A DNA stretch of 64,000 bases from Nocardia nova SH22a (lineage in GTDB: Bacteria; Actinomycetota; Actinomycetes; Mycobacteriales; Mycobacteriaceae). The translations under genes and the position numbers were made by a program. The stretch spans positions 3,596,001 to 3,660,000 of the forward strand of contig NZ_CP006850.1 in the NCBI RefSeq assembly GCF_000523235.1. Direction: 5' to 3'. The notes under the pieces are model-generated. The model saw nothing but the letters and a program-made list of their open reading frames with translations. It had not been told where the DNA came from and made no database searches. Of the stretch, positions 1 through 64,000 are shown piece after piece. Position 1 is the stretch's first letter, and every line of letters begins with the position of its first letter.

Positions 1-728
1 ATGTCCTGACCGTTGACCCAGCGGGCCTGCCGAGAACCCAGGAAGGCGATGACGGGCACGATGTCGTCGACGGTGGCGTGGCGTCCGATCGTCGCCTTCA
101 CCGTGTCGAGCACGTCCTTGCCCATCGACGCCTCGAAATCGACGAGGATCGGGGTCTCGGTGGGCCCGGGACTCACCGTGTTCACGCGGATTCCGTACTT
201 CTGCCAGGCCACCGGCGCCAGCCGCTTGGCGAAGATGATCGCGGCCTGTTTCGAGGTGCTGTACACCGGATAGTTCGGGTCCTGCTCCGCCTGCCAGCGC
301 TCGACCTCCTCCGGGTCGGTCGTCGCGAGCAGTCCGGACAGCGCCTCCACGCGCTCCTGCCAGCCGAGCGCCGCGACCGAGGCGACGGTCACGATCGCAC
401 CGCCCTCGCGCAGCCGCGTCAGCATGCCCTCGGCCATCAGGCGCATGCCGAGGTAGTTCACCTTCAGGACGTCACCGGCCGGTGCGGTGCCGGGGACGCC
501 CGCGACGTAGGCCAGCAGATCCCAGCCGGGCTCGATGCGCTCGAGCAGCGCGGCGACGGCGGACGGGTCGCGCAGATCGCACTGCTCGTGCCGCGCGGCC
601 GGAGTGTCGTTGGGGCGCAAGTCGATTGCGAGCACATGATCGCCGCTGTCGTGGAAGTGCGCGGCGGTCGCGGCGCCGATCCCGGAGCCCGCCCCGACCA
701 CGATGACCTTGCGTTGATCGGATCCCAT
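1..728 (-). CDS. SDR oxidoreductase, 3-alpha-hydroxysteroid dehydrogenase-like (partial)
   Basis: Short-chain dehydrogenase/reductase running off the left edge; about 242 residues are present and roughly the last 20 are missing. The Rossmann glycine motif GAGSGIG lies at residues 12-18 and the catalytic YSTSK near residue 155. The usual NAG motif reads VAG, and there is an insertion before the active-site Tyr; both recall bacterial 3-alpha-hydroxysteroid dehydrogenase/carbonyl reductases. It probably oxidises or reduces an alcohol/ketone with NAD(P)H in the cytosol; the substrate is not known. It starts at the ATG at 728 and is divergent from the P450 at 877, with a candidate operator (771-789) between them. 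Confidence 0.85.
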   Translation of the reverse strand, partial: MGSDQRKVIVVGAGSGIGAATAAHFHDSGDHVLAIDLRPNDTPAARHEQCDLRDPSAVAALLERIEPGWDLLAYVAGVPGTAPAGDVLKVNYLGMRLMAEGMLTRLREGGAIVTVASVAALGWQERVEALSGLLATTDPEEVERWQAEQDPNYPVYSTSKQAAIIFAKRLAPVAWQKYGIRVNTVSPGPTETPILVDFEASMGKDVLDTVKATIGRHATVDDIVPVIAFLGSRQARWVNGQD

Positions 729-770
729 GAATTCCACCGTTCGGTTGCTGAAGATAGTTATAGAATACTT

Positions 771-789
771 GACAGTAAGCGCCACTATA
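771..789. promoter_or_regulatory. candidate TACNGTA-N5-TACNGTA operator (weaker copy)
   Basis: In the divergent SDR/P450 gap, GACAGTA (771-777) and CACTATA (783-789) are separated by 5 bp, giving the 12-bp centre spacing seen at the other sites of this window. A third degenerate half, TATAGAA (759-765), is in the same register. It is the weakest member of the set. Confidence 0.5.
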
Positions 790-876
790 AAGCACTCTGG
801 TGGCCGCCACAACGGACCGCCGCGGCTGCGTAACGGTCTGGTGGACATGGAGACCCGCATACCGAAAGAGTCGCTC

Positions 877-2112
877 ATGAGCATCCCCATCGTCGACGCC
901 GCCGCCAAGGTGCTGGCAACTCCTCGGTCCTATACGGACGAGGTGGCGCTGCACGCGGCACTGGCCGAATTGCGCGCCAAGGCGCCCGTCGCACGTGTGG
1001 AGGTGCCCGATTACAAGCCGTTCTGGGCGATCACCAAGCACGCCGACATACTCGCGGTCGAACGGGCCAACCAGCTGTTCACCAACTGGCCCCGGCCGGT
1101 GCTGATGACCGCCGCCTCGGACGAGATGCAGGCCGCCGTCGGCATCCGCACGCTGATTCACATGGACGACCCGCAGCACCGGGTCGTGCGCGCGATCGCC
1201 GCCGACTGGTTCAGCCCGAAGGCGATGAAGGCGATGGGCGAGCGTATCGAGCAGCTCGCCGTGCGCTACGTCGACGGAATGCGTGACGCGGGCGGGGAAT
1301 GCGATTTCGTGCAGGAGGTCGCGGTCAATTTCCCGCTGTATGTGATCATGTCGCTGCTCGGTGTTCCCGAGTCGGACTTTCCGCTGATGTTGAAGCTCAC
1401 CCAGGAGCTCATGGGCAGCGACGACGACGAATTCAAGCGCAGTGCGCCGGCCGACGAGGCGATGAACTCACTGGTCGAGTTGTTCCAGTACTTCCAGAAT
1501 CTGACGGCGCGGTGGCGCGAGCACCCGACCGGCGATCTGGGCTCGACGATCGCGAATGCCCGCGTCGACGGCGAGCCGCTGTCCGATATCGACACCATGT
1601 CCTACTACGCGATCATCGCCACCGCCGGTCACGACACGACCAGTAGCAGTATCTCCGGTGGTCTGCGTGCCCTGATCGAACATCCCGATCAGCGAGAACA
1701 CCTGCGCGACAACCTGGATCTGATGCCGCGGGCGACCGAGGAGATCATCCGCTGGGTCACTCCGGTCAAGGCGTTCATGCGAACCGCCGCCGAGGACACC
1801 ACCGTCAACGGAGTGCCGATCGCGTCCGGCGATTCCCTGCTGCTGTCCTACGCGTCGGCCAACCGCGACGAGGACGCCTTCGCCGATCCGTTCCGATTCG
1901 ATATCGAGCGGGAGCCGAACAAACACGTCGCCTTCGGTTTCGGCGTGCATTTCTGCCTGGGGGCGGGGCTGGCCCGTATGGAGATCAACAAGTTCTTCTC
2001 CGAATTGCTGCCGCGGCTGAAGTCCATCGAATTCAACGGTGAACCCGAACTCACCGCGACGACATTCGTGGGCGGACTCAAACACCTGCCGATCCGCTAC
2101 TCGCTGAGCTGA
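877..2112 (+). CDS. cytochrome P450
   Basis: Soluble bacterial class I-type P450 of 411 residues. The I-helix oxygen-activation motif AGHDTT is near residue 250, the K-helix ExxR (EIIR) near 289, and the heme-ligand Cys is at about residue 360 within FGFGVHFCLG. The ATG at 877 is preferred because GAAAGAG lies 6 nt upstream and it gives the usual family length; an in-frame ATG at 847 is possible. It should hydroxylate a hydrophobic substrate using electrons from a small redox protein. No ferredoxin gene is adjacent; the only small redox protein seen is the rubredoxin at 10296. It resembles P450s from actinobacterial steroid/terpenoid clusters, but I cannot assign a CYP family. Confidence 0.9.
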   Translation: MSIPIVDAAAKVLATPRSYTDEVALHAALAELRAKAPVARVEVPDYKPFWAITKHADILAVERANQLFTNWPRPVLMTAASDEMQAAVGIRTLIHMDDPQHRVVRAIAADWFSPKAMKAMGERIEQLAVRYVDGMRDAGGECDFVQEVAVNFPLYVIMSLLGVPESDFPLMLKLTQELMGSDDDEFKRSAPADEAMNSLVELFQYFQNLTARWREHPTGDLGSTIANARVDGEPLSDIDTMSYYAIIATAGHDTTSSSISGGLRALIEHPDQREHLRDNLDLMPRATEEIIRWVTPVKAFMRTAAEDTTVNGVPIASGDSLLLSYASANRDEDAFADPFRFDIEREPNKHVAFGFGVHFCLGAGLARMEINKFFSELLPRLKSIEFNGEPELTATTFVGGLKHLPIRYSLS

Positions 2113-2198
2113 TCGGCCGGTATCGACATGTGTATCGCACCGAATTCCGTTCGGGGCCCGAATTGCCGCACCGGCGGCCGATCCACTAGGACGCGCTG

Positions 2199-3695
2199 AT
2201 GACCGACACCCAAGCCTGGGGAGAAACACTCGCCGATCTCGAGCGGCGCCGTACGCGAGTGCGGGAGATGGGTGGCCCCGACCGGGTGGCCAAACATCGC
2301 GGCAAGGGCAAGCTGGACGCCCGGGCCCGCATCGAGCAACTGCTCGACCCGGGGACGTTCCAGGAGTTCGGCACGATGGTGGGCGGCGAGGTCGCCGCCG
2401 ATGCGATCGTGACCGGCTCCGGACTCGTCCACGGCCGTCCGGTGATGGTCGGCGCGGAGGACTTCACGACGCTGGCCGGAACCATCGCGCCCGGTAGCAA
2501 TTCCAAGCGCTATCGCCTCGCCGAACTCGCGGTGCGCAACCGGGTGCCGCTGGTGATGCTGCTGGAGGGGGCCGGCTTCCGGCCCACCGGCGATCACTAC
2601 GGCCGCACCCCGACCGATCTGCTGGCGCAGGCGCAGTGCTCGGGCAAGGTGCCCATGGTGACCGGGGTGATGGGGCCTTCGGCCGGACACGGCGCGCTGA
2701 TCGCGCCGGTGTCGGACTTCGCGGTGATGAGCCGCCACGGCGCCATCTTCACCGCCGGTCCGCCGGTGGTGAAAGTCTCTACGGGAGAGGATATTTCGAA
2801 GGAGGACCTGGGTGGCCCGGATGTCGCCCTGGCGAGCGGGCTGATCCACAACTTCGCCGAGACCGATGAGGAAGTACTCGAGCAGATCCGCCGCTATCTG
2901 TCCTACTTCCCGTCCAGCGCGTGGTCGTATCCGCCGACCTATCAGCCCGACGAGTCGACCGGATCCCGTGCGACGCCGGAATTGCTGGAGATCATCTCCC
3001 GCGACAACCGCCGCACCTACGACATGCGCACCGTGCTCGATGTGATCTTCGACGACACCGACTGGTTCGAGATCCAGCCGCGCTACGGCGAGGCCATCGT
3101 CTGCGCGCTGGCCCATCTGGGCGGGCACACGGTCGCCGTGGTCGCGAATCAGCCGCAGGTGCTGGCCGGATCGATCGACGTCGCCGCCGCGGACAAGGCG
3201 GCCCACTTCATCTCCGTCGCGGACTCGTTCCATCTGCCGATCATCTTCCTCGCCGACAATCCCGGCATGCTGCCGGGCGGCGAGTCCGAGCGTGACGGCG
3301 TATTGCGCAGCGGCGCAAGGATGTTCGTGGCGCAGACCGCCGCGACGACCATGAAACTGCATGTGACGCTGCGCAAGGCCTACGGCTTCGGGTCGATGGT
3401 GATGTCGCTGATCGGATTCGACAACCAGGTGGGCACCTTCGCCTATCCGGGCGCGACCATGGGCGCGATGAGTGCCGCGGCGCTGAGCAACGCCTCCCAT
3501 GCCGAGGCGGATCTGGAGGCCGAGCTGCAGGAGATGGAACTGCAAGCTTCGTACCATTCGGCCGAGCACATGGGTTTCGACGAACTCATCAGCCCCGCCG
3601 AGACGCGTAACGCACTGCTGGTGTCGCTGGAACGCGGGTTGTACGCGCGCCAGGCCGCCGCCGAACCGGTGGCGCGCACCACGATCATGCCCTGA
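2199..3695 (+). CDS. acyl-CoA carboxylase carboxyltransferase (beta) subunit
   Basis: Biotin-dependent carboxyltransferase of 498 residues, homologous to propionyl-/methylcrotonyl-CoA carboxylase beta chains. The N-terminal region KHRGKGKLDARARIEQLLD and the two crotonase-fold halves (about 1-240 and 250-498) are recognisable, with the C-terminal glycine-rich oxyanion-hole region around FLADNPGMLPG. It transfers CO2 from carboxy-biotin to an acyl-CoA. No biotin carboxylase/BCCP alpha subunit lies in the window, so it must borrow one or act otherwise. ATG start with AGGACG upstream. First gene after the P450 in what looks like one long operon to 11758. Confidence 0.9.
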   Translation: MTDTQAWGETLADLERRRTRVREMGGPDRVAKHRGKGKLDARARIEQLLDPGTFQEFGTMVGGEVAADAIVTGSGLVHGRPVMVGAEDFTTLAGTIAPGSNSKRYRLAELAVRNRVPLVMLLEGAGFRPTGDHYGRTPTDLLAQAQCSGKVPMVTGVMGPSAGHGALIAPVSDFAVMSRHGAIFTAGPPVVKVSTGEDISKEDLGGPDVALASGLIHNFAETDEEVLEQIRRYLSYFPSSAWSYPPTYQPDESTGSRATPELLEIISRDNRRTYDMRTVLDVIFDDTDWFEIQPRYGEAIVCALAHLGGHTVAVVANQPQVLAGSIDVAAADKAAHFISVADSFHLPIIFLADNPGMLPGGESERDGVLRSGARMFVAQTAATTMKLHVTLRKAYGFGSMVMSLIGFDNQVGTFAYPGATMGAMSAAALSNASHAEADLEAELQEMELQASYHSAEHMGFDELISPAETRNALLVSLERGLYARQAAAEPVARTTIMP

Positions 3696-3756
3696 CCAGG
3701 ACGGAACCGGGCATGCGATATCTCGCGCAACCTGATGTGGAAAAGGGAGGGCTTCG

Positions 3757-5403
3757 TTGACCGAATGGAGTATCGGGGCCGTCTTCGACGCGGTCGCCGC
3801 CGCGGTGCCCGACAGGACCATGACCATCTGCGGTGACCGCCGCCGGAGCTTCGGCGCGGCGGCGGAACGTACCCGCCGCTTCGCGAATTTCCTGGCGCGG
3901 CGCGGATTCGGTGCGCACACACCGCGTGCGCGGCTACCCCGCTGGGAGTGCGGACAGGACCGCGTCGCCCTGCTGATGCACAACAACGAGTACCTCGATG
4001 TGATGCTCGGCTGCCTCAAAGCCCGCGTCATACCGGTCAACGTCAACCCGCACTACACCGCCGCCGAGGTCCGCGACCTGCTGGCCTACCTGCGTCCTCG
4101 CGGCATCGTCTACGACCGCGGGTTCGGGCCGGTGGTGGCCGAGGCCCGGCCCGACGGGGTGGAACTGCTGATCTCGGTCGAGGACGGCAGCGGCGCAACC
4201 GAACTCGCCGACGCCGTCACCGTCGAAGACGCCGTTTCCCAGGGCGACGCCGACACGGTCATCGAAACCTCGCCGGACGATCTGGTGATCCTGTGCACCG
4301 GCGGCACCACCGGTCGCCCCAAGGGCGTGCTGTGGCGTCAGGGCGATATGTACGTCTCGTCGATGAACGGGGCCGACCACGAGTCGGCGGATCCGCTGCG
4401 CGAACTCGCGAAAATGACCGGGCACGTCTGGTTCGCGGCCAGTCCGCTGTCGCATGCGGCCGGGATCTGGACGGCGTTCGCGGGTCTGCTGGCCGGGCAG
4501 ACCATCCTGCTCTACGACGACCGTATCGGCTTCGATCCACACCTCGCCCTGGCCACCGCCGAGCGGGAACGGGCGGCGCTCATGACGATCGTGGGCGACG
4601 CGTATGCCGGGCCGCTGGTGCGCGCCCTGCGGGAGCATTCCTACGATCTGTCGGCGTTGCTCGCCATCGGAACGGGTGGCGCCGCGACCAATCCGGTCCA
4701 CAAACACGAACTGCTGGAACGGATTCCGCACGCGTACGTGGTCGAGGGGTACGGCTCTTCGGAAACCGGCGGTATGGGTTTCGGGCGCAGCACCCGGGGC
4801 GCCGAGGTCGAGGCGTTCGCGCCGATGCCCGGTGGCACCGCGGTGTCGCACGACCGGACCAGATTCCTCACCCCGGGCGGGACCGAGGTCGGCTGGGCGG
4901 CACGCACCGGCCGCGTGCCCCTGGGCTATCTGGACGACCGGGAGGCCACCGAGCGTACGTTCCCCGAGATCGACGGGGTGCGGATGGCGATTCCGGGCGA
5001 CCGGGCCACCCTCGACGCCGACGGAAACCTGCGCCTGCTCGGCCGCGACGCCCTCGTGGTCAACACCGGCGGCGAGAAGGTGTTCGTCGAAGAGGTCGAA
5101 GAGGTCCTGCGCGCCCAGCCGGGGATCGGCGACGCGCTGGTGGTGGGCAGGCCGAGCCCGCGCTGGGGACAGGAGGTGGTCGCGCTGGTGTGCGCCGCCC
5201 AGGCCGATCCTCCCGGCGAGGCGGATCTGCGCGCGGCCTGCCGAACCCGGCTGGCCGGATTCAAGGTGCCGAAGGCGATCTTCTTCGTGCCCGAGATCCG
5301 CCGCATGGGTAACGGTAAGCCCGATTACCGCTGGGCCGCACGGCAAGCCGAGTACGGCGTCGCCGAGGACACACCGGGTCTGTCTCGCGACATCGGGGCA
5401 TGA
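3757..5403 (+). CDS. acyl-CoA synthetase, FadD19/FadD17-like
   Basis: ANL-superfamily acid:CoA ligase of 548 residues. The phosphate-binding loop CTGGTTGRPKG is at about 180-190, the A5-type GYGSSETGG near 330, and the C-terminal catalytic-Lys motif GKPDYRW near 520. Length and the terminal GKPDYRW motif match actinobacterial FadD19-type enzymes that activate branched sterol side-chain acids. TTG start at 3757, supported by AAAGGGAGG ending 6 nt upstream. It forms acyl-AMP and then acyl-CoA in the cytosol, feeding the dehydrogenases that follow. Steroid specificity is an inference from resemblance only. Confidence 0.9.
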   Translation: MTEWSIGAVFDAVAAAVPDRTMTICGDRRRSFGAAAERTRRFANFLARRGFGAHTPRARLPRWECGQDRVALLMHNNEYLDVMLGCLKARVIPVNVNPHYTAAEVRDLLAYLRPRGIVYDRGFGPVVAEARPDGVELLISVEDGSGATELADAVTVEDAVSQGDADTVIETSPDDLVILCTGGTTGRPKGVLWRQGDMYVSSMNGADHESADPLRELAKMTGHVWFAASPLSHAAGIWTAFAGLLAGQTILLYDDRIGFDPHLALATAERERAALMTIVGDAYAGPLVRALREHSYDLSALLAIGTGGAATNPVHKHELLERIPHAYVVEGYGSSETGGMGFGRSTRGAEVEAFAPMPGGTAVSHDRTRFLTPGGTEVGWAARTGRVPLGYLDDREATERTFPEIDGVRMAIPGDRATLDADGNLRLLGRDALVVNTGGEKVFVEEVEEVLRAQPGIGDALVVGRPSPRWGQEVVALVCAAQADPPGEADLRAACRTRLAGFKVPKAIFFVPEIRRMGNGKPDYRWAARQAEYGVAEDTPGLSRDIGA

Positions 5404-5406
5404 CGG

Positions 5407-5481
5407 ATGACCGGCTCGCACAGCACACACGAATTCTTCGCCGACCGGACCGCGCGCGAGGCGCGCCGGAATCAGGAGTAA
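5407..5481 (+). CDS. possible 24-residue small protein between fadD and acyl-CoA dehydrogenase
   Basis: A short frame starts 3 nt after the ligase stop and ends 5 nt before the dehydrogenase ATG at 5487, filling the gap exactly. Its third codon positions are about 88% G/C, as expected for a coding frame here, whereas the alternative upstream extension of the dehydrogenase frame is only about 55%. The predicted peptide begins MTGSHSTHEFFADRTARE and is basic at its end. It may be a true microprotein or a translational-coupling leader. No homologue is recognised. Confidence 0.4.
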   Translation: MTGSHSTHEFFADRTAREARRNQE

Positions 5482-5486
5482 GAGGT

Positions 5487-6533
5487 ATGGACCGCTACGA
5501 ACTGCGCCGCCAGGACTACAGCCTGTCGGAAGACCAGACGGAACTGCAGGCCGTCTACGCGAAATTCTTCCGGACCCGCAGCCCACTCGATGTGGTGCGG
5601 GCCGCCGAGGCGACGGGTTTCGACAAGAACCTGTGGGAACAACTGTGCGCCACCGGCGCCACCACCATGGCGCTGCCCGAATCCGCGGGCGGCGACGGCG
5701 CCGGTCTGGTCGAGCTCACGCTCGTCGCGGAGGAACTCGGCCGGACCATCGCACCGGTGCCGTGGATCGACCACGTGGTCACGAGCCGATTGCTGGCGGG
5801 CCTGGACGCGCTGGGCGCCGATCACTCGGCCGATATCGCCGAGGGCCGCCGCATCGTCGCACTGGACGCGCGGCTGGATGCGGCCCCCGGGCCGCGGCTG
5901 ATCCCGTCGGGCGCGGTCGCCGACGACATCGTGGTGCGCGACGGTGACGATATCGTCGTGCTGGGCTTCGACACTCGTCCGGCGAGGGTCGACAACATCG
6001 GGCGACTGCCGATGGCCTGGGTCGATCCGGCCGCGGCCGATCGGCGTACCGTCGTGGCCTCCGGCGCGCGGGCGGTGGCGAGCTACGAGTTCGCGCTCGA
6101 CGAATGGCGGGTGCTGACGGCGGCCGCGCTGGTCGGCATGGTGGAGGAAACACTCACCGTGGCAGCGGAATTCGCCAAGAACCGGTACACGATGGGTGTA
6201 CCGATCTCGACGTTGCAGGGTATCTCGCACCCGCTGGCCAATATCGCGATCTTCGTCCAGGGCGGGCGCAATCTCGCCCGGCGCGCGGCGTGGTTCCTCG
6301 ACAACGAACCCGAGGTGCAGCGCGGTCTCGCGGCAGCGGCATTCGTCTACGCGACCGAGGAAGCGGCGAAGGCGGCGACGACGGCCGTCCATGTGCAGGG
6401 CGGTCTGGGGGTCAGCGCGGAATCGGCGTCCTCGGCGTATCTGCTGCGCGCGCGAGGCTGGCCGCTCGCGGCAGGAGACCCGGGCGCCAGTGCGGTCCGG
6501 GTCGCGCGACTGTTCGCGACCACCCCGAACTAG
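5487..6533 (+). CDS. acyl-CoA dehydrogenase subunit (heteromeric FadE type)
   Basis: 348-residue acyl-CoA dehydrogenase-fold protein, shorter than the usual 380-400. Where homotetrameric members have the catalytic YEGT Glu, this protein reads AGDPGAS, and its FAD-contact motifs are weak. This is the pattern of the non-catalytic partner in alpha2-beta2 dehydrogenases such as ChsE1-ChsE2, and the next gene is a full-length partner. The ATG at 5487 is chosen for its AAGAGG ribosome site. An in-frame ATG at 5400 overlapping the ligase stop exists, but its extension has poor codon bias. Confidence 0.85.
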   Translation: MDRYELRRQDYSLSEDQTELQAVYAKFFRTRSPLDVVRAAEATGFDKNLWEQLCATGATTMALPESAGGDGAGLVELTLVAEELGRTIAPVPWIDHVVTSRLLAGLDALGADHSADIAEGRRIVALDARLDAAPGPRLIPSGAVADDIVVRDGDDIVVLGFDTRPARVDNIGRLPMAWVDPAAADRRTVVASGARAVASYEFALDEWRVLTAAALVGMVEETLTVAAEFAKNRYTMGVPISTLQGISHPLANIAIFVQGGRNLARRAAWFLDNEPEVQRGLAAAAFVYATEEAAKAATTAVHVQGGLGVSAESASSAYLLRARGWPLAAGDPGASAVRVARLFATTPN

Positions 6534-6598
6534 CGGCATCCACGCAGCGCCGCAGCCGTCGAATCGGGCCGCCGCGCATCAGATTTCAGGAGATACCG

Positions 6599-7783
6599 AT
6601 GGATTTTTCACTGGTCGAGCTGTCCCCGGAGGACGCGGCGTTCCGCGACCGCCTGCGGACGTTCCTCGACACCCATGTCACCGACGAGGTGCGCCGGCGC
6701 GACCGCGAGACCGGTGACAACTTCGACGAGGGCGTGCATCTGGCGATGGGAGCCGACGGCTGGCTGGCGGCCGAGTTGGACCCCGCCGCGCTGACCCGGG
6801 TGCGGCGGCGGATCTGGGATCTGGAACGCCGCCGGGTCCACGTCCCGTGGGTCACCTGGGGCACCACCGCCATCGTCACCGAATCGGTGCGCGACTTCGG
6901 TTCGCCGGAGGTCCAGGCCGAGGTGCTGCCGCGGGTGGCCACCGGCGAGGTGCGATTCTGCCTGGGCTACACCGAACCCGAGGGCGGATCCGACATCGCC
7001 ATGTGCAAGACGCGGGCCGTGCGCGACGGTGATCAGTGGGTGATCAACGGCTCCAAGATGTTCACCACCGGCGCGCACAACTGCCAGTACGTCTTCCTGA
7101 TCACCAACACCGATCCGGAAGCGCGAAAGCACAAGAGTCTCACCATGTTCCTGGTTCCGCTCGATACCCCGGGCATCGAGATCCAGGCCGTCTGGACCGT
7201 CGACGGGGATCGCACCAACATCGTGTACTACTCCGATGTCCGCGTCGACGACAAATACCGGCTCGGCGAGGTGAACAACGGCTGGCAGGTGCTGATGGCC
7301 CCGCTGGCCCACGAGCACGGGGTCACCGACGCCGCCGCCGACGGGCTCGACGACGTCTCGATCATGATTCACCAGGGCACCATGGTGGCGCGTGCGATGG
7401 ATCGCGTCACCGAGGCCGCGGGTCGGCCCGGACCGGACGGCCGCAGGCCGGTCGACGACGGATCGGTCGCCTATCGGCTCGGCCGCAGCATCGCCCGGAT
7501 GGAGGCCGCGCTGGCGACACCGAACATGTTCGGCCGGGTAGCGCTGGCGCAGGCCATCCGGGATATCGCACCCGATCTGATGGATGTGCTGGGCGCCGCG
7601 GCGGCCCTGCCGATCGACGCCGAGGGCGCGGTGGCCGACGGCGGTACGGAGTACGTCTACCGCTGGGCGCCGCTGCTCGGCATCTACGGCGGCACGCTCG
7701 AGGTGTTCCGCAACATGATCGCCCAGCACGTACTCGGCCTGGGCCGGCCGAATTATTCCCCGCCGAAGGCGAAGGCGAGCTGA
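6599..7783 (+). CDS. acyl-CoA dehydrogenase subunit (heteromeric FadE type)
   Basis: 394-residue acyl-CoA dehydrogenase: N-terminal helical domain, a beta-domain FAD/substrate region around LGYTEPEGGSDIA (about 120-135), and a C-terminal helical domain with IYGGTLEVFRNMIAQ. The position normally holding catalytic Glu (YEGT) is Gly; the Glu in PLAHEHG (about 240) may serve as base, as in IVD/FadE29-type enzymes. It probably pairs with the preceding 348-residue subunit to desaturate a bulky acyl-CoA. TCAGGAG lies 6-7 nt before the ATG at 6599. Confidence 0.9.
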   Translation: MDFSLVELSPEDAAFRDRLRTFLDTHVTDEVRRRDRETGDNFDEGVHLAMGADGWLAAELDPAALTRVRRRIWDLERRRVHVPWVTWGTTAIVTESVRDFGSPEVQAEVLPRVATGEVRFCLGYTEPEGGSDIAMCKTRAVRDGDQWVINGSKMFTTGAHNCQYVFLITNTDPEARKHKSLTMFLVPLDTPGIEIQAVWTVDGDRTNIVYYSDVRVDDKYRLGEVNNGWQVLMAPLAHEHGVTDAAADGLDDVSIMIHQGTMVARAMDRVTEAAGRPGPDGRRPVDDGSVAYRLGRSIARMEAALATPNMFGRVALAQAIRDIAPDLMDVLGAAAALPIDAEGAVADGGTEYVYRWAPLLGIYGGTLEVFRNMIAQHVLGLGRPNYSPPKAKAS

Positions 7784-7814
7784 GCCGGGTGGATCGCTAC
7801 CGCCAGGAGGACAT

Positions 7815-9356
7815 GTGAGCGAGACAGTCAGTGAAACCCACACTTCCAGTGTGGAATTGGGGCGCGCCGCGGCCGCGCGGGCGGAATCTCGCATGCTGGT
7901 CGACGGGGAGCTGGTCGCCTCCGCAACGGGCGCGGAGTTCGACAATCTGAACCCGGCCACCGGCGCGGTTCTGGGCGCCACCGCCGCGGCGAGCGCCGAG
8001 GACATGCTGCGCGCCATCGCCGCGGCGCGGCGTGCGTTCGATGAGACCGCCTGGTCCACCGACAAGGCGTTCCGGCGGCGTTGCCTGGAGCAGCTGCAGG
8101 CCGGTCTCGAGGCCGAAGCCCAGGAATTGGGCGAGGAACTGATCGCCGAGGCCGGCTGCCCCTCGATGACCCTGCGCAATGCTCAGCTGGACTGGCCGCT
8201 GGCGCAATCGCTGCGCTATCCGGCACAGCTGATCGACGACTTCGCCTGGGAACGGGTGCTCGACGGCGGCGGGCTGTTCGGCGACCGCAACCAGCGAACG
8301 GTGGTGCAGGAGCCGGTCGGCGTGGTCGCGGCGATCTGCCCGTCCAACTTCCCGATCGAGGTCGTGCTCAACAAGCTGGGGCCCGCCCTGGCCGCGGGAA
8401 ACACCGTGGTGCTCAAACCGGATCCCAACACCCCGTGGAACGCGACTCGGCTGGGCCGGATCATCGCCGAGCACACCGATATTCCGCCCGGGGTCGTCAA
8501 CGTCGTACCCACGCCGTCGAACGACGTGGCCGCGCTACTGGGCACCGACCCCCGGGTGGACATGGTCTCGTTCACCGGATCGACCGAGGTCGGCCGCACC
8601 CTGACCCGCGTCGGCGCCGACACCATGAAACGAGTGTTCCTCGAACTGGGCGGCAAATCGGCACTGGTGGTACTGGAAGACGCCGATCCTGTTGCGGCAC
8701 TGCGCAGTGCGAGCGGCGTGTGCGTGCACGCCGGGCAGGCCTGTGCCGCCACCACCCGGATGCTGGTGCACCGGTCGCGGTTCGACGAGATGGTCGCAGG
8801 CGTCGCGGCGGCGTTCGAGTCGATTCCCGTGGGTGATCCCGTCCTGCAGCACACGCTGGTCGGGCCGGTGATCAGCGCCGCCCAGCGCGCGCGGGTGCTG
8901 GACGCGTGCGAGCGCGCCGTCACCGACGGCGCGCGCCTGGTCACCGGCGGCGGGGAGGTCGGCGGGCTGCCGGAGCATCTGCGTGGCGGTTACTACGTGC
9001 GGCCGACCGTCTTCGCCTGCGAGGATTCGAGCCTGCCGATCGCCCAGGAGGAGATCTTCGGGCCGGTGCTGGTCATGATCCCGTTCTCCGACGACGAGGA
9101 GGCGGTGCGGATCGCCAACGACAGCGCCTACGGCCTCGCCGGGGCGGTGTTGTCGGCGTCCACCGAGCGCGCGATGGGCATCGCCCGGCGGCTGCGCACC
9201 GGATCGGTCGGTGTCAACGGCGGCATGTTCTACGGCGCCGACGCGCCCTTCGGCGGCTACAAGAACAGCGGTGTCGGCCGCCAATGCGGCCTCGAGGGGT
9301 TTCAGCAGTATCTCGAGACCAAGACCATCGGCTGCCGGATTCCCCGTCAGCACTGA
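7815..9356 (+). CDS. aldehyde dehydrogenase
   Basis: NAD(P)-dependent aldehyde dehydrogenase superfamily enzyme of 513 residues. The general-base Glu (about 277) is in LELGGKSALV and the nucleophilic Cys (about 310) in GQACAATTR; the coenzyme motif FTGSTEVGR lies before them. It should convert an aldehyde made by the upstream oxygenase/alcohol dehydrogenase steps into the acid that the FadD activates. GTG start at 7815 with CCAGGAGG 4 nt upstream. An out-of-frame ATG at 7813 is ignored because it is followed at once by TGA. Confidence 0.93.
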   Translation: MSETVSETHTSSVELGRAAAARAESRMLVDGELVASATGAEFDNLNPATGAVLGATAAASAEDMLRAIAAARRAFDETAWSTDKAFRRRCLEQLQAGLEAEAQELGEELIAEAGCPSMTLRNAQLDWPLAQSLRYPAQLIDDFAWERVLDGGGLFGDRNQRTVVQEPVGVVAAICPSNFPIEVVLNKLGPALAAGNTVVLKPDPNTPWNATRLGRIIAEHTDIPPGVVNVVPTPSNDVAALLGTDPRVDMVSFTGSTEVGRTLTRVGADTMKRVFLELGGKSALVVLEDADPVAALRSASGVCVHAGQACAATTRMLVHRSRFDEMVAGVAAAFESIPVGDPVLQHTLVGPVISAAQRARVLDACERAVTDGARLVTGGGEVGGLPEHLRGGYYVRPTVFACEDSSLPIAQEEIFGPVLVMIPFSDDEEAVRIANDSAYGLAGAVLSASTERAMGIARRLRTGSVGVNGGMFYGADAPFGGYKNSGVGRQCGLEGFQQYLETKTIGCRIPRQH

Positions 9357-9409
9357 ACAATTCGCGGCCCGGCGATGTGGATCGCCGGCCCCAGGAAAGG
9401 ACGACATCC

Positions 9410-10258
9410 GTGGGAAAACTGGATGGCAAGGTCGCGGTGGTCTCTGGCGCCGCACGGGGACAGGGCCGCTCGCACGCGGTCGGTCTCGCGGCCGAGGGAG
9501 CGAGCATCATCGCCTTGGACCTGTGTGCCGACCTCGAGGGCAACACCTACCCGCTCGCGCGCCCCGCGGACCTCGACGAGACGGTGAACCTCATCGAAAA
9601 GGAAGGCGTGCGCGCACATCCGGTGATCGTCGATGTGCGTGAGCGCAGCGCGGTCTGGAACGCGATCGCCGAGGGCGTCGCGGCACTGGGCGGACTCGAC
9701 ATCGTCGTCGCGAACGCCGGAATCGCGCCCATGGGCAAGGGGCAGAGCATCCGGTCGTGGTCGGACACCATCGACACCGACCTGGCCGGCGTGTTCAACG
9801 TGGTGCAGGGCAGCCTGCCGCATCTGTCGCCCGGAGCGTCGATCATCGCCACCGGTTCGCTGGCCGCGCAGCTCGGCAGCTCGACCAAACAGGGGCCGGG
9901 CGGGTCGGCCTACAGTCTGGCGAAACAGGTTGTCGCGCACTACGTCAACGATCTGTCGATCCAGCTGGCCAAGCAGTCGATCAGGGTCAACGCCGTGCAT
10001 CCGACCAATGTGAACACCGACATGCTGCACAACGAGGGCATGTACCAGGTGTTCCGGCCGGACAAGACGTCGCCGACCCGCGAGGAGGCCGAGGCCGCCT
10101 TCCCCGCGATGCAGGCCATGCCGGTTCCGTACATCGAACCGCGGGACGTCACGAATCTGGTGCTGTTCCTCGCCGGTGACGACGCGCGCTACATCACCGG
10201 AAGCCAGCTCCGGGTGGACGCGGGCGGCTACGTGAAGGCCGTGCCGTGGGGGAAATGA
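9410..10258 (+). CDS. mycofactocin-coupled SDR family oxidoreductase
   Basis: 282-residue SDR with glycine motif [12 protein letters not shown] near the N terminus, NAG at NAGIAP, and active-site YSLAK. The insertion [20 protein letters not shown] after the second beta strand is characteristic of the mycofactocin-associated SDR group, whose bound NAD(H) is reoxidised by the peptide-derived cofactor mycofactocin rather than exchanged freely. Likely role: oxidation of an alcohol, paired with the preceding aldehyde dehydrogenase. GTG start at 9410 after CAGGAAAGG. No mycofactocin biosynthesis gene is in the window. Confidence 0.9.
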
Positions 10259-10295
10259 GCGCCGATACGACACCACCACCATCACGAGGAGCCAC

Positions 10296-10487
10296 ATGAC
10301 CGAGACGACGACCGTCTACAAGCTGTTCCGTTGTGTCATCTGCGGATTCGAATACGACGAGGAACTGGGCTGGCCCGACGACGGTATCTCGCCCGGCACC
10401 CGCTGGGACGATATCCCGGACGACTGGACCTGCCCGGACTGCGGCGCCGAGAAGTCCGATTTCGAGATGGTCGAGGTCGAACGGTGA
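10296..10487 (+). CDS. rubredoxin
   Basis: 63-residue rubredoxin. The Fe(Cys)4 ligands are Cys13/Cys16 (CVIC) and Cys46/Cys49 (CPDC), with conserved [13 protein letters not shown] between. It carries single electrons to an oxygenase, classically an AlkB-type hydroxylase; none is present here, so a P450 or another oxygenase in the cluster is the candidate acceptor. Clear CACGAGGAG ribosome site. Its stop overlaps the GTG of the reductase gene (GTGA), so the two are translationally coupled. Confidence 0.95.
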
Positions 10488-11758
10488 CGGTCTCGCCCGA
10501 TGGACGTGTGGTGATCATCGGAACCGGCATCGCGGGCGCCACCGCCGCGGAGACGCTGCGCAAGGAGGGATTCACCGGCTCGATCGTGCTGGTGGGCGAT
10601 GATCCCTCGCCGCCCTATCGGCGTCCCATGGTGTCGAAGGAAATCCTCGCGGGCGCCGACATCGCGAAATCCCTGTTGCGCCCCAACGCATTCTGGCCGG
10701 ACCACAGCATCGAGCTGCGCACCGGCACATCGGTCGAGTCCATCGATGTCGATGCCGCGCGAGTGGTGTGCGAGGACGGCACGGCGCTGGCCTACGACGC
10801 CCTGATCGTCGCGACCGGTGGGCGGGCGCGCCGCCTGGCCTCGATGCCGCCCGACGCGCATCACGTGCGTCATCTGCGCGATGCCGCGCCGCTGCGCACG
10901 TGTCTGACACCGCCCGGCGGGGGCACGGCGTCCCTGCTCGTCATCGGCGGCGGACTGGTCGGCATGGAAGTGGCCGCCTCGGCGCGCGCCGCCGGAGCCG
11001 ATGTCACGGTACTCGAGGCCGGTGAACGTGTCCTCGAACGCGCTCTGCCCGGACCGGTCGCCGAAGCGCTGACCGGCCTGCATCGCGAGCGAGGGGTCGT
11101 GGTGCACACCGGTGTGCGGCTGGAGGAGGTCACCCGGGCCGGTGGCCGAACCCGGGTGAGTGCCCGGGACGGCCGGGAGTGGGTCGCCGACGCGGTCGTG
11201 GTCGCGGTGGGAATGACGCCGAACGACGAGCTGGCGAGCCGGGCCGGGCTGACCGTCGATGACGGGATCGTCGTCGACGAATTCTGTGCCACCTCCGCGC
11301 CGGGCGTCTTCGCGGCCGGTGATGTGGCGCGATTTCCCCGGCCGGTGCTGGGTGGTGTCGAACGGATCGAGCACTGGAACCACGCCCAGGCGCACGGCGC
11401 CGCGGCGGCCCGCAACGCCCTGGGCATCGCGACCGCCTACGAGGACGTGCCCTGGTGCTGGACAACTCAATTCGGCCGCACCGTGCAGACATCGGGATGG
11501 CCCGCCGCCGCGGCCGAGGTGGTCTCCTACGGCGATGCGGCGGGCGAGGCATACCTGGCTCTCGGTATGGCGGACGGCCGGCTGGTATCGGCCACGGGCG
11601 TGGGAAGACCACGCGATGTGCGCGCCGCGCGGACGCTGATCAAGGACGGGATCCGGCTGTCGCGCACCGTGCTCGAGGGCGCGGACATCGATCTCACCCG
11701 GTTGGCCGCCGGGCCGGGCGGTGGTGCGGGCGCGCCGGTGGCGGTCGCACCCGAATAA
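10484..11758 (+). CDS. rubredoxin/ferredoxin reductase (FAD, NAD(P)H)
   Basis: 424-residue two-dinucleotide-domain flavoprotein. The FAD-binding motif is [11 protein letters not shown] (about residues 11-22) and the NAD(P)H motif [10 protein letters not shown] (about 155); the ATG/GD region AAGDVARFP lies near 285. It belongs to the reductase family that includes putidaredoxin and rubredoxin reductases. The GTGA overlap with the rubredoxin indicates that it reduces that rubredoxin. Last gene of the first long operon; the next promoter region begins about 11800. Confidence 0.92.
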
Positions 11759-11813
11759 CGCTGCGCTCCCGCACGCGGCCACGTGCCCCCTGGACCGCTG
11801 CGCTCACTATCTA

Positions 11814-11832
11814 TACAGTAATAGATACAGTA
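11814..11832. promoter_or_regulatory. candidate TACNGTA-N5-TACNGTA operator
   Basis: Two perfect TACAGTA half-sites (11814-11820, 11826-11832) lie 12 bp apart, followed by a further TGCTGTA (11833-11839) that makes an inverted repeat with the second. The site is about 70 bp before the thiolase start at 11900, a position suited to repression. It shows the same architecture as the other sites in the window. Confidence 0.75.
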
Positions 11833-11899
11833 TGCTGTAAAACGACCCTGGCCCGTTGCCTGCCGGCAATGTGGCCCGAGACCTCAGAGGTTGATGGAT

Positions 11900-13078
11900 A
11901 TGGCCGAAGCCGTCATTGTCAGCGCGGTCCGCACCGCGATCGGGCGATCGTTCAAAGGAGCCCTCGCCAATGTGTCCTCGGAGACGCTGGCGAGCGCCAT
12001 CGTGCCGGAGGCGGTGCGCCGCGCCGGAATCGATCCCGCGATCGTCGACGATGTGATCCTGGCCGAATTGAATTACGGCGGCGGCGATCTCGCCCGCTAT
12101 GCCGCGGTGGCCGGCGGAATGGACACCGTTCCCGGGCAGGCGGTGAACCGGCACTGCACCGGAAGTCTCACCGCCATCGCCAACGGCGCCGCGCACATCG
12201 TCTCCGGAATGGAACGGGTGATCGTCGCCGGGGGAGTGCAATCGCTGTCCACCGCGCCCCTGATGAAATGGCGGGTGCCGGACAAGGCGGACATGGAGTT
12301 CGTCGAACCGTGGATGCCGCCGTCGCATCCGGAGACACCCGACGCCCCCACCCTCGACATGGCGATCACCGTCGGGTGGAATACGGCGAAGAAGGTGGGC
12401 ATCAGCCGGGCCGAGATGGACGCCTGGGCGCTGCGGTCGCATCAGCGCGCGATCGCGGCGATCGACGCCGGTAAATTCGCCGACGAGATCCTGCCGCTGA
12501 AGGTGCAGCAGCACGACGGCTCGGTCGTCGACTTCGCGGTCGACGAATTCCCGCGCCGGGACACCACTGCGGAGCGTCTGGCGTCGCTTCCGGTGCTGCA
12601 TCCGGAGATCGAGGGCTTCTCGATCACCGCCGGCAACAGCAGCGGTATCAACGATGCCGCCGCCGCCGTCACCGTGGTGGCCGACGACGTCGCCGCCGCG
12701 CAGGGCCTCGAGGTCATGGGCAAGGTCCGGGCCTGGGCCAATGCCGCGCTGACCCCGGCCGACAACGGTCTGGCCGCCGGGAAGGTGATCGGCAAGGTGC
12801 TCGACCGTGCCGGTCTGAAGGCCTCCGACGTCGCGCTGTGGGAGATCAACGAGGCGTTCGCGTCGGTGCCGATCGCGGCCTGCCGCGAGCACGGCCTGGA
12901 CGAGGAACTGGTCAACTTCTCCGGCAGTGGATGCAGTCTCGGACACCCGATTTCGGCGTCCGGTGCGCGGATGGTGACCACCCTGCTGTACGAGCTGCGG
13001 CGCCGGGGCGGCGGTATCGGGGTCGCGGCGATGTGTGCCGGCGGCGGCCAGGGCGGCGCCCTGGTGGTCGAGGTCTGA
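11900..13078 (+). CDS. thiolase (acetyl-CoA C-acyltransferase), FadA5-like
   Basis: 392-residue thiolase. The nucleophilic Cys is near residue 86 (NRHCTGSLTA), the His motif is GHPISASGARM, and the second catalytic Cys is in AAMCAGGGQGG, so all active-site residues are present. It cleaves 3-ketoacyl-CoA with CoA to release acetyl- or propionyl-CoA. ATG at 11900 is chosen because CAGAGG ends 9 nt upstream; TTG at 11891 and ATG at 11894 are alternatives in the same frame. It heads a three-gene beta-oxidation operon with the hydratase and SDR and has its own operator. Confidence 0.93.
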   Translation: MAEAVIVSAVRTAIGRSFKGALANVSSETLASAIVPEAVRRAGIDPAIVDDVILAELNYGGGDLARYAAVAGGMDTVPGQAVNRHCTGSLTAIANGAAHIVSGMERVIVAGGVQSLSTAPLMKWRVPDKADMEFVEPWMPPSHPETPDAPTLDMAITVGWNTAKKVGISRAEMDAWALRSHQRAIAAIDAGKFADEILPLKVQQHDGSVVDFAVDEFPRRDTTAERLASLPVLHPEIEGFSITAGNSSGINDAAAAVTVVADDVAAAQGLEVMGKVRAWANAALTPADNGLAAGKVIGKVLDRAGLKASDVALWEINEAFASVPIAACREHGLDEELVNFSGSGCSLGHPISASGARMVTTLLYELRRRGGGIGVAAMCAGGGQGGALVVEV

Positions 13079-13141
13079 GAGCCGCACAGAAATTCTTATC
13101 GTAAGTCTCACCGGTCGGTGAGTGGACAGATGGAGGGTCCG

Positions 13142-13903
13142 GTGTCGGACGAAGTTCTGCGGGAACGCCGCGGGCGCACGCTGGTGATCACGATCAACCG
13201 GCCCGATGCGCGCAACGCGATCAACACGGCGGTCAGTCAGGGACTGGCCGATGCCATCGACGAGCTGGACGAAAGCCCGGAGCTGTCGGTCGCGATCGTG
13301 ACCGGCGCGGGCGGAAATTTCTGCGCGGGAATGGATTTGAAGGCCTTCGCCGCCGGTGAGGTGGTGATCGTTCCGGGGCGTGGTCTCGGGTTCACCGAGA
13401 AGCCGCCGGTCAAGCCGATCATCGCCGCGGTGGAGGGCTATGCGCTGGCGGGTGGCACCGAGGTCGTGCTCGCCACCGATCTGATCGTCGCGTCGAAGAC
13501 GGCGAAGTTCGGTATCCCGGAGGTCAAGCGCGGTCTCGTCGCCGCCGGGGGCGGACTGCTGCGCCTGCAGCACCGCATCCCGTATCAGAAGGCCATGGAA
13601 CTGGCCCTGACCGGCGACAGTTTCACCGCCGCGGAAGCCGCGGGATACGGGCTGGTCAACGTGCTCGCCGAACCCGGGCAGGCGCTCGACGAGGCGCTCG
13701 CTCTGGCCGAGCGGATCACCGCCAACGGCCCGCTCGCGGTGGCCAAGACCAAAGAGGTGCTCGTCAACTCCGCGGACTGGACGACCGAGGAGATGTGGCG
13801 CAAGCAGCTCGAACTCGTCATCCCGGTGTTCCAGTCCAAGGACGCTCAGGAGGGCGCGGCCGCCTTCGCCGAGAAGCGCAAGCCCGAATGGACCGGGGCA
13901 TAA
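13142..13903 (+). CDS. enoyl-CoA hydratase/isomerase (crotonase family)
   Basis: 253-residue crotonase. The CoA/oxyanion segments NFCAGMDLKAF (about 60-70) and YALAGGTEVVLATD (about 100-113) are present, and the second-Glu region is around FGIPEVKRGLVAAGGG. It hydrates a 2-enoyl-CoA for the SDR and thiolase of the same operon. The GTG at 13142 follows GGAGGG closely; an ATG at 13130 is an alternative. Its length is normal for EchA proteins. Confidence 0.92.
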   Translation: MSDEVLRERRGRTLVITINRPDARNAINTAVSQGLADAIDELDESPELSVAIVTGAGGNFCAGMDLKAFAAGEVVIVPGRGLGFTEKPPVKPIIAAVEGYALAGGTEVVLATDLIVASKTAKFGIPEVKRGLVAAGGGLLRLQHRIPYQKAMELALTGDSFTAAEAAGYGLVNVLAEPGQALDEALALAERITANGPLAVAKTKEVLVNSADWTTEEMWRKQLELVIPVFQSKDAQEGAAAFAEKRKPEWTGA

Positions 13904-13958
13904 CAGCTTTCGGACGGTGGTCCGCGGCGAACAGACAATCATGAAGTGAGGAGACACA

Positions 13959-14729
13959 GTGTCTTTCGAAGGTGAAGTCGTATTGGTGACCGGCGGTGCC
14001 GGTGGTTTGGGCGCGGCGAGCGTGCGCCGGCTGCACGGCGCGGGAGCCGCCGTCGTGATCGCCGATCTCAACGACGAGAAGGGCAAGGCGCTCGCCGATG
14101 AACTCGGCAACAAGGCGGTCTATGTCCGGACTGACGTGCTGGACGAGGACGCCGTGCAGGCGGCCCTGGCCGAGGCCGACGATCTGGGCACCCTGCGTTA
14201 TTCGGTTGTCGCGCACGGTGGTTTCGGCGTGCTGGAGAAGGTCGTCAACCGGGACGGCTCGCCGCACACGTTCAAGGGGTTCACCGACACGATCGCGCTG
14301 TACCTGAGCGGTACCTACAATGTGCTCCGCCTGGCCGCGGCGAAGATCGCGAAACAGGAGCCGAAGGACAACGGCGAGCGCGGCGCCATCGTGATGACGA
14401 GCTCGATCGCCGGCTACGAAGGCCAGATCGGACAGTCCGCGTACGCGGCGGCCAAGGGCGGCGTGATCGGCCTGACGCTGGCGGGCGCGCGCGATCTGAG
14501 CGCCATCGGTATCCGGCTCAACAGCATCGCGCCGGGAACCATGCGCACTCCCATCATGGAGTTCCTCGGCGAGGAGAAGCTCGCGAATTTCGCTGCCTCG
14601 GTACCGTTCCCGAAGCGACTGGGCGCGCCCGACGAGTACGCCTCGCTGGCCCAGCACCTGCTCGAGAACCCGTACATCAACGGTGAGGTGGTTCGTATCG
14701 ACGGAGCCCAGCGCTTCCAGCCGAAGTAG
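13959..14729 (+). CDS. SDR, type II 3-hydroxyacyl-CoA dehydrogenase-like
   Basis: 256-residue SDR with glycine motif GGAGGLGAAS (about residues 11-20), Ser in TSSIAGYEGQ and YAAAK active site. The overall layout resembles HSD17B10-type 3-hydroxyacyl-CoA dehydrogenases, including the unusual AHGG in place of NNAG and long middle segment. It is placed directly after thiolase and hydratase, so it most likely oxidises the 3-hydroxyacyl-CoA. GTG start with TGAGGAG 5 nt upstream. The operon ends here at a strong terminator. Confidence 0.9.
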   Translation: MSFEGEVVLVTGGAGGLGAASVRRLHGAGAAVVIADLNDEKGKALADELGNKAVYVRTDVLDEDAVQAALAEADDLGTLRYSVVAHGGFGVLEKVVNRDGSPHTFKGFTDTIALYLSGTYNVLRLAAAKIAKQEPKDNGERGAIVMTSSIAGYEGQIGQSAYAAAKGGVIGLTLAGARDLSAIGIRLNSIAPGTMRTPIMEFLGEEKLANFAASVPFPKRLGAPDEYASLAQHLLENPYINGEVVRIDGAQRFQPK

Positions 14730-14750
14730 ACAGGCGCACGCCACCCGCTG

Positions 14751-14789
14751 CCGACGGAGCCCCGGACCTCGTGTCCGGGGCTCCGTCGG
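14751..14789 (+). terminator. perfect 17-bp hairpin terminator
   Basis: Stem 14751-14767 pairs perfectly with 14773-14789 across a 5-nt loop, 22 nt after the SDR stop. GC-rich stem without a clear U-tract, as is common in actinobacteria. It separates the thiolase operon from the CoA-transferase gene. Confidence 0.85.
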
Positions 14790-14854
14790 TGGATGATGCT
14801 GTAGACGTTACGTAGCCTCGCAATACGGTCGAGTCGATCCGGATGGGAGCGGTG

Positions 14855-15979
14855 GTGGATACGGTGCGCGATTGGGCGGCCTCCGGCGCCGTCGCTCTGA
14901 CCGGGCGCGCGGACGGTCCGCCTCGATTGCCGCCGGGACGGGCCGCCGGACGGGTGCGCGAACAGCTCGCGACGCTCGGCTTCGAGATTCCGGGGGTACT
15001 GGGCGAACGCGCCGCCTACGCGGGGCTGCGACGGCGAGGTCCATGGTCGTGTGGCGGGGCGTTTCGAACGATGCCGACACTCGATGGACATATCGGGTTG
15101 TCGCTCGCGCGTCCGAGCGATGTCGAACTGGTGCCCGCCCTGGTGGAGGGTGCGGCCGACGATCCGTGGGCGGCGGTGGCCCACTGGGCGGCCGGATGTT
15201 CGAGTCGCGAGGCGGACGAGCGGATTCGGCTCCTGGATCTGCCCGGCGGTGCCGTACCGGCGCCCAGTCGGACGGCGCGTCCGGGAGTGCTGACGAGTGT
15301 TCTCGGTCGGCGGACGGTGACGGCCGAGCCGCTGGTGGTGGATCTGACCGCATTGTGGGCGGGACCGTTGTGCGCGCATCTGCTGGGTCTGCGCGGCGCC
15401 CGCGTCGTCAAGGTCGAGAGCGTCCAGCGGCCCGACGGGGCGCGCCGCGGGGCCCGCGACTTCTTCGACCTGCTCCACCACGGTCACGAGGAACGCGTTG
15501 TCGACTTCGACCGTGACGCGGACCGACTGCGTGATCTGCTGCGCTCGGCCGATCTGGTGCTGGAGGCCTCGCGTCCGCGCGCACTGCGCCGGCTCGGCAT
15601 ATCCGCCGAGGAGATCGTCGCGGGAGGCACGTCGTGGTTGTCGATCACCGCCCGCGGAAGACAGTCCACGGCAGTCGGCTTCGGTGACGATGTGGCGAGT
15701 GCGGCCGGACTGTTCGTCACCGAACCCGGTGCGCCGGACCTGCTACCGGTGGGTGACGCGATCGCCGACCCGCTGGCGGGTGTGGCGGCCGCGGTCGCGG
15801 CGACCGACGCGCTGGCGAGTGCCGAGGCCCGGCTCATCGATGTCTCGATGCTGCATGTCGCCGCGGAAACGCTGACGCACGATGCTCCGGAACACGCGGT
15901 CGTGCGGCGCGATTCGCAGTGGTGGATCGACTACGACGGCGGTTCGGTCCGGGTGCGGGAACCGAGGAGGCGCCCGTGA
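14855..15979 (+). CDS. CaiB/BaiF-like CoA-transferase family protein, atypical architecture
   Basis: About 374 residues. A class III CoA-transferase N-terminal core (DLTALWAGPLCAHLLGLRGARVVKVE) appears only at about 160-185, preceded by about 150 residues with VRDWAASGAVALTG and a substrate-binding-like LARPSDVELVPAL. The presumed catalytic Asp is in LIDVSML near residue 330. Compared with canonical 400-residue enzymes the order is unusual and the C-terminal lobe short. It may move CoA between acids or be a CoA-ester-binding relative. GTG 14855 is preferred (GGGAG just upstream); ATG 14843 is possible. GTGA overlap with the next gene. Confidence 0.7.
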   Translation: MDTVRDWAASGAVALTGRADGPPRLPPGRAAGRVREQLATLGFEIPGVLGERAAYAGLRRRGPWSCGGAFRTMPTLDGHIGLSLARPSDVELVPALVEGAADDPWAAVAHWAAGCSSREADERIRLLDLPGGAVPAPSRTARPGVLTSVLGRRTVTAEPLVVDLTALWAGPLCAHLLGLRGARVVKVESVQRPDGARRGARDFFDLLHHGHEERVVDFDRDADRLRDLLRSADLVLEASRPRALRRLGISAEEIVAGGTSWLSITARGRQSTAVGFGDDVASAAGLFVTEPGAPDLLPVGDAIADPLAGVAAAVAATDALASAEARLIDVSMLHVAAETLTHDAPEHAVVRRDSQWWIDYDGGSVRVREPRRRP

Positions 15980-17409
15980 GCCTGGTGATCCGGGACGTGG
16001 AAGTGGCCGAATTGCCCACGCCGACCGCGCTTTCCGCGGCACCGGTGGCGGTGCGCAGGGCGGATGTGCGCATGGCGGGCGGGATCGTCACTCATGTGAC
16101 TCCGCCGGACGCCGCGCCCGATGCCGAGCGGACGCTGCCGGGAAACGGTGCGGCACTGCTACCGGGCCTGCACGACCATCACATTCATCTGCTGGCACTG
16201 GCCGCCGCCCGGGAGTCGGTCGATGTGGGCCCGGACGCCGTTGCGGGCGCGGACGAGATGCGCGCGGCGCTGGCATCGGCGCCGGTGGCGCACGGCTGGA
16301 TTCGCGCGGTCGGCTACCACGAATCGGTCGCGGGAGATCTCGACCGGCATGTCCTGGACCGGCTGCTGCCCGGCCGCCCGGTCCGCGTCCAGCATCGCAG
16401 CGGCGCGCTGTGGATTCTCAACTCCGCCGCGCTGGCCCGAGTGCGGGACGTACTCGACGAATCCGCTGATGTGGAACGCGAACCCGGCGGAGCGCCGAAC
16501 GGACGGCTGTGGCGATACGACACCCGCCTGCGGCCTGCGCTGCCCGCCGCGCCTCCCGATCTGACGGCGATCGGACGCCTGCTCGCGGGATATGGGATCA
16601 CCGGTGTCACCGACGCGACTCCGGACCTGGACTCGACAGCGGTGGCGCTGCTGGGCCGGGCGCACGCCCTCGGACACCTTCCGCAGGCGATCACGCTGCT
16701 CGGTGCGCCCGACTCCGAACTGCCGGAGGGGCTGCGCCGCGGTCCCCGGAAATTGTTGTTGCGCGACCACGATCTGCCGGATTACGACGCCCTGTGCGAG
16801 GTCGTCCGTGCCACCCATGCGCGCGGCCGGGCGGTGGCGGTGCACTGTGTGACCAGGGAGTCGCTGATCCTCACGCTGGCGGTACTCGAGGAAACCGGTG
16901 TGCTGCACGGGGATCGGATCGAACATGCCGCCGTCGTGCCCGGCGACGTCGCGGAATGGCTGGCGCGGCTCGGGGTGCGGGTGGTGACTCAACCGGACTT
17001 CCTCCGCACCCGCGCAGCGGCCTACAGGCGCGATGTCGCCCGCGATGACCTGCCGTACCTGTATCCGTACCGCTCGCTGCTCGCGGCCGGAATCCCGGTG
17101 TGCGCGTCCAGCGACGCACCCTACGGCGAGGTCGATCCATGGCGCGCGCTGGCCACCGCGGCGGCACGGCCATTGGGCCCCGGCGAAAATGTCCCCGCCG
17201 GAATTGGTCTCGCCGGATATCTCGGCGCGGCCGACGCGCCCGGCACAGCGCCACGCCGGATTGCCGTCGGCGCTGTGGCCGACGTCGTCCTGCTGCGGAC
17301 GCCCTTGGCGGCGGCCCTCGCCGATCCCACGGCGGACCTGGTCGCGGCGACGGTCATCACGGGCCGAATCCGGTACCGCCGCGGCGCGACCGAAACACCG
17401 CACGACTAG
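15976..17409 (+). CDS. amidohydrolase family 3 (YtcJ-like) metal-dependent hydrolase
   Basis: 477-residue amidohydrolase of the urease-superfamily type. The metal motif HDHHIHL follows a beta-sandwich N terminus at about residue 70; further ligands are likely His in AVHCVTRES and IEHAAVV, and Asp in CASSDAPYG. It probably hydrolyses a C-N or C-O bond or opens a ring; the substrate is unknown. GTG at 15976 overlaps the CoA-transferase stop (GTGA) and GAGGAGG lies 5 nt upstream, so the two are co-translated. Confidence 0.85.
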   Translation: MSLVIRDVEVAELPTPTALSAAPVAVRRADVRMAGGIVTHVTPPDAAPDAERTLPGNGAALLPGLHDHHIHLLALAAARESVDVGPDAVAGADEMRAALASAPVAHGWIRAVGYHESVAGDLDRHVLDRLLPGRPVRVQHRSGALWILNSAALARVRDVLDESADVEREPGGAPNGRLWRYDTRLRPALPAAPPDLTAIGRLLAGYGITGVTDATPDLDSTAVALLGRAHALGHLPQAITLLGAPDSELPEGLRRGPRKLLLRDHDLPDYDALCEVVRATHARGRAVAVHCVTRESLILTLAVLEETGVLHGDRIEHAAVVPGDVAEWLARLGVRVVTQPDFLRTRAAAYRRDVARDDLPYLYPYRSLLAAGIPVCASSDAPYGEVDPWRALATAAARPLGPGENVPAGIGLAGYLGAADAPGTAPRRIAVGAVADVVLLRTPLAAALADPTADLVAATVITGRIRYRRGATETPHD

Positions 17410-17415
17410 GAGCCA

Positions 17416-17700
17416 TCAGTTTTCGCCGGTGGCCGGTGCGGGCGGATCCGTCGACACCGGGGGAGTCTGCCCCGCGCGGCGCCGCTGCCGCAGGGACTCG
17501 ATCTTCACCACGACCGGGATCAGCCGGGGCCCGAGCGTGGCGCCCGCCTTGGCTTTCAGTTGAGCGAAATAATAGGCGGCGATGGGCTTGGCCCCTCCCG
17601 AGGCGATCAGTTTCGCCACGGCCCGCAGTTGTTCGATCCTGCTGGGGGAAGCACCCGAATTACCTTCGGCTGGAACGTTGTCCGTGCCCGTCGATGCCAT
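17416..17700 (-). CDS. small protein of unknown function (94 aa)
   Basis: 94-residue product with a disordered start, an amphipathic middle (RIEQLRAVAKLIASGGAKPIA, then AYYFAQLKAKAG) and a Pro-rich tail. I do not recognise a family. It is convergent with the amidohydrolase and has two candidate operators upstream (17755 and 17868), more than most operons here, which argues that it is a real regulated gene. The ribosome site GGAAGGG is about 10 nt from the ATG at 17700. No signal peptide or membrane segment. Confidence 0.6.
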   Translation of the reverse strand: MASTGTDNVPAEGNSGASPSRIEQLRAVAKLIASGGAKPIAAYYFAQLKAKAGATLGPRLIPVVVKIESLRQRRRAGQTPPVSTDPPAPATGEN

Positions 17701-17754
17701 TACCCGTCATCCCTTCCTTGGTGCGGGCCACATCGCCCACACGCCAATTAAGTG

Positions 17755-17773
17755 TACTGTAACAGCAACGGTA
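17755..17773. promoter_or_regulatory. candidate TACNGTA-N5-TACNGTA operator
   Basis: TACTGTA (17755-17761) and AACGGTA (17767-17773) have 12-bp centre spacing and lie about 55 bp upstream of the 94-residue gene. It is the proximal of two sites in this gap. Confidence 0.7.
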
Positions 17774-17867
17774 TTGTCTCCGAGGGTGCCTGCCGACCCC
17801 TGGGTCCGGGGTCGAGCGGAGAGTAGGCATCGGGGACCGTGGAAGCCCGTTCGGGTGATCGGCATAG

Positions 17868-17886
17868 TGCTGCAATAGCAACAGTA
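17868..17886. promoter_or_regulatory. candidate TACNGTA-N5-TACNGTA operator
   Basis: TGCTGCA (17868-17874) and AACAGTA (17880-17886) are at the same 12-bp spacing. It lies 95 bp further upstream than the 17755 site, between the 94-residue gene and the terminator of the neighbouring amidohydrolase. Confidence 0.55.
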
Positions 17887-17946
17887 TGAGCGTTTGGGAC
17901 GTGGTCCCGGGTTCGGTCTGCGATCCATGGCCCGGGCGCAGCGTGC

Positions 17947-17980
17947 GACAGCGCTCTTCCCGCACAGGAAGAGCGCTGTC
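17947..17980 (-). terminator. 14-bp hairpin terminator
   Basis: Perfect 14-bp stem (17947-17960 with 17967-17980) and 6-nt loop, 11 nt beyond the stop of the amidohydrolase gene at 17992. Confidence 0.75.
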
Positions 17981-17991
17981 GCCGGGCTTCT

Positions 17992-19209
17992 TCAGCTGGG
18001 GGAGCCTGCCGGGACGTGCGCGCCGAGCAGCTCGAGGGCGTTGTCGCGCATCACCTTTCGGGTGTCCTCGTAGGAGAACTCCGGGAACTGGGGGATGTCG
18101 GCGGTGAACGTGGTGGGGTCGGCCAGGCCCTCGCCGTGCGGCCAGTCGGAGCCGAACAAGACCTTGTCCACGCCGATGGTCTCGGCGAGCAGCTTGACGT
18201 CGTCCTCGTAGTAGGGCGCGATCCAGACGTTGTTCCGCAGCTGCTCGACCGGATCTTCGGTGAAGTGGTACGGCGCGGTGTTCGCCGCCTTCTTCAGGCG
18301 CTTGATCAGCCGGTAGACGAAGTACGAACCGTTCTCGATGCTGACCACCTTCAGCTTCGGGTGACGGGTGAAGACCTGGTGCACGATCATCGAGGCCATC
18401 GTGTCGTGGATGGCGCGGTCGTCGAGCAGGATCTGATCGAGCGGATCCTTCTTGCCGAACCCTTCGAAAGTTCCCTTGCCGCCCCACAATGCGGCGATGG
18501 CCAGGTACCCGCTGTCGGACAGGTGGAAGCCCACGGGCACACCGGCTTCGGCCAGGCGGGCCCACACCGGATCGTGCAGCGGATCGCCGAGGGAACGAGG
18601 TTTCACCGCACCGGGGACGGGAGCCGGCCGGACCAGGACCATCTTCGCGCCACGCTCGAGCACGAATTCGACCTCGGCGATCGCCGCCTCGGGATCGGCG
18701 AGTGAGATGATCGGCGCGGCGACGATCCGGTTGTCGGGGCGGGCGAAGCCCCAATCCTCGTCCAGCCACAGGTTGAACGCGTGCACCGAAGCCATGGTCG
18801 CGGGGATGTCGTGTTTGAGCGCCTCCTCGACCCCGCATCCGAAGGTCGGCAGCATGAACACGGTTTCCAGCTTCTGCCGGTCGAGTGTGGCGATGCGGGC
18901 CTCGCGGTTCTGGTATTCCGGATGCTCCGGCAGCCGGTCCAGTTTCATCAAGGAGCCGGGATCGACTCCTTCGGGAATCTCGCCCCGGAACAGCAGGTCC
19001 AGACAGCCCGGTTCGATGATCGGGTCGAAGGTCGGGTTCGGGATGAAGTGATTGACCTTCTCGCCCATCACCGCCAGCGTCCGCTTGCCGTTCGTGACCA
19101 TCTGCACGCCGCGGGTGCGGAACTCCTTGGGCAGATGGCGGGTGAACGCGTCCAGTGGTTCGTAGTAGTGGTTGTCCACATCAACGGCGAGATAGTCCAG
19201 CTTCGTCAT
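17992..19209 (-). CDS. amidohydrolase-2 (ACMSD-like TIM-barrel) family protein
   Basis: 405-residue member of the amidohydrolase-2 family (ACMSD/resorcylate decarboxylase superfamily). The N-terminal metal motif reads DVDNHYYEP, so the first His of HxH is replaced by Asp; later ligands are VGFHLSDSG and the Asp in LFGSDWPHGEG. It could catalyse C-C bond hydrolysis or decarboxylation of a ring-derived intermediate. It is a paralogue of the genes at 38389 and 39765. Starts at the ATG at 19209, is divergent from 19521, and shares a gap with two operators. Confidence 0.88.
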   Translation of the reverse strand: MTKLDYLAVDVDNHYYEPLDAFTRHLPKEFRTRGVQMVTNGKRTLAVMGEKVNHFIPNPTFDPIIEPGCLDLLFRGEIPEGVDPGSLMKLDRLPEHPEYQNREARIATLDRQKLETVFMLPTFGCGVEEALKHDIPATMASVHAFNLWLDEDWGFARPDNRIVAAPIISLADPEAAIAEVEFVLERGAKMVLVRPAPVPGAVKPRSLGDPLHDPVWARLAEAGVPVGFHLSDSGYLAIAALWGGKGTFEGFGKKDPLDQILLDDRAIHDTMASMIVHQVFTRHPKLKVVSIENGSYFVYRLIKRLKKAANTAPYHFTEDPVEQLRNNVWIAPYYEDDVKLLAETIGVDKVLFGSDWPHGEGLADPTTFTADIPQFPEFSYEDTRKVMRDNALELLGAHVPAGSPS

Positions 19210-19329
19210 TTCGTGTCCTTCTGCTCTGACGGCCGAGGTTCATGTCCCCTCGTCGACCTCTTGGCAAAGAGGGAGTTTCGCGTGCCATGGTGCGAGTGAC
19301 GCCCTCCGTCCAGCGGGCGACCAAAATGG

Positions 19330-19360
19330 ACAAGTATTACCTACTGTATACCTCTCGGTA
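19330..19360. promoter_or_regulatory. candidate operator, three half-sites in 12-bp register
   Basis: ACAAGTA (19330-19336), TACTGTA (19342-19348) and CTCGGTA (19354-19360) share the 12-bp register. The site lies on the side of the gap nearer the minus-strand amidohydrolase. Confidence 0.7.
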
Positions 19361-19403
19361 AATGCTCTCGCAAGCGTTCGGCGCCCACTCCGTCCCGGGT
19401 GCA

Positions 19404-19434
19404 TACTGATATGTGTACAGTACATATATCTGTT
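19404..19434. promoter_or_regulatory. candidate operator, three half-sites in 12-bp register
   Basis: TACTGAT, TACAGTA and ATCTGTT at 19404, 19416 and 19428 are each separated by 5 bp. About 90 bp before the plus-strand amidohydrolase. Not in register with the 19330 site (50 bp between nearest centres), so the two are probably independent operators for divergent promoters. Confidence 0.75.
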
Positions 19435-19520
19435 ACTATCGCGGCAGGTCGCTCGACGGCGGCGGCAGCAGGCCGTGACGGCTTCCGGCAACGAGTTCGG
19501 CAAGAAATGGAGCGTGATCC

Positions 19521-20363
19521 GTGGCGCGTGTCATCGACGGTCTCGTCAACGTGCACTTCGGCGAGACCGAGCAGCAGCCCGACTGGATGCTGAAGGTGCG
19601 AGACAACTACTTCAAGGGCCCGAAATCCATGTTCGCGCAGCCCGAACTCGGTGAGTTGATCGACGAGATGGACGAGCAGGGCGTCGAAAAGGCGATCCTG
19701 ATGTACAACATGGAGAAGCCGTCCACGACCGCGCTGAAGTTCGTCGAGGCCGAGCCGGAGCGTTTCGCTCTCGCGGTCAACGGAGTGAACCTGTTGAAAC
19801 CGGTGTCCTCGCTGCGCCGGCTGGAGGCGTTGACCCGCGATCTGCCGGTCGCGTACACGGCAGTGGGGGCGAGTTTCTGGGGTGACGGCCAGTATCCGCC
19901 CAGCGACGCCGTGTACTACCCGCTCTACTACAAGTGCGCCGAACTGGGGCTGCCGCTGTGCATGAATACCGGGATCCCGGGGCCGCCGATCCCCGGCGAG
20001 GTGCAGAACCCGATCTACTACGACCGGGTGTGCGTGCGCTTCCCCGAGTTGCGGCTGTGCATGATCCACGGCGCGGATCCCTGGTGGGACATCGCGATCC
20101 GCCTGCTCATCAAGTACGAGAACCTGCGGTTGATGACCTCGGCGTGGTCACCGAAACGACTGCCGGACAGCCTTCTCCACTACATGCGCACCCGTGGCAA
20201 GGGCAAGGTCATGTTCGGCTCCGACTGGCCGGTCCTGCCGATGCGGCGGGTGGTGCCGGAAGCGCTCGCGCTCGACCTGCCGCCCGAGGTGCTCGACAAC
20301 TACCTCTACGCCAATGCCGAGGAGTTCTTCTTCGGCGACCGGAACCCGAACGACCGAAGGTGA
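19521..20363 (+). CDS. amidohydrolase-2 family protein, short form
   Basis: 280-residue TIM-barrel hydrolase, shorter than its neighbours. The N-terminal metal motif is NVHFGE, with Asn where His is usual; the mid-barrel His position reads CMNTGIPG, while a later CMIHGADPWW and the Asp of MFGSDWPVLP remain. Metal binding may thus differ from canonical members. GTG start at 19521 after GGAGCG. It is divergent from the amidohydrolase at 17992 and ends 17 nt before the convergent TetR gene. The reaction is unknown; ring hydrolysis or decarboxylation is possible. Confidence 0.85.
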   Translation: MARVIDGLVNVHFGETEQQPDWMLKVRDNYFKGPKSMFAQPELGELIDEMDEQGVEKAILMYNMEKPSTTALKFVEAEPERFALAVNGVNLLKPVSSLRRLEALTRDLPVAYTAVGASFWGDGQYPPSDAVYYPLYYKCAELGLPLCMNTGIPGPPIPGEVQNPIYYDRVCVRFPELRLCMIHGADPWWDIAIRLLIKYENLRLMTSAWSPKRLPDSLLHYMRTRGKGKVMFGSDWPVLPMRRVVPEALALDLPPEVLDNYLYANAEEFFFGDRNPNDRR

Positions 20364-20380
20364 GCATCCGGACCGGACGG

Positions 20381-21247
20381 CTACTTGGTCGCGGCCCTCG
20401 AAGAACGTCGTGTCGTGGTGGTCTTGGCGGCCGAGGTCTTCTTGGCGGGAGTCTTCGCCGCGGAGGCCTTCTTCGCCGGAGGTTTCGGCGCGGTGGCCTT
20501 CGCGGCGGCGGTCTTCCTGGCCGACGTGCTCGATCGGCGTCCCGGCTTCGACTCGATGATCCGGTCGGCGTGCTCGAGAATCAGTTCCAGGCCGTACTCG
20601 AAATTGCGGTCGTCGGGCGCCCCGCTGTGCAGGCCCCTGGCACTCGCCTCCGCCAGCAGCGGTGTGGTGTCCGGCGAGATGGTGAGGTTCTCGTAGTAGG
20701 CCGTCGAGCCGGAGTCGGATTCCTTGTTCTTGTCGTAGAGTCGTTGCAGCACAACGGTTCCGTGGACGTGCAGCTCGACCGCCGAATAGGTGTCGACGGC
20801 GTCTTCGAGGGAGAATCCGGCTTCGACCAGATTGGCGATCACCTGCTCGGTGTGCTGGGCGCCGAGCTGCGCGGCCTCCGGGCTCAACGCCGAGCGGATC
20901 AGGGTCAGATCGCACAGAATGGGGTTGCCCAGGAAGGTCTTCCGCATACCGCGTGCGTAACGTCGCAGCGAATCGCGCCAGTTCTCGGCTTCGACGAAGG
21001 GGGTGACGAACTCGGCGTACTGGGTCAACGCGCGGTCGGTCATCGCGTTGAGCAGGTCGTCCTTCTTGCGGAAGTACCAGTAGATGCTCGTCACCCCGAC
21101 ATCGAGGTGCTTGCCCAGCATCGGCATGCTCAGGTTGTCGAGGGAGACCTGTTCGGCCAGTTCGAAGGCGCCATCGATGATGTCCTTGGGGTTCAGGGAA
21201 CCGCGCTCGCGCCGCGGTCGCTTTTCCGCGGTTGCTCGCTTCGCCAT
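20381..21247 (-). CDS. TetR-family regulator with histone-H1-like Lys/Ala tail
   Basis: 288-residue TetR repressor. The N-terminal HTH contains the recognition helix TSIYWYFRKKDDLL (about residues 48-61), identical to that of the TetR at 57391; the ligand domain is similar too (RSALS, VVLQRLYDKNK, GAPDDRNFEYGLE). After about residue 240 comes a tail of AKKA/AAKT/PAKK-type repeats, like mycobacterial histone-like proteins; the paralogue's tail is much less basic. The ATG at 21247 is chosen because GAGGAGG lies 11 nt upstream; a longer frame to 21304 lacks a site. It is divergent from the P450 at 21482 with operator 21416 between, and is a likely regulator of the island. Confidence 0.92.
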   Translation of the reverse strand: MAKRATAEKRPRRERGSLNPKDIIDGAFELAEQVSLDNLSMPMLGKHLDVGVTSIYWYFRKKDDLLNAMTDRALTQYAEFVTPFVEAENWRDSLRRYARGMRKTFLGNPILCDLTLIRSALSPEAAQLGAQHTEQVIANLVEAGFSLEDAVDTYSAVELHVHGTVVLQRLYDKNKESDSGSTAYYENLTISPDTTPLLAEASARGLHSGAPDDRNFEYGLELILEHADRIIESKPGRRSSTSARKTAAAKATAPKPPAKKASAAKTPAKKTSAAKTTTTRRSSRAATK

Positions 21248-21415
21248 CGCCGTGGCCACCTCCTCGTAATGTGTTGCATCGTCCGCCGATCGCCTCCGCG
21301 TCACGCGGCGGCGTGGAACTGATACTACCCGTCACCGTAAATGCAACCGCAGTGCGTTCGTCCGGCGGGTCGCCGCCGCTGCCGGCGGGGTGCCGGGACT
21401 CCTTCTTGCGAAAGT

Positions 21416-21434
21416 GACTGTATGCTTTACAGTA
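21416..21434. promoter_or_regulatory. candidate operator, near-perfect palindrome
   Basis: GACTGTA-TGCTT-TACAGTA: the inner ACTGTA/TACAGT arms (21417-21422, 21428-21433) form a perfect inverted repeat around 5 bp. It lies between divergent tetR (start 21247) and P450 (start 21482), 48 bp before the P450. Best single example of the motif. Confidence 0.8.
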
Positions 21435-21481
21435 TGATCATCGGGAGTTCCCGAGGACTCGGCGATGTTGGAGGTGGCCCT

Positions 21482-22693
21482 GTGGACAATTCGGTTCAGG
21501 ACAGCATGGTGCGGTCCGATCTCGAGTACGACCTGACGCGTGATCCGTATCCGTTCTTCTCGGACAAGCGTCGTGAAGGTGGTGTGTACCACGGGACGGT
21601 CATGGACTATTCGAAGCTGCCCGACGAGTTGCGGCCGCGCGATACGTACTCCGCTCTGTCATATTCGGCGGTGACATCGGCCTTGCGGGACGGCCGGTCG
21701 TTCAACTCCAAGCTCTACGACAACACCATCGGCCTGTTCATCGGGCCGACGATTCTGGCGATGGAGGGCAACCGGCATCGGGCGCACCGGGAGCTGGTCT
21801 CCGCGGCGTTCAAATCGCAGTCGCTGGCGATCTGGGAGCCGGAGATCGTGCGGCCGATCTGCACAGCGCTGATCGATGAGTTCATCGATCGGGGCGAGGC
21901 GGATCTGGTGCGGGAGTTCACCTTCGAGTTCCCGACCCGGGTCATCTCACGCTTGCTCGGCTTGCCGGAGGAGGACCTTCCGTTCTTCCGGAAAGCGGCG
22001 GTGGACATCATCAACTACACCGCCAGGTACGAGCAGGCACTGGAAGCGTCGGCGGCACTGAAGGACTACTTCCTCGAGCAGATCGAGCAGCGCCGGTCGC
22101 GGCCGACCGAGGACATCATCGGTGACCTCGTGACCGCGGAGGTCGCGGGGGAGAAGCTGACCGACGAAGCGATCTACTCGTTCCTGCGCCTGCTGCTGCC
22201 GGCCGGTCTCGAGACCACCTACCGGTCGTCGGGCAATCTGTTGTTCGCGCTTCTGACCCATCCCGACCAGCTGCGAGCCGTGCGGTCCGACCGCGATCTG
22301 CTTCCGGCCGCGATCGAGGAGGGCCTGCGGTACCAGACGCCGCTCACCACGATTCAGCGATTCGCGGTGCAGGACGCCGAACTCGAGGGGGTGGCGATTC
22401 CGCGCGGCGCCGTCGTCGACGTCTGCCTCGCCTCGGCCAACCACGACCCCGAACGCTGGGAGCGGCCGGACGAGTTCGACATCTTCCGCAAGCGCACACC
22501 GCACATCAGCTTCGCCTCCGGTGCGCACACGTGCCTGGGAATGCACCTGGCGCGCATGGAAACTCGCGTCGCCGTCGAATGCCTGCTCGACCGGACCGGC
22601 GACATCACGCTCCGGACGGAATCCGATCCGCACATCACCGGCCACCCGTTCCGCTCGCCGAAGAGTCTTCCGGTGACCTTCGACGTGGCCTGA
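21482..22693 (+). CDS. cytochrome P450
   Basis: 403-residue bacterial P450. The I-helix motif reads AGLETT (about 237-242) with Glu in place of Asp, ExxR is EGLR, and the heme Cys lies in FASGAHTCLGMHLARM near residue 345. GTG start at 21482 with GGAGGT 6 nt upstream; upstream in-frame codons have no ribosome site and run through the operator. First gene of an operon extending to the isochorismatase-like gene (27899), so it probably performs an early hydroxylation of the island's substrate. It is only distantly similar to the P450 at 877. Confidence 0.92.
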   Translation: MDNSVQDSMVRSDLEYDLTRDPYPFFSDKRREGGVYHGTVMDYSKLPDELRPRDTYSALSYSAVTSALRDGRSFNSKLYDNTIGLFIGPTILAMEGNRHRAHRELVSAAFKSQSLAIWEPEIVRPICTALIDEFIDRGEADLVREFTFEFPTRVISRLLGLPEEDLPFFRKAAVDIINYTARYEQALEASAALKDYFLEQIEQRRSRPTEDIIGDLVTAEVAGEKLTDEAIYSFLRLLLPAGLETTYRSSGNLLFALLTHPDQLRAVRSDRDLLPAAIEEGLRYQTPLTTIQRFAVQDAELEGVAIPRGAVVDVCLASANHDPERWERPDEFDIFRKRTPHISFASGAHTCLGMHLARMETRVAVECLLDRTGDITLRTESDPHITGHPFRSPKSLPVTFDVA

Positions 22694-22726
22694 CGGGTGT
22701 GCCGCGCCGATCGACGAGGAGGAGAT

Positions 22727-24385
22727 GTGGCCGAGGAACCGACGCGTCCGCTGCCGTCCGTGACACCGGAGACCGAATTCTTCTGGACTGCGGGCGAAGA
22801 CGGGCAGCTGCGGATTCAGGAGTGCACGTCGTGTTCGGCGTTGATCCATCCGCCGCAGCCGGTGTGTCGCTACTGCCGGGGCGGCGGCATGGGAGTGCGG
22901 GTGGTGTCCGGATTCGCCACGCTCATCGGTTTCACCGTGAATCAGCGGTTCGGCCTGCCCGGTCTGCCGCCTCCCTATGTGGTGGCGCAGGTCGCTCTGG
23001 AGGAGGATCCGCGCGTCCGGTTGACGACCAACATCGTGGAATGTGATCCGGAGCGGCTGGAACTCGGCATCCGGATGGAGGTGGTCTTCCAGCGGGCCGC
23101 AGGCGTGTGGTTGCCGATGTTCCGCCCGGCGCCGCCTCCGAATCCGCCGAAACCGTTGCCCGCCGACGATATTCGGCCTGCCGCGATGCGTGCGATGGTC
23201 CGGCCGATGGCCTCGGCGGACAAGTTCGAGGACAAGGTCGCGCTCACCGGCATCGGTACGTCCCGGCTGGGGCGCCGGCTCATGGCCGATCCGCTGTCGC
23301 TGACCGTCGAGGCCTGCCGGGCCGCGGTCGAGGATGCGGGATTGAGCCTGGACGATATCGACGGCTTGTCGACCTACCCGGGATCGGGCGCGCTCGGCCC
23401 GTTCACCGAGGGGGGTGTCACGGCTGTCGAATCGGCTCTGGGGATCAGACCGACCTGGTACAACGGCGGCGGCGAGACCTTCGGGCCGGGCGGTTCGGTG
23501 ATCGCGGCGATGCTGGCCGTGGCCGCCGGCTTCGCCAGGCACGTGCTGTGCTTTCGCACCGTGTGGGAGTCCACGTACGCGGAATTGGTTCGCGCCGGGC
23601 GAATTTCGCCGTCCGGCGGCATCACCGACAGCTGGCTCACCCCGTTCGGGGCGATCTCGGCCGCGCACATCCTGGCCCAGACCGCGCAACGGCATTTCCA
23701 CACCTACGGCACCGACCGCGAGACCCTGGGCTGGATCGCGCTGAACCAACGGGCGAACGCGGCGCGCAACCCCACCGCCATCTATCGCGATCCGCTCACG
23801 ATGGACGACTATCTGTCGGCGCGGCCGATCACCACGCCGTTCGGGCTCTACGACTGCGACGTGCCGTGTGACGGATCGGTCGCGGTCATCGTCTCCGCCC
23901 GGGAGACCGCGAGTGATCTGGCGCAGCCTCCGGTGCTGGTCGAGGCGGTGGGAACGCAGATCATCGAACGGCTGGAATGGGATCAGAGCACCCTGACCCA
24001 CGAGCCTCAGGTACTCGGCCAGGCCGCGCACCTGTGGACCCGCACGACGCTGCGGCCCGAGGATGTCGATGTCGCCGAGCTGTACGACGGCTTCACCTTC
24101 AACTGCCTGTCCTGGATCGAAGCCCTGGGCTTCTGCGGCATCGGGGAGGCGAAGGAATTCCTCGACCAAGGCAAGAACATCGCGCGAGACGGCGTGCTGC
24201 CCTTGAACACTCACGGCGGCCAGCTCTCACACGGGCGGACCCACGGTATGGGCCTGCTGCACGAGGCCGTCACCCAGCTGCGGCAGCAGGGTGGCGCGCG
24301 CCAAATTCCCGATGCCCGAGTCGCGGTCGTCACCAGTGGCGGTCTGACACCCAGCGGCGTGCTGTTACTGAGGACGGATCGATGA
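22727..24385 (+). CDS. fusion: DUF35 (Zn-ribbon/OB-fold) + thiolase-fold aldolase-like protein
   Basis: 552-residue two-domain protein. Residues about 1-150 are a DUF35 domain with a zinc ribbon (CTSC, then CRYC); residues about 175-552 are a thiolase fold (VALTGIGTSRLGRR onwards). The usual nucleophilic Cys segment reads NGGGETFGPGG with no Cys, and the C-terminal part LSHGRTHGMGLLHEAV resembles Ltp2, the retro-aldolase of steroid side-chain degradation that works bound to a DUF35 partner. A retro-aldol C-C cleavage of a 3-hydroxyacyl-CoA-type intermediate is inferred. GTG start 22727 after GAGGAGGAG; ATGA overlap with the hydrolase gene. Confidence 0.85.
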   Translation: MAEEPTRPLPSVTPETEFFWTAGEDGQLRIQECTSCSALIHPPQPVCRYCRGGGMGVRVVSGFATLIGFTVNQRFGLPGLPPPYVVAQVALEEDPRVRLTTNIVECDPERLELGIRMEVVFQRAAGVWLPMFRPAPPPNPPKPLPADDIRPAAMRAMVRPMASADKFEDKVALTGIGTSRLGRRLMADPLSLTVEACRAAVEDAGLSLDDIDGLSTYPGSGALGPFTEGGVTAVESALGIRPTWYNGGGETFGPGGSVIAAMLAVAAGFARHVLCFRTVWESTYAELVRAGRISPSGGITDSWLTPFGAISAAHILAQTAQRHFHTYGTDRETLGWIALNQRANAARNPTAIYRDPLTMDDYLSARPITTPFGLYDCDVPCDGSVAVIVSARETASDLAQPPVLVEAVGTQIIERLEWDQSTLTHEPQVLGQAAHLWTRTTLRPEDVDVAELYDGFTFNCLSWIEALGFCGIGEAKEFLDQGKNIARDGVLPLNTHGGQLSHGRTHGMGLLHEAVTQLRQQGGARQIPDARVAVVTSGGLTPSGVLLLRTDR

Positions 24386-25284
24386 CCGTGGAAACACTGA
24401 CGGAGAGCACCGGCCGGGACATCGTGACCTCCCGCGTGGTCGAGGTCGACGGGATCCCGATGTCGGCGCTGTGCGCCGAGGCGCGGCGGCCACGGGCCGT
24501 TGTGCTCGCGGTGCACGGCGGGGCGACCACGGCCCGCTATTTCGACTGCCCGAACCACCCCTCCCTGTCGCTGATGCGGACCGCCGCCGCCCTCGGCTAC
24601 ACGGTGCTGGCACTCGACCGCCCGGGATACGGTGCCTCGGCCGAACATGCCGCCGTCTTCGACGATCCGGCCCGGCGGGTGGCGGCGTGCTACGGCCTGG
24701 CCGACGCACTGCTGGATTCGCGTCCCCGCGGCGCCGGTGTCTTCCTGGCCGCGCATTCGGCCGGCTGCGATCTCGGCCTGCGGATGGCGGCGGATCGGCG
24801 CGGCGGTGAGCTGGTGGGCCTGGAATTGGCGGGCACCGGGTTGCGCAAACAACCCGAGGCGCTGGCTCGCATCGAGCAGGTGATGCGGACCGGCAAGAGC
24901 GCCCTGGTGAGTGAAATGCTCTGGTATCCAGCGCATCTGCATCCACCGGAACTCGTCGGCGGCAGGACCATCGGATCTCCGGCGCCACGCTACGAGAGCG
25001 CGGTGGTGCGTGAGTGGCCCGACGATCTGCGTGCACTGGCGCCCGCTGTGCGAATTCCCGTTCGAATGAGCCATGCGGAACACGAAAAGTTCTGGCGGAC
25101 AGATCCTTCCGCACGCGACGAGATCGAGGCGCTGTTCGATGGCGCGCCCCGATTCCTGCACCACACTCAGCTCGACAGCGGCCACAATCTCAGCGTCGGC
25201 CACGCGGCGGCGGCCTACCACCTCGGCCTGCTGTCGTTCGTGGAGCAGTGCGCGCTGGGGGCGGCACAGAAAGCCGGACAATGA
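24382..25284 (+). CDS. alpha/beta hydrolase
   Basis: 300-residue alpha/beta-hydrolase fold protein. The oxyanion HGG motif is VHGGATTARYF (about residues 45-55), the nucleophile elbow AAHSAGCDLGL (Ser near 126), and the C-terminal His lies in DSGHNLSVGH. It hydrolyses an ester, thioester or C-C bond; which one cannot be told from sequence. Start ATG overlaps the previous stop (ATGA) and its own stop overlaps the next ATG, so three proteins are translated as a coupled block. Confidence 0.85.
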   Translation: MTVETLTESTGRDIVTSRVVEVDGIPMSALCAEARRPRAVVLAVHGGATTARYFDCPNHPSLSLMRTAAALGYTVLALDRPGYGASAEHAAVFDDPARRVAACYGLADALLDSRPRGAGVFLAAHSAGCDLGLRMAADRRGGELVGLELAGTGLRKQPEALARIEQVMRTGKSALVSEMLWYPAHLHPPELVGGRTIGSPAPRYESAVVREWPDDLRALAPAVRIPVRMSHAEHEKFWRTDPSARDEIEALFDGAPRFLHHTQLDSGHNLSVGHAAAAYHLGLLSFVEQCALGAAQKAGQ

Positions 25285-26195
25285 AATACGTCTTGGAATA
25301 TCCCAGCGAACTGCCGACCGCCTCCGATGTGTTCCTGAAACCGGAGGTCATTCGCGAGATCGCTGTGGCGGCAGAGGAAAACGGGTTCTCCGCCGTGGCA
25401 TTGAGCGAGCACCCGGCGCCGTCGTCGAAATGGCGGGGTAACGGCGGGCACAACACGCTGGATCCGATCGCCGCGCTGGGATTCATGGCTGGGGTCACCG
25501 GCCGCATCCGGCTGCTGACCAACCTGTATGTGCTGCCGTTCCGCAATCCGTATCTGGCGGCCAAGGCGCTGACCAGTCTGGACATCGTTTCCGGCGGCCG
25601 GTTGATCGCGGGTGTCGGAGCCGGATATCTGCGGTCGGAATTCGCCGCGGTCGGGGTGGATCACGAACGCCGCGCCGAACTGTTCGACGAAGGGCTCGAC
25701 GCGCTCCGCCGGATCTGGACCGATCCCGGAAACCCGGTCGCGGGAAAGGATTTCGCGGCACGGAGTCCGCTGTGGTTGCAGCGGCCCGTGCAGCGACCGC
25801 ATCCTCCGATCTGGATCGGCGGCAACGGCCGGGCCGCGCTGCGGCGTGTGGTCGCACACGGCGACGGCTGGATGCCGATCATCGCCGCCGCGGGGATGGC
25901 CGCGGCCATGCGGACCGAACCCATCGAGACCGCCGAGCAGTTCGGCGATCGCGTCACGCAATTGCGCCGCCGCCTCGAGGAGTCCGGCCGGGATCCGGCG
26001 GCACTCGACGTGCAAGTGGTGTGCCCGCATCTGGATTTCGAGGATGCCGGGGCGGTGCGCGACGCGAGATCGCAGTTGGACGATCTCGCCGCTCGCGGCG
26101 CCACCTGCGCCGTCGTACACGTCGACGGCACCGATCCCGCGGCCGCGGTCCGGTCCATCCGATCCTTCGGTGCCGCCTTCGAGACGACATCGTGA
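25281..26195 (+). CDS. LLM-class (F420-dependent-like) oxidoreductase
   Basis: 304-residue bacterial luciferase-like TIM-barrel oxidoreductase. Recognisable segments are ALSEHPAP near residue 40, the conserved GRLIAGVGAGYLRSEF near 105-120, and PIWIGGNGRAALRR near 180. Actinobacterial members of this subgroup usually use F420, though FMN members exist. It may reduce or monooxygenate a cyclic ketone/lactone intermediate. ATGA overlap with the hydrolase gene. Confidence 0.87.
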   Translation: MKYVLEYPSELPTASDVFLKPEVIREIAVAAEENGFSAVALSEHPAPSSKWRGNGGHNTLDPIAALGFMAGVTGRIRLLTNLYVLPFRNPYLAAKALTSLDIVSGGRLIAGVGAGYLRSEFAAVGVDHERRAELFDEGLDALRRIWTDPGNPVAGKDFAARSPLWLQRPVQRPHPPIWIGGNGRAALRRVVAHGDGWMPIIAAAGMAAAMRTEPIETAEQFGDRVTQLRRRLEESGRDPAALDVQVVCPHLDFEDAGAVRDARSQLDDLAARGATCAVVHVDGTDPAAAVRSIRSFGAAFETTS

Positions 26196-26229
26196 CAGGC
26201 GTGAGTGCCCGCAGAAATGGAGGTAGCAC

Positions 26230-27246
26230 ATGAAGGTTCCGTTCACCTGGAAGGTCACCGGGTGGTTCATGGTGGGATGGTCGGCCGAATTTCCGCAGGG
26301 TGAGACCAAGCCGCTGCGGTATTTCGGTGAAGACCTGGTGGCCTACCGTGACGACTCCGGTGAATTGCATATTCTGACCGGCCACTGCCGCCACCTGGGA
26401 GCGCATCTCGGCCACGGCGGCAAGGTGGTCGGCGATTGCGTCGAGTGCCCGTTCCACGGCTGGCGTTGGGGGCCCGACGGACGCAATCGCAAGATCCCGG
26501 GGGAGGACCGGGTCAATCGCGGTCTGCGCCTGCGGGTCTATCCGGTCAACGAGCAGAACGGCTGTGTGTTCATGTGGCATCAGCCCGAGGGCAAACAGCC
26601 GGACTGGGAGATGCCCGACATCTTCGAACTGTTCCCCGATGTCGGGACCGATCCGTCGGGGTACTACCGGCCGTACCCGGAGTTCTCCCGCAAGACCGAG
26701 CGCGAGCCGGTGCACCCGCAGGTGGTCCTCGAAAACGGCCCCGACAGTTTGCATTTCGAGTACGTGCACGGCGCCACTGTCACTCCGCAGATGCTGGACT
26801 GGCGCGAAGAGGGTCACACCTGGTCGTTCCTGACCGGATGGCCGGACGCGCGCAGCGACGACCCGGACCGGATGGCGTTGCGGATCCATGCGCAGATGTT
26901 CGGTCTCGGCGGTTCCATCAGCGTGTTCGAGGGATCGTCGAAGCATCGGCTGATCTTCGCCACCACGCCGGTCGACGACGAGTGCTCGGATCTGTTCTAT
27001 TCGATCTGGTGGCCGCGCAATCCCGGTGACGAGTCCGACGTCCCGCCGCCCGAGGTCCAGAAGCGCGTCGAGAAGCAGTTCCTGATCACCGTCTGGGAAG
27101 ACCTCAGCATCTGGCGGTATCAGAAGTACGTCGAACACCCGCCGCTGTCGCCTAAGGACGCGAAACCGTATCTGTCCCTGCGGAAATGGGCCACCCAGTT
27201 CTACGACGTGCCTCCCGAGGACGCCGCCGTGAAGGTCGGGTCGTGA
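26230..27246 (+). CDS. Rieske non-heme iron oxygenase, KshA-like
   Basis: 338-residue terminal oxygenase. The Rieske [2Fe-2S] ligands are Cys53, His55, Cys73 and His76; the mononuclear iron site is D172-x2-H175-x4-H180 in NGPDSLHFEYVH. Size and layout match the 3-ketosteroid 9-alpha-hydroxylase oxygenase (KshA) group. It hydroxylates a ring position using electrons from a flavin/ferredoxin reductase; no KshB-type reductase is in the window. ATG 26230 follows GGAGGT. Its stop overlaps the GTG of the following gene. Confidence 0.88.
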   Translation: MKVPFTWKVTGWFMVGWSAEFPQGETKPLRYFGEDLVAYRDDSGELHILTGHCRHLGAHLGHGGKVVGDCVECPFHGWRWGPDGRNRKIPGEDRVNRGLRLRVYPVNEQNGCVFMWHQPEGKQPDWEMPDIFELFPDVGTDPSGYYRPYPEFSRKTEREPVHPQVVLENGPDSLHFEYVHGATVTPQMLDWREEGHTWSFLTGWPDARSDDPDRMALRIHAQMFGLGGSISVFEGSSKHRLIFATTPVDDECSDLFYSIWWPRNPGDESDVPPPEVQKRVEKQFLITVWEDLSIWRYQKYVEHPPLSPKDAKPYLSLRKWATQFYDVPPEDAAVKVGS

Positions 27247-27899
27247 GTGAATCCGGCCGTGCGCGTGGCAATCCGGAGTTGCCCTCGGAACTGATCGCCC
27301 CGCAACACACCGCGGTAGTGGTCCAGGAGTGCCAGGGGGCCGTGGTCGGGCCGAACGCCGGGTTGCCTGCGCTGGCTCGGGAGGCTCAGCGCGAGGCACT
27401 GCCGAATATCGGCCGACTGCTGCCGATCGCGCGTGCCGCGGGCGTGCGAGTCGTGCACTGTGTGGTGACGCGGCGACCCGACGGCCAAGGCTCCAACCAC
27501 AACGCGAAGCTGTTCGAGATCGGCCGCACCGGCGTCGAGGTCACCCCCGGCAGTGCGGGGGCCACGGTGCTACCGGAGCTGGGACCCGAACCGGGCGACC
27601 TCGTCCTGTCGCGGCTGCACGGCCTGGGCCCGATGGGCGGCACCGATCTGGACGCGGTGCTGCGCAACCTCGGTGTCACGACGATCGTCGCGGTCGGAGT
27701 ATCGCTGAACGTGGCCATTCCGAATCTGGTCATGGACGCCGTGAACAGGGCGTATCGCGTCGTGCTGCCCCGCGACGCGGTGGCGGGGGTGCCGCGCGAA
27801 TACGGCGCGGCCGTCATCGACAACACTTTGGGGCTGCTGTCCACGGTGACGACGACTGCCGACCTGATCAGCGCCTGGACGACCCGGGGGCATTCCTGA
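27243..27899 (+). CDS. isochorismatase/cysteine-hydrolase-fold protein with degenerate active site
   Basis: 218-residue isochorismatase-like hydrolase. The fold signatures remain (GGTDLDAVLRNLGV, then VAVGVSLNVA and PRDAVAGVP), but all three catalytic positions differ. The Asp of the N-terminal DxQ motif aligns with Glu in VVQECQ, the Lys region reads SRLHG, and the Cys of GVxTNxC is Ala (GVSLNVA). It may be a non-hydrolytic or differently catalysed member. GTG 27243 overlaps the Rieske oxygenase stop (GTGA). Last gene of the operon that starts at 21482. Confidence 0.8.
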   Translation: MSESGRARGNPELPSELIAPQHTAVVVQECQGAVVGPNAGLPALAREAQREALPNIGRLLPIARAAGVRVVHCVVTRRPDGQGSNHNAKLFEIGRTGVEVTPGSAGATVLPELGPEPGDLVLSRLHGLGPMGGTDLDAVLRNLGVTTIVAVGVSLNVAIPNLVMDAVNRAYRVVLPRDAVAGVPREYGAAVIDNTLGLLSTVTTTADLISAWTTRGHS

Positions 27900-27905
27900 G
27901 GCCAG

Positions 27906-27985
27906 GCCCGAACAGATCGTGCAATCCTCGGCAATATTTCGGGAATTCCCGCTGGAGGGCCCTTCTTCGCACGATTTGTTCGGGC
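27906..27985. repeat. 17-bp inverted repeat flanking a 46-bp spacer
   Basis: 27906-27922 and 27969-27985 are inverted copies with one mismatch in 17, located just after the isochorismatase-like gene. They could form a long-looped terminator or be ends of a lost small element. The remaining gap to 28170 holds nothing else recognisable. This is also where the operator-bearing island gives way to accessory DNA. Confidence 0.5.
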
Positions 27986-28170
27986 ATCACATGTTGTCCG
28001 ACCGGCATATCAGAAGCACCGCGCCATCACGCTCCACGAACGCTCCGGCACTCGGCCGGACGCTGTTCGCAGCGGGGGCGTGAGGGTCGTTGTGATAGTC
28101 GATTCGCCGTCCCATGAAGTCAGAACAGTGCGGGTCACCGTGTCTGCCAGGCAATCTGGGTCTCCCGAAG

Positions 28171-28866
28171 TCAGTTGTCGTCGGACTCGTTCTTCGGGAA
28201 GTACCGCAGGAGTGTGACGTCGCCGATCTGGGTCACGTCGGCCAGTTGCATCCGTCTGCGTGGCCCGCCGGGGAACTCGGCGGGGTTGACGAACCGGGGT
28301 GCGTCGGCTTGGCCGATGAGCAGCGGGGCGACGGCGAGGTGGAGTTCGTCGGCGAGACCGGCGGCGAGGATGGCGGTGTGGATGCTGGTGCCGCCTTCGA
28401 TCATCAGCCGATCGATGTCGCGGGCGCCGAGGTCATCGAGCATGGCGCCGAAATCGACTGCCTCGCCGAGTGATACGACGGTGGCGAGTTCGCCGAGGCG
28501 GTCGCGGAGGTTCTCGGCGCCGGTGTCGGTGGTGTAGACGAGCGGGATGCGATCCTCGACGCCGTAGTGCCAGAAGTGAGCGGCCGGGTCCAGGTTGCCG
28601 GAGCCGGTGACCACGATCTTCTGCAGATGTGCGGGTTTACCGGCTGCGGCGCGGGCCGCCAGGCGTTCGGGGCTCTTGATGATCAGGCGTGGGTTGTCGC
28701 GGCGCAGGGTTTCCGCGCCGATGAGGATGGCGTCGCATTCGGTGCGTACGACTTCGACGCGGTCGAAGTCGGCCTCGTTGGACAGATAGAGCCGTTCGGG
28801 AATGGTGTCGTCGATGTAGCCGTCCACGCTGGCCGCGACGGACAGCACTACGTACGGTCGGGGCAC
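28171..28866 (-). CDS. RibD-C/dihydrofolate-reductase-like protein
   Basis: 231-residue RibD C-terminal/DHFR-fold reductase: PYVVLSVAASVDGYI at the N terminus, AILIGAETLRRDNP near 55, and IEGGTSIHTAIL near 160, typical of pyrimidine/pterin-type NADPH reductases. The physiological substrate of this stand-alone family is not known. GTG at 28866 has GGAAGG 7 nt upstream and overlaps the end of the XRE regulator gene by 19 nt, so the two are co-transcribed. It is unrelated to the catabolic island. Confidence 0.87.
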   Translation of the reverse strand: MPRPYVVLSVAASVDGYIDDTIPERLYLSNEADFDRVEVVRTECDAILIGAETLRRDNPRLIIKSPERLAARAAAGKPAHLQKIVVTGSGNLDPAAHFWHYGVEDRIPLVYTTDTGAENLRDRLGELATVVSLGEAVDFGAMLDDLGARDIDRLMIEGGTSIHTAILAAGLADELHLAVAPLLIGQADAPRFVNPAEFPGGPRRRMQLADVTQIGDVTLLRYFPKNESDDN

Positions 28867-30200
28867 GATGTTGCCTTCCATTGCTGGAACTCGTTGACGA
28901 ATTCGCCGACGCCGGGCTGGGTGCTGGCGGGATCCATCATGTCCGCAAGAATGGTGACGCGCTCCATGATGCGTTGCGAACCGGTGGCCATGCCGATCTG
29001 CAGGGCCGGGGTGCCCAGTGCCGCTGCGGGTTCGATGTGTCCGGCGGACATGTGCGCGACGGCCGAGCGCGCGAGGTAGACCCCGCGGTCGCGCGGGTAG
29101 CCGGTCTGCATGTGCGTGGTCGCGCGGTCGAATTGTGTGATGGCGGTTGTGTGGTCGCCGAGTGTGGTGAGGCTGTGGGCTTGGTAGGCGTCGATGTAGG
29201 AGTGATCCAGGAACAATCCCCACGCGGGGTCGGTGTCGGCCCGGTCGACCAGAGCACGGGCGGCGTCGTAGGTGCGGGCGCTCGCGGTCGGATTGCCCTC
29301 GAGTGCGTGGGCGTGGGCGTTGTAGGCCACGGCGGCGGCGGGAAACCAGCTGGTTGGCGGTGCCGCCCGGCAGGTGGCCTCGGCGAACTCCCTGGCTTCG
29401 CCGAAATCGCCCATGTCACAGGCGATCTGGCACATCCGGACCAGTGACAGCCCGATGTGATAATCATCCCCGAGTTGATGCGACCACATCAGTGCCTTCT
29501 CGGCCCAGTACTGCGCTTGGTCGAAGGCCAATTGATCCTGAAACTGTCCGGCGGCCACCACCGCGTACTTGGCCAGCAGCCGCAGAATTCCTTGCGAATC
29601 GACAGCTTTGGCCCGTTTCAGTGCCTGCATTCGGGTGATAGCGCCGAGCACCTCGGGCAATGCCTCCGGTGCGCCGTAGAGGTTTTCGGATTCGATGACA
29701 TTCATCCACTTGTCGTTGAAATGTTTGATGTGATCGACATCGGTGTGGGCGAACATCGCGGCGATCGGCTTGGACGACATCGCCGCGTTCGCGGCGACGC
29801 CGACAGCACCGGCTCCGACGCCGAAAATGAAGTTGCGGCGTGGTACTGACACCAGAACCACCTCTCCTGTAGCGGTCCGGGTCGGCACCAGAACGTGGTC
29901 GATATCAACACCGGATTCGCGCAGGGTGCCGTGTTTGTGCCCGGCCTCGATCCCCACGGTAGTCCCACCATCGAGTAACGACCAGAACCGTTCGACGACA
30001 ACAGCGTCCGCTTCGCGGAGCTTGCGGTCCATCCGCGCGGCGTAGGGAGCGCTCAGCTCGATGGTTTCCTTGCGTCGTTCCCATTTCTTCACCGCCTCCA
30101 CCGACACTCCGGTATGGGCCGCGAATACCTCGCGTTTCATGCCCAGCGCGGCCCGGAACGCGGCGACGTCCCGCCCTGTCCATCGTCCAACCGTGTGCAT
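28848..30200 (-). CDS. XRE-family HTH regulator with TPR-like C-terminal region
   Basis: 450 residues. An N-terminal helix-turn-helix (about 8-40: REVFAAHTGVSVEAVKKWERRKE) is followed by a linker with a short Gly/Ala-rich hydrophobic stretch (FIFGVGAGAVGVAANAAM) and a long helical TPR-like region (about 190-430). Such proteins are abundant in Nocardia and Streptomyces and probably control the adjacent small genes; the signal is unknown. It is divergent from the small genes beginning at 30371 with a 170-bp gap that holds no island operator. Confidence 0.87.
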   Translation of the reverse strand: MHTVGRWTGRDVAAFRAALGMKREVFAAHTGVSVEAVKKWERRKETIELSAPYAARMDRKLREADAVVVERFWSLLDGGTTVGIEAGHKHGTLRESGVDIDHVLVPTRTATGEVVLVSVPRRNFIFGVGAGAVGVAANAAMSSKPIAAMFAHTDVDHIKHFNDKWMNVIESENLYGAPEALPEVLGAITRMQALKRAKAVDSQGILRLLAKYAVVAAGQFQDQLAFDQAQYWAEKALMWSHQLGDDYHIGLSLVRMCQIACDMGDFGEAREFAEATCRAAPPTSWFPAAAVAYNAHAHALEGNPTASARTYDAARALVDRADTDPAWGLFLDHSYIDAYQAHSLTTLGDHTTAITQFDRATTHMQTGYPRDRGVYLARSAVAHMSAGHIEPAAALGTPALQIGMATGSQRIMERVTILADMMDPASTQPGVGEFVNEFQQWKATSCPDRT

Positions 30201-30370
30201 CCGTGCCCCCAGTCACGTGTCGAGTGCACCGAGCGTACCCCTGGCGTAACCCCTTCGTACCTGTTGTGACCTGCACTGTCACGCGAAGGTTGAAGCAAGC
30301 CCCGCCGCCGGGTGCCGCAGACCTCGGCGGTGGGTGCGAACCAATTCGCATACCGGAAAGTGAGGTGACC

Positions 30371-30439
30371 GTGGGGACCGCTGTGCTCAGCGAACCGGAT
30401 GACTGCCGCTACCCGTACGACATCGGAGGGCGATCGTGA
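30371..30439 (+). CDS. possible 22-residue leader-like microprotein
   Basis: A short GTG-started frame overlapping the next small gene by GTGA, with coding-like third positions (about 77% G/C) and the sequence VGTAVLSEPDDCRYPYDIGG. It may also start at GTG 30365. Function unknown; it could be a translation-coupling leader. Confidence 0.4.
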   Translation: MGTAVLSEPDDCRYPYDIGGRS

Positions 30440-30603
30440 TCGCGTTGACGATCGGCAGCCTGGCGGCGGCCGTCGGGATCTATCTCGTCATTGTGCTGTG
30501 GCCGCAACGTGTTCCGAAGGATCGCAGTGTGACGGAGATCCGACGTCGGGCCGAATCCGAGCGCCGGGCCGACTACCGGGGAGGGAACGCACATGGACGA
30601 TGA
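30436..30603 (+). CDS. small single-pass membrane protein (55 aa)
   Basis: GTG start overlapping the preceding stop. Residues about 2-22 form one hydrophobic helix (IALTIGSLAAAVGIYLVIVL), followed by a strongly basic, Arg-rich cytoplasmic tail. It overlaps the start of the resolvase-like gene by 11 nt. No family recognised. A 5'-truncated, frameshifted trace of its tail recurs before the second copy of the module near 33617. Confidence 0.55.
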   Translation: MIALTIGSLAAAVGIYLVIVLWPQRVPKDRSVTEIRRRAESERRADYRGGNAHGR

Positions 30604-31120
30604 AGACCCGCCCCGCGCAATGGGTTATGTGTGTATCGACCTGGTGAAGACGGTTACCGGGCTGGACTTCCAGGCTCGGAAGGTCGCCGCGCGGCTCGGC
30701 TACGAGTACGCCGGATTGTGCCGTAGCACCAGTCTGATCGTGCCCGAGGCATTGCTGGATCATGTTGCCACGCACAGGATCGAACTGCTGATCGTTCCCG
30801 ACCTGATGCACCTGCGCGGCCGGATTCCCGCGGACCTCGCCGATCTCACGGATATCTACGACCTCGCTGCAAACCGGATCTATGAGCGTGAGGGGGCGTA
30901 CGCGCCCGACGAAGGTCACCGACCGAACCCGCTGGCGGCACCGTGACCGACACCAGAGCACCACTGCCACAGCGGTATTCGTGCGATGCGACCGGACCGG
31001 GCTGGTCGGCGGCGATCGCGTCCTTGGACGCTCTGCTCGTTGCTCTGCGGGCATGGCAACCGACCGGGCTACCACCCGCGCTTCCCACGGAGCAGGACAT
31101 CGCCGCGCTGACGACTTTGG
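30518..31120 (+). repeat. segmental duplication, copy 1
   Basis: About 600 bp closely matching 33617-34213 in the same orientation. It starts inside the small membrane-protein gene and covers the resolvase-like gene and the following small gene. Boundaries estimated by eye. Confidence 0.8.
30593..30946 (+). CDS. serine-resolvase N-domain-like small protein (no catalytic Ser seen)
   Basis: 117 residues. The pattern MGYVCID, then LGYEYAG, then RIELLIVPDLMHLRGR recalls the serine-recombinase N-terminal fold (GYVRVS ... LDRLGR). The catalytic Ser position is not conserved and no DNA-binding C-terminal part is present, so recombinase activity is unlikely. ATG 30593 follows GGGGAGGG. Its stop overlaps the GTG of the next gene. 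About 86% identical to the protein at 33689. Confidence 0.65.
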   Translation: MDDEDPPRAMGYVCIDLVKTVTGLDFQARKVAARLGYEYAGLCRSTSLIVPEALLDHVATHRIELLIVPDLMHLRGRIPADLADLTDIYDLAANRIYEREGAYAPDEGHRPNPLAAP

Positions 31121-31128
31121 GGCGGTAA
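30943..31128 (+). CDS. small protein of unknown function, copy 1 (61 aa)
   Basis: GTG start overlapping the preceding stop by 4 nt. The product has a Trp-containing amphipathic helix (WSAAIASLDALLVALRAW) and ends ALTTLG. It occurs only next to the resolvase-like gene here, twice, so the pair probably works together. No recognised family. Confidence 0.6.
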   Translation: MTDTRAPLPQRYSCDATGPGWSAAIASLDALLVALRAWQPTGLPPALPTEQDIAALTTLGR

Positions 31129-31233
31129 TACGGGATTCCAATACGTGAGGTAGCGCCAGCTGAAAAGGATTCTCCTGCATCCGCAGGCAGGTCAACCTGT
31201 CACCCGATCCTGCAGCAGCCCGTCACGGTGCGC

Positions 31234-32088
31234 TCACCGACGGCGAATGGCTCCGGACGTAAACCACTGAACGAGAGTCACAGCAGCATGCGTTGCCATC
31301 TGGGCGGCCTCCCGGGTGATCGGCACCGCGCGTGTGACGCCTTCGTGGCGGTCTGTGTGTCCGTCCCACAACAGGCGAATCATCTGAACCACCACGGTCA
31401 TTGGCTGCGATACTCCTGATCTGTCGTTGATCGCCATCTGGTAGAGATGGCCCTGCCGATCAAGCTGTCCCAGAACGTGCCCCAGCGTTGCGCCAGCCTG
31501 ATTCGGCACAACAACCGGGATCGCCGCCGCTTCCACGGCCAAGATAGCCTCGCGGTACGCCGTAGACGGGTCCGGATGGAGTCTGTACGCCGCATCCCAT
31601 GCGGTCTGCAAATGGGCTGCTCCAGCGTCACGACCGGCTCGGACCGCACTTTCCGTAGTTTCGCGAGCCGCCGCCGTCACTGTCGAGTCGTGCCGCCTCT
31701 CCAGAAAGTCGCCACTCTTGCCGACCTTCCAGACCGAACGGCCGTCCCGCAGAACTGCATCAACCTTCCCGACATAGTCGGGGACCAACATGCCCATGTA
31801 GCTGGTGCTGTGGATCATGGCATGCAACGTCGCATCGACCCACTCCAGAAGTGAGTGCGTCGGCACCCCCTGCGCGTTGTTGCCATACCAGTATCGGTCA
31901 CGGGGAATGTAGCGCAGTCGGGCCATGACCTGCTGACGCCACCCGTCATCGTGCAGACGGCGACTCAACCACTCTCGCAACGGGTATTCCAGCCATTCGG
32001 GCACACCCTCGTACCAAGCCGGATCGGCGGGTCGTCCCGCGTTTCGGTCGTTGAAGGATTGCCATGCCTGAGCCCCGTGGACAGTCAT
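31234..32088 (-). CDS. hypothetical protein with Abi_C/HEPN-like C terminus
   Basis: 284 residues. The N-terminal 90 residues are rich in Trp/Tyr/Arg (WYEGVPEWLEYPLREWL; YIPRDRYWYG). The C-terminal part (about 205-280) carries a helical RHEG-type segment followed by ITREAAQMATHAAVTLVQW, similar in layout to abortive-infection C-terminal (HEPN-related) domains where an R-x4-6-H motif forms an RNase site. A defence role is only a suggestion. It stands alone on the minus strand. Confidence 0.6.
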   Translation of the reverse strand: MTVHGAQAWQSFNDRNAGRPADPAWYEGVPEWLEYPLREWLSRRLHDDGWRQQVMARLRYIPRDRYWYGNNAQGVPTHSLLEWVDATLHAMIHSTSYMGMLVPDYVGKVDAVLRDGRSVWKVGKSGDFLERRHDSTVTAAARETTESAVRAGRDAGAAHLQTAWDAAYRLHPDPSTAYREAILAVEAAAIPVVVPNQAGATLGHVLGQLDRQGHLYQMAINDRSGVSQPMTVVVQMIRLLWDGHTDRHEGVTRAVPITREAAQMATHAAVTLVQWFTSGAIRRR

Positions 32089-32449
32089 GAGGTTCGAGCG
32101 TAGCGACGAATCGGCAGCAGTGCGACAAACTTTCAGGCGAGTGGTCCTTCAGATCCAATGGCGGGCGTCAGTTCTGAGTGGATCTGAACCACCAACCGCG
32201 ATCTCCGGTCGCTGGGTGTGCCGGTTGTGGCGACAATATCTTCGCGGGATTCACCGTGCGCGAATGCAGTCGGCCGTTTCCGGTGGTATGTCGGTATTCC
32301 TGAGCACTCGACGACGTGAATCGCCCTGTCGCGCTGGCCTGGGGCAGCCAGCGTGGACCAACATCAGACCAATTGGCCGGTTCCCGCCGGAACGTCGGGT
32401 TCGAAGCTGTGATGTCCTGACGAGGAAACAACGAGATGACCTTGGCATC

Positions 32450-32576
32450 GCATGCAGGAGAGGATATAATGCACAATCGACTGTCGCACTCAGTGATACG
32501 ACGTCGGCCCAGTCGCCGAGACGGTCGCACAGCGTCTCGGCGCGCCGGTGTCGGTGGTGTCGAGGGGCGGACGCGT
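32450..32576 (-). pseudogene. remnant of a RibD/DHFR-like gene
   Basis: About 100 bp around 32473-32575 match 28450-28551 inside the intact DHFR-like gene (shared blocks AATCGACTG, AGTGATACGACG, GCCGGTGTCGGTGGTGT), but reading frames are broken. The fragment TTDTGA of the protein can still be read. The rest of the 32089-32655 gap shows no other gene. Confidence 0.6.
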
Positions 32577-32655
32577 GCCGAACCGCTGGCCGTGCCGGGT
32601 TGAGCGCCGCGCGATACCCTGCGGACTGTCCACAACCGTTGTTCGAGGGAGCCCT

Positions 32656-32967
32656 ATGTCGTTCGCGCTGGTCGTGAAATTCACTCTGGAGAACGAGACC
32701 AAAGCGGTAGCTTTCGATGCACTCGTCGCCGATACTGTCCGGGCGATCATCGACCATGAACCGGGCACTCTGGTATACGCCACCTACACGGTCACTGACG
32801 AACCGTTGGCGCGTGTCTTTTACGAGGTCTATCGCGACCGAGCGGCGTTCGATGAGCATGAGCGGCAGCCGCACACCCGTCACTTTCTGGAACAGCGCGG
32901 CCAATATATCGAGTCGTTCCGCGTCGAGTTCCTGACACCCGGCGTGACGAAAGGGCTACCGGCATAG
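32656..32967 (+). CDS. antibiotic-biosynthesis-monooxygenase (ABM)-fold protein
   Basis: 103-residue dimeric alpha/beta-barrel-type ABM/quinol-monooxygenase domain: VVKFTLENETKAVAFDAL, then EPGTLVYATYTV, then VYRDRAAFDEHERQPHTRHF and a final beta strand. Members oxidise quinols without cofactor or act as small sensors; specificity cannot be read. ATG 32656 is preceded by GGGAG. It is embedded among decayed copies of other genes and is itself intact. Confidence 0.8.
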   Translation: MSFALVVKFTLENETKAVAFDALVADTVRAIIDHEPGTLVYATYTVTDEPLARVFYEVYRDRAAFDEHERQPHTRHFLEQRGQYIESFRVEFLTPGVTKGLPA

Positions 32968-33620
32968 TCAGAGTCGGTCGGCAATTCCACACCACACCGC
33001 GAACCCGTGCACAGTATCCACATTGCGAGCCTCCGCGCGTGCCAGTGCCCGCACGTTTTCGTGAACCATCGGGTTGTAGCGAGTTTGGGCTGGCGTGATT
33101 GCCCTCGCTTTCTCTAGAGCGCCGAAAGCTTGGCGACGGTTGCCGTGCAGCAGGTAGGCCCGTGAAAGGTCGATGAAGTGGTGGCCCGCACGCTCTTTCG
33201 GGGCCTCGGCAGGAATGACCAACGACTGCGCACGACTGAGTGCATCGGTTCCATCCATCGCCTCCACTGCGCGAGCGACCGACCAGATATCGACGTTCGT
33301 TGGACCGAACGACAGAATCGGGTCACGGTCATCACCGACGCGCGCGGCTGCCTCTCGCGCTTCGGCGAGGTGTGCATCGGCAGCGTCGCGATTCCCCGTA
33401 CCGCGATGCTGCCAGCCCGGACTGCAAATGCAGGCCGCCCCACGCGATTAGATAGGAGCGTCGGCCGACGTCGAGTCGCGGTTCGATGTCAGCTCGGCAG
33501 CGCTCGAGGAAATTTAGGGCTGCCGCCAGTCTCCGCCGAAGGTGAGTAGCGCGGCCCGCTGGAACTGGCTGGTTGCCATCCACAGTTGGTTGCCGGATTC
33601 ATATGTCGCCCAGGCGATCC
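32968..33620 (-). pseudogene. decayed regulator C terminus (TPR-like), at least two frameshifts
   Basis: Joining three frames gives a continuous TPR-type C-terminal region: WATYESGNQLWMATSQF (near 33600), then LNFLERCRADIEPRLD and GLHLQSGLAASRYG (33400-33510), then NRDAADAHLAEAREAAARVG to the stop at 32968. Frame changes fall near 33510-33520 and 33395. The N-terminal HTH part is missing; the break coincides with the left end of the second duplicated block (33617). It is a different regulator from the intact one at 28848. Confidence 0.75.
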
Positions 33621-34213
33621 AGCGTGACGGAGATCCGACACCGGGTCGAATCCCGAGCGCCGGGCCCACTACCGGGGAGGGAACGCGCATGGACGATGAA
33701 GAACCCCGCGCAATGGGTTACGTGTGCATCGACCTGGTGAAGACCGTTACCGGGCTGGACATTCAAACCCGGAAGGTCGCCACGCGGCTCGGGTACGAGT
33801 ATGCCGGATTGTGCCGCAACAGCAGTCTGATCATGGCCGAGGCGCTGTTGGATCATGTCAGTGCGCACAGGATCGAACTTCTGATCGTTCCCGGCCTGAT
33901 GCACCTGCGTGGCCGGATTCCCGCGGACCTCGCTGATCTCACCGATATCCACGACCTCGTGGCGAATCGGACCTACGAACGCGAGGGTGCGTACGCGCCC
34001 GACGAGGGCCACAGCCCGAGCCCGCTGGCAGCACCGTGACCGATTCCAGAACTCCACTGCCGCAGCGAAATCCGTGCGACACGAGCGCGCCGGACTGGTC
34101 GGCGGCAATCGCGTCGTTGGACAGCCTGCTCGCGGCTCTGCGGGCGTGGCAGCCGACCGGGCAGCCGCCTGCGCCCCCCACGGAGAAGGATATCGTCGCG
34201 CTGACAACTCTCG
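33617..34213 (+). repeat. segmental duplication, copy 2
   Basis: Same-orientation copy of 30518-31120. Its left end abuts the truncated regulator pseudogene; its right end runs into the 3' end of dapA. Confidence 0.8.
33689..34039 (+). CDS. serine-resolvase N-domain-like small protein, copy 2
   Basis: 116 residues, about 86% identical to the protein at 30593 by eye, with the same MGYVCIDLVKTVTG start and LMHLRGRIPADLADLTDI core. The 5' flank has lost the small membrane gene that precedes copy 1, but the GGGGAGGG ribosome site is kept. It is likely still translated, as differences are mainly substitutions without frameshift. Confidence 0.65.
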   Translation: MDDEEPRAMGYVCIDLVKTVTGLDIQTRKVATRLGYEYAGLCRNSSLIMAEALLDHVSAHRIELLIVPGLMHLRGRIPADLADLTDIHDLVANRTYEREGAYAPDEGHSPSPLAAP

Positions 34214-34299
34214 GGGCGGCAGGGGCGGACCTCGTTCCGGCGAACAGGCCGGTCTACAGCAGACCGGATTCCTCGAGTCCGGCGCGCAGGCGTTGCTGA
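34036..34299 (+). CDS. small protein of unknown function, copy 2 (extended C terminus)
   Basis: 87-residue counterpart of the 61-residue protein at 30943; the first 60 residues align (WSAAIASLDSLLAALRAW). The copy-1 stop region is altered here (GGGGCGGCAG instead of GGGGCGGTAA), so the frame reads on for 27 residues into the convergent dapA end. The extension is probably a side effect of the duplication. Confidence 0.55.
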   Translation: MTDSRTPLPQRNPCDTSAPDWSAAIASLDSLLAALRAWQPTGQPPAPPTEKDIVALTTLGAAGADLVPANRPVYSRPDSSSPARRRC

Positions 34300-35144
34300 T
34301 GCTCCGGCGGGCCTTGCCTGTAGGGCATGCGCAGTGCGTCGGAGGAGATGACGCCGAGCATTTTCATCGCCGCCTTGGACTGGATGGCGCCCTGTGAGAC
34401 GTGCATGATCGCGTCGACGGCGGGGATGAGGCGCCGGTGGATCTCGCGGGCCCGGGTCAGGTCGCCGCGGTCGACGGCGGCGATCATCTCGGCGTAGTGA
34501 TCGCCGGCGACGTGGCCGACGACCGACACGATGCCGGTCGCGCCTTGGGCGAGGTGTGGCAGGTTGACGACGTCGTCGCCGGAGTACCAGAGCAGGTCGG
34601 TTTTCGACATGATCCGACTGGCCTCGAAGAAGTCGCCCTTGGCATCCTTGACGGCGCGCACGGTGGGGATGTCGGCGGCGCGGAGGATGGTGTCGGTGCT
34701 CAGCGCTGTTCCGGTCCGGCCGGGGATGTCGTACAGCATGACGGGCGTACCGTCGCCGGCTTCGGCGACCAGGCGGAAGTGTTCGAGGATGCAGTCCTGT
34801 GGCGGCTTGTTGTAGTACGGCGTGACGACGAGCAGGGCGTCGGCGCCGCAGGCGACCATCTCGCGCGCCGCACGAGTGGAGTGCTCGGTGTCGTTGGTGC
34901 CGCAGCCGGCCATCACCTGGACGCGGTCGCCGACGGCCTCGACCACCGCCCGCACACAGGCGTAGTCCTCCTCGTCGGTGGTGGTGGCGGACTCACCGGT
35001 GGTCCCGTTGACCAGCAATCCGTCGTGGCCGTGGTCGGCGAGATGGACAGCGAGGTTCTGCAGGCCGTCGTAGTCGATCGAGCCGTCGGCGTGCATGGGG
35101 GTCACCATCGCTGTGATGACTCGGCCGAAGGGGGTGTCCACCAT
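34254..35144 (-). CDS. dapA: 4-hydroxy-tetrahydrodipicolinate synthase (DapA)
   Basis: 296-residue class I aldolase: TTGESAT near residue 48, the Tyr motif VTPYYNKP near 138, and the Schiff-base Lys in RAVKDAKGD near 168. It condenses pyruvate with aspartate semialdehyde in lysine/diaminopimelate biosynthesis in the cytosol. ATG 35144 gives MVDTPFGRVITAMVTPM, the usual family N terminus; the upstream in-frame extension is not protein-like. Whether this is the sole or a second dapA of the genome cannot be told; its usual neighbours are absent. Confidence 0.92.
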   Translation of the reverse strand: MVDTPFGRVITAMVTPMHADGSIDYDGLQNLAVHLADHGHDGLLVNGTTGESATTTDEEDYACVRAVVEAVGDRVQVMAGCGTNDTEHSTRAAREMVACGADALLVVTPYYNKPPQDCILEHFRLVAEAGDGTPVMLYDIPGRTGTALSTDTILRAADIPTVRAVKDAKGDFFEASRIMSKTDLLWYSGDDVVNLPHLAQGATGIVSVVGHVAGDHYAEMIAAVDRGDLTRAREIHRRLIPAVDAIMHVSQGAIQSKAAMKMLGVISSDALRMPYRQGPPEHQQRLRAGLEESGLL

Positions 35145-35398
35145 GATCGTGAGAGTACCTGCGCCCAGCACCTCATTGTTGTGCCAGGTCCGGCGGTGTC
35201 GCGTCCGGTCGCCGGACGGTATGTGCTCGCTGGTCTCGGCTGCCGCTGCGGCGCACGCGATCAACACGACGGCGACCCCGCGACGCCGAAACTGGACGCC
35301 TCACTTCGCCCGTATCCGGTCGATCAGCGCGCCCGGGACCGCTCGACCACTCCGCCTTGGTCGGCTGCGGCGTACGTTGGTAGCTAGAGGTTTGCCCT

Positions 35399-36370
35399 AT
35401 GCGACAGCGATGGTGGGTGTGGATTGCGGCGTTCCTGACGGCACTGGGAATGTGCGCGGTAATCGGGTGCGTCAGCGGCACCCGGCCCGAGCACGCTGCA
35501 CCGGGCTCGAGCACATCCTCCCAGGTAGGGGGCTCGGGGACACCCTCCTCGGAAGGGGTTCCCGTACTGGTCGTGAAGGTGGACAACAGTCCGCAGGCCC
35601 GGCCGCCGGTGGGGCTCGGAGCCGCCGATCTGGTGTACGTCGAGCCGGTCGAGGGTGGTCTGAGCCGGTTGGCCGCGGTTTTCTCGACCGACAAACCGCC
35701 TGTGGTCGGACCGGTCCGGAGTGCGCGGGAAACGGATCTGACGCTGCTGGACCAGTTCGGCAATCCGACGCTGGCATCCTCCGGTTCCGCGCCTGAGCTG
35801 GTTCCCGCCATCGACGGCTCCGCGCTCCAGAACGCCTCGGCCGATCTGCAACCCTCGGCGTACTTCCGCGACTACAGTCGCGCCGCCCCGCACAACCTGT
35901 TCGTCCACCCCGATCAGCTGCCCGCAGGCGGCGGCTGGCCGTCGGCTTCGCAACCGCATTTCGGTCCCGCGCCCGCCGGTGGCCGGCCCACCCAATCTGA
36001 GGAAGCGCGGTATCCGGGCGCGGTGATCGGCTTCGACTGGTCACCCGGCGACCACGGGTGGCTGGTGTCCATGGACGGTGCCGCCTACACCGATGCCGAT
36101 ACCGGACGGCTCACCGCAAGTACGGTCGTGCTGCAGAGTGTGCCGGTGCGGAACTCGGCCATCAGCGACGTCGCGGGCAGCGTCTCACCCCTGGCTCAGA
36201 CGACCGGTAGCGGTCAGGCACTCGTGCTTCGCGACGGGCAGGAGTTTCCGGCCGTGTGGTCGCGGCCGTCCCCGGAGGCGGGCACAACCTATAAGACCCC
36301 CACCGGTGCAGACATCCCCTTCGCGCCGGGGCAGGTCTGGACTGTTCTGGTTCCAGCGCAACTCTGGTAA
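35399..36370 (+). CDS. DUF3048 (YerB-like) lipoprotein
   Basis: 323 residues. N-terminal signal (WWVWIAAFLTALGMCAVIGC) with lipidation Cys at 24, a Ser/Gly-rich linker, then the DUF3048 domain: VVKVDNSPQARPPVGL (about 58-73), VGPVRSARETD near 105 and a C-terminal part ending in VWTVLVPAQLW. It is exported and membrane-anchored; the molecular function of the family is not established. It is divergent from dapA; the 254-bp gap shows no island operator or other gene. Confidence 0.9.
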   Translation: MRQRWWVWIAAFLTALGMCAVIGCVSGTRPEHAAPGSSTSSQVGGSGTPSSEGVPVLVVKVDNSPQARPPVGLGAADLVYVEPVEGGLSRLAAVFSTDKPPVVGPVRSARETDLTLLDQFGNPTLASSGSAPELVPAIDGSALQNASADLQPSAYFRDYSRAAPHNLFVHPDQLPAGGGWPSASQPHFGPAPAGGRPTQSEEARYPGAVIGFDWSPGDHGWLVSMDGAAYTDADTGRLTASTVVLQSVPVRNSAISDVAGSVSPLAQTTGSGQALVLRDGQEFPAVWSRPSPEAGTTYKTPTGADIPFAPGQVWTVLVPAQLW

Positions 36371-36434
36371 CCGGGACCGCGGCAGCCGGTCACATCACAC
36401 GCGATCCGTCCGTGCTCGGGCGTCGAACGCCGGA

Positions 36435-36469
36435 GATCCGTCCGGCCCAGGGCTCGGGCCGGACGGATC
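36435..36469. terminator. 14-bp bidirectional hairpin terminator
   Basis: Perfect 14-bp stem (36435-36448 / 36456-36469) with 7-nt loop between the convergent DUF3048 and flavin monooxygenase genes. Confidence 0.8.
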
Positions 36470-36488
36470 GGTGGTCTGGCCGATCCGG

Positions 36489-38051
36489 TCAGCCGCCGGC
36501 CGAGACCGGGGTGGCAGCTCGGTCGGGCGCGCCGAACCAGGTGGTGAGGGCGTCGCGCAGTGCGGGTGCCGCCGTGTCGAGGGGCTCGTCGACCGTTGCG
36601 GCCCAGGCGATGTGGGCGTCCGGGCGGATCAGTAAGGCATCGGCGGGGCGGTCGCCGGTGGTCGCGGTGCGGAGGTCGACGCGATCGGCCCACTCCTCGG
36701 CGACCTCGCGGAGGTCCGGGCGGGCGGCCAGGATCAACAGAACCGGGCGGGCGGCGCGCATCAGGTCGGCGATGCTCATGTCTCCCGCATCGGTCCGCAG
36801 GGGTAGGTCGGCGACGACAGTGCCGGTCAGCGGGTGGCCGTTGGGATTCGGCAGCGGATACCGCAGATCGGTACCCGCGATGAGGGCTCCCATCCGGTGC
36901 AGCGCGGGCACGTCCCTCAGCAGTTCCTGGAACAGCTCACGCAGCGCCTCGGCGGCCGGGTCGTCGCCGCGGCGCAGTGCCACCTGCGCCTGGGTGTGCA
37001 TCATCGTGCGCGCGCCCGCGAAGTGGCGCTCCTCGTGATAGCTGTCCAGCAGGCCCTCCGGCGCCCGGCCCTGCAACTCGGCGGCCAGTTTCCAGGCCAG
37101 GTTGACCGCGTCGAGCATGCCCGCGTTGAGCCCGACGCCCGTGGCCGGGAACGCGTGCGCGGCGTCACCGGCCACCAGAATCCTTCCGGCGCGGTATTGT
37201 TCGGCCTGGCGGGCCTGGAATTGGTAGCGCGACAAGCGAATCGGGTCGCTCATGGGTAGCTCGACACCGATGACCCGGCGGATGCTGTCCTGCAGCTCGG
37301 TCAGGGTCATGGGCTCGTTGTCGTCGGTGCCGGTGGCTTCGTCCTCGGTGGTCTGGATCATCAGCGTGCCCGCCGGGGAGAGCCGTCCCACCGCGAACAC
37401 CCCGTGGTCGGTCCGGGTGAAGCCGGTGGGAATGGCGCCGTGCCCGGCGAGTTCGAGTTCGCCGGTGTCGAGCTGGGTCACCGAATCGGGCACACTGACC
37501 TGGCCCAGCCGGTTGACCTCCGGATATGTGGTTCCGGGGAAGTCGATTCCGGCCATCGCGCGGACGCGGCTGGAAGCGCCGTCGCACGCCACCACATAGC
37601 TTGCGCCGAGCCGGTATTCGCCCTCCGGACCGCGCACGGCCACGGTGACCCCGGCATCATCCTGCTCGACCCCGTTCACCTCGTGCCCGCGCCACACCTC
37701 GGCTCCGAGCTCGCTCGCCCAATCATCGAGCAGCCGTTCGAGTTTCGGCTGCGGCAGATGCATGGCCCGCAGCGGCGGATCGGCCAGCGGGCTCAGGTCC
37801 ACGTGCATTCCGCCGAAGGGAATCGCGGCCGTCGGACCCGCGCTCGAACCTATCGCCTCGAGCCGTTCCTTCAACCCCCGATAACCCAGCAATTGCACGA
37901 TCTGCCCAGCGAGCCCATTCGCTTTCGGCACGGTCCGCAACTGCGCCGACCGCTCCAGAACCACCGGCCGCACCCCGGCCAGCCGCAGTTCGGCCGCCAG
38001 CATCAGGCCCGTCGGGCCCGCACCCACGATGATCACGTCGGCATCAGTCAT
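36489..38051 (-). CDS. FAD-dependent aromatic hydroxylase/monooxygenase (PHBH family)
   Basis: 520-residue class A flavoprotein monooxygenase: GAGPTGLMLAAELR at the N terminus (FAD), the DG motif ACDGASSRVR near 155, and GDAAHAFPATGVGLNAGM near 278. The long C-terminal thioredoxin-like region (from about 390) is typical of polyketide- or rifampicin-type hydroxylases. It uses NAD(P)H to hydroxylate a phenolic or polyketide substrate. ATG 38051 (MTDADVIIVGAG) is the clear start. It stands alone and lacks an island operator. Confidence 0.9.
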   Translation of the reverse strand: MTDADVIIVGAGPTGLMLAAELRLAGVRPVVLERSAQLRTVPKANGLAGQIVQLLGYRGLKERLEAIGSSAGPTAAIPFGGMHVDLSPLADPPLRAMHLPQPKLERLLDDWASELGAEVWRGHEVNGVEQDDAGVTVAVRGPEGEYRLGASYVVACDGASSRVRAMAGIDFPGTTYPEVNRLGQVSVPDSVTQLDTGELELAGHGAIPTGFTRTDHGVFAVGRLSPAGTLMIQTTEDEATGTDDNEPMTLTELQDSIRRVIGVELPMSDPIRLSRYQFQARQAEQYRAGRILVAGDAAHAFPATGVGLNAGMLDAVNLAWKLAAELQGRAPEGLLDSYHEERHFAGARTMMHTQAQVALRRGDDPAAEALRELFQELLRDVPALHRMGALIAGTDLRYPLPNPNGHPLTGTVVADLPLRTDAGDMSIADLMRAARPVLLILAARPDLREVAEEWADRVDLRTATTGDRPADALLIRPDAHIAWAATVDEPLDTAAPALRDALTTWFGAPDRAATPVSAGG

Positions 38052-38322
38052 TCGCACTCGCAGCGCTCCGTTTCCGTGGGTTTTCGGCTGAGGCCAGCGA
38101 TTCTGCAGCACTACCGGGGTCTTGCCGCAAGCCCCCGTCTGCGATATACGTTGAAGAGGGAGGGAATTTCGCCTACCGGCAGAGCCTCACATCGACACCT
38201 CGCCGAACCTGCGTGATGTGTCCACCGGGCATCCGGTCGACGCCCAGGCGTCGGCGATCCTGCACCCGCGAACCCCGGCGACTGACGTTCCATCGGCCTT
38301 GGTGCCGGGGTGCATTCGAGTT

Positions 38323-38371
38323 GACTCGGTCGCCGCGACGCTCTCGATCGGGAGGTCGCGGCGACCGAGTC
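38323..38371 (-). terminator. 16-bp hairpin terminator
   Basis: Perfect 16-bp stem (38323-38338 / 38356-38371) with a 17-nt loop, 18 nt beyond the stop of the amidohydrolase at 38389. The rest of the 38052-38388 gap holds nothing recognisable. Confidence 0.7.
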
Positions 38372-38388
38372 GTGAATCGGTTCGGGGA

Positions 38389-39687
38389 TCAGTCGGCGGT
38401 GTGTGCGGTGGCGGCGTCGATCTGAGAACGGAAGGCCGCCAGCTTGTCCTGGGCACTGCTCTGCTGGTGGCTTCGTGCCTGGATGCTGACATCGTGGCCG
38501 GCCGAGGCGGCGCGCAGCGCGCCGACCGTCGCCTTCTCCCGCGGCACATGCGTGAACGGATCGAACGAGTACCACTTCAGGGCGTTGAGGTGGGTCATCT
38601 TGTCGATCTCGTCGTCGGGGACGTTCTCCGCCCCGAACACCGATGTCAGTTCCTCGGGGGCGCCCGGCCACATCGAGTCGCTGTGCGGGTAGTCCATCTC
38701 CCACGCGATGTTGTCGATGCCGATCTCGTGGCGCAGCCGGACCCCGATCGGGTCGCTGATGAAGCACGTCAGGAAGTGCTCGCGGAATACCTCACTCGGC
38801 AATTTCCCGCCGAAGTCCTGCAGGGTCCAGGTGGAGTGCATGTCGAAGGTGCGGTCGATGCGCTCCAGGAAGTACGGGATCCAGCCGGTGCCGCCCTCGG
38901 ACAGGCCGATCTTCAGATCCTTGTACTCCTTGATCGGACGCGACCAGAGCAGGTCGGCGGCCGCGGACACGATGTTCATCGGCTGCAGCGTGATCATCAC
39001 ATCCGGCGGCGAGTCCGATGCCGGAATGGTCAGCTTGCCCGACGAGCCGATGTGGACGTTGAGCACGGTGTCGGTGTCCACCAACGCCTTCCACAGCGGA
39101 TTCCAGTACTCGTGGTGGAAACTCGGGTACCCCAGCGCCGCCGGATTCTCGGTGAACGTCAGCGCGTGCACGCCCTTCTCCGACACCCGGCGCACCTCGG
39201 CGGCGCACAGTTCCGCATCCCAGATGACCGGCAGCGCCATCGGAACGAAGCGGCCCGGGTAGGCGCCACACCACTCGTCGATGTGCCAGTCGTTGTAGGC
39301 CCGGACCAGGGCCAGCGAGAAATCCGAGTCCTCGGTCGCGAACAGCCGGGCGGCGAAGCCGGGGAAGGACGGGAAGTTCATCTGGGCGAGTACGCCGCCC
39401 GCGTTCATGTCCTTCACCCGTTCGTCGACGTTGTAGCACCCCGGCCGGATCTCGTCGAGGCCCTCGGGCTCCAGCCCGTATTCCTCCTTCGGACGGCCGG
39501 CGACGGCGTTGAGCGCCACGTTCGGAATCACCCGATCACGGAACTTCCACATGTCGGCGCCGTTTTCCATCCGGATCAACTGTGGCGCCTCGTCCGCGTA
39601 CTTGGCCGGAAGATGGTTGGCGAACATGTCGGGCGGTTCGATGATGTGGTCGTCGACGCTGACCAGGATCATGTCGTTCTTGTCCAC
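38389..39687 (-). CDS. amidohydrolase-2 family protein (DxH type)
   Basis: 432-residue TIM-barrel hydrolase/decarboxylase family member. N-terminal metal motif SVDDHIIEPPDMF (Asp for the first His), mid-barrel His in LNVHIGSSG, C-terminal Asp in WEMDYPHSDSMWP. The C terminus has a Gln/Ser/Ala-rich extension of about 40 residues absent from its paralogue at 39765. GTG 39687 is preferred (AAAGGAGAG 6 nt upstream); an ATG at 39672 is possible. It is co-directional with the next amidohydrolase and PPOX gene, probably one operon transcribed from about 41450. Confidence 0.88.
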   Translation of the reverse strand: MDKNDMILVSVDDHIIEPPDMFANHLPAKYADEAPQLIRMENGADMWKFRDRVIPNVALNAVAGRPKEEYGLEPEGLDEIRPGCYNVDERVKDMNAGGVLAQMNFPSFPGFAARLFATEDSDFSLALVRAYNDWHIDEWCGAYPGRFVPMALPVIWDAELCAAEVRRVSEKGVHALTFTENPAALGYPSFHHEYWNPLWKALVDTDTVLNVHIGSSGKLTIPASDSPPDVMITLQPMNIVSAAADLLWSRPIKEYKDLKIGLSEGGTGWIPYFLERIDRTFDMHSTWTLQDFGGKLPSEVFREHFLTCFISDPIGVRLRHEIGIDNIAWEMDYPHSDSMWPGAPEELTSVFGAENVPDDEIDKMTHLNALKWYSFDPFTHVPREKATVGALRAASAGHDVSIQARSHQQSSAQDKLAAFRSQIDAATAHTAD

Positions 39688-39764
39688 GAGAGCTCTCCTT
39701 TCGAGCCTGGTGTGGTGGGACTGGGACTGGCGTTTACTGCCCGGGGCGCCCGAGCAGGGGCGAA

Positions 39765-41003
39765 TTACGATGCCGCGGTGGCGATCTCGGCCGGGGGTTC
39801 GAGGGCGGCGGGGTCCGGATTCTCGATCGGCAGGCCCACGAACCGCCGCGCGTTGTCGCCGAGGAAATCCCATGTCCGGCGGTTGTCCATGCCTTCGGCG
39901 TACTTCCAATACGCCTTCGGTTCGGGCAGGCCCTCCGGGTGCGGGTAGTCCGAGCCGAACATCACCCGGTCCCAGCCCACCGTTTCGACCACATCGGAGA
40001 CCGAGCCCTCCCAGAACGGGCTGACCCAGATGTTCCGCCGGAACACCTCGATCGGGTCCTCGGGGAAGTTCTGCGGCATCTTCTTCGTCAGATCGGCCAG
40101 ATCGTGGAACAGCGGGTGGATCCAGGAGCTGCCGTTCTCCACACTCGCGATGCGCAGCTTCGGGAACCGGGTCAGGGTGCCGTGACAGATCAGGCTGCCG
40201 ATCATGTCGGAGATCTCCCGGTGCCCGAGCGCCAGCCAGCGGAACGAACTCATGGCCATGAAGTTCTTGGTAGCCGGAGGTTCCCAGCGATTCACGTACT
40301 CGTCCAGTGGAGGCTGGCTGGCGTGCAACACGATCGGCAGCCCGGCGTCCTCCACATCGCGCCAGAACGGATCGAACTCCGGCAGGGCGGGAGATCGCCA
40401 GCCGTGCAGGCCCCGCACCGGTGCGGGCTTCATGAGAACGACCCTCGCGCCCTTGTCGAGGAGGTACTCCAGTTCGCGGCGGGCGCCGTCGACCTCCGAA
40501 CAGTTGATGATCGGAGTGCTGAAGATCCGGTCCTGATAGGCGTAGCCCCAGTGTTCGAGCATCCACTCGTTGAGTGCGTGGATGATCGCGAGCGTCAGCT
40601 CGGGATCATCGGCCGCGGAATGCTCGACCAGACTGGCGAGGGTCGGGTAGTTGAGCGTCTCCCGGACTCCCTGGCGATCGAGTTCGGCGATGCGATCGTC
40701 CGGGTTCCGCGTTGCCGGCGGCGCGTCGATCGCCTCGCCCTGCATCTCCCGCAGGGTCAGGCCCTCGGTGTTCTCGCCCGCGAAGAACCGTTCGTGCGCG
40801 CCGGGGGCGGCGACGCGGTCGAAAGTCGGATTCGGGATGAAGTCGGTGATCCGGCCGTTGATGGCGATCCGGGTGTGGCGGCCGATCTGCACGTACTGCA
40901 TCGCCTGGCGGTAGCGCTCGGGCAGGAATTTGGTCAGCGCCTCCGCCGTCTCGTACATGTGGGAATCGGCATCGAAGATCGGGATGCCGTGTGCTGCTGT
41001 CAT
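39765..41003 (-). CDS. amidohydrolase-2 family protein (DxH type)
   Basis: 412-residue paralogue of the amidohydrolase at 17992, sharing the FIPNPTFDxxxxPG and MKPAPVxG-type segments. N-terminal motif FDADSHMYE, mid-barrel IVLHASQPP, C-terminal VMFGSDYPHPEG. Likely a mononuclear-metal C-C or ester/lactone hydrolase acting on ring-cleavage intermediates, by analogy to the ACMSD superfamily; the reaction is unproven. It sits between the related gene at 38389 and the PPOX gene. Confidence 0.88.
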   Translation of the reverse strand: MTAAHGIPIFDADSHMYETAEALTKFLPERYRQAMQYVQIGRHTRIAINGRITDFIPNPTFDRVAAPGAHERFFAGENTEGLTLREMQGEAIDAPPATRNPDDRIAELDRQGVRETLNYPTLASLVEHSAADDPELTLAIIHALNEWMLEHWGYAYQDRIFSTPIINCSEVDGARRELEYLLDKGARVVLMKPAPVRGLHGWRSPALPEFDPFWRDVEDAGLPIVLHASQPPLDEYVNRWEPPATKNFMAMSSFRWLALGHREISDMIGSLICHGTLTRFPKLRIASVENGSSWIHPLFHDLADLTKKMPQNFPEDPIEVFRRNIWVSPFWEGSVSDVVETVGWDRVMFGSDYPHPEGLPEPKAYWKYAEGMDNRRTWDFLGDNARRFVGLPIENPDPAALEPPAEIATAAS

Positions 41004-41022
41004 ATTGGTCGCTCCTGGTCGG

Positions 41023-41415
41023 CTATTTGGCTGCGAATCCGGTGGTGTCCAAGATCAGGACGACTCGATCGCTCACGTCCGCCGGGGGTAGATATTCGGT
41101 GTCGCCGTAGCGGTGGGCCAATTCCGCGTGGAACTTGCCGTCCTCGTCGCCTTGGACGGTGACCAGCCAGCCGCGGGCCTCGAGCCGCCGTGCGGGCGCG
41201 TCCGGGTCGATGAGCAGAAACGAGTAGTTCGGGTTGGCCTGCAGGCTCGTGAACTTGCGCCGGGGAATCGAGTGACTCATCCGCAGATGCGCACCGTCCC
41301 ATTTGAAGCGCATGGGCGACTGGTCCGGGGATCCGTCGGGCGTGACGGTCGCGAGGACGCCCACGATGGGTCGATGGAGCAGATCCTCCAGGCCGTCGGG
41401 AATTTTCGAACTCAT
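41023..41415 (-). CDS. PPOX-class F420/flavin-dependent oxidoreductase-like protein
   Basis: 130-residue split-barrel protein of the pyridoxamine-phosphate-oxidase-like group: VGVLATVTPDGSPDQSPMRF near 20-40, ARRLEARGWLVTV near 85. Mycobacterial members often use F420. It may reduce an enone or act as a flavin/F420 carrier for the catabolic operon. ATG 41415 with GGAGG just upstream. First gene after the operator at 41453. Confidence 0.85.
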   Translation of the reverse strand: MSSKIPDGLEDLLHRPIVGVLATVTPDGSPDQSPMRFKWDGAHLRMSHSIPRRKFTSLQANPNYSFLLIDPDAPARRLEARGWLVTVQGDEDGKFHAELAHRYGDTEYLPPADVSDRVVLILDTTGFAAK

Positions 41416-41452
41416 GAACTCCTCCACCTCGCAGCGGGCAGGTCAAAAATGT

Positions 41453-41471
41453 TACCGTTGATATTACTGTA
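41453..41471. promoter_or_regulatory. candidate TACNGTA-N5-TACNGTA operator
   Basis: TACCGTT (41453-41459) and TACTGTA (41465-41471) have 12-bp centre spacing, 38 bp before the minus-strand PPOX gene. Confidence 0.72.
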
Positions 41472-41568
41472 AGCTACCACCGCACGTTGCGATCGAACAG
41501 GCCGCGGGCCTGCGGGGCTCGCTGAGCGGGCTTGCCGGTTGCTTTCCGGTGATGCGGGTCGTAGCTTC

Positions 41569-41587
41569 TACTGTAAGTCTATCTGTA
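41569..41587. promoter_or_regulatory. candidate TACNGTA-N5-TACNGTA operator
   Basis: TACTGTA (41569-41575) and ATCTGTA (41581-41587) lie 14 bp before the DUF35 start at 41601, close enough that binding would cover the ribosome site or transcription start. GGTCGTA (41557-41563) is a degenerate third half in register. Confidence 0.7.
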
Positions 41588-41600
41588 GGTAAGGGTGCCA

Positions 41601-42017
41601 ATGCAGCGAATGATCGCGCCGGAGATTTCCACCTGGCCGGCTGAGGATTTCTCTCTAGTGGGAGGCGCCTGTGGTGACTGCGGCGCCACCGTCTTTCCGG
41701 TACAGGATCTGTGCCCGCGCTGCAGCGGGCAGTCGGTCGAGACCATCGCCTTGCCCCGGGAGGGAACCCTCGTGGCCTGGACCACCCAGGGATTCCTGCC
41801 CGGGCCGCCCTATCTCGGCGACGAGAACGCGAAGACGTTCGTCCCGTTCGGGGTCGGACTGGTTCAGCTCGGTGACGTCATCCGGGTGGAGGGCAGGCTC
41901 ACCGAAAACGACCCGGAGAAGCTGGAATTCGGCATGCGGGTCGCGCTGACCACCGTTCCGCTCGGCACCGACGCGGACGGGCACGACGTGCTCACCTTCG
42001 CGTTTCAGCCGCTGTAG
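41601..42017 (+). CDS. DUF35 Zn-ribbon/OB-fold protein
   Basis: 138-residue stand-alone DUF35 protein: zinc ribbon CGDCGATVFPVQDLCPRC (two CxxC 12 residues apart), then an OB fold. Such proteins pair with thiolase-fold enzymes or MaoC hydratases and help bind acyl-CoA. The next gene is a thiolase-fold protein, so this is the split equivalent of the fused protein at 22727. ATG 41601 follows AAGG by 6 nt; GTG 41595 and ATG 41610 are alternatives. Confidence 0.87.
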   Translation: MQRMIAPEISTWPAEDFSLVGGACGDCGATVFPVQDLCPRCSGQSVETIALPREGTLVAWTTQGFLPGPPYLGDENAKTFVPFGVGLVQLGDVIRVEGRLTENDPEKLEFGMRVALTTVPLGTDADGHDVLTFAFQPL

Positions 42018-42035
42018 ACAACCAGGAGTTTCGAG

Positions 42036-43184
42036 ATGACCAACGATGTCGCGATCATCGGAGTCGGCCTGCATCCGTTCGGCCGCTTCGAAGGCAAGAC
42101 GGCGATGCAGATGGGTACCGACGCGATCCGGGCCGCCCTGGCCGATGCCGGGCTCCAGTGGCGGGATATGCAATTCGCCGTGGGTGGCAGCTGGGAGGTC
42201 GCCAACCCGGACGCGATCGTGGGCCTGATGGGGCTCACCGGCCTGCCGTTCACCAATGTGTTCAACGCGTGCGCCACCTCCGCCAGTGCCACCGAGGCCT
42301 GTGCCGACGCCATCCGGCTCGGCAAGTACGACATCGGGATCGCCATCGGCATGGACAAGCACCCGCGCGGAGCGTTCACCGTCGACCCGACCCTGGTCGG
42401 GATGCCGAAGTGGTACGGCGAGAACGGTCAATACCTGACCACCCAGTTCTTCGGTATGAAGGCGAACCGCTATCTGCACGATCACGGGATCTCGCAGCGC
42501 ACCCTGGCCCGGGTGGCGGCGAAGAACTACCGCAACGGCGGATTGAACCCGAACGCGTTCCGCCGCAAGCCGATTCCCGAGGACGACATCCTGGCCGCGC
42601 CCGTTCTCAACTACCCGCTGACGCACACCATGTTCTGCGCGCCGGACGAGGGCGCCGGTGCCGTGATCATGTGCCGCGCGGACCTGGCGCACCGCTACAC
42701 CGCCAAGCCGGTGTACGTGCGCGCGGTGGAGATCCGCACCCGCACCTACGGCGCCTACGAGGTGAACACCACCTACGCGCCCGTCGAGGAGGCCGAGGCT
42801 CCCTCGGTCCACGCCTCCCGGGCGGCGTTCGAGTCCGCCGGGATCGCCCCGGCCGATATCGATGTCGCCCAGTTGCAGGACACCGACTCCGGCGCCGAGG
42901 TCATCCACATGGCGGAGGCGGGGCTGTGCGCGCACGGTGAGCAGGAGAAGCTGATCGCGGAGGGCGCCACCGAGATCTCCGGCTCCCTGCCGGTGAACAC
43001 CGACGGCGGCCTGATCGCCAACGGTGAGCCGATCGGCGCGTCGGGGATGCGCCAATTGCACGAGCTGGTACTGCAATTGCGCGGTACGGCCGGGTCGCGG
43101 CAGGTGGCGGGGGAGCCCAAGGCGGGTTTCGCGCTGCTCTACGGAGCCCCCGGTACCGCGGGCGCGACGATCGTCACCACCTGA
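42036..43184 (+). CDS. thiolase-fold (SCP-x/lipid-transfer type) protein
   Basis: 382-residue thiolase-superfamily protein of the non-decarboxylating SCP2-thiolase type. It keeps a Cys in the nucleophile region (NACATSASATEAC, near 85), but the usual GHPxGASG His motif reads GEPIGASGM. Likely forms a complex with the DUF35 protein encoded 18 nt upstream and cleaves or condenses an acyl-CoA. The stop shares one base with the next ATG (TGATG). Confidence 0.87.
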   Translation: MTNDVAIIGVGLHPFGRFEGKTAMQMGTDAIRAALADAGLQWRDMQFAVGGSWEVANPDAIVGLMGLTGLPFTNVFNACATSASATEACADAIRLGKYDIGIAIGMDKHPRGAFTVDPTLVGMPKWYGENGQYLTTQFFGMKANRYLHDHGISQRTLARVAAKNYRNGGLNPNAFRRKPIPEDDILAAPVLNYPLTHTMFCAPDEGAGAVIMCRADLAHRYTAKPVYVRAVEIRTRTYGAYEVNTTYAPVEEAEAPSVHASRAAFESAGIAPADIDVAQLQDTDSGAEVIHMAEAGLCAHGEQEKLIAEGATEISGSLPVNTDGGLIANGEPIGASGMRQLHELVLQLRGTAGSRQVAGEPKAGFALLYGAPGTAGATIVTT

Positions 43185-44038
43185 TGGGCGGCCAGCGCCA
43201 CCGGCGTGATCTGGCGGGCAGGACCATGATCATGTCGGGTGGCAGCCGGGGGATCGGTCTCGCCATCGCCCTGCGTGCCGCCGCCGACGGCGCGAATGTC
43301 ACCCTGATCGCGAAAACCGATGTCCCCCATCCCACATTGCCCGGAACCATCCACACCGCCGCCGAGGAGATCGAGGCGGCGGGTGGGGCGGTGCTGAAGG
43401 TGGTGGGCGATATCCGGGACGATGCGACGGTGACGGCGGCGGTCGAGCAGACCGTGGACCGCTTCGGCGGCATCGACCTGGTGGTGAACAACGCCTCCGC
43501 GATCGATCTGGACCCGGCCGGATCGTTGCCGATGAAGCGCTACGACCTCATGCAGGACATCAACTGCCGCGGCGCCTATCTGCTCAGTTCGTCCGCTATT
43601 CCCGCGCTGCGTAAATCGGCTGCGGCAGAACGTAATCCGCACATCCTGACCATGTCACCACCGTTGAACCTCGACCCGAGGTGGGCGGGTTCCTGCCTGG
43701 GCTACACGATCGCCAAGTACGGAATGTCGCTGACCACACTCGGTCTGGCGGAGCAATTGCGCGGTGACCGGATCGGGGTGAATTCGCTGTGGCCGCGAAC
43801 GACCGTCGCCACCGCGGCGATCGCCAACCGGCCCGGCGGAGCGGAGCGGGTCGCCACCTCGCGCACGCCCGAGATATGCGCGGACGCAGCATATTTCGTG
43901 CTCACCGATGACGCCGCGAGCACCACCGGCAACTTCTTCCTCGACGACGACGTGCTCACCGCGCACGGCGTCACGGATCTGGACCGCTACCGGGTCACCC
44001 CCGGCGACGCCCCACTGACCCCGGACATGTTCCTGTGA
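43184..44038 (+). CDS. SDR oxidoreductase, HSDL2-like
   Basis: 284-residue SDR: MSGGSRGIGLAIALRAA near the N terminus, AKTDVPHPTLPGTIHTAAEEIEAAG-type insertion (split here for length) characteristic of the hydroxysteroid-dehydrogenase-like-2 group, NNASAIDLD in place of NNAG, and an active-site YTIAK. It probably oxidises a 3-hydroxyacyl-CoA or bulky alcohol. TGATG coupling with the thiolase gene and GTGA overlap with the hydratase. Confidence 0.87.
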   Translation: MGGQRHRRDLAGRTMIMSGGSRGIGLAIALRAAADGANVTLIAKTDVPHPTLPGTIHTAAEEIEAAGGAVLKVVGDIRDDATVTAAVEQTVDRFGGIDLVVNNASAIDLDPAGSLPMKRYDLMQDINCRGAYLLSSSAIPALRKSAAAERNPHILTMSPPLNLDPRWAGSCLGYTIAKYGMSLTTLGLAEQLRGDRIGVNSLWPRTTVATAAIANRPGGAERVATSRTPEICADAAYFVLTDDAASTTGNFFLDDDVLTAHGVTDLDRYRVTPGDAPLTPDMFL

Positions 44039-44838
44039 GCGAGGACGTGCTGATCGAGTCCCAGGACGCGGGGGTGCGCACCCTGACGTTGAACCGGCCA
44101 CAGCGGCGCAACGCGCTGAATCCGGAGTTGTGGGCCGCGTTGCTCGCCGCGCTGCGGGCGGTCGCGTCCGACGGTTCGGTGCGCTGCGTGGTCCTCACCG
44201 GGGCGGGGAACGCGTTCTGCGCGGGCGCCGACGTGGTGAACAGCGATCCCTACGCGGCGCCGTTCGGCAAGCTGCACGCGATCTCGTCGGTGGCCCAGCA
44301 GTTGCACGATCTGGCGGTGCCGACCGTGGCCAAGGTCAGGGGCGCGGCGGTCGGGGCGGGCTGGAACCTGGCACTCGGCTGCGATCTGGTGATCGCGACG
44401 CCGGATGCCCGGTTCTCCCAGATCTTTTCCCGGCGCGGTCTCTCGCTGGACTGCGGCGGTTCCTGGCTGCTGCCGAAACTGGTCGGGGTCCAGCAGGCCA
44501 AACGGCTGGCGCTGCTCGGCGAGACGATCGATGCCGCGGAAGCGCGGGAGCTGGGTCTGGTGACCTGGGTCCGGCCCGACGACGACATCGACGAGTTCAC
44601 CGCGACCGTGGCGGGCCGGCTGGCGGCGGGCCCGCCGGTGGCGCTGGCCCAGATCAAAGGGCTGATCAACGAGGGCGCCGACCGCACCCTGCACGACGCC
44701 CTGGCCGGTGAGGCGCGGGCGCAGGCCGTGGCGTTCGCGACGACCGATGTGCCCGAGGCGTACGCGGCGTTCCGTGAGAAGCGGGAGACGTCCTTCCGGG
44801 GCGAGTGGAATGTGCGCCGCCCCGATCCGGTGGACTGA
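44035..44838 (+). CDS. enoyl-CoA hydratase/isomerase (crotonase family)
   Basis: 267-residue crotonase: NAFCAGADVVNSD near 62 and AAVGAGWNLALGCD near 105 form the CoA and oxyanion sites; RFSQIFSRRGLSLDCGGS follows. Last gene of the operon DUF35-thiolase-SDR-hydratase; GTG overlaps the SDR stop (GTGA). The catalytic acid position near 130 reads Asp/Cys, so isomerase or hydratase activity cannot be decided. Confidence 0.88.
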   Translation: MSEDVLIESQDAGVRTLTLNRPQRRNALNPELWAALLAALRAVASDGSVRCVVLTGAGNAFCAGADVVNSDPYAAPFGKLHAISSVAQQLHDLAVPTVAKVRGAAVGAGWNLALGCDLVIATPDARFSQIFSRRGLSLDCGGSWLLPKLVGVQQAKRLALLGETIDAAEARELGLVTWVRPDDDIDEFTATVAGRLAAGPPVALAQIKGLINEGADRTLHDALAGEARAQAVAFATTDVPEAYAAFREKRETSFRGEWNVRRPDPVD

Positions 44839-44871
44839 TCGGCCCCGGAACCCGTTGGCCCGGGGCCGATC
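44837..44871. terminator. 12-bp bidirectional hairpin terminator
   Basis: 12-bp perfect stem (44837-44848 / 44860-44871), 11-nt loop, between convergent hydratase and SDR genes; it overlaps the hydratase stop codon by 2 nt. Confidence 0.75.
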
Positions 44872-44874
44872 CCG

Positions 44875-45675
44875 TCAGGTGAAGTCCGAACCGCCGTCGA
44901 CATTGACGTTGGCGCCGGTCATGTAGGAGTTGCGCCGGGAGGCCAGGAAGGCGACCACCGGGCCGATCTCCTCGGGCAGGCCCGCGCGCGGCATCTGGGC
45001 CGGGTGCCCGAAATGCTCGCCGACGGCTTTCATCAGTCCGTACGGATCGTCGGCGTCGACACCTGTCGTGCGGGCCCAATTGCGCAGTCCGGACGTGGCG
45101 AAGGTGCCCGGGGAGACCACATTGACCAGAATCTCCTCGGGCGCCAGCAGTTGCGACAGGTTCTTGGAGATGCTGGTGACCATCGACTTCGCGGCGGTGT
45201 AGGCGACCAGTCCGACGCTCTGCCGCTGCGTGGAATGCGCGGAGAAATTGACGATTCGCGCCCACTCGGCGGTGCGCAACAGCGGCAAAGCCGACTGGAC
45301 GCAGTGCACCATCCCCATCGCGCCCTGGTCGATCGCCTCGCGCCACCGCTCGTCGGTGAGCGTTTCGAAGCTGCCGCCGCCGGAGGCGGGGCCGACCGCG
45401 TTGATCAGGATGTTCAGCCCGCCGCCCCAGCGGTCGGCGAGTTCGCCGAAGACCGCGCGCACGGCGGCCGGGTCGCATATGTCGGCGGGCAGGCCGATCG
45501 CGTCCGGGCTGCCGCGTCCGGTCAGGTCGGCCGCCGCGTCCGCGGCATCGGACGCCGATCGCCCGACCACGGCTACCCGGGCGCCGTCTTCGGCGAGGCA
45601 GCGCGCCGTCGCCAAGCCCATGCCTCTACTGCCGCCGACGACAACCGCGGTTGCGCCCGCGAGTCCCAAATCCAT
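44875..45675 (-). CDS. SDR oxidoreductase
   Basis: 266-residue SDR with glycine motif GGSRGMGLA (about 14-22), NAVG where NAG is usual, Ser in NFSAHSTQRQ and active-site YTAAK. Complete and of normal length. Last gene of the minus-strand block that begins at 49858. The substrate is unknown; a 3-hydroxyacyl-CoA or ring alcohol is plausible from context. Confidence 0.88.
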   Translation of the reverse strand: MDLGLAGATAVVVGGSRGMGLATARCLAEDGARVAVVGRSASDAADAAADLTGRGSPDAIGLPADICDPAAVRAVFGELADRWGGGLNILINAVGPASGGGSFETLTDERWREAIDQGAMGMVHCVQSALPLLRTAEWARIVNFSAHSTQRQSVGLVAYTAAKSMVTSISKNLSQLLAPEEILVNVVSPGTFATSGLRNWARTTGVDADDPYGLMKAVGEHFGHPAQMPRAGLPEEIGPVVAFLASRRNSYMTGANVNVDGGSDFT

Positions 45676-45813
45676 TGTTCGTCACTCCTGAGCTTTCGTG
45701 CGGATCGGTTCCGGACCATCCGGACACATCCAGTCATCGAGCCCGGCAGCCACTTTCGGCATGCCAGGGTGGTCATCGAGCCGCTTTTCCGGCAAGCTGC
45801 GTCCGGGCCCGGC

Positions 45814-47004
45814 TCAGAGCCGGTAGTCGGTGAGTACGCCCTTGGCGATGATCCGCTTCTGGATCTCGCTGGTGCCCTCGCCGATCAGCAGGAAAGGGGC
45901 TTCGCGCATGAGCCGTTCGATCTCGTACTCGGTGGAATAGCCGTAGCCCCCGTGGATGCGGAAGCCCGCCTGGGTGACCTCGTTGCAGAATTCGCTGGCG
46001 AGGTATTTGGCCATGCCCGCGGCGACGTCGCTGCGTTCACCGGAGTCCTTGAGCCGGGCCGCGTTCACCATCATCAGGTGCGCGGCCTCCACCTTCGTGG
46101 CCATCTCGGCGATCGCGAACTCGATCGCCTGATGCGCCACGATGGGTTTGCCGAAGGCCGATCGCTGCTGTGCGTAGCGCGCCCCGAGTTCGAATGCTCG
46201 GACGGCGATTCCGCAGGCGCGGGCGGCGACATTCACGCGCCCGACCTCGATGCCGTCCATCATCTGCCGGAACCCGCGCCCGGGCGCCTCGCCGAGCACG
46301 GTGTCCGCGGCGGCGCGATAGCCGTCGAGCAGCAGTTCGGTGGTGTCGATGCCCTTGTAACCCATCTTGTGGATCCGGCCGGGAATCGTGAGGCCGGGCG
46401 CGACTTCGCCGGTGCCGGAAGGCTTTTCGATCAGGAACGTGGTGAGGTTGTCGTGTGGCCGCTCGGCGCCCTCGTCGGTGCGCACGAGCACGGCGACCAG
46501 GTTCGCGGTGGAACCGTTGGTGAGCCACATCTTCCGGCCGTCGAGGGTGTATCCGCCCGCCGGGTCGAGGACCGCCCTGGTGCGGATCGCGGCCACGTCG
46601 GAGCCGAGTTCGGGTTCGGACATCGAGAAGGCGCCACGGACCTCGCCGGTCGCCATGCGGGGCAGGAAGCGCCGCTTCTGCTCGGGCGTGCCGTGACGTT
46701 GCAGCAGATAGGCGACGATGAAATGGGTGTTGATCACCCCCGAGACGCTCATCCAGCCGCGCGCGAGCTCCTCCACGCACAGCGCGTAGGTGAGCAGCGA
46801 TTCGCCGAGCCCGCCGTACTCCTCGGGAATCATCAGGCCGAACAGCCCCATCTCGGCCATCCGGTCGACGATGGCCTGCGGGTAGGTGTCGTTGTGCTCC
46901 AGCTCCTGTGCGACCGGGATGATTTCCTTGTCGACGAAAGTGCGGACGGTGGCGAGGATTTCGGTCTGCACGTCGGTGAGGCCGTGGGTTTGCGCGAGTT
47001 TCAC
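45814..47004 (-). CDS. acyl-CoA dehydrogenase
   Basis: 396-residue canonical acyl-CoA dehydrogenase. FAD motifs FSMSEPELGSDVA (about 128-140) and KMWLTNGSTANL; the C-terminal helical domain carries QRSAFGKPI and the catalytic Glu in IGEGTSEIQKRIIAKG. Unlike the 5487/6599 pair it has all catalytic residues and should be a homotetramer. Part of the minus-strand beta-oxidation operon with thiolase, MaoC-like and FabG-like genes. Confidence 0.92.
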   Translation of the reverse strand: MKLAQTHGLTDVQTEILATVRTFVDKEIIPVAQELEHNDTYPQAIVDRMAEMGLFGLMIPEEYGGLGESLLTYALCVEELARGWMSVSGVINTHFIVAYLLQRHGTPEQKRRFLPRMATGEVRGAFSMSEPELGSDVAAIRTRAVLDPAGGYTLDGRKMWLTNGSTANLVAVLVRTDEGAERPHDNLTTFLIEKPSGTGEVAPGLTIPGRIHKMGYKGIDTTELLLDGYRAAADTVLGEAPGRGFRQMMDGIEVGRVNVAARACGIAVRAFELGARYAQQRSAFGKPIVAHQAIEFAIAEMATKVEAAHLMMVNAARLKDSGERSDVAAGMAKYLASEFCNEVTQAGFRIHGGYGYSTEYEIERLMREAPFLLIGEGTSEIQKRIIAKGVLTDYRL

Positions 47005-47047
47005 GAATGCTCCGTTCCGGAGGGAATGGCGATGCGGGATGGGGAGA

Positions 47048-48259
47048 TCAGTCCACTTTTTCGAAGACGGCCGCCAGCCCCTGCCCGCCGCCGATGCACA
47101 TCGTCTCGAGGCCGTAGCGCAGGTCCCGGCGGTGGAGTTCGCGAGCGAGGGTGGCCAGCATCCGGGTGCCGGTGGCGCCGACGGGATGTCCCAGCGAGAT
47201 CCCGGAGCCGTGCACGTTCACGCGGTCCAGGTCGGATTCACCGAATTTCCACTCGCGCAGCACGGCCAGCGCCTGGGCGGCGAAGGCCTCGTTCAGCTCG
47301 ATCAGGTCGATATCGGCGAGGTCGAGTCCGGCGCGCGCGAGCGCGGCGGCCGTGGCGGGTACCGGGCCGATACCCATGAGCGCGGGGTCCACCCCGGCGA
47401 CCGCCCAGGACCGCAACCGCACCAGCGGCGTCAGTCCGAGGTCGGCGGCGGTGTCGCGGGTGGTGACCAGGCAGAGCGCGGCCGCGTCGTTCTGGCCGCT
47501 CGAATTGCCCGCGGTGACGGTCGATTCGGGGTCGATCGCCGCTCGGACCGGGGTGAGCGCGGCCAGCGACTCCAGGGTGGTGTCGGCGCGCGGGTGCTCG
47601 TCGGTGTCCACGATCTGCTCGGCACGACGGGTGCGCACCGGCGTCGGCACGATCTGCTGGGCCGCGGCGCCGTCCTCGATGGCCGCGATCGCCCGCCGAT
47701 GGGAGCGCAGGGCGAGCCGGTCCTGCTCCTCGCGCGGAATGTCGTATTCGCGCCGCAGATTCTCGGCGGTCTCGAGCATCCCGCCGGGAACCGGGTGGAA
47801 CTTCCCGCCCGCGGTCTCCCTGGCCCGGACCAGACCGTCGTGCATCGTGACGCCGGTTCGCGCTGCGCCCCAGCGGATATCGGTCGAGTAGAAGGGAACG
47901 TTGCTCATGCTCTCCGCGCCGCCCGCGACGACGATCTCGTTGGCGCCGCTGCCGACCTGCAGCACGGCCTGGATCACCGACTGCAACCCGGACCCGCAGC
48001 GGCGGTCCAGTTGCATCCCGCCCACGGTCACCGGCAGTCCGGCGTCGAGTGCGACCACCCGCCCGAGGGCCGGCGCCTCGCTGTTGGGGTTGCAGTTGCC
48101 GAGGATCACGTCTTCGATCAGGTCGGGCGAGATGCCGGTGCGCTCCAGCAGGCCACGCAGCGCGACGACGCCGAGTTCGGCCGCGGTGAGCGCGGCCAGC
48201 ACGCCGCCGTAGCGTCCGATCGGCGTCCGGACGGGTTCGCAGATGACGACGTCACGCAT
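47048..48259 (-). CDS. thiolase (acetyl-CoA C-acyltransferase)
   Basis: 403-residue type I/II thiolase with complete active site: Cys in DRRCGSGLQSV (about 90), NEAFAAQAL, His in GISLGHPVGATGTRM, and the second Cys in ETMCIGGGQG. Carries out thiolytic cleavage of 3-ketoacyl-CoA. Its start (48259) overlaps the end of the MaoC-like gene by 8 nt, indicating co-translation. Confidence 0.93.
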   Translation of the reverse strand: MRDVVICEPVRTPIGRYGGVLAALTAAELGVVALRGLLERTGISPDLIEDVILGNCNPNSEAPALGRVVALDAGLPVTVGGMQLDRRCGSGLQSVIQAVLQVGSGANEIVVAGGAESMSNVPFYSTDIRWGAARTGVTMHDGLVRARETAGGKFHPVPGGMLETAENLRREYDIPREEQDRLALRSHRRAIAAIEDGAAAQQIVPTPVRTRRAEQIVDTDEHPRADTTLESLAALTPVRAAIDPESTVTAGNSSGQNDAAALCLVTTRDTAADLGLTPLVRLRSWAVAGVDPALMGIGPVPATAAALARAGLDLADIDLIELNEAFAAQALAVLREWKFGESDLDRVNVHGSGISLGHPVGATGTRMLATLARELHRRDLRYGLETMCIGGGQGLAAVFEKVD

Positions 48260-49136
48260 GAGAGTTCTGCTCCAGGGGTGCGAGGTCGGCGGTGAGGGCC
48301 GAGTGGGTGATCGGTTGCCCGTCGGCGTCGGTCTGTATCGAAACCGTTGCCGCCGGGCTGGATTCGTCGTCGCGGCGCAACCGGGCGGTGGCGCCGCAGA
48401 ACAGGGGTGCGAGGTTGCGGTGCCGGAGGGCGCGGATCGGTCGCGGTTCGTCGAGTCGTAGCGTCTCGGCGGAGGCCAGGGTCGACAGCGGCCCGTGCAC
48501 GACGAGTCCGGGATAGCCCTCCACGCCGGTGGCGTACGGCCAGTCGTAGTGGATGCGGTGCGCGTTCGCGGTGGCGGCGCTGAATCGCATGAGCACGGTG
48601 GGGTCGGTGCGTAGTTCCCAGTCTCCGGGCCCGTGGCGCAGCAGCGGCGTGCCGACGGGTTCACCCGGCTGGGGTGTGACCGGTGCGGCGGCCCGGTGCC
48701 CGGCGCTTTCCCGGTAGACGAGGTCTTGGCGTTCGGTGATCGCGGCCGCACCGTCCGGGGCGCGCAGCGTGATCTCCACGACCACCACCACGAGGCGGCC
48801 GGTGCGCCCCTGCTTCGGCGTCACCGAGACCACTCGCGCTTCGCGGCGGACGACGGTGCCGATGGTGAGCGGTGCGTCGAAGCGGACCGCTCCGCCGGCG
48901 AACATCCGGCGCGGCAGGTCGACCGGGGGCAGGAAGGACCCGCGGCGCGGATGCCCGTCCGCCCCGATCTCCGCGGATCCGGGCCAGCGCGGCAACGCCA
49001 CCCAGTGCCACAGCGGCGGCAGCGGATCGCCGGCGCCGACGTCCGGTGCGCCGGAGCCGAACAACGCGGTCAGCGCGGAAACCGGTCCGGGGTCGAGGAA
49101 TTCGTCGGTGACGACGGTGTGCGGTTCCCAGCTCAC
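48252..49136 (-). CDS. MaoC/FAS1-like double-hotdog dehydratase
   Basis: 294-residue protein with an N-terminal FAS1-type hotdog ([35 protein letters not shown]) and a C-terminal hotdog bearing [15 protein letters not shown] and [10 protein letters not shown], where the catalytic Asp/His pair of R-hydratases usually lies. Similar to mesaconyl-C4-CoA or itaconyl-type hydratases (HTD2). It hydrates/dehydrates an acyl-CoA. Overlaps neighbours on both sides within the operon. Confidence 0.85.
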
Positions 49137-49858
49137 ATGAACCGCCCGCCCGTGACCTCCAGTGCCGTGCCGGTCATATACGACGACATGTCCGAGGCGA
49201 GGAACAACGCCACCTCGGCAACCTCCTCCGGCTCACCGGCCCGGCCCAGCGGGATCTCCGCCATCTTCTGATCCCAGACCCGCTCCGGCATGGCCGTGGT
49301 CATCGGAGTGCGAATCAAGCCCGGCTGGATGGCGTTGACCCGGACGCCGAATCGGGCCACTTCCTTCGCGGCGGCCTTGGTCAGCCCGACGATGCCCGCC
49401 TTGGCGGCCGAGTAGTTGGTCTGCCCGGCCAGCCCCACCTTGCCCGACAGCGAGGAGAGGTTGACGATGCTGCCGCGCCCGCGCTCCCGCATGATCGCGG
49501 CCGCGAGCCGGGTGCCGTTCCAGGTGCCCTTGAGATGTACCGCGACGACCTGGTCGAATTGCTCCTCGGTCATGGTTCGCATGGTGGCGTCGCGGGTGAT
49601 GCCGGCGTTGTTGACCATCACATCCACGCCGCCGAACTCGGTCGTCGCCGCGTCCAGCAGTGCGGACACGTCCTCGGCGGAGGTGACATCGCAGCGGACG
49701 GCCGCGGCGGCGCCGCCCAGCCGTTCGCGGGCGTCGCCCGGGTCGAGATCGCCGATGACGACGGCGGCGCCGTGGCGGCTGAACGTCTCCGCGATGGCGA
49801 AGCCGATGCCCTGTGCGCCACCGGTGACGACGGCGACCCTGCCTGCGAGAAGTGACAT
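49133..49858 (-). CDS. SDR oxidoreductase, FabG-like
   Basis: 241-residue classical [14 protein letters not shown] (about 13-23), NNAGITRD, Ser in [13 protein letters not shown], and C-terminal [13 protein letters not shown]. Typical FabG/3-hydroxyacyl-CoA dehydrogenase form. First gene of the minus-strand operon, with the operator at 49960 about 100 bp upstream; its stop overlaps the start of the MaoC-like gene. Confidence 0.9.
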
Positions 49859-49959
49859 GGAAAATCCTTTCCGGATGCGGGCGAAGGTCTACTCGCACGA
49901 TCGAATCAGCGACCGGGCGGCCGCGTCCGGGTGTCTCACCCATGATTTGCGGTTAACTA

Positions 49960-49978
49960 TATAGTAAGAGCAACGGTA
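49960..49978. promoter_or_regulatory. candidate TACNGTA-N5-TACNGTA operator
   Basis: TATAGTA (49960-49966) and AACGGTA (49972-49978) at 12-bp spacing in the divergent gap between the FabG-like operon and the dehydrogenase at 50047. A further TACGGTC (49983-49989) lies 11 bp on, one base off register. Confidence 0.72.
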
Positions 49979-50046
49979 ATGTTACGGTCGACCTTACGAA
50001 ACGCATTGCCACGCGCCGCCGCGCGTGGATGTGGAGGAGGGCTTGG

Positions 50047-50853
50047 ATGTCACTGACCGTTGGATTCGTGGGCGCCGGCAAGATGGGCCGGCCCATGGTG
50101 CGCCGGCTTCTCGATGCCGGGCATCGAGTACAGGTATTCGCGCGCCGGGAGAAAGTCCGTGAGCGCGTTCGAGACTGGGGCGCCGAACTCGTGGAAACAC
50201 CTGCCGCGGTGGCCGATTCGGCGGACATCGTGATCACCTGCCTCTTCTCCGACGACCAGCTGATCGAGGTGCTGGGCGGGCCGGACGGCGTGCTGGCCGC
50301 GGCCGGTGCGGGCGTTCCCGTCGTCTCGCACACCACCGGCACGGTGGCAACCGTGACCGAATTGGCGAAGGCCGAAGGCGGTGGGGTTCTGCTGGACGGT
50401 CCGGTCAGCGGTACGGCCGACGATATCGCCGCCGGTCGCCTCACGGTGCTGCTCGGCGGGCCGGAAGATGCCGTACGGCAGGCGATTCCGGCTCTGGAGT
50501 CCTATGCCGACCCGGTGATCGCGACCGGCGGGCTGGGAACCGCGCTGAGCGTCAAACTGGTGAACAACGCCCTTTTCGCCGCCAACGCCCAACTGGTCGC
50601 CACCGCGGTCGCGATAGGGGAGCGGCTGGGCACCTCGGGGGAGCAGATGCTCTCGGCGCTGGCGCGGTGCAGCGGGGACAGCTACGCCGCGAAATCGGTG
50701 CGCAACACCGGTGGTCTGCGGAGCTTCGCCGAGGTCGCCGCGCCGTTCCTGCGCAAAGACGTGGCCGCGTGCCTGGCGGCTGCCGGTGATCTGGGAGTCG
50801 ACCTCGGCGACCTGGCGGCTGTGATCAAGTCCGGGCCACTGGAATTGGCCTGA
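50047..50853 (+). CDS. NAD(P)-dependent 3-hydroxyisobutyrate-dehydrogenase family protein
   Basis: 268-residue beta-hydroxyacid dehydrogenase: Rossmann GFVGAGKMGRPMVRR at the N terminus, substrate-binding DGPVSGTADDIAAG near 117, and the catalytic Lys in SVKLVNNALFAANAQL near 168. It oxidises or reduces a short beta-hydroxy acid or semialdehyde. ATG 50047 is preceded by GGAGG; monocistronic between the operator at 49960 and the terminator at 50967. Confidence 0.9.
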   Translation: MSLTVGFVGAGKMGRPMVRRLLDAGHRVQVFARREKVRERVRDWGAELVETPAAVADSADIVITCLFSDDQLIEVLGGPDGVLAAAGAGVPVVSHTTGTVATVTELAKAEGGGVLLDGPVSGTADDIAAGRLTVLLGGPEDAVRQAIPALESYADPVIATGGLGTALSVKLVNNALFAANAQLVATAVAIGERLGTSGEQMLSALARCSGDSYAAKSVRNTGGLRSFAEVAAPFLRKDVAACLAAAGDLGVDLGDLAAVIKSGPLELA

Positions 50854-50966
50854 ACCGGTGCCGCCGACGCGGTGGAAGTCCGAGCGCCGGGGTGCCCCGG
50901 CGCATACGGCGGGGCGTGCGCGTGCACGCCTACGGTGCGGCTGCGGTCTTCCCAGCCGAAACGGGT

Positions 50967-50997
50967 CCGGACACGAACTCGGTACGTTCGTGTCCGG
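50967..50997. terminator. 12-bp bidirectional hairpin terminator
   Basis: 12-bp perfect stem (50967-50978 / 50986-50997) with 7-nt loop between convergent genes ending at 50853 and 51009. The rest of the gap is featureless. Confidence 0.75.
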
Positions 50998-51008
50998 GGC
51001 CGGGGCGT

Positions 51009-52187
51009 TCAGCGGGCGCGCCGCGCGGCATGGACCAGGCCGCCGCCGATGATCAGCCGCTGGATCTCACTGGTCCCCTCGTACAGCCGCAGCAGCCGCA
51101 CGTCCCGGTAGATGCGCTCCACGGCGACATCGCGCATGTATCCGGTGCCGCCGTGCACCTGGACCGCCAGATCCGCGACGCGACCGGCCATCTCGGTGCA
51201 GTACAGCTTGGCCACCGACGGGGCGATGCGTCGATCCGCACCGTCCACCCACTGCCGGGCGGCATCGCGCACGAGCGCGCGTCCGGCCATCACCCCGGTC
51301 TGCATATCGGCGAGCATCGCCTGGACCAGCTGGAATTCGCCGATCGGCGTACCACCCTGAGTCGCGGTCGCCGCGTAGGCGACCGACTCGTCGAGCGCGC
51401 GCTGCGCCGTGCCGACCGCCAGCGCGGCGATATGCACTCGCCCGCGCGCCAGCGAACTCATCGCGGCCCGGTATCCGATGTCCTCGCTGCCGCCGACCAG
51501 AGCCTCCGGCCCGACACGCACACCCTGGAATCCCACCTCGGCGGTCCACGCGCCTTCCTGGCCCATCTTGCGGTCCTTCGGGCCGACCGTGACTCCGGAC
51601 GACTTCGCGGGAACCAGGAACACGGCGATGCCGGGCCCGTCGTCGTCGGCGGGCCGCGTGCGCGCGAATACCACGAACAGGTCCGCCACCGGGGCATTGG
51701 TGATGAACCGCTTCTGCCCGTCGATCACCCAGCCCTCGCCCGACCGCTTCGCCGTGGTGCGCAAGGATGCCGGGTTGGATCCGGCGCCCTCCTCGGTGAG
51801 GGCGAAGGAGGCCACCACCCGGCCGGCCGCGATGTCCTCGAGCCAGCGTGCCTTCTGCTCGTCGGTGCCGAACCCGACCAGCACCTGACCGGCGATGCCG
51901 TTGCTCGTGCCGAACATCGAGCGCAGGGCGAGCGTCGTGTAGCCGAACTCCATGGCCAGTTCGACGTCCTGGGCCAGGTTCAGGCCCAGCCCGCCCCACT
52001 CGTGCGGCAGCGCGTAGCCGAACAAGCCCATCGCCTTGGCCTGCTCGGCGATCTCGTCGGGAACCTTGTCGGCCGCCGCGATGTCGCGTTCGCGCCCGAC
52101 GACCACGTCGCGGACGAATTTCCGGGTCTGGGCGAGGATTTCGCCGAACTCCTCGTCGGTGACCGCATCGATGGCGGCAGTTGTCAT
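51009..52187 (-). CDS. acyl-CoA dehydrogenase
   Basis: 392-residue acyl-CoA dehydrogenase with FAD motifs FALTEEGAGSNPASL and KRFITNAPVADL, and catalytic Glu in RLYEGTSEIQRL near the C terminus. All normal residues are kept. Last gene of the minus-strand operon that starts at 56927 (two hydratases, two ligases, this dehydrogenase), i.e. a nearly complete activation and first-cycle beta-oxidation set. Confidence 0.92.
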   Translation of the reverse strand: MTTAAIDAVTDEEFGEILAQTRKFVRDVVVGRERDIAAADKVPDEIAEQAKAMGLFGYALPHEWGGLGLNLAQDVELAMEFGYTTLALRSMFGTSNGIAGQVLVGFGTDEQKARWLEDIAAGRVVASFALTEEGAGSNPASLRTTAKRSGEGWVIDGQKRFITNAPVADLFVVFARTRPADDDGPGIAVFLVPAKSSGVTVGPKDRKMGQEGAWTAEVGFQGVRVGPEALVGGSEDIGYRAAMSSLARGRVHIAALAVGTAQRALDESVAYAATATQGGTPIGEFQLVQAMLADMQTGVMAGRALVRDAARQWVDGADRRIAPSVAKLYCTEMAGRVADLAVQVHGGTGYMRDVAVERIYRDVRLLRLYEGTSEIQRLIIGGGLVHAARRAR

Positions 52188-52238
52188 GGCTGGACCTCCG
52201 GTTGCCTGAGATTGGTGTTCATCACATCGCCACCGTCT

Positions 52239-53819
52239 TCACGGAGTGGCCTTCGCGGTACCCGCTGTCGTACCTCGCGCGGTCAGCAAGGCGCGCAGCG
52301 CCGGGAGATCGATCTTGCCGGTACCACCGCGAGGGAGGGCATCGTCGGAATCCAGCAGCAACCACACCGTCGGAACCTTGAACGCGCTCAGCACATTTCG
52401 GGCCGCGGCACGCAGATCTTCTGCGGTGGTCCCCGGGGCGCAGACAACGGCGGCGGCGACTCGGGGTCCGTTGTCTCCGGGTAGATCGGTGACGACGGCC
52501 GCGCGTACCGGCTCCAGCCCGCGCAGCGCGCGCTCGACCTCGCTCGGATAGACCGTCGCGCCGCTGACCTTGACCATGTCGTCGGAACGGCCGTGGTAGA
52601 ACAGGAATCCCGACTCGTCGAGCCGTCCCAGATCGCCGGTGCGGTAGAAGCCGTCCGCGGTGAACAGCTCGCTGCGACCGCGACCGCAGATGCCGCGCAG
52701 GATGTGCGGGCCGCGAATCAGGATCTCCCCGATCCGCCCGGTGGGTAAAGGCTGCCCGCTGTCGGGGTCGGCGATCCGGACCTCGGTGCCGGAGAACGGG
52801 CGGCCGCAACTGCCCCACGCGGCCTCCGGCATATCGGTGTCCGCGGGATATCCGCAGTAGGGGCCGAACGATTCGGTCATACCGAAGAGGTTGGCCCGGG
52901 CGCCCGGGCGCGATCGCGACTCCGGTGGCAGCAGCGCCTCCAGGCTGCCGGGCCGCAGGGCCGACAGATCCGCACCGGATGCCTCTGCTTCCCGGGCCAG
53001 GGCGACGGCCTGGTCCGGCCAGCCCCGGAACAGCGTGACCCGCTCGCGTTCCAGCAGTCGTAGGGTGTCGCGCGGTCGCGGGATCTCCTCGGTCACGAGC
53101 GTGGCGCCCGCGAGCAGTGCGGACAGGATGCCGCCGCCGAGACCGCCGACCCAGAAGAACGGCATCGGAAGATACAGCCGGGTGTCGGCCGTGACGCAGC
53201 GGTCGGCCAGACCGGCGCGTACCGCGCCGAGTGCGCTGCCGTGCGAGTGGATCACGCCCTTCGGGGTGCCCCGGCTGCCGGAGGTGAACAGGATGGTCAG
53301 CGGATCCGCCGGGGTGACGGTCGCCGTCATCGCCGTGGCCACCGCCGCCGCGTTCGCGTCGCCCCGGAGCGCGGCCGCTTCCGTCGTCGACCACACCGTG
53401 CGCAGGGCGGGCACCCGCGAATGCAGGAGCACGGAAACCGGCGCCGTGTCGAGCGCCTCCCACAGCCGGTCGAGATGGCGGTGCCCGCGGAACTCCTCCG
53501 CGGCGATGAGCACCTGGACCGACGCCACCCGCAGTTGGGTCAGCAGTTCCGGCGGGGTCAGCAGCGTGCTCAGCGGTACCAGCACCGCCCCGATCCGGGT
53601 CACCGCGGCCGCGGTGCGCACCCAGCCGGTGTTGTTCGGCGCGAGCAGCCCGACCCGGGTGCCCTTGGTGACTCCCGCCGCCACGAGACCGGCCGCGAGT
53701 TCGATTGTCGCCGTATCGAGTTCGGCGTAGGTCAGCCGCTCGTGCGGGTCGATCACCGCGTATCGGTCCGCGTGATCACGCGCGCCGTCGACGAGCAGCG
53801 CGTCCATTGTGGTAACCAT
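52239..53819 (-). CDS. acyl-CoA synthetase (AMP-forming)
   Basis: 526-residue ANL ligase: phosphate loop LFTSGSRGTPKGVIHSHG (about 170-187), NLFGMTESFGPY near 305, hinge/domain-swing region YHGRSDDMVKVSG near 405, and catalytic Lys in GGTGKIDLPAL near 505. ATG 53819 is chosen (GAAGGA 8 nt upstream); GTG 53855 would overlap the preceding gene. Activates a carboxylic acid to its CoA ester. Differs clearly from the other four ligases of the window. Confidence 0.88.
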   Translation of the reverse strand: MVTTMDALLVDGARDHADRYAVIDPHERLTYAELDTATIELAAGLVAAGVTKGTRVGLLAPNNTGWVRTAAAVTRIGAVLVPLSTLLTPPELLTQLRVASVQVLIAAEEFRGHRHLDRLWEALDTAPVSVLLHSRVPALRTVWSTTEAAALRGDANAAAVATAMTATVTPADPLTILFTSGSRGTPKGVIHSHGSALGAVRAGLADRCVTADTRLYLPMPFFWVGGLGGGILSALLAGATLVTEEIPRPRDTLRLLERERVTLFRGWPDQAVALAREAEASGADLSALRPGSLEALLPPESRSRPGARANLFGMTESFGPYCGYPADTDMPEAAWGSCGRPFSGTEVRIADPDSGQPLPTGRIGEILIRGPHILRGICGRGRSELFTADGFYRTGDLGRLDESGFLFYHGRSDDMVKVSGATVYPSEVERALRGLEPVRAAVVTDLPGDNGPRVAAAVVCAPGTTAEDLRAAARNVLSAFKVPTVWLLLDSDDALPRGGTGKIDLPALRALLTARGTTAGTAKATP

Positions 53820-53851
53820 CGAAAAGTCCTTCGCCTCCGTCCGATCCGCGC

Positions 53852-55336
53852 TCACCGGACGTACTCGCCGTCGGTCCGCACCGTGCCGAAGTGCTGCCGT
53901 ACCGCAGCGAGGTCGGCTTTGCCGGACGAGGTGCGGGGAATGGCCGAGACGACCGCGATGTCGGTCGGCACCTCGTATCCGGCCAGCCGGTCGCGCAGGA
54001 AGGCGATCAGTTCGGTGGGCTGTACGTCGGTGTCCGGCACCGGCTCGACCATCGCCACGGGTGTCTCCCCGAGTCGTGGATCGGAGCGTCCCACGACGGC
54101 GGCCCCGCGCACGGCGGGATGACTCTCGAGCGCGCCCCGCACATCATCGGGCATGATCTTGAACCCGCCCCGGATGATGGCCTGATCGGCGCGACCGAGG
54201 ATCCAGAGGAACCCGTCGTCGTCGACGCGGGCCAGATCGGTCGTGCGCATCCAGTCCGCGCCGTTGCCGAACTGTCCCGGAATCACCTCGAGCAGGCCGG
54301 TCTCGCCGGTCGGCAGCGGGGTGCCGTCCTCGGCCACGATCCGCAGTTTCGCCCCGCCCTGGGCGCGGCCGACGCTGCCGCGCTTGGCCTTCCAGAACTC
54401 CCGGTGCTCGGCCAGTGTCCAGCCGGCGACGCCGCCGCCGAACTCCGTCGCCGCGTACGAGGTGAGTACCGGGATACCGAACTTCTCCTGGAAGGCGTCG
54501 GCGTCGGCGGCCGCCAGCGGTGCGGTGCCCGAGGTGACGACGGCGATGCTCCGGAGATCGTCGCGAGTCAGATTCGACTGCAGCACCATTCGCAGCGCCG
54601 CGGGAACCAGCGATACCGCGCGCGGCCGGTGCGCGCGCACGGCCCGCGCCCACGACTCGAGCTCGAACCGGGGCAGCAGTACGAACGGCCTGGCCTCGGC
54701 GACGCACTGCAGTACCCGGAAGACGCCGCCGATGTGCACGAGCGGGGCGTTGACGATCGCGACGCCTGTGCGAACCTCCGCGGGGTCGGGCGACCGGCGG
54801 TAGTCGGGGCCGATCACACTGTGGGCCAACATGTCGTAGCCGAGGTCGATGCGCTTGGGCGGCCCGGTGGTGCCGCTGGTGAGCATCCGGACGGCCACCG
54901 GCGAATCCAAGGGGTCATCGGTGAAATCCGGTGTGGGGCCGGTGAGCAGTCCGGCCAGCGAACACGTCGGCGTCCCGGCGGGGACCACCGCCGCCAGATC
55001 GCCCGGCAATCCGAGCACCAGCGGCAGGTCCAGTTCGGCGAGATCGGCCCGGGTGCGTTCCTCGCCACGGGCGGGGTTGATCGCCACGGCGGTGCCGCCC
55101 GCGGTGAGCACGCCGAGGAATGCGGTGATGTGCGCGGGCGTGTTGCGCAGCAGGATGCCGACGGGCGCCTGCCCGTCGGTCGCGTGCTCCTGGACGAGCG
55201 CGGCGATGCGGGCGGTCGGCCCGGCCAACTCGCCCCAGGTGTGCCAGATGCCGTCGAATTCGATGGCGGGAGCGCTCGGTTCGAGTCCGAGCACGGTCGT
55301 CACACGACGGATCAACGGGTGTATGCGAGCGGTCAT
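53852..55336 (-). CDS. acyl-CoA synthetase (AMP-forming)
   Basis: 494-residue ANL ligase with MLTSGTTGPPKRIDLG, SYAATEFGGGVAGW, the unusual hinge IIRGGFKIMPDDVR and catalytic Lys in SSGKADLAAV. The GGFKIMP hinge and TSGTTGPPKR loop mark it as a paralogue of the ligase at 62245. Its ATG (55336) shares one base with the stop of the preceding hydratase gene. Substrate unknown. Confidence 0.88.
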   Translation of the reverse strand: MTARIHPLIRRVTTVLGLEPSAPAIEFDGIWHTWGELAGPTARIAALVQEHATDGQAPVGILLRNTPAHITAFLGVLTAGGTAVAINPARGEERTRADLAELDLPLVLGLPGDLAAVVPAGTPTCSLAGLLTGPTPDFTDDPLDSPVAVRMLTSGTTGPPKRIDLGYDMLAHSVIGPDYRRSPDPAEVRTGVAIVNAPLVHIGGVFRVLQCVAEARPFVLLPRFELESWARAVRAHRPRAVSLVPAALRMVLQSNLTRDDLRSIAVVTSGTAPLAAADADAFQEKFGIPVLTSYAATEFGGGVAGWTLAEHREFWKAKRGSVGRAQGGAKLRIVAEDGTPLPTGETGLLEVIPGQFGNGADWMRTTDLARVDDDGFLWILGRADQAIIRGGFKIMPDDVRGALESHPAVRGAAVVGRSDPRLGETPVAMVEPVPDTDVQPTELIAFLRDRLAGYEVPTDIAVVSAIPRTSSGKADLAAVRQHFGTVRTDGEYVR

Positions 55337-56127
55337 CAGCGAATCCTCGGTTCGGTGGGGGCGGGCCTGCCGTTCGCGGCGAGCTCGGCGGTTCCCAGCG
55401 GGTTGCCGAGCCGGGTGTAGATGAGTCCCTGGTCGAGCGCGACGCGATAGGACTTGTCGAGCGATTCCCAGATCGCCCTGACGGTGCCCTGGGTCGCCGA
55501 CGGCGGCTTGGCGGCGATGGTGGCGGCGATCTCGTGGGCGCGATCCCACAGTTGCGCCCGGGCCACGACCTCGGACACCAGGCCGATGCGCAGCGCGGTC
55601 GCGGCGCCGACCCGTTCGTCGTTGCCCATCAACGCGATGCGCAATGTCTCACCGAGCCCGACCCGGCGCATCAGGCCGACCGGTTCCAGCGCCGACACGA
55701 GACCGGCGGAGACATGGGAATCGAAGAATGTGGCGTCGTCGGAGCACAGCACCACATCGGACTCGTTGACGAAGTAGAACGCGCCCGCGGTGCACATGCC
55801 GTGGACCGCGCACACCACGGGTTTCCACATCTGCTGCCACTTGGGACTCAGTAGTTCACCCGGGTCCTCGTGATGCCAGATGCTGGCAGGCTGGCCGTAG
55901 GAGCTCTTGATGTCGAGGCCGGCGCTGAACGCGCGCTGCCCGGCGGCGCGCAGCACGACCGCGTGCACCCGGTCGTCGGTGCGCAGGTGCTTCCACGCCT
56001 GTGCCATCTCCTCGCACATCCGGCGGTCGAAGGCGTTGAGCCGCTCGGGCCGGTTCAAGGTCAGGGTCGCGACCTTGGCATCGGCGTCGATGTCCAGCAG
56101 GATCGTGTCGAATCGGGGGGTGCTCAC
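55336..56127 (-). CDS. enoyl-CoA hydratase/isomerase (crotonase family)
   Basis: About 263 residues: NRPERLNAF, FSAGLDIKSSYG (CoA site) and GMCTAGAFYFVNESD (oxyanion), followed by ATFFDSHVSAGLVSALEP. The FFDxHVSxGLV block is shared with the next hydratase, so the two are paralogues. GTG 56127 gives a GTGA overlap with the upstream gene; ATG 56139 is an alternative with a 16-nt overlap. Confidence 0.87.
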   Translation of the reverse strand: MSTPRFDTILLDIDADAKVATLTLNRPERLNAFDRRMCEEMAQAWKHLRTDDRVHAVVLRAAGQRAFSAGLDIKSSYGQPASIWHHEDPGELLSPKWQQMWKPVVCAVHGMCTAGAFYFVNESDVVLCSDDATFFDSHVSAGLVSALEPVGLMRRVGLGETLRIALMGNDERVGAATALRIGLVSEVVARAQLWDRAHEIAATIAAKPPSATQGTVRAIWESLDKSYRVALDQGLIYTRLGNPLGTAELAANGRPAPTEPRIR

Positions 56128-56927
56128 CGGCACCGCCATTCCGGAGTCCGCTTCTCCACGAACGCCTTCGGCCCCTCGAGCGCGTCCTCGGTCCGGGTGA
56201 CCCGTTCGCGGAACGATTCGGCCAGCATCTCCGCCTCGTGCAGGGGCAGGTCGATACCCTTCTGGATGGCCAGCCGGGTGCCGCGGACCGCCAGCGGCGC
56301 ATTCGAATTCACCACCGCGGCGATCTCGTGCGCGCGTTCGAGGAGCCGATCGTGTTCGACGACCTCGCTGATCATGCCGAGCTCGTAGGCGCGCTGGGCG
56401 GGCATCCGCTCGTGCTTGCCCATGATGGCCATCCGCAGCGCCACCGAACGCGGGAGCACCCGCGCCAGCCGGACCACCTCGCGCCCGGCCACCAGGCCGA
56501 TGCTCACGTGCGGGTCGAAGAAAGTCGCCTGCCCGGAGGCGATGACGATGTCGGAAGTGGTCACCCAGTCCAGCCCCGCGCCGCAACAGATGCCGTTGAT
56601 CGCGGTGAGGATCGGCTTGGCCATGGTGCGGAACGGGGGCGTGCCCTCCTGGGGCGCCTCCCATTGTTCGTAGGTCGACAGGTACGGGGTCTCGTAGACG
56701 ACCTTGCCGTCGCCGGGAATGGCCTTGACGTCGGCTCCGGTGCAGAAGGCACGCCCGGTTCCGGTGACCACCAGCGACCACACCCGCTCGTCGTTCTCGG
56801 CTTCGGCGTAGGCCGCGCGCAGTTCGGTGATCATGTGCGGGCTGAGGGCGTTGAGAGCTTCCGGCCGGTTCAGTGTGATCGTCGCGGTGTGACCCTGGAC
56901 TTCGTATCCGATGGAGTCGTATGGCAT
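56124..56927 (-). CDS. enoyl-CoA hydratase/isomerase (crotonase family)
   Basis: 267-residue crotonase: NRPEALNALSPHM, RAFCTGADVKAIPGD and GICCGAGLDWVTTSD, then ATFFDPHVSIGLVAGREV. First gene of its operon; AAGGGAA lies 5-6 nt before the ATG at 56927, and an operator triplet is centred about 140 bp upstream. Tandem paralogous hydratases may serve as a heteromer or act on successive intermediates. Confidence 0.88.
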   Translation of the reverse strand: MPYDSIGYEVQGHTATITLNRPEALNALSPHMITELRAAYAEAENDERVWSLVVTGTGRAFCTGADVKAIPGDGKVVYETPYLSTYEQWEAPQEGTPPFRTMAKPILTAINGICCGAGLDWVTTSDIVIASGQATFFDPHVSIGLVAGREVVRLARVLPRSVALRMAIMGKHERMPAQRAYELGMISEVVEHDRLLERAHEIAAVVNSNAPLAVRGTRLAIQKGIDLPLHEAEMLAESFRERVTRTEDALEGPKAFVEKRTPEWRCR

Positions 56928-57053
56928 GGAGTTCCCTTCGTCGGTACCGGCGGCGGTCGGCGAATTCCGTGTGCGGTGCCCGTGGGCAGCCCAGGTCCTC
57001 GCGGAAATCCCGGATCCGGCAGCCCAGGGGTGTCCTGATGCGGCCGCAGGCCG

Positions 57054-57084
57054 TACTGATGAAGGTACAGTATACAATACCGTT
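57054..57084. promoter_or_regulatory. candidate operator, three half-sites in 12-bp register
   Basis: TACTGAT, TACAGTA and TACCGTT at 57054, 57066 and 57078, each 5 bp apart, upstream of the hydratase/ligase operon. The rest of the 56928-57390 gap (about 300 bp beyond this site) contains no gene I can support. Confidence 0.78.
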
Positions 57085-57390
57085 GACTGAACCGGCGGAA
57101 TGCGACGAGGCTGCCCGGTCCTCCCGGTGGAGCGGCGTGCTACCGGTCGCGATACGAGTTCCGGCTGCGTCGGTGCTGAAACCGGCTCCGCCCCGGGCGA
57201 ATCCGCGCCGGGGTACTACGGGTGCATCACGCCGGGCCCGGTGTCTCTCGTCGTCGCGGACGCCGGGGGACGCGCGTGCCGTGCGGGCTCGAACGGACCG
57301 CCCGGCTCGACTGCCGGAAATCGCCCGGCTGTTTTTCGAGGAGCGAGGAGAATCGACGTCGCGGGCCCGGTGGCCGACTGCCCGCGACGG

Positions 57391-58215
57391 TCAGGACGCG
57401 GCGGCTCTGGGGTGCGAGCGAGTGCCGGTCACCTTCGTCGCGGACCTGCCGCCGCGTTCACGAACCGCTGCCGCGGAGGCCGCCTTCGCGGCCGTCCCCT
57501 TCGGTGTGGCGGAGGTGTTCTCGCGGACCAGGAGGCTCGCGTGCGCCAGGATGCGTTCGAGCCCGTACTCGAAGTTGCGATCGTCGGGAGCCCCGCTGCG
57601 CCGGCCTCGGGAGACCGCCTCGGCCAGCAGTGGCGTGGTCTCCGGCTCGATGGTGATGTCCTCGTAGTACGCCGTCGCATGGGCGTCGAGTTGCTTGTTC
57701 TTGTCGTAGAGCCGTTGCAGCACAACCGAACCGCGCACGTGCAGGTTGATCGCCGAATAGAGGTCGAAGGCGTCGTCGACGGAGAATCCGGCGTTCACCA
57801 GGCTGGCGATCGCCCGTTCGATGCCCTGGGCGCCGAGTCGCGCGGCATCGCGGCTCAGGGCGGAGCGGATCAGGATCAGATCGCACAGGATCGGATTGCC
57901 GAGAAAGGTCTCCCGCATCGTGCGTGCGTGGTTGCGCAGCGTCTCGCGCCAGTCGTCGGCCTCGACGAACGGGGCGGCGAACGCGTACTGGCTCAGCGCG
58001 CGGTCGGTCATCGCGTTGAGGAGGTCGTCCTTCTTCCGGAAATACCAATAGATGCTGGTGACTCCGACGTTCAGATGCCTGCTGAGCAACGGCATGCTGA
58101 GCCCGTCGATCGTCACCTCCTCGGCGAGTTCGAATGCGCCGAGGATGATGTCTTCCGGGTTGAGGGAGCCGCGCGCACGGCGCTGCCGCTTCGCGGTACT
58201 GCCGCGCTTCACCAT
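57391..58215 (-). CDS. TetR-family regulator (paralogue of the one at 20381)
   Basis: 274 residues. The HTH region is nearly the same as in the first TetR, with identical TSIYWYFRKKDDLLNAM recognition segment, and the ligand-binding domain shares ETFLGNPILCD, RGSVVLQRLYDKNK and GAPDDRNFEYGLE blocks. The C-terminal tail is short and Ala/Arg-rich rather than AKKA-repeated. ATG 58215 or GTG 58212 is the start. A five-half-site operator array lies directly upstream, suggesting strong autoregulation. Confidence 0.92.
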   Translation of the reverse strand: MVKRGSTAKRQRRARGSLNPEDIILGAFELAEEVTIDGLSMPLLSRHLNVGVTSIYWYFRKKDDLLNAMTDRALSQYAFAAPFVEADDWRETLRNHARTMRETFLGNPILCDLILIRSALSRDAARLGAQGIERAIASLVNAGFSVDDAFDLYSAINLHVRGSVVLQRLYDKNKQLDAHATAYYEDITIEPETTPLLAEAVSRGRRSGAPDDRNFEYGLERILAHASLLVRENTSATPKGTAAKAASAAAVRERGGRSATKVTGTRSHPRAAAS

Positions 58216-58250
58216 CTTCCGGGCTCACTTCCTAGCGGTTCGCAGTGTTC

Positions 58251-58305
58251 GACTGTTCAAGTTACTGCAATCAACACAGTTGAGGCTACCACGGTTGTTA
58301 CTGTA
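58251..58305. promoter_or_regulatory. five-unit operator array in 12-bp register
   Basis: Half-sites GACTGTT, TACTGCA, CACAGTT, TACCACG and TACTGTA start at 58251, 58263, 58275, 58287 and 58299, all with 5-bp gaps. It begins 35 bp upstream of the tetR start. A lone TACTGTT follows at 58361. The longest array in the window; the rest of the 58216-58447 gap is otherwise empty. Confidence 0.75.
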
Positions 58306-58447
58306 GATAGTTGGCAACTGCACCCGGAAGTGGTACAACTCTCGATTCGTCGGCGTAACTTACTGTTTCGCCGGTTCCCCGGGTGGCGCCGACGCGGTCG
58401 CCTCCGGAGCCTGCTCGCGAGATGCGGACAGGCCCCGGAGGTCCGGT

Positions 58448-58747
58448 TCAGTCACTGGCGGGCAGCTGTGCGGCTTGCTTGTAGACCAGCACCGTCTCTC
58501 CGACCGAGAGGGTGCCCGCACCCGGCCGGGTGACCAGCAACTCGGCGCCGCTGTCGTGCACGTACCGCTTGCCCAGTAGCGCGCCCGCGGCGAATTCCGG
58601 GTCGGGCGCGGAGCGTGGGCCGGCCGTGCCGATCGGCACCATGTCGTGGCCCCCGCAACGTAGCTCGTCGAGGGCTTCGCTCGACTTGACCACGATCACC
58701 TGGGTTTCACACACCTGGCTCTCCAGCCGGGTTCCGTTCTTGATCAC
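58448..58747 (-). CDS. small conserved-looking protein of unknown function (99 aa)
   Basis: 99 residues starting at the GTG at 58747, which overlaps the stop of the ligase gene (GTGA), so it is co-translated with an acyl-CoA ligase. Beta-rich sequence with ETQVIVVKSSEALDEL, GHDMVPIG, LLGKRYVHDSGAELLVTRPG and VGETVLVYK; two Cys lie near residues 13 and 30. No signal peptide. It may be a small partner or scaffold for the ligase. I do not recognise the family. Confidence 0.65.
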   Translation of the reverse strand: MIKNGTRLESQVCETQVIVVKSSEALDELRCGGHDMVPIGTAGPRSAPDPEFAAGALLGKRYVHDSGAELLVTRPGAGTLSVGETVLVYKQAAQLPASD

Positions 58748-60255
58748 GCTGTCTCCTTGACGTCGGCGGGGATGAGGTCGGCGACCAGTTCTCTGCGAAG
58801 CACCTTGCCGGTCGCGGTGACGGGTAGTTCGGCGCGGAACACCACCCGGTCCGGGGTGCGGGAACCGCGCAGGACCGAGCGGACGTGGTCGCGCAGAATC
58901 TCGGGATCGGGATCGGTGCCCGGCTCGGGGACGACCACGGCGACGATGATCTGCCCCCATTCGGGATCCGGAGCGCCGACCACGGCCACCTCCCGCACGG
59001 CGGGATGTTCGACGAGAACATCCTCGAGCTCCGCGGGGGCGATGTTCTCGCCGCCGCGGATGATCGTGTCGTCGGCCCGCCCGCCGAGGAACAGGTAGCC
59101 CTCCGCGTCGATCTCGGCCAGATCCTTTGTCGGGAACCATCCTTCGGCGTCGAGGACGGATCCGAGTTCGGCGTACCGGCCGGACACCTGCTGGCCTCGC
59201 ACGTACAGCTCGCCCGGGATTCCCGGGCCGACCGAGTTCCCGGCGCCGTCCCGGATCTGCAGTTCCACTCCGGGGACGGCACGGCCCACCGAGCCGAGGC
59301 GGCGCGCGACCGCGGGATCGGTCGCCGCCGCGGCGATCCGGTGGTCGTCCGGCGTCAGCACGGCGATCGTGGAACTGGTCTCGGTGAGCCCATAGGCGTT
59401 GACGAGCCCGACCTGGGGCAGCAGTTCCATGGTGCGCCGCACCAGCGGCAACGGCGCCTTCGCGCCACCGTAGGCGAGGGTGCGCAGGGTGGGCAGTTCG
59501 GCCGGGGTCGCACCCAGCTGGGTGACGATCCGGTCCAGCATGGTCGGCACCACGGTGGCGTTGGTGATGCCCTCGTCCTGTACCAGCCGGATCCACTGGA
59601 GTGGGTCGAAGCGCGGCAGATACACCATGGTCCGACCGGCGTAGAGATTCGACAGGGCGGCGCCCACCCCGGCGATGTGGTAGGGCGGCACGCAGATCAG
59701 CACCGCGTCACCGGGGAGGGCGGAGGCGAAATCGACCGTGCCCATGACGTATTCGGTGAGATTGCCGTGGGTGAGCTGAACGGCCTTGGGGCGGGCCGTC
59801 GTTCCCGAGGTGAACAGCACGACGGCCACATCGTCCGGCCCGGGCGCCTCCGGTTCGGGTGGCTGTGAGTGGACTCGTGTCAGGGACAGGAACAAGGCCG
59901 TGTCCACGACCTGCCTGCCCGCCCCACGCACCACATCGGCGTATTCGGCGTCGGCTACGACCAGCGGATCCGGCAGCCGCTCGACGAGTTCGCGCACCGC
60001 TGCCGCGCCGAGCCGGTAGTTGACCGGCGTGAACGGCAGCCCGGCTCGCGCGCAGCCGAACAGCAGCAGCGGTACGGCCAGGCCGCCGGTGCCGACGTAG
60101 ACGACGTGCCGGATGTGCGATCCACGGAGGAATCCCGCCGCCCGGGTCGCCCAGGTATCCAGTTCCGCCGTGGTCACCGAGGTGCCGCCGGAGACGACGG
60201 CGGTCCGTTCGGGATCATCGGAGGCCGCCATCTCGAGCAGTAGTGAAAGGGTCAT
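58744..60255 (-). CDS. acyl-CoA synthetase (AMP-forming)
   Basis: 503-residue ANL ligase: VLFTSGTTARPKAVQLTHG (about 150-168), NAYGLTETSSTIAVL near 285, DLAEIDAEGYLFLGGRADDTIIRGGENI near 385 (written in parts GYLFLGGRADD and IIRGGENI) and catalytic Lys in TATGKVLRREL near 485. All core motifs are canonical. ATG 60255 has AGGAGG 7 nt upstream; the longer upstream frame belongs to the antisense of the CoA-transferase gene. Encoded 11 nt after that gene, in the same operon. Confidence 0.9.
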   Translation of the reverse strand: MTLSLLLEMAASDDPERTAVVSGGTSVTTAELDTWATRAAGFLRGSHIRHVVYVGTGGLAVPLLLFGCARAGLPFTPVNYRLGAAAVRELVERLPDPLVVADAEYADVVRGAGRQVVDTALFLSLTRVHSQPPEPEAPGPDDVAVVLFTSGTTARPKAVQLTHGNLTEYVMGTVDFASALPGDAVLICVPPYHIAGVGAALSNLYAGRTMVYLPRFDPLQWIRLVQDEGITNATVVPTMLDRIVTQLGATPAELPTLRTLAYGGAKAPLPLVRRTMELLPQVGLVNAYGLTETSSTIAVLTPDDHRIAAAATDPAVARRLGSVGRAVPGVELQIRDGAGNSVGPGIPGELYVRGQQVSGRYAELGSVLDAEGWFPTKDLAEIDAEGYLFLGGRADDTIIRGGENIAPAELEDVLVEHPAVREVAVVGAPDPEWGQIIVAVVVPEPGTDPDPEILRDHVRSVLRGSRTPDRVVFRAELPVTATGKVLRRELVADLIPADVKETA

Positions 60256-60266
60256 GGCATTGCCTC

Positions 60267-61487
60267 CTAGAGAACCGCACCGGCTTCCTTGGCCGCGATG
60301 ATCTGATCCCAGTCCATTCCCAGTTCGAGCAGGATCTCCTCGGTGTGCTCGCCGTATTCCGGCGCGCGTGTCGGTGGATGCGGCGTCTCGTCGAACTGCA
60401 CCGGCGCGCCGACCGTGCGGTACTGCTCGCCGGTCTCGTCGGTCAGCGTCAGCAGATACCCGTTGGCCTCGGCCTGTGCGTCGTCGAGAACCTCGCGGGG
60501 AGTCGCGATGGTCGCCCATACGCCCGGTTCGTCGGCGAGCGCCTTCTGCCAGTCGGCCAGGTCGCGTTCGGCGAACGTACGCCGCAGCTCCGCGGTCGCG
60601 GCATCCTGATTGGCGACCAGGTTGGCCAGCGGCACGAAGCGCTCGTCGGTGGCCAGATCCGGCCGGCCGATCCGGTGGCAGAATCCGGGCCAGAAACGGT
60701 CGGCCTGCAGGAACACCAGCTGAACCCAGCGACCGTCCCGGGTGCGGTACCGGTTCACCGCCGGATTCGGGGCGGTGCCCGCGGGGCCGACGGGAATGCG
60801 GTCGATGCCGTAGTAGTCCGCGGCCGCGATGTCCGGGGCCACCGCCCACATGCCCTGTGCCAGTAGCGAACTGTCGACGATCGGCGCGTGTCCGGTCCGC
60901 TCGCGGTGGAACAGCGCCGCGGTGATGCCGCCGGCCAGCGTGATGCCGCCTTGCAGGTCGCCGAACGCCGGCGTCTGGGTCACCGGGAACTCCTGATCGG
61001 CGACCGTGAGCGCGTGTGCCACGCCGGCGCGTGCCAGATAGCTGGCGGCGTCGTAGCCGCCGCGATCCTTGTCCGGTCCCCGGCTGCCCTGACCGCTGCC
61101 CCGGGCGATGATCACATCGGGATTGAACTCGCGGATCTGTGGCACGGTCAGACCGGCGCGCTCCAGCGGCGCGGGCAGCCAGTTGGTGAGGAAGACATCG
61201 GCACGGGCGATGAGCGAGCCCAGGATGCGCCGCCCCTCCGAGTTCTTGATGTCGATTCCGATGCTGCGCTTGCCGTGGTTTCCGATCTCCATCATCACGC
61301 TCGCGCGGACCCGGGCGTCAGCGGGGTCGAGCCCGCCGATGGTGAGGTAGCGGCACGGATCACCCCCGCGGGTGTCCTCGATCTTGATCACCGTTGCGCC
61401 CCAATCGGCCAGTGCCGCACCGGCGCTGGGGACATACGTCCACGAGGCCAGTTCCACCACCTGCACGCCGTCGAGTAGACCCGACAT
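60267..61487 (-). CDS. CaiB/BaiF family (class III) CoA-transferase
   Basis: 406-residue class III CoA-transferase of normal length and order: GVQVVELASWTYVPSAGAALADWGA at the N terminus (CoA-binding; read in parts), GDPCRYL, a GNHGKRSIGIDIK segment near 70, the catalytic Asp in PIVDSSLLAQGMW near 190, and a C-terminal lobe ending at VL. It transfers CoA between acyl donors and acceptors, sparing ATP. First gene of the minus operon after operator 61533, with the ligase and the 99-residue protein downstream. Confidence 0.92.
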   Translation of the reverse strand: MSGLLDGVQVVELASWTYVPSAGAALADWGATVIKIEDTRGGDPCRYLTIGGLDPADARVRASVMMEIGNHGKRSIGIDIKNSEGRRILGSLIARADVFLTNWLPAPLERAGLTVPQIREFNPDVIIARGSGQGSRGPDKDRGGYDAASYLARAGVAHALTVADQEFPVTQTPAFGDLQGGITLAGGITAALFHRERTGHAPIVDSSLLAQGMWAVAPDIAAADYYGIDRIPVGPAGTAPNPAVNRYRTRDGRWVQLVFLQADRFWPGFCHRIGRPDLATDERFVPLANLVANQDAATAELRRTFAERDLADWQKALADEPGVWATIATPREVLDDAQAEANGYLLTLTDETGEQYRTVGAPVQFDETPHPPTRAPEYGEHTEEILLELGMDWDQIIAAKEAGAVL

Positions 61488-61532
61488 CGCTGCTCCTTCC
61501 AGTGTCCGGTCATGACATTCGAGAAAGAACTA

Positions 61533-61551
61533 TACGGTAAGAGTTACAGTT
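61533..61551. promoter_or_regulatory. candidate TACNGTA-N5-TACNGTA operator
   Basis: TACGGTA (61533-61539) and TACAGTT (61545-61551) at 12-bp spacing, about 45 bp before the CoA-transferase start on the minus strand. Its AGAG spacer resembles that of the 49960 site. Confidence 0.72.
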
Positions 61552-61634
61552 CTACTGTCGACAGCTGTTTCGATACGTACGCGGCCGGGCTGGGGGCTGT
61601 GCGGGCTTGACCGCGGACGCGATGTGTATAGCAT

Positions 61635-61653
61635 TACTGTAATGCAAGCAGTA
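61635..61653. promoter_or_regulatory. candidate TACNGTA-N5-TACNGTA operator
   Basis: TACTGTA (61635-61641) and AGCAGTA (61647-61653) at 12-bp spacing, about 80 bp before the DoxX gene. Together with 61533 it gives one operator per divergent promoter. Confidence 0.72.
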
Positions 61654-61733
61654 ATAGTCGTGGCAGCTCGTCGGGCGTGGTCGGCCGAGGCCACCGGTCG
61701 ACCATCGGTTCGATTGCATCCCGGGGTGCCGGG

Positions 61734-62252
61734 ATGAGCGCCTACGACAGCGGATTGCTGTTGCTGCGTATCGCTTTCGGGCTGACCCTGGCCGCGCACG
61801 GGTACCAGAAATTCTTCGGCGGCGGCCGGATACCCGGCACGGCGGCGTGGTTCGACAGCATCGGCATGAAACCCGGTGTGCTGCACGCGCGCCTTGCCGC
61901 CGGAACCGAGATCGCGGCCGGTGTCGGTCTGGCGCTGGGATTGCTCACCTCGTTCTGCGCGGCGGCTTTCGTAGCGCTGATGATCGTCGCGGGCTGGACG
62001 GTGCATCGCGACCGCGGCTTCTTCATCGTGGGCAATGGATGGGAATACAACTTCATCCTGGCCGCCGGCGCTGCCGGGCTGGCCACCGTGGGGCCGGGGA
62101 GGATCAGCCTGGACCATCTGCTGTTCGGAGGCGGATTCCTCGACGGCTGGGCGGGCCTGGCGATTTCGATCGGGGTCGGGGTGATCGGGGCGGTGGCCCA
62201 ACTCGGCCTGTTCTACCGTCCTCCCGTGCGCGCGACGGTCACGAATGACTAG
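61734..62252 (+). CDS. DoxX-family membrane protein
   Basis: 172 residues with four predicted transmembrane helices: LLLLRIAFGLTLAAHGYQKFF (about 7-27), GTEIAAGVGLALGLLTSF (about 62-80), AAFVALMIVAGW (about 82-94) and a C-terminal AGLAISIGVGVIGAVAQLGLF. DoxX/DoxD relatives are linked to membrane redox and thiol/quinone chemistry, but the role is unclear. ATG 61734 gives MSAYDSGLLLLR. It overlaps the next ligase gene by 8 nt, so the two are coupled. Confidence 0.85.
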   Translation: MSAYDSGLLLLRIAFGLTLAAHGYQKFFGGGRIPGTAAWFDSIGMKPGVLHARLAAGTEIAAGVGLALGLLTSFCAAAFVALMIVAGWTVHRDRGFFIVGNGWEYNFILAAGAAGLATVGPGRISLDHLLFGGGFLDGWAGLAISIGVGVIGAVAQLGLFYRPPVRATVTND

Positions 62253-63768
62253 ATCCGAGACTTCCGCACACCCGGACGAGTCGGGAGATCCTGCCGCGGC
62301 CTTCGCGGCGGAGCTGGCCGCGCGGCTGCGCGCGTACGGTGACCGGCCGTGCATCGAGTTCGAACATCGGTGGTACACAGGCGCCGAGATCGACGGTTAC
62401 GCGGACGGGATCGTCGCGATACTGCGCGATCTGGGCATGCGGCGATCAGCGACCGTCGGCATCGTGGTCCGGAACCGGATCGCCCACGCGGCAGCGGTTT
62501 TCGCGTGCATCGCGAACCGGTACCCGGTCGCGATGATCAACTCGTATCAATCCGCCGGGTCGATCGCCCGCGACGTGGCCGGCTTACGCCCGGACGTGGT
62601 GATCGCCGACCGGCAGGACTGGACCGAAGAACTGCGGAACGCCTGCGCCGACGGCGGCATCGGCGGAATTCTCCTGGCGAAGGAGTCTCCGGAGGTAGCG
62701 GCGTCTGGTCGCCGCCGGGCGGATTCGGACGACCGGCCCGGCGCCGCGCCCGGACTGCAGATCCTCACCAGCGGGACCACGGGCCCGCCGAAGCGGGTGG
62801 CGATCGGCGCCGCCGCGCTGCGGCACACCGTCCTCAGCATGACCGGCGGGCGGACCGCGGTGCCCGACGAGCCGCCCGAACTCGTCTGCTGGCCGTTCGG
62901 CAGTGTCGGAATCTGCCAACTGCTGGCGGGGCCGTTTCTGGACAAGCCGATGGTCCTGCTCGAGAAATTCACCGTCGGCGAGTGGGTTCGTGCCGTCAAG
63001 ACGTATCGGATGCGGCGGGCCGGGGTGCAGCCGACCATCCTGCGGATGCTGCTCGAGGCCGACGTCCCGCGCGCCGACCTGGCCTCGCTGGAGTATCTGT
63101 TCGGCGGCTCCGGCCCGTTGGAACCGGAGCTGCGCGCGGAATTCGAACGACGGTACGGAATCACATTGCTCTGGGCCTACGGTGCCACGGAATTCGCCGG
63201 TTCGGTCTGCGCGTGGACGCCCGAGACCCACCGGCTGCACGGCGCCGCGAAACCGAACGCCGCCGGCCTCCCACTGCCCGGGGTCGACGTGCGAATCATC
63301 GACCCCGCCACCGGAGCACGACTCGACGCGGACGGCCGGGGCGTTCTCGAGGCCAGGGTGCGGGCCCTGGGATCGGAGTGGACCCGCACCACGGATATCG
63401 CGTCCATGGACGCCGACGGTTTCGTGACCATCCACGGCCGCGCGGACGGCGCGATCAATCGTGGTGGCTTCAAAGTACTTCCGGAGACAGTGCGAACGGT
63501 TCTGCTGAAACACCCGGCGGTCCGTGACGCGTGCGTGGTGGGTGTGCCGGACGCCCGGCTCGGGCAGGTCCCGTTCGCGGCGGTCGAGGTGCGGGACGGC
63601 CGGTCCGCGCCGACCGAAGCTGAACTGAGGGATCTGGTCCGGGAGTCCCTGCCGAGTCCCCACGTACCCGTCGCGGTCGCGGTGGTCGACGCGTTGCCGC
63701 GCAACGCGGCCATGAAGCCGAAGGTGCCGGACGTGGTGGCGTTGTACGGCGAGCGTCGATCGCCATGA
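62245..63768 (+). CDS. acyl-CoA synthetase (AMP-forming) with altered C-terminal motif
   Basis: 507-residue ANL ligase: ILTSGTTGPPKRVAIG (about 172-187), WAYGATEFAGSVCAW near 310, hinge INRGGFKVLPETVR near 405. The usual C-terminal RTxxGK motif reads PRNAAMKPKVP, so Gly before the catalytic Lys is Met; adenylation or thioesterification may be affected. Paralogue of the ligase at 53852. ATG 62245 lies inside the end of the DoxX gene. The last complete gene of the island in this window. Confidence 0.87.
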   Translation: MTRSETSAHPDESGDPAAAFAAELAARLRAYGDRPCIEFEHRWYTGAEIDGYADGIVAILRDLGMRRSATVGIVVRNRIAHAAAVFACIANRYPVAMINSYQSAGSIARDVAGLRPDVVIADRQDWTEELRNACADGGIGGILLAKESPEVAASGRRRADSDDRPGAAPGLQILTSGTTGPPKRVAIGAAALRHTVLSMTGGRTAVPDEPPELVCWPFGSVGICQLLAGPFLDKPMVLLEKFTVGEWVRAVKTYRMRRAGVQPTILRMLLEADVPRADLASLEYLFGGSGPLEPELRAEFERRYGITLLWAYGATEFAGSVCAWTPETHRLHGAAKPNAAGLPLPGVDVRIIDPATGARLDADGRGVLEARVRALGSEWTRTTDIASMDADGFVTIHGRADGAINRGGFKVLPETVRTVLLKHPAVRDACVVGVPDARLGQVPFAAVEVRDGRSAPTEAELRDLVRESLPSPHVPVAVAVVDALPRNAAMKPKVPDVVALYGERRSP

Positions 63769-63893
63769 CTCCTCGGCGACGGCGTACGGGTTCGGGAGTC
63801 GCCGCGCCGACGCCTGTCCTGCAAGCTGTTCCGGGCGTCACCGGGTGGCGGTCTCGCGCGGCGCGTCCGTTGCACCCCGCGTACGGACTACGA

Positions 63894-63939
63894 CTAGCCC
63901 ATTGCGGCGTGTACATCTAGCCCATTGCGGCGTGTACAT
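63894..63939. repeat. tandem 23-bp direct repeat (two copies)
   Basis: 63894-63916 and 63917-63939 are identical 23-bp units beginning CTAGCCCATTGCGG. They lie in the gap after the ligase, possibly at the 3' end of a minus-strand gene entering from the right. Otherwise 63769-63964 is empty. Confidence 0.85.
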
Positions 63940-64000
63940 CGAAGCCGACCGGCACGCTGCGGGTCACTCGCCCGTGAGCGGCTGCACCCCGGGAATTCCG
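63917..64000 (-). CDS. possible C-terminal end of a gene entering from the right edge
   Basis: On the minus strand a frame open at the window edge ends VTRSVPVGFDVHAAMG with a TAG at 63917-63919, inside the second repeat unit. An alternative frame ends GIPGVQPLTGE at a TGA at 63964-63966. Only one can be real and too little sequence is present to decide. No function can be named. Confidence 0.25.
   Translation of the reverse strand, partial: RNSRGAAAHGRVTRSVPVGFDVHAAMG

Follow-up and report, generated by a model that had tools for sequence, protein, structure and literature searches.

The window, by which we mean the whole 64,000-nucleotide stretch of Nocardia nova SH22a analysed here, contains both arms of a gene island that is probably catabolic, with polycyclic isoprenoids (steroid- or terpene-like) as substrate. 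Two TetR-type regulators, a KshA-like Rieske oxygenase and a fused ChsH2/thiolase are among the genes (Table 1). We infer from the sequence that the fusion, which joins ChsH2 to an Ltp2-like thiolase, is of the aldolase type. Copies of the KshA-like oxygenase with 87–88% identity are found in the islands of four relatives. Among 40 genomes searched, a set outside which G031 lay, this identity was reached in G003, G009 and G014, and elsewhere it was at most 44%, the own genome (G000) apart. None of the seven called genes of the central segment had a tblastn match in the islands fetched from the four relatives; an ORF beyond this segment (38111–38767) matches partially in the islands of two of them.

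Table 1. Features of the window with matrix scores in bits; the last column gives the scores of the corresponding regions in all four relatives, whose sites were part of the matrix training set, so that only the places of these sites and not their scores are independent.
Feature	Position	Strand	Context and evidence	Relatives (bits)
Three-slot operator, weak	759..789		upstream of likely CYP-A (P450) coding start; 16.7	17.0–17.8
Operator, sole exact pair	11814..11832		59 bp before thiolase-a; 33.6	25.9–30.3
Operator-like pair	17755..17773		gap between two 3' ends, no called gene start adjoining; 22.5	
Operators 19342, 19404, 19416	19342..19434		between divergent AmdH2-a/AmdH2-b (amidohydrolase); 18.1, 20.8, 15.0	
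TetR1	20381..21304	-	TetR_N + TetR_C_1 (Pfam); Lys/Ala/Pro-rich C-terminal tail	
Operator, pair + weak third unit	21416..21446		between divergent tetR1 and CYP-B; 25.5 and 12.8	33.4–35.1 (CYP-B)
Fused ChsH2 (OB/zinc) + Ltp2-like thiolase	22697..24385	+	Pfam; matches both 6ok1 chains (lipid-transfer protein, ChsH2)	
KshA-like Rieske oxygenase	26230..27246	+	KshA_C and Rieske; 118.7 bits to 4qdc	
Central segment without operators	28848..38111		no matrix site	
Operator	41453..41471		PNPOx side of divergent PNPOx/ChsH2 gap; 24.2	21.9–24.8 (PNPOx/ChsH2 gap)
Operator	41569..41587		8 bp before ChsH2-like gene; 22.2	
Three-slot operator	49948..49978		between SDR-e and hydroxyisobutyrate-dehydrogenase-like (HIBDH) gene; 16.5 and 19.8	18.5–21.3 (HIBDH)
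Three-slot operator	57054..57084		upstream of ECH-c, then acyl-CoA ligase genes; 17.7 and 22.6	22.0–26.4 (ECH-c)
TetR2	57391..58215	-	TetR_N + TetR_C_1 (Pfam)	
Five-slot array	58251..58305		upstream of tetR2; best pair 16.2 at 58263	
Operator	61533..61551		46 bp before class III CoA-transferase gene (CoAT-b); 26.4	29.0–30.4
Operator	61635..61653		24 bp before DoxX + acyl-CoA ligase genes; 23.0	

AT-rich gaps in both arms of the island carry 7-bp units resembling TACNGTA at a 12-bp phase, and the symmetrised operator consensus TACTGTAwnnnwTACAGTA is palindromic. Pairs were scored by their matches to the 12 fixed bases of TACNGTA-N5-TACNGTA. One site in the window showed 12/12 matches (11814), five showed 11/12 (17755, 21416, 41453, 57066 and 61533) and six 10/12 (19342, 19404, 41569, 49960, 57054 and 61635). 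At 9/12 we counted 23 sites, while a 200 kb control from the same genome yielded 17 sites at this level and none above it. The window contains 12 exact TACNGTA units. Eleven of them have a partner of at least 4/6 precisely 12 bp away, and for any other distance from 8 to 16 bp such a partner was present for at most one of them. The 12-bp spacing forms a single clear peak: with units of at least 5/6, 13 pairs were found at this distance in the own island and at most 3 at any other distance within 7–60, and the relatives' islands contain 59 pairs at distance 12, the runner-up being distance 24 with 13 pairs. A third unit of at least 4/6 continues the phase at 34 of 118 flanks, compared with 2–8 at offsets of 1–4 bases inward.

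For the parts list a weight matrix was trained without the own genome, with a matrix threshold of 11.8 bits and strong sites defined by at least 15.0 bits. We used the plain matrix because covariance-model searches lost weaker sites that it retains. It returned 16 strong sites, distributed over ten gaps of the window; 299,670 control positions yielded none and peaked at 14.4 bits. An earlier note on this DNA had described TACNGTA half-sites, always spaced 12 bp, in about fourteen regulatory gaps. The 12-bp-phased TACNGTA-like units and their presence in both arms hold, but strong sites occupy ten gaps, and the units do not always read TACNGTA: the positions 771, 17868 and 19330 reach only 9/12, as does the control; 17868 and 19330 fall below the matrix threshold, and 771 is aided by its neighbour at 759. 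The five-unit array it mentioned, which lies upstream of tetR2, does show five phased slots, the units scoring unevenly by eye (4, 5, 4, 3 and 6 of 6). The central 28–38 kb had been called free of the motif, and indeed no matrix site lies between 21428 and 41453.

One of the gaps taken as regulatory does not fit this description: the site at 17755 precedes no callable gene because it lies between the 3' ends of 15919–17409 (+) and 17992–19209 (-), the only gene candidate being a 94-aa ORF at 17416–17700 (-). Two ORF starts are probably set too early, that of CYP-A at 727, since orthologues align from residues 2, 11, 41 and 47, and that of ECH-c at 57077, since orthologues align from residue 40–50. 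Sites of at least 15 bits precede CYP-A, thiolase-a, CYP-B, PNPOx, ChsH2, HIBDH, ECH-c and CoAT-b in five of five genomes. The AmdH2-b site is absent in all four relatives. For the AmdH2-a/AmdH2-b gap, the nearly identical sequence TACTGTATACCTATCGGTA is present in several mycobacterial loci. Conversely, no site was detected in the own genome for ALDH, the carboxyltransferase and ACAD-d, although orthologues have one in 4/4, 3/4 and 3/3 relatives, respectively.

On the scale of the genome the sites are strongly clustered. At no more than two mismatches 19 of 55 sites sit in 73 kb in and left of the window, which corresponds to 0.9% of 8.35 Mb (binomial 1.6e-25). Seven further sites of at least 15 bits lie 4.0–11.4 kb left of the window and two more at 3.279 and 3.285 Mb; the perfect site at 3279125 precedes a TetR gene with a different helix. 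Searching the 8.35 Mb at E<=10 with a profile trained without the own genome gave 12 matches, at six places and on both strands, and every one of them lies within 3.279–3.658 Mb. An equal frequency within genes or in other parts of the genome, named earlier as grounds for refutation, was thus not seen. In another genome (G016, contig 38) we observed four one-mismatch TACNGTA sites of variant form, and a crude helix search of 19 kb of this contig found no TetR.

Both regulators score above the Pfam gathering cut-offs of 24 (TetR_N) and 21 bits (TetR_C_1), with 43.4 and 51.7 bits for TetR1 and 37.4 and 51.5 bits for TetR2. The true start of TetR1 is likely near 21223. Its AlphaFold2 model has a mean pLDDT of 67.4, with ten-residue means of 58–93 over residues 31–250, and TetR-type repressors are its best Foldseek matches, which confirms the fold for TetR1 only. 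The paralogues share 83% identity in the DNA-binding part (60 columns) and 71% in the ligand part (152 columns); as for other TetR paralogues of the own genome as candidate readers, the next match to TetR1 after TetR2 fell to E 2e-13. The recognition helix VGVTSIYWYFRKK was found in ten of ten TetRs of the five islands. Both window paralogues thus carry the same helix, as expected for dual TetR control of the GBL receptor/pseudo-receptor type.

We also assessed the co-occurrence of TetR and sites in 128 Nocardia genomes. At least five sites were found in 23 of 24 TetR-bearing genomes versus 1 of 104 TetR-less ones, which have 0.84 sites on average (Fisher 4e-23, a value that overstates the evidence because related genomes are not independent samples). 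The exceptions are G156, TetR-bearing with no site at up to one mismatch, and G078, TetR-less with five sites. Two paralogues are not required, since 5 of the 24 TetR-bearing genomes have a single copy (E<=1e-50). Beyond Nocardia, mycobacteria, Aldersonia and Rhodococcus phenolicus likewise have this operator together with a related TetR. Upstream regions of tetR contain a site in 66 of 80 loci compared with 1 of 155 segments located 1.5 kb away; the constant helix across these 80 named loci is partly a matter of choice, since they were fetched by helix-derived patterns. By group, the site is upstream of tetR in all 55 mycobacterial loci, which as close relatives are not 55 independent cases, in 3/3 Rhodococcus/Aldersonia and in 8/22 Nocardia loci. 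Autoregulation is therefore not universal: 14 of the 22 Nocardia loci stay below 15 bits, including the T1 genes in three of the four relatives that were compared. The earlier proposal that the TetR proteins encoded here act as regulators receives strong support from this sequence comparison.

A composition artefact seems practically negligible as an explanation. The sites do sit in AT-rich gaps, where units could match by chance, but base shuffling in 29 gaps gave on average 0.09 sites of at least 10/12 (maximum 2 in 300 shuffles) against 12 distinct sites observed, and neither the 12-bp phase nor the scarcity of profile matches elsewhere in the genome and of sites in TetR-less genomes agrees with it. 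The element could also be read by another regulator, encoded for example outside the island, with the TetR genes only travelling along. TetR co-occurs with the KshA-like island gene in G000, G003, G009 and G014, so any factor linked to the island would correlate, and the Nocardia tetR genes without a strong site point in the same direction. We nevertheless regard such a reader as unlikely. The element accompanies tetR throughout the mycobacterial and Rhodococcus/Aldersonia loci, and in the 20 kb read at the mycobacterial loci no more than eight further window genes are shared by most of these loci. In addition, the helix of the window paralogues is identical while the remainder is more divergent, and a palindrome suits a TetR dimer.

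Given the steroid-type gene content, the element might be a known mycobacterial steroid motif, namely that of KstR, that of KstR2 or the Rv0767c orthologue's motif X; we consider this very improbable. The KstR operator consensus was taken as TNNAACNNGTTNNA from the earlier note. In agreement with the earlier note neither this sequence nor ANCAAGNNCTTGNT for KstR2 occurs in the window. Motif X is described as marking phytosterol-induced operons and as preceding P450, SDR and TetR genes (PMC6593523), and Rv0767c sites are reported to be enriched in GAC/GTC (PMC10312376). The gene order of Rv0768 and Rv0767c has been published (PMC10470581). At all four mycobacterial Rv0768 orthologue loci AYTYFSSKNHL is the helix of the divergent TetR, and the upstream 1.5 kb show two GGACA-N2-TGTCC palindromes, which fit the reported GAC/GTC enrichment, and no TACNGTA pair above 8/12. 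We take Rv0768 and Rv0767c to be divergent neighbours. At the Nocardia Rv0768 orthologue locus the upstream 1.5 kb contained no such TetR, no GGACA-N2-TGTCC and no TACNGTA pair above 8/12. Rv0767c and motif X, considered because relatives in mycobacteria and the phytosterol motif looked like a match, appear to be different and were rejected on the other helix and the other palindromes at the four mycobacterial loci.

The element of TACnGTA units is probably the common operator of a TetR subfamily that is encoded twice in the presumed catabolic island. Without inducer, TetR dimers would occupy the units, often at least two next to each other, and keep the promoters closed; binding could involve one dimer per 19-bp pair or one per 7-bp unit. 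A catabolite of a polycyclic isoprenoid, perhaps a CoA thioester, would free the dimers and jointly induce P450 and KshA-like oxygenases, acyl-CoA ligases, beta-oxidation and Ltp2/ChsH2-type cleavage. Uptake through Mce, where the site is weak, would perhaps be included. Since the paralogues share the reading head and have diverged further in the ligand domain, both may serve the same sites in response to different intermediates or levels. A two-input switch is a tentative and rather doubtful extension, in which either kind of dimer or mixed dimers would stack on arrays of 2–5 units, array length would set the tightness for each operon of the 75–85 kb island, and a different intermediate would release each paralogue.

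The operator appears to be new, and the kind of regulon is already known. In the open literature, covered by titles and abstract beginnings, we found no description of such an operator. For an island of which we likewise found no description, and whose TetR is present in 24 of the 128 sampled Nocardia genomes, it offers a regulatory address that can be read. As the operator marks the likely pathway genes, the substrate can be sought via what releases TetR1 and TetR2.

The system resembles KstR/KstR2 as described (PMC3068626) in its TetR-type repressors encoded within a catabolic cluster, in palindromes located in gaps and in steroid-type genes. It differs in the motif, the 12-bp steps and two paralogues with one recognition helix. 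According to the same source KstR has a 14-bp motif of its own, and KstR2 binds the 14-bp palindrome AnCAAGnnCTTGnT in three gaps; the latter is absent from the window. Two TetR-family regulators per cluster are likewise described for SfbR/SfbR2, a gamma-butyrolactone receptor/pseudo-receptor pair of Streptomyces for which binding to shared sites is known and in which only the pseudo-receptor responds to antimycin A (PMC7480387). In contrast to the catabolic island, these govern signalling and antibiotic production. Adjacent TetR-family dimers on a single long operator are described for CprB and QacR from crystal structures (PMC4150764); here this arrangement is suggested by the phased units only, and some arrays have at least three units. 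Among solved structures in the PDB the tetracycline repressor TetR is closest in sequence and fold class and shares the TetR_C_1 domain; the 50 Foldseek matches listed for the TetR1 model have TM-scores of 0.69–0.78 by target length and 21–28% identity. Assignment to the tetracycline repressor equivalog (NCBIfam NF010319) was rejected, since the two proteins score 80.2 and 76.7 bits and the model's cut-off is 265. Unlike the tetracycline repressor gene, tetR1 is adjoined by P450 and amidohydrolase genes.

Each 19-mer was given a score for how many of the 12 fixed bases of TACNGTA-N5-TACNGTA it matches. The window (positions 3,596,001–3,660,000 of the 8.35-Mb single-contig genome) contains one site matching 12/12, five at 11/12 and six at 10/12. 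The same scoring found no site above 9/12 in a control of 200 kb from two other places of the same genome. Allowing up to 2 mismatches, the whole genome holds 55 places, among them 12 in the window, 7 at 3,584,619–3,592,017 and one each at 3.279 and 3.285 Mb; the pattern read backwards occurs at 130 places. Of the 55 places, 19 fall within 73 kb (binomial value 1.6e-25). A sequence-only model built from 59 sites, none of this genome, returned 12 rows at E≤10 over the whole genome, representing 6 places on both strands, all within 3.279–3.658 Mb. A weight matrix from the same 59 sites was cut at 15.0 bits and detected 16 places in the window, a further 7 over the 20 kb on its left side and 2 in the locus at ~3.28 Mb (L001); the top control value was 14.4 bits among 299,670 positions. 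These searches are of the kind the earlier note had called for, and they place sites in gaps of both arms as described there, although the number of gaps with a site of at least 15.0 bits is ten rather than about fourteen.

The 12-bp centre-to-centre spacing of half-sites reported earlier is borne out by the distances between units matching at least 5/6, which peak at 12 bp with 13 pairs in the own island, 59 in the islands of four relatives of the same genus (G003, G009, G014 and G031) and none in the control. Pairs at 24 bp (2 own, 13 relatives) and 36 bp (2 own, 8 relatives) were also counted; as 17 bp likewise occurs 8 times in the relatives' islands and the control has 2 pairs at 36 bp, only 12 bp, plus 24 bp in the relatives, stand out. 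Eleven of the 12 exact TACNGTA units in the window have a partner of at least 4/6 at 12 bp. For 59 thinned sites from other genomes, picked on the 19-mer alone, the next outward unit at 12-bp phase reached at least 4/6 in 34/118 flanks vs 2–8/118 at offsets of one to four bases on the inward side. Units thus usually come in pairs, and over a quarter of flanks add a third one. The symmetrised matrix reads TACTGTAwnnnwTACAGTA, flanked on both sides by a weak C/G one phase further out.

Running 50 ORFs against Pfam showed that the arms encode P450s, a KshA-like Rieske oxygenase, acyl-CoA dehydrogenases, ligases, hydratases, thiolases, class III CoA-transferases, amidohydrolases and a fused ChsH2-Ltp2-type protein. 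Leftward, the island continues with genes for ligases and hydratases and with an Mce operon (MlaE permease, MlaD and Mce4_CUP1 domains), and this part is kept at 72–90% in the relative G009. Upstream of the Mce operon only a weak phased site was found (L005:5971/5983, 13.7 and 14.2 bits); its counterpart in G009 sits directly behind tetR1. The gene content suggests that the island breaks down a steroid- or terpenoid-like polycyclic isoprenoid.

Island features and their matches (L005 denotes the 20 kb left of the window)
Feature	Position	Match or remark
CYP-A		solved-structure match: P450terp, 344 bits
KshA-like Rieske protein		solved-structure match: KshA, 118.7 bits
Fused ChsH2-Ltp2-type protein	22697–24385	solved-structure match: both chains of 6ok1
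Amidohydrolase	17992–19209	solved-structure matches: hydrolase 4dzi 745 bits, then PtmU3 67, DitZ 36
Mce/YrbE operon	L005:1060–5911	left end of island as read

Both TetR1 and TetR2, the paralogous repressors encoded in the window, possess TetR_N and TetR_C_1 domains. Their helix VGVTSIYWYFRKK is identical in 10/10 TetRs of the five islands and recurs in 80/80 TetRs from named loci of Nocardia, Rhodococcus, Aldersonia and Mycobacterium; this second count is partly a choice, since helix-derived patterns served both to retrieve and to read these loci. In the five genomes TetR1 and TetR2 share 83–85% identity over 60 DNA-binding columns vs 57–71% over 152 ligand-domain columns. A tree of 48 of the sequences groups the TetR2 proteins of the five islands in one clade (96/93) and places the TetR1 proteins in two others. 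TetR1 of the own genome and of G009 carries a Lys/Ala/Pro-rich, histone-H1-like tail of the AKKAPAKK type (window 20381–20534). This tail may provide extra nonspecific contact with DNA; it is shorter in the remaining TetR1 proteins and missing from the four relatives' TetR2. Extra TetR copies 41–46% identical to TetR2 were seen in the Nocardia genomes G117, G094, G123 and G122, with up to four matches per genome.

In a set of 36 Nocardia genomes that includes the own one, close TetR copies occur in five, two in each, and these five show 8–11 sites at up to 1 mismatch; the other 31 have at most 4. We extended the comparison to 128 Nocardia genomes (own and the 36 included), 24 of which match TetR2 at E≤1e-50. 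Five of the 24 hold a single copy, in three genomes 75–81% identical to TetR2. At least 5 sites at up to 1 mismatch were counted in 23/24 TetR-bearing vs 1/104 other genomes (medians 10 vs 1). The exceptions are G156, with a TetR and no such site, and G078, with 5 sites and no TetR at this cut-off. The Fisher value of 4e-23 is too small owing to genome relatedness; the split is plain despite this kinship. Judged from these sequences, the operator very probably belongs to the encoded TetR1/TetR2 pair.

Sites of at least 15 bits, several belonging to the matrix training set, are present upstream of tetR in 55/55 mycobacterial, 3/3 Rhodococcus/Aldersonia and 8/22 Nocardia loci; among segments 1.5 kb away 1/155 reach this value. 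In all five island genomes a site is kept before CYP-A, thiolase-a, CYP-B, PNPOx, ChsH2, HIBDH, ECH-c and CoAT-b, and upstream sites persist before orthologues although gene order has changed. ALDH (4/4), carboxyltransferase (3/4) and ACAD-d (3/3) have sites in the relatives and none in the own genome, and AmdH2-b has one in the own genome alone, which we read as regrouped operons. The operator is real, conserved and island-wide.

The consensuses of KstR and KstR2, the latter as given in PMC3068626, gave no match in the window, in agreement with the earlier view that the motif is distinct from both. Motif X before phytosterol-induced operons, published in PMC6593523, suggested the Rv0767c type of TetR as a candidate. 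This type looks different and was rejected: in 4/4 mycobacterial loci read, its helix differs and the palindromes are GGACA-N2-TGTCC. In these loci (L161–L164) two such palindromes lie in the 1.5 kb upstream of each Rv0768 orthologue, beside the divergent Rv0767c-type TetR, and are likely its operator.

Alongside the observed place, phase, conservation and co-occurrence of the operator, we propose that TetR1 and TetR2 dimers would sit on the units and prevent transcription for as long as no catabolite is bound to the TetR. Most sites lie no more than ~160 bp from the closer of the called starts. A pair may take up either two dimers or one. Two dimers per operator are described for QacR and CprB (PMC4150764), and the third units favor side-by-side binding; the T bias in the middle of the left unit, the A bias in that of the right unit and A/T bases at the spacer edges favor a dyad in the spacer. 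The action proposed here would resemble that of the paired gamma-butyrolactone receptors and pseudo-receptors, both of which bind one set of sites (PMC7480387). The operator set is an added example of a regulon type already known and offers a clear path to the substrate.

Between 21,428 and 41,453 no matrix site was found, a stretch that includes the central 28–38 kb that the earlier note had described as free of operators. The seven called genes at 28,848–38,111 lack any match in the relatives' fetched islands, so this site-free center is probably foreign to the operator regulon. Likewise, no match in these islands was found for the left-arm genes at 10331, 14843 and 15919. Operator-like sites at 17755 and 17868 lie in the gap 17410–17991, which has a gene's 3' end on each side and whose flanking genes have no counterpart in the relatives' islands; they are perhaps the leftover of a displaced promoter.

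At distances of 317 and 311 kb to the left of the window there are a perfect operator and a 10/12 operator (L001:9125–9143 and L001:14973–14991; 3.279 and 3.285 Mb). They lie near two other TetR genes (L001:8390–8938 and 14138–14893) with different helices and an APH/ecdysteroid-kinase-like gene, and are either distant members of the regulon or instances of a related motif. A perfect pair (L148:3322–3340) also lies ~1.3 kb upstream of a diverged M. moriokaense paralogue that is 53% identical along part of its sequence and has the same recognition-helix core. In G016, a genome without the TetR1/TetR2 subfamily, four variant pairs of the TAAAGTA/TACAGTA type at 12-bp phase on one 49-kb contig (G016:C38:2778–46668) are perhaps a sister operator code.
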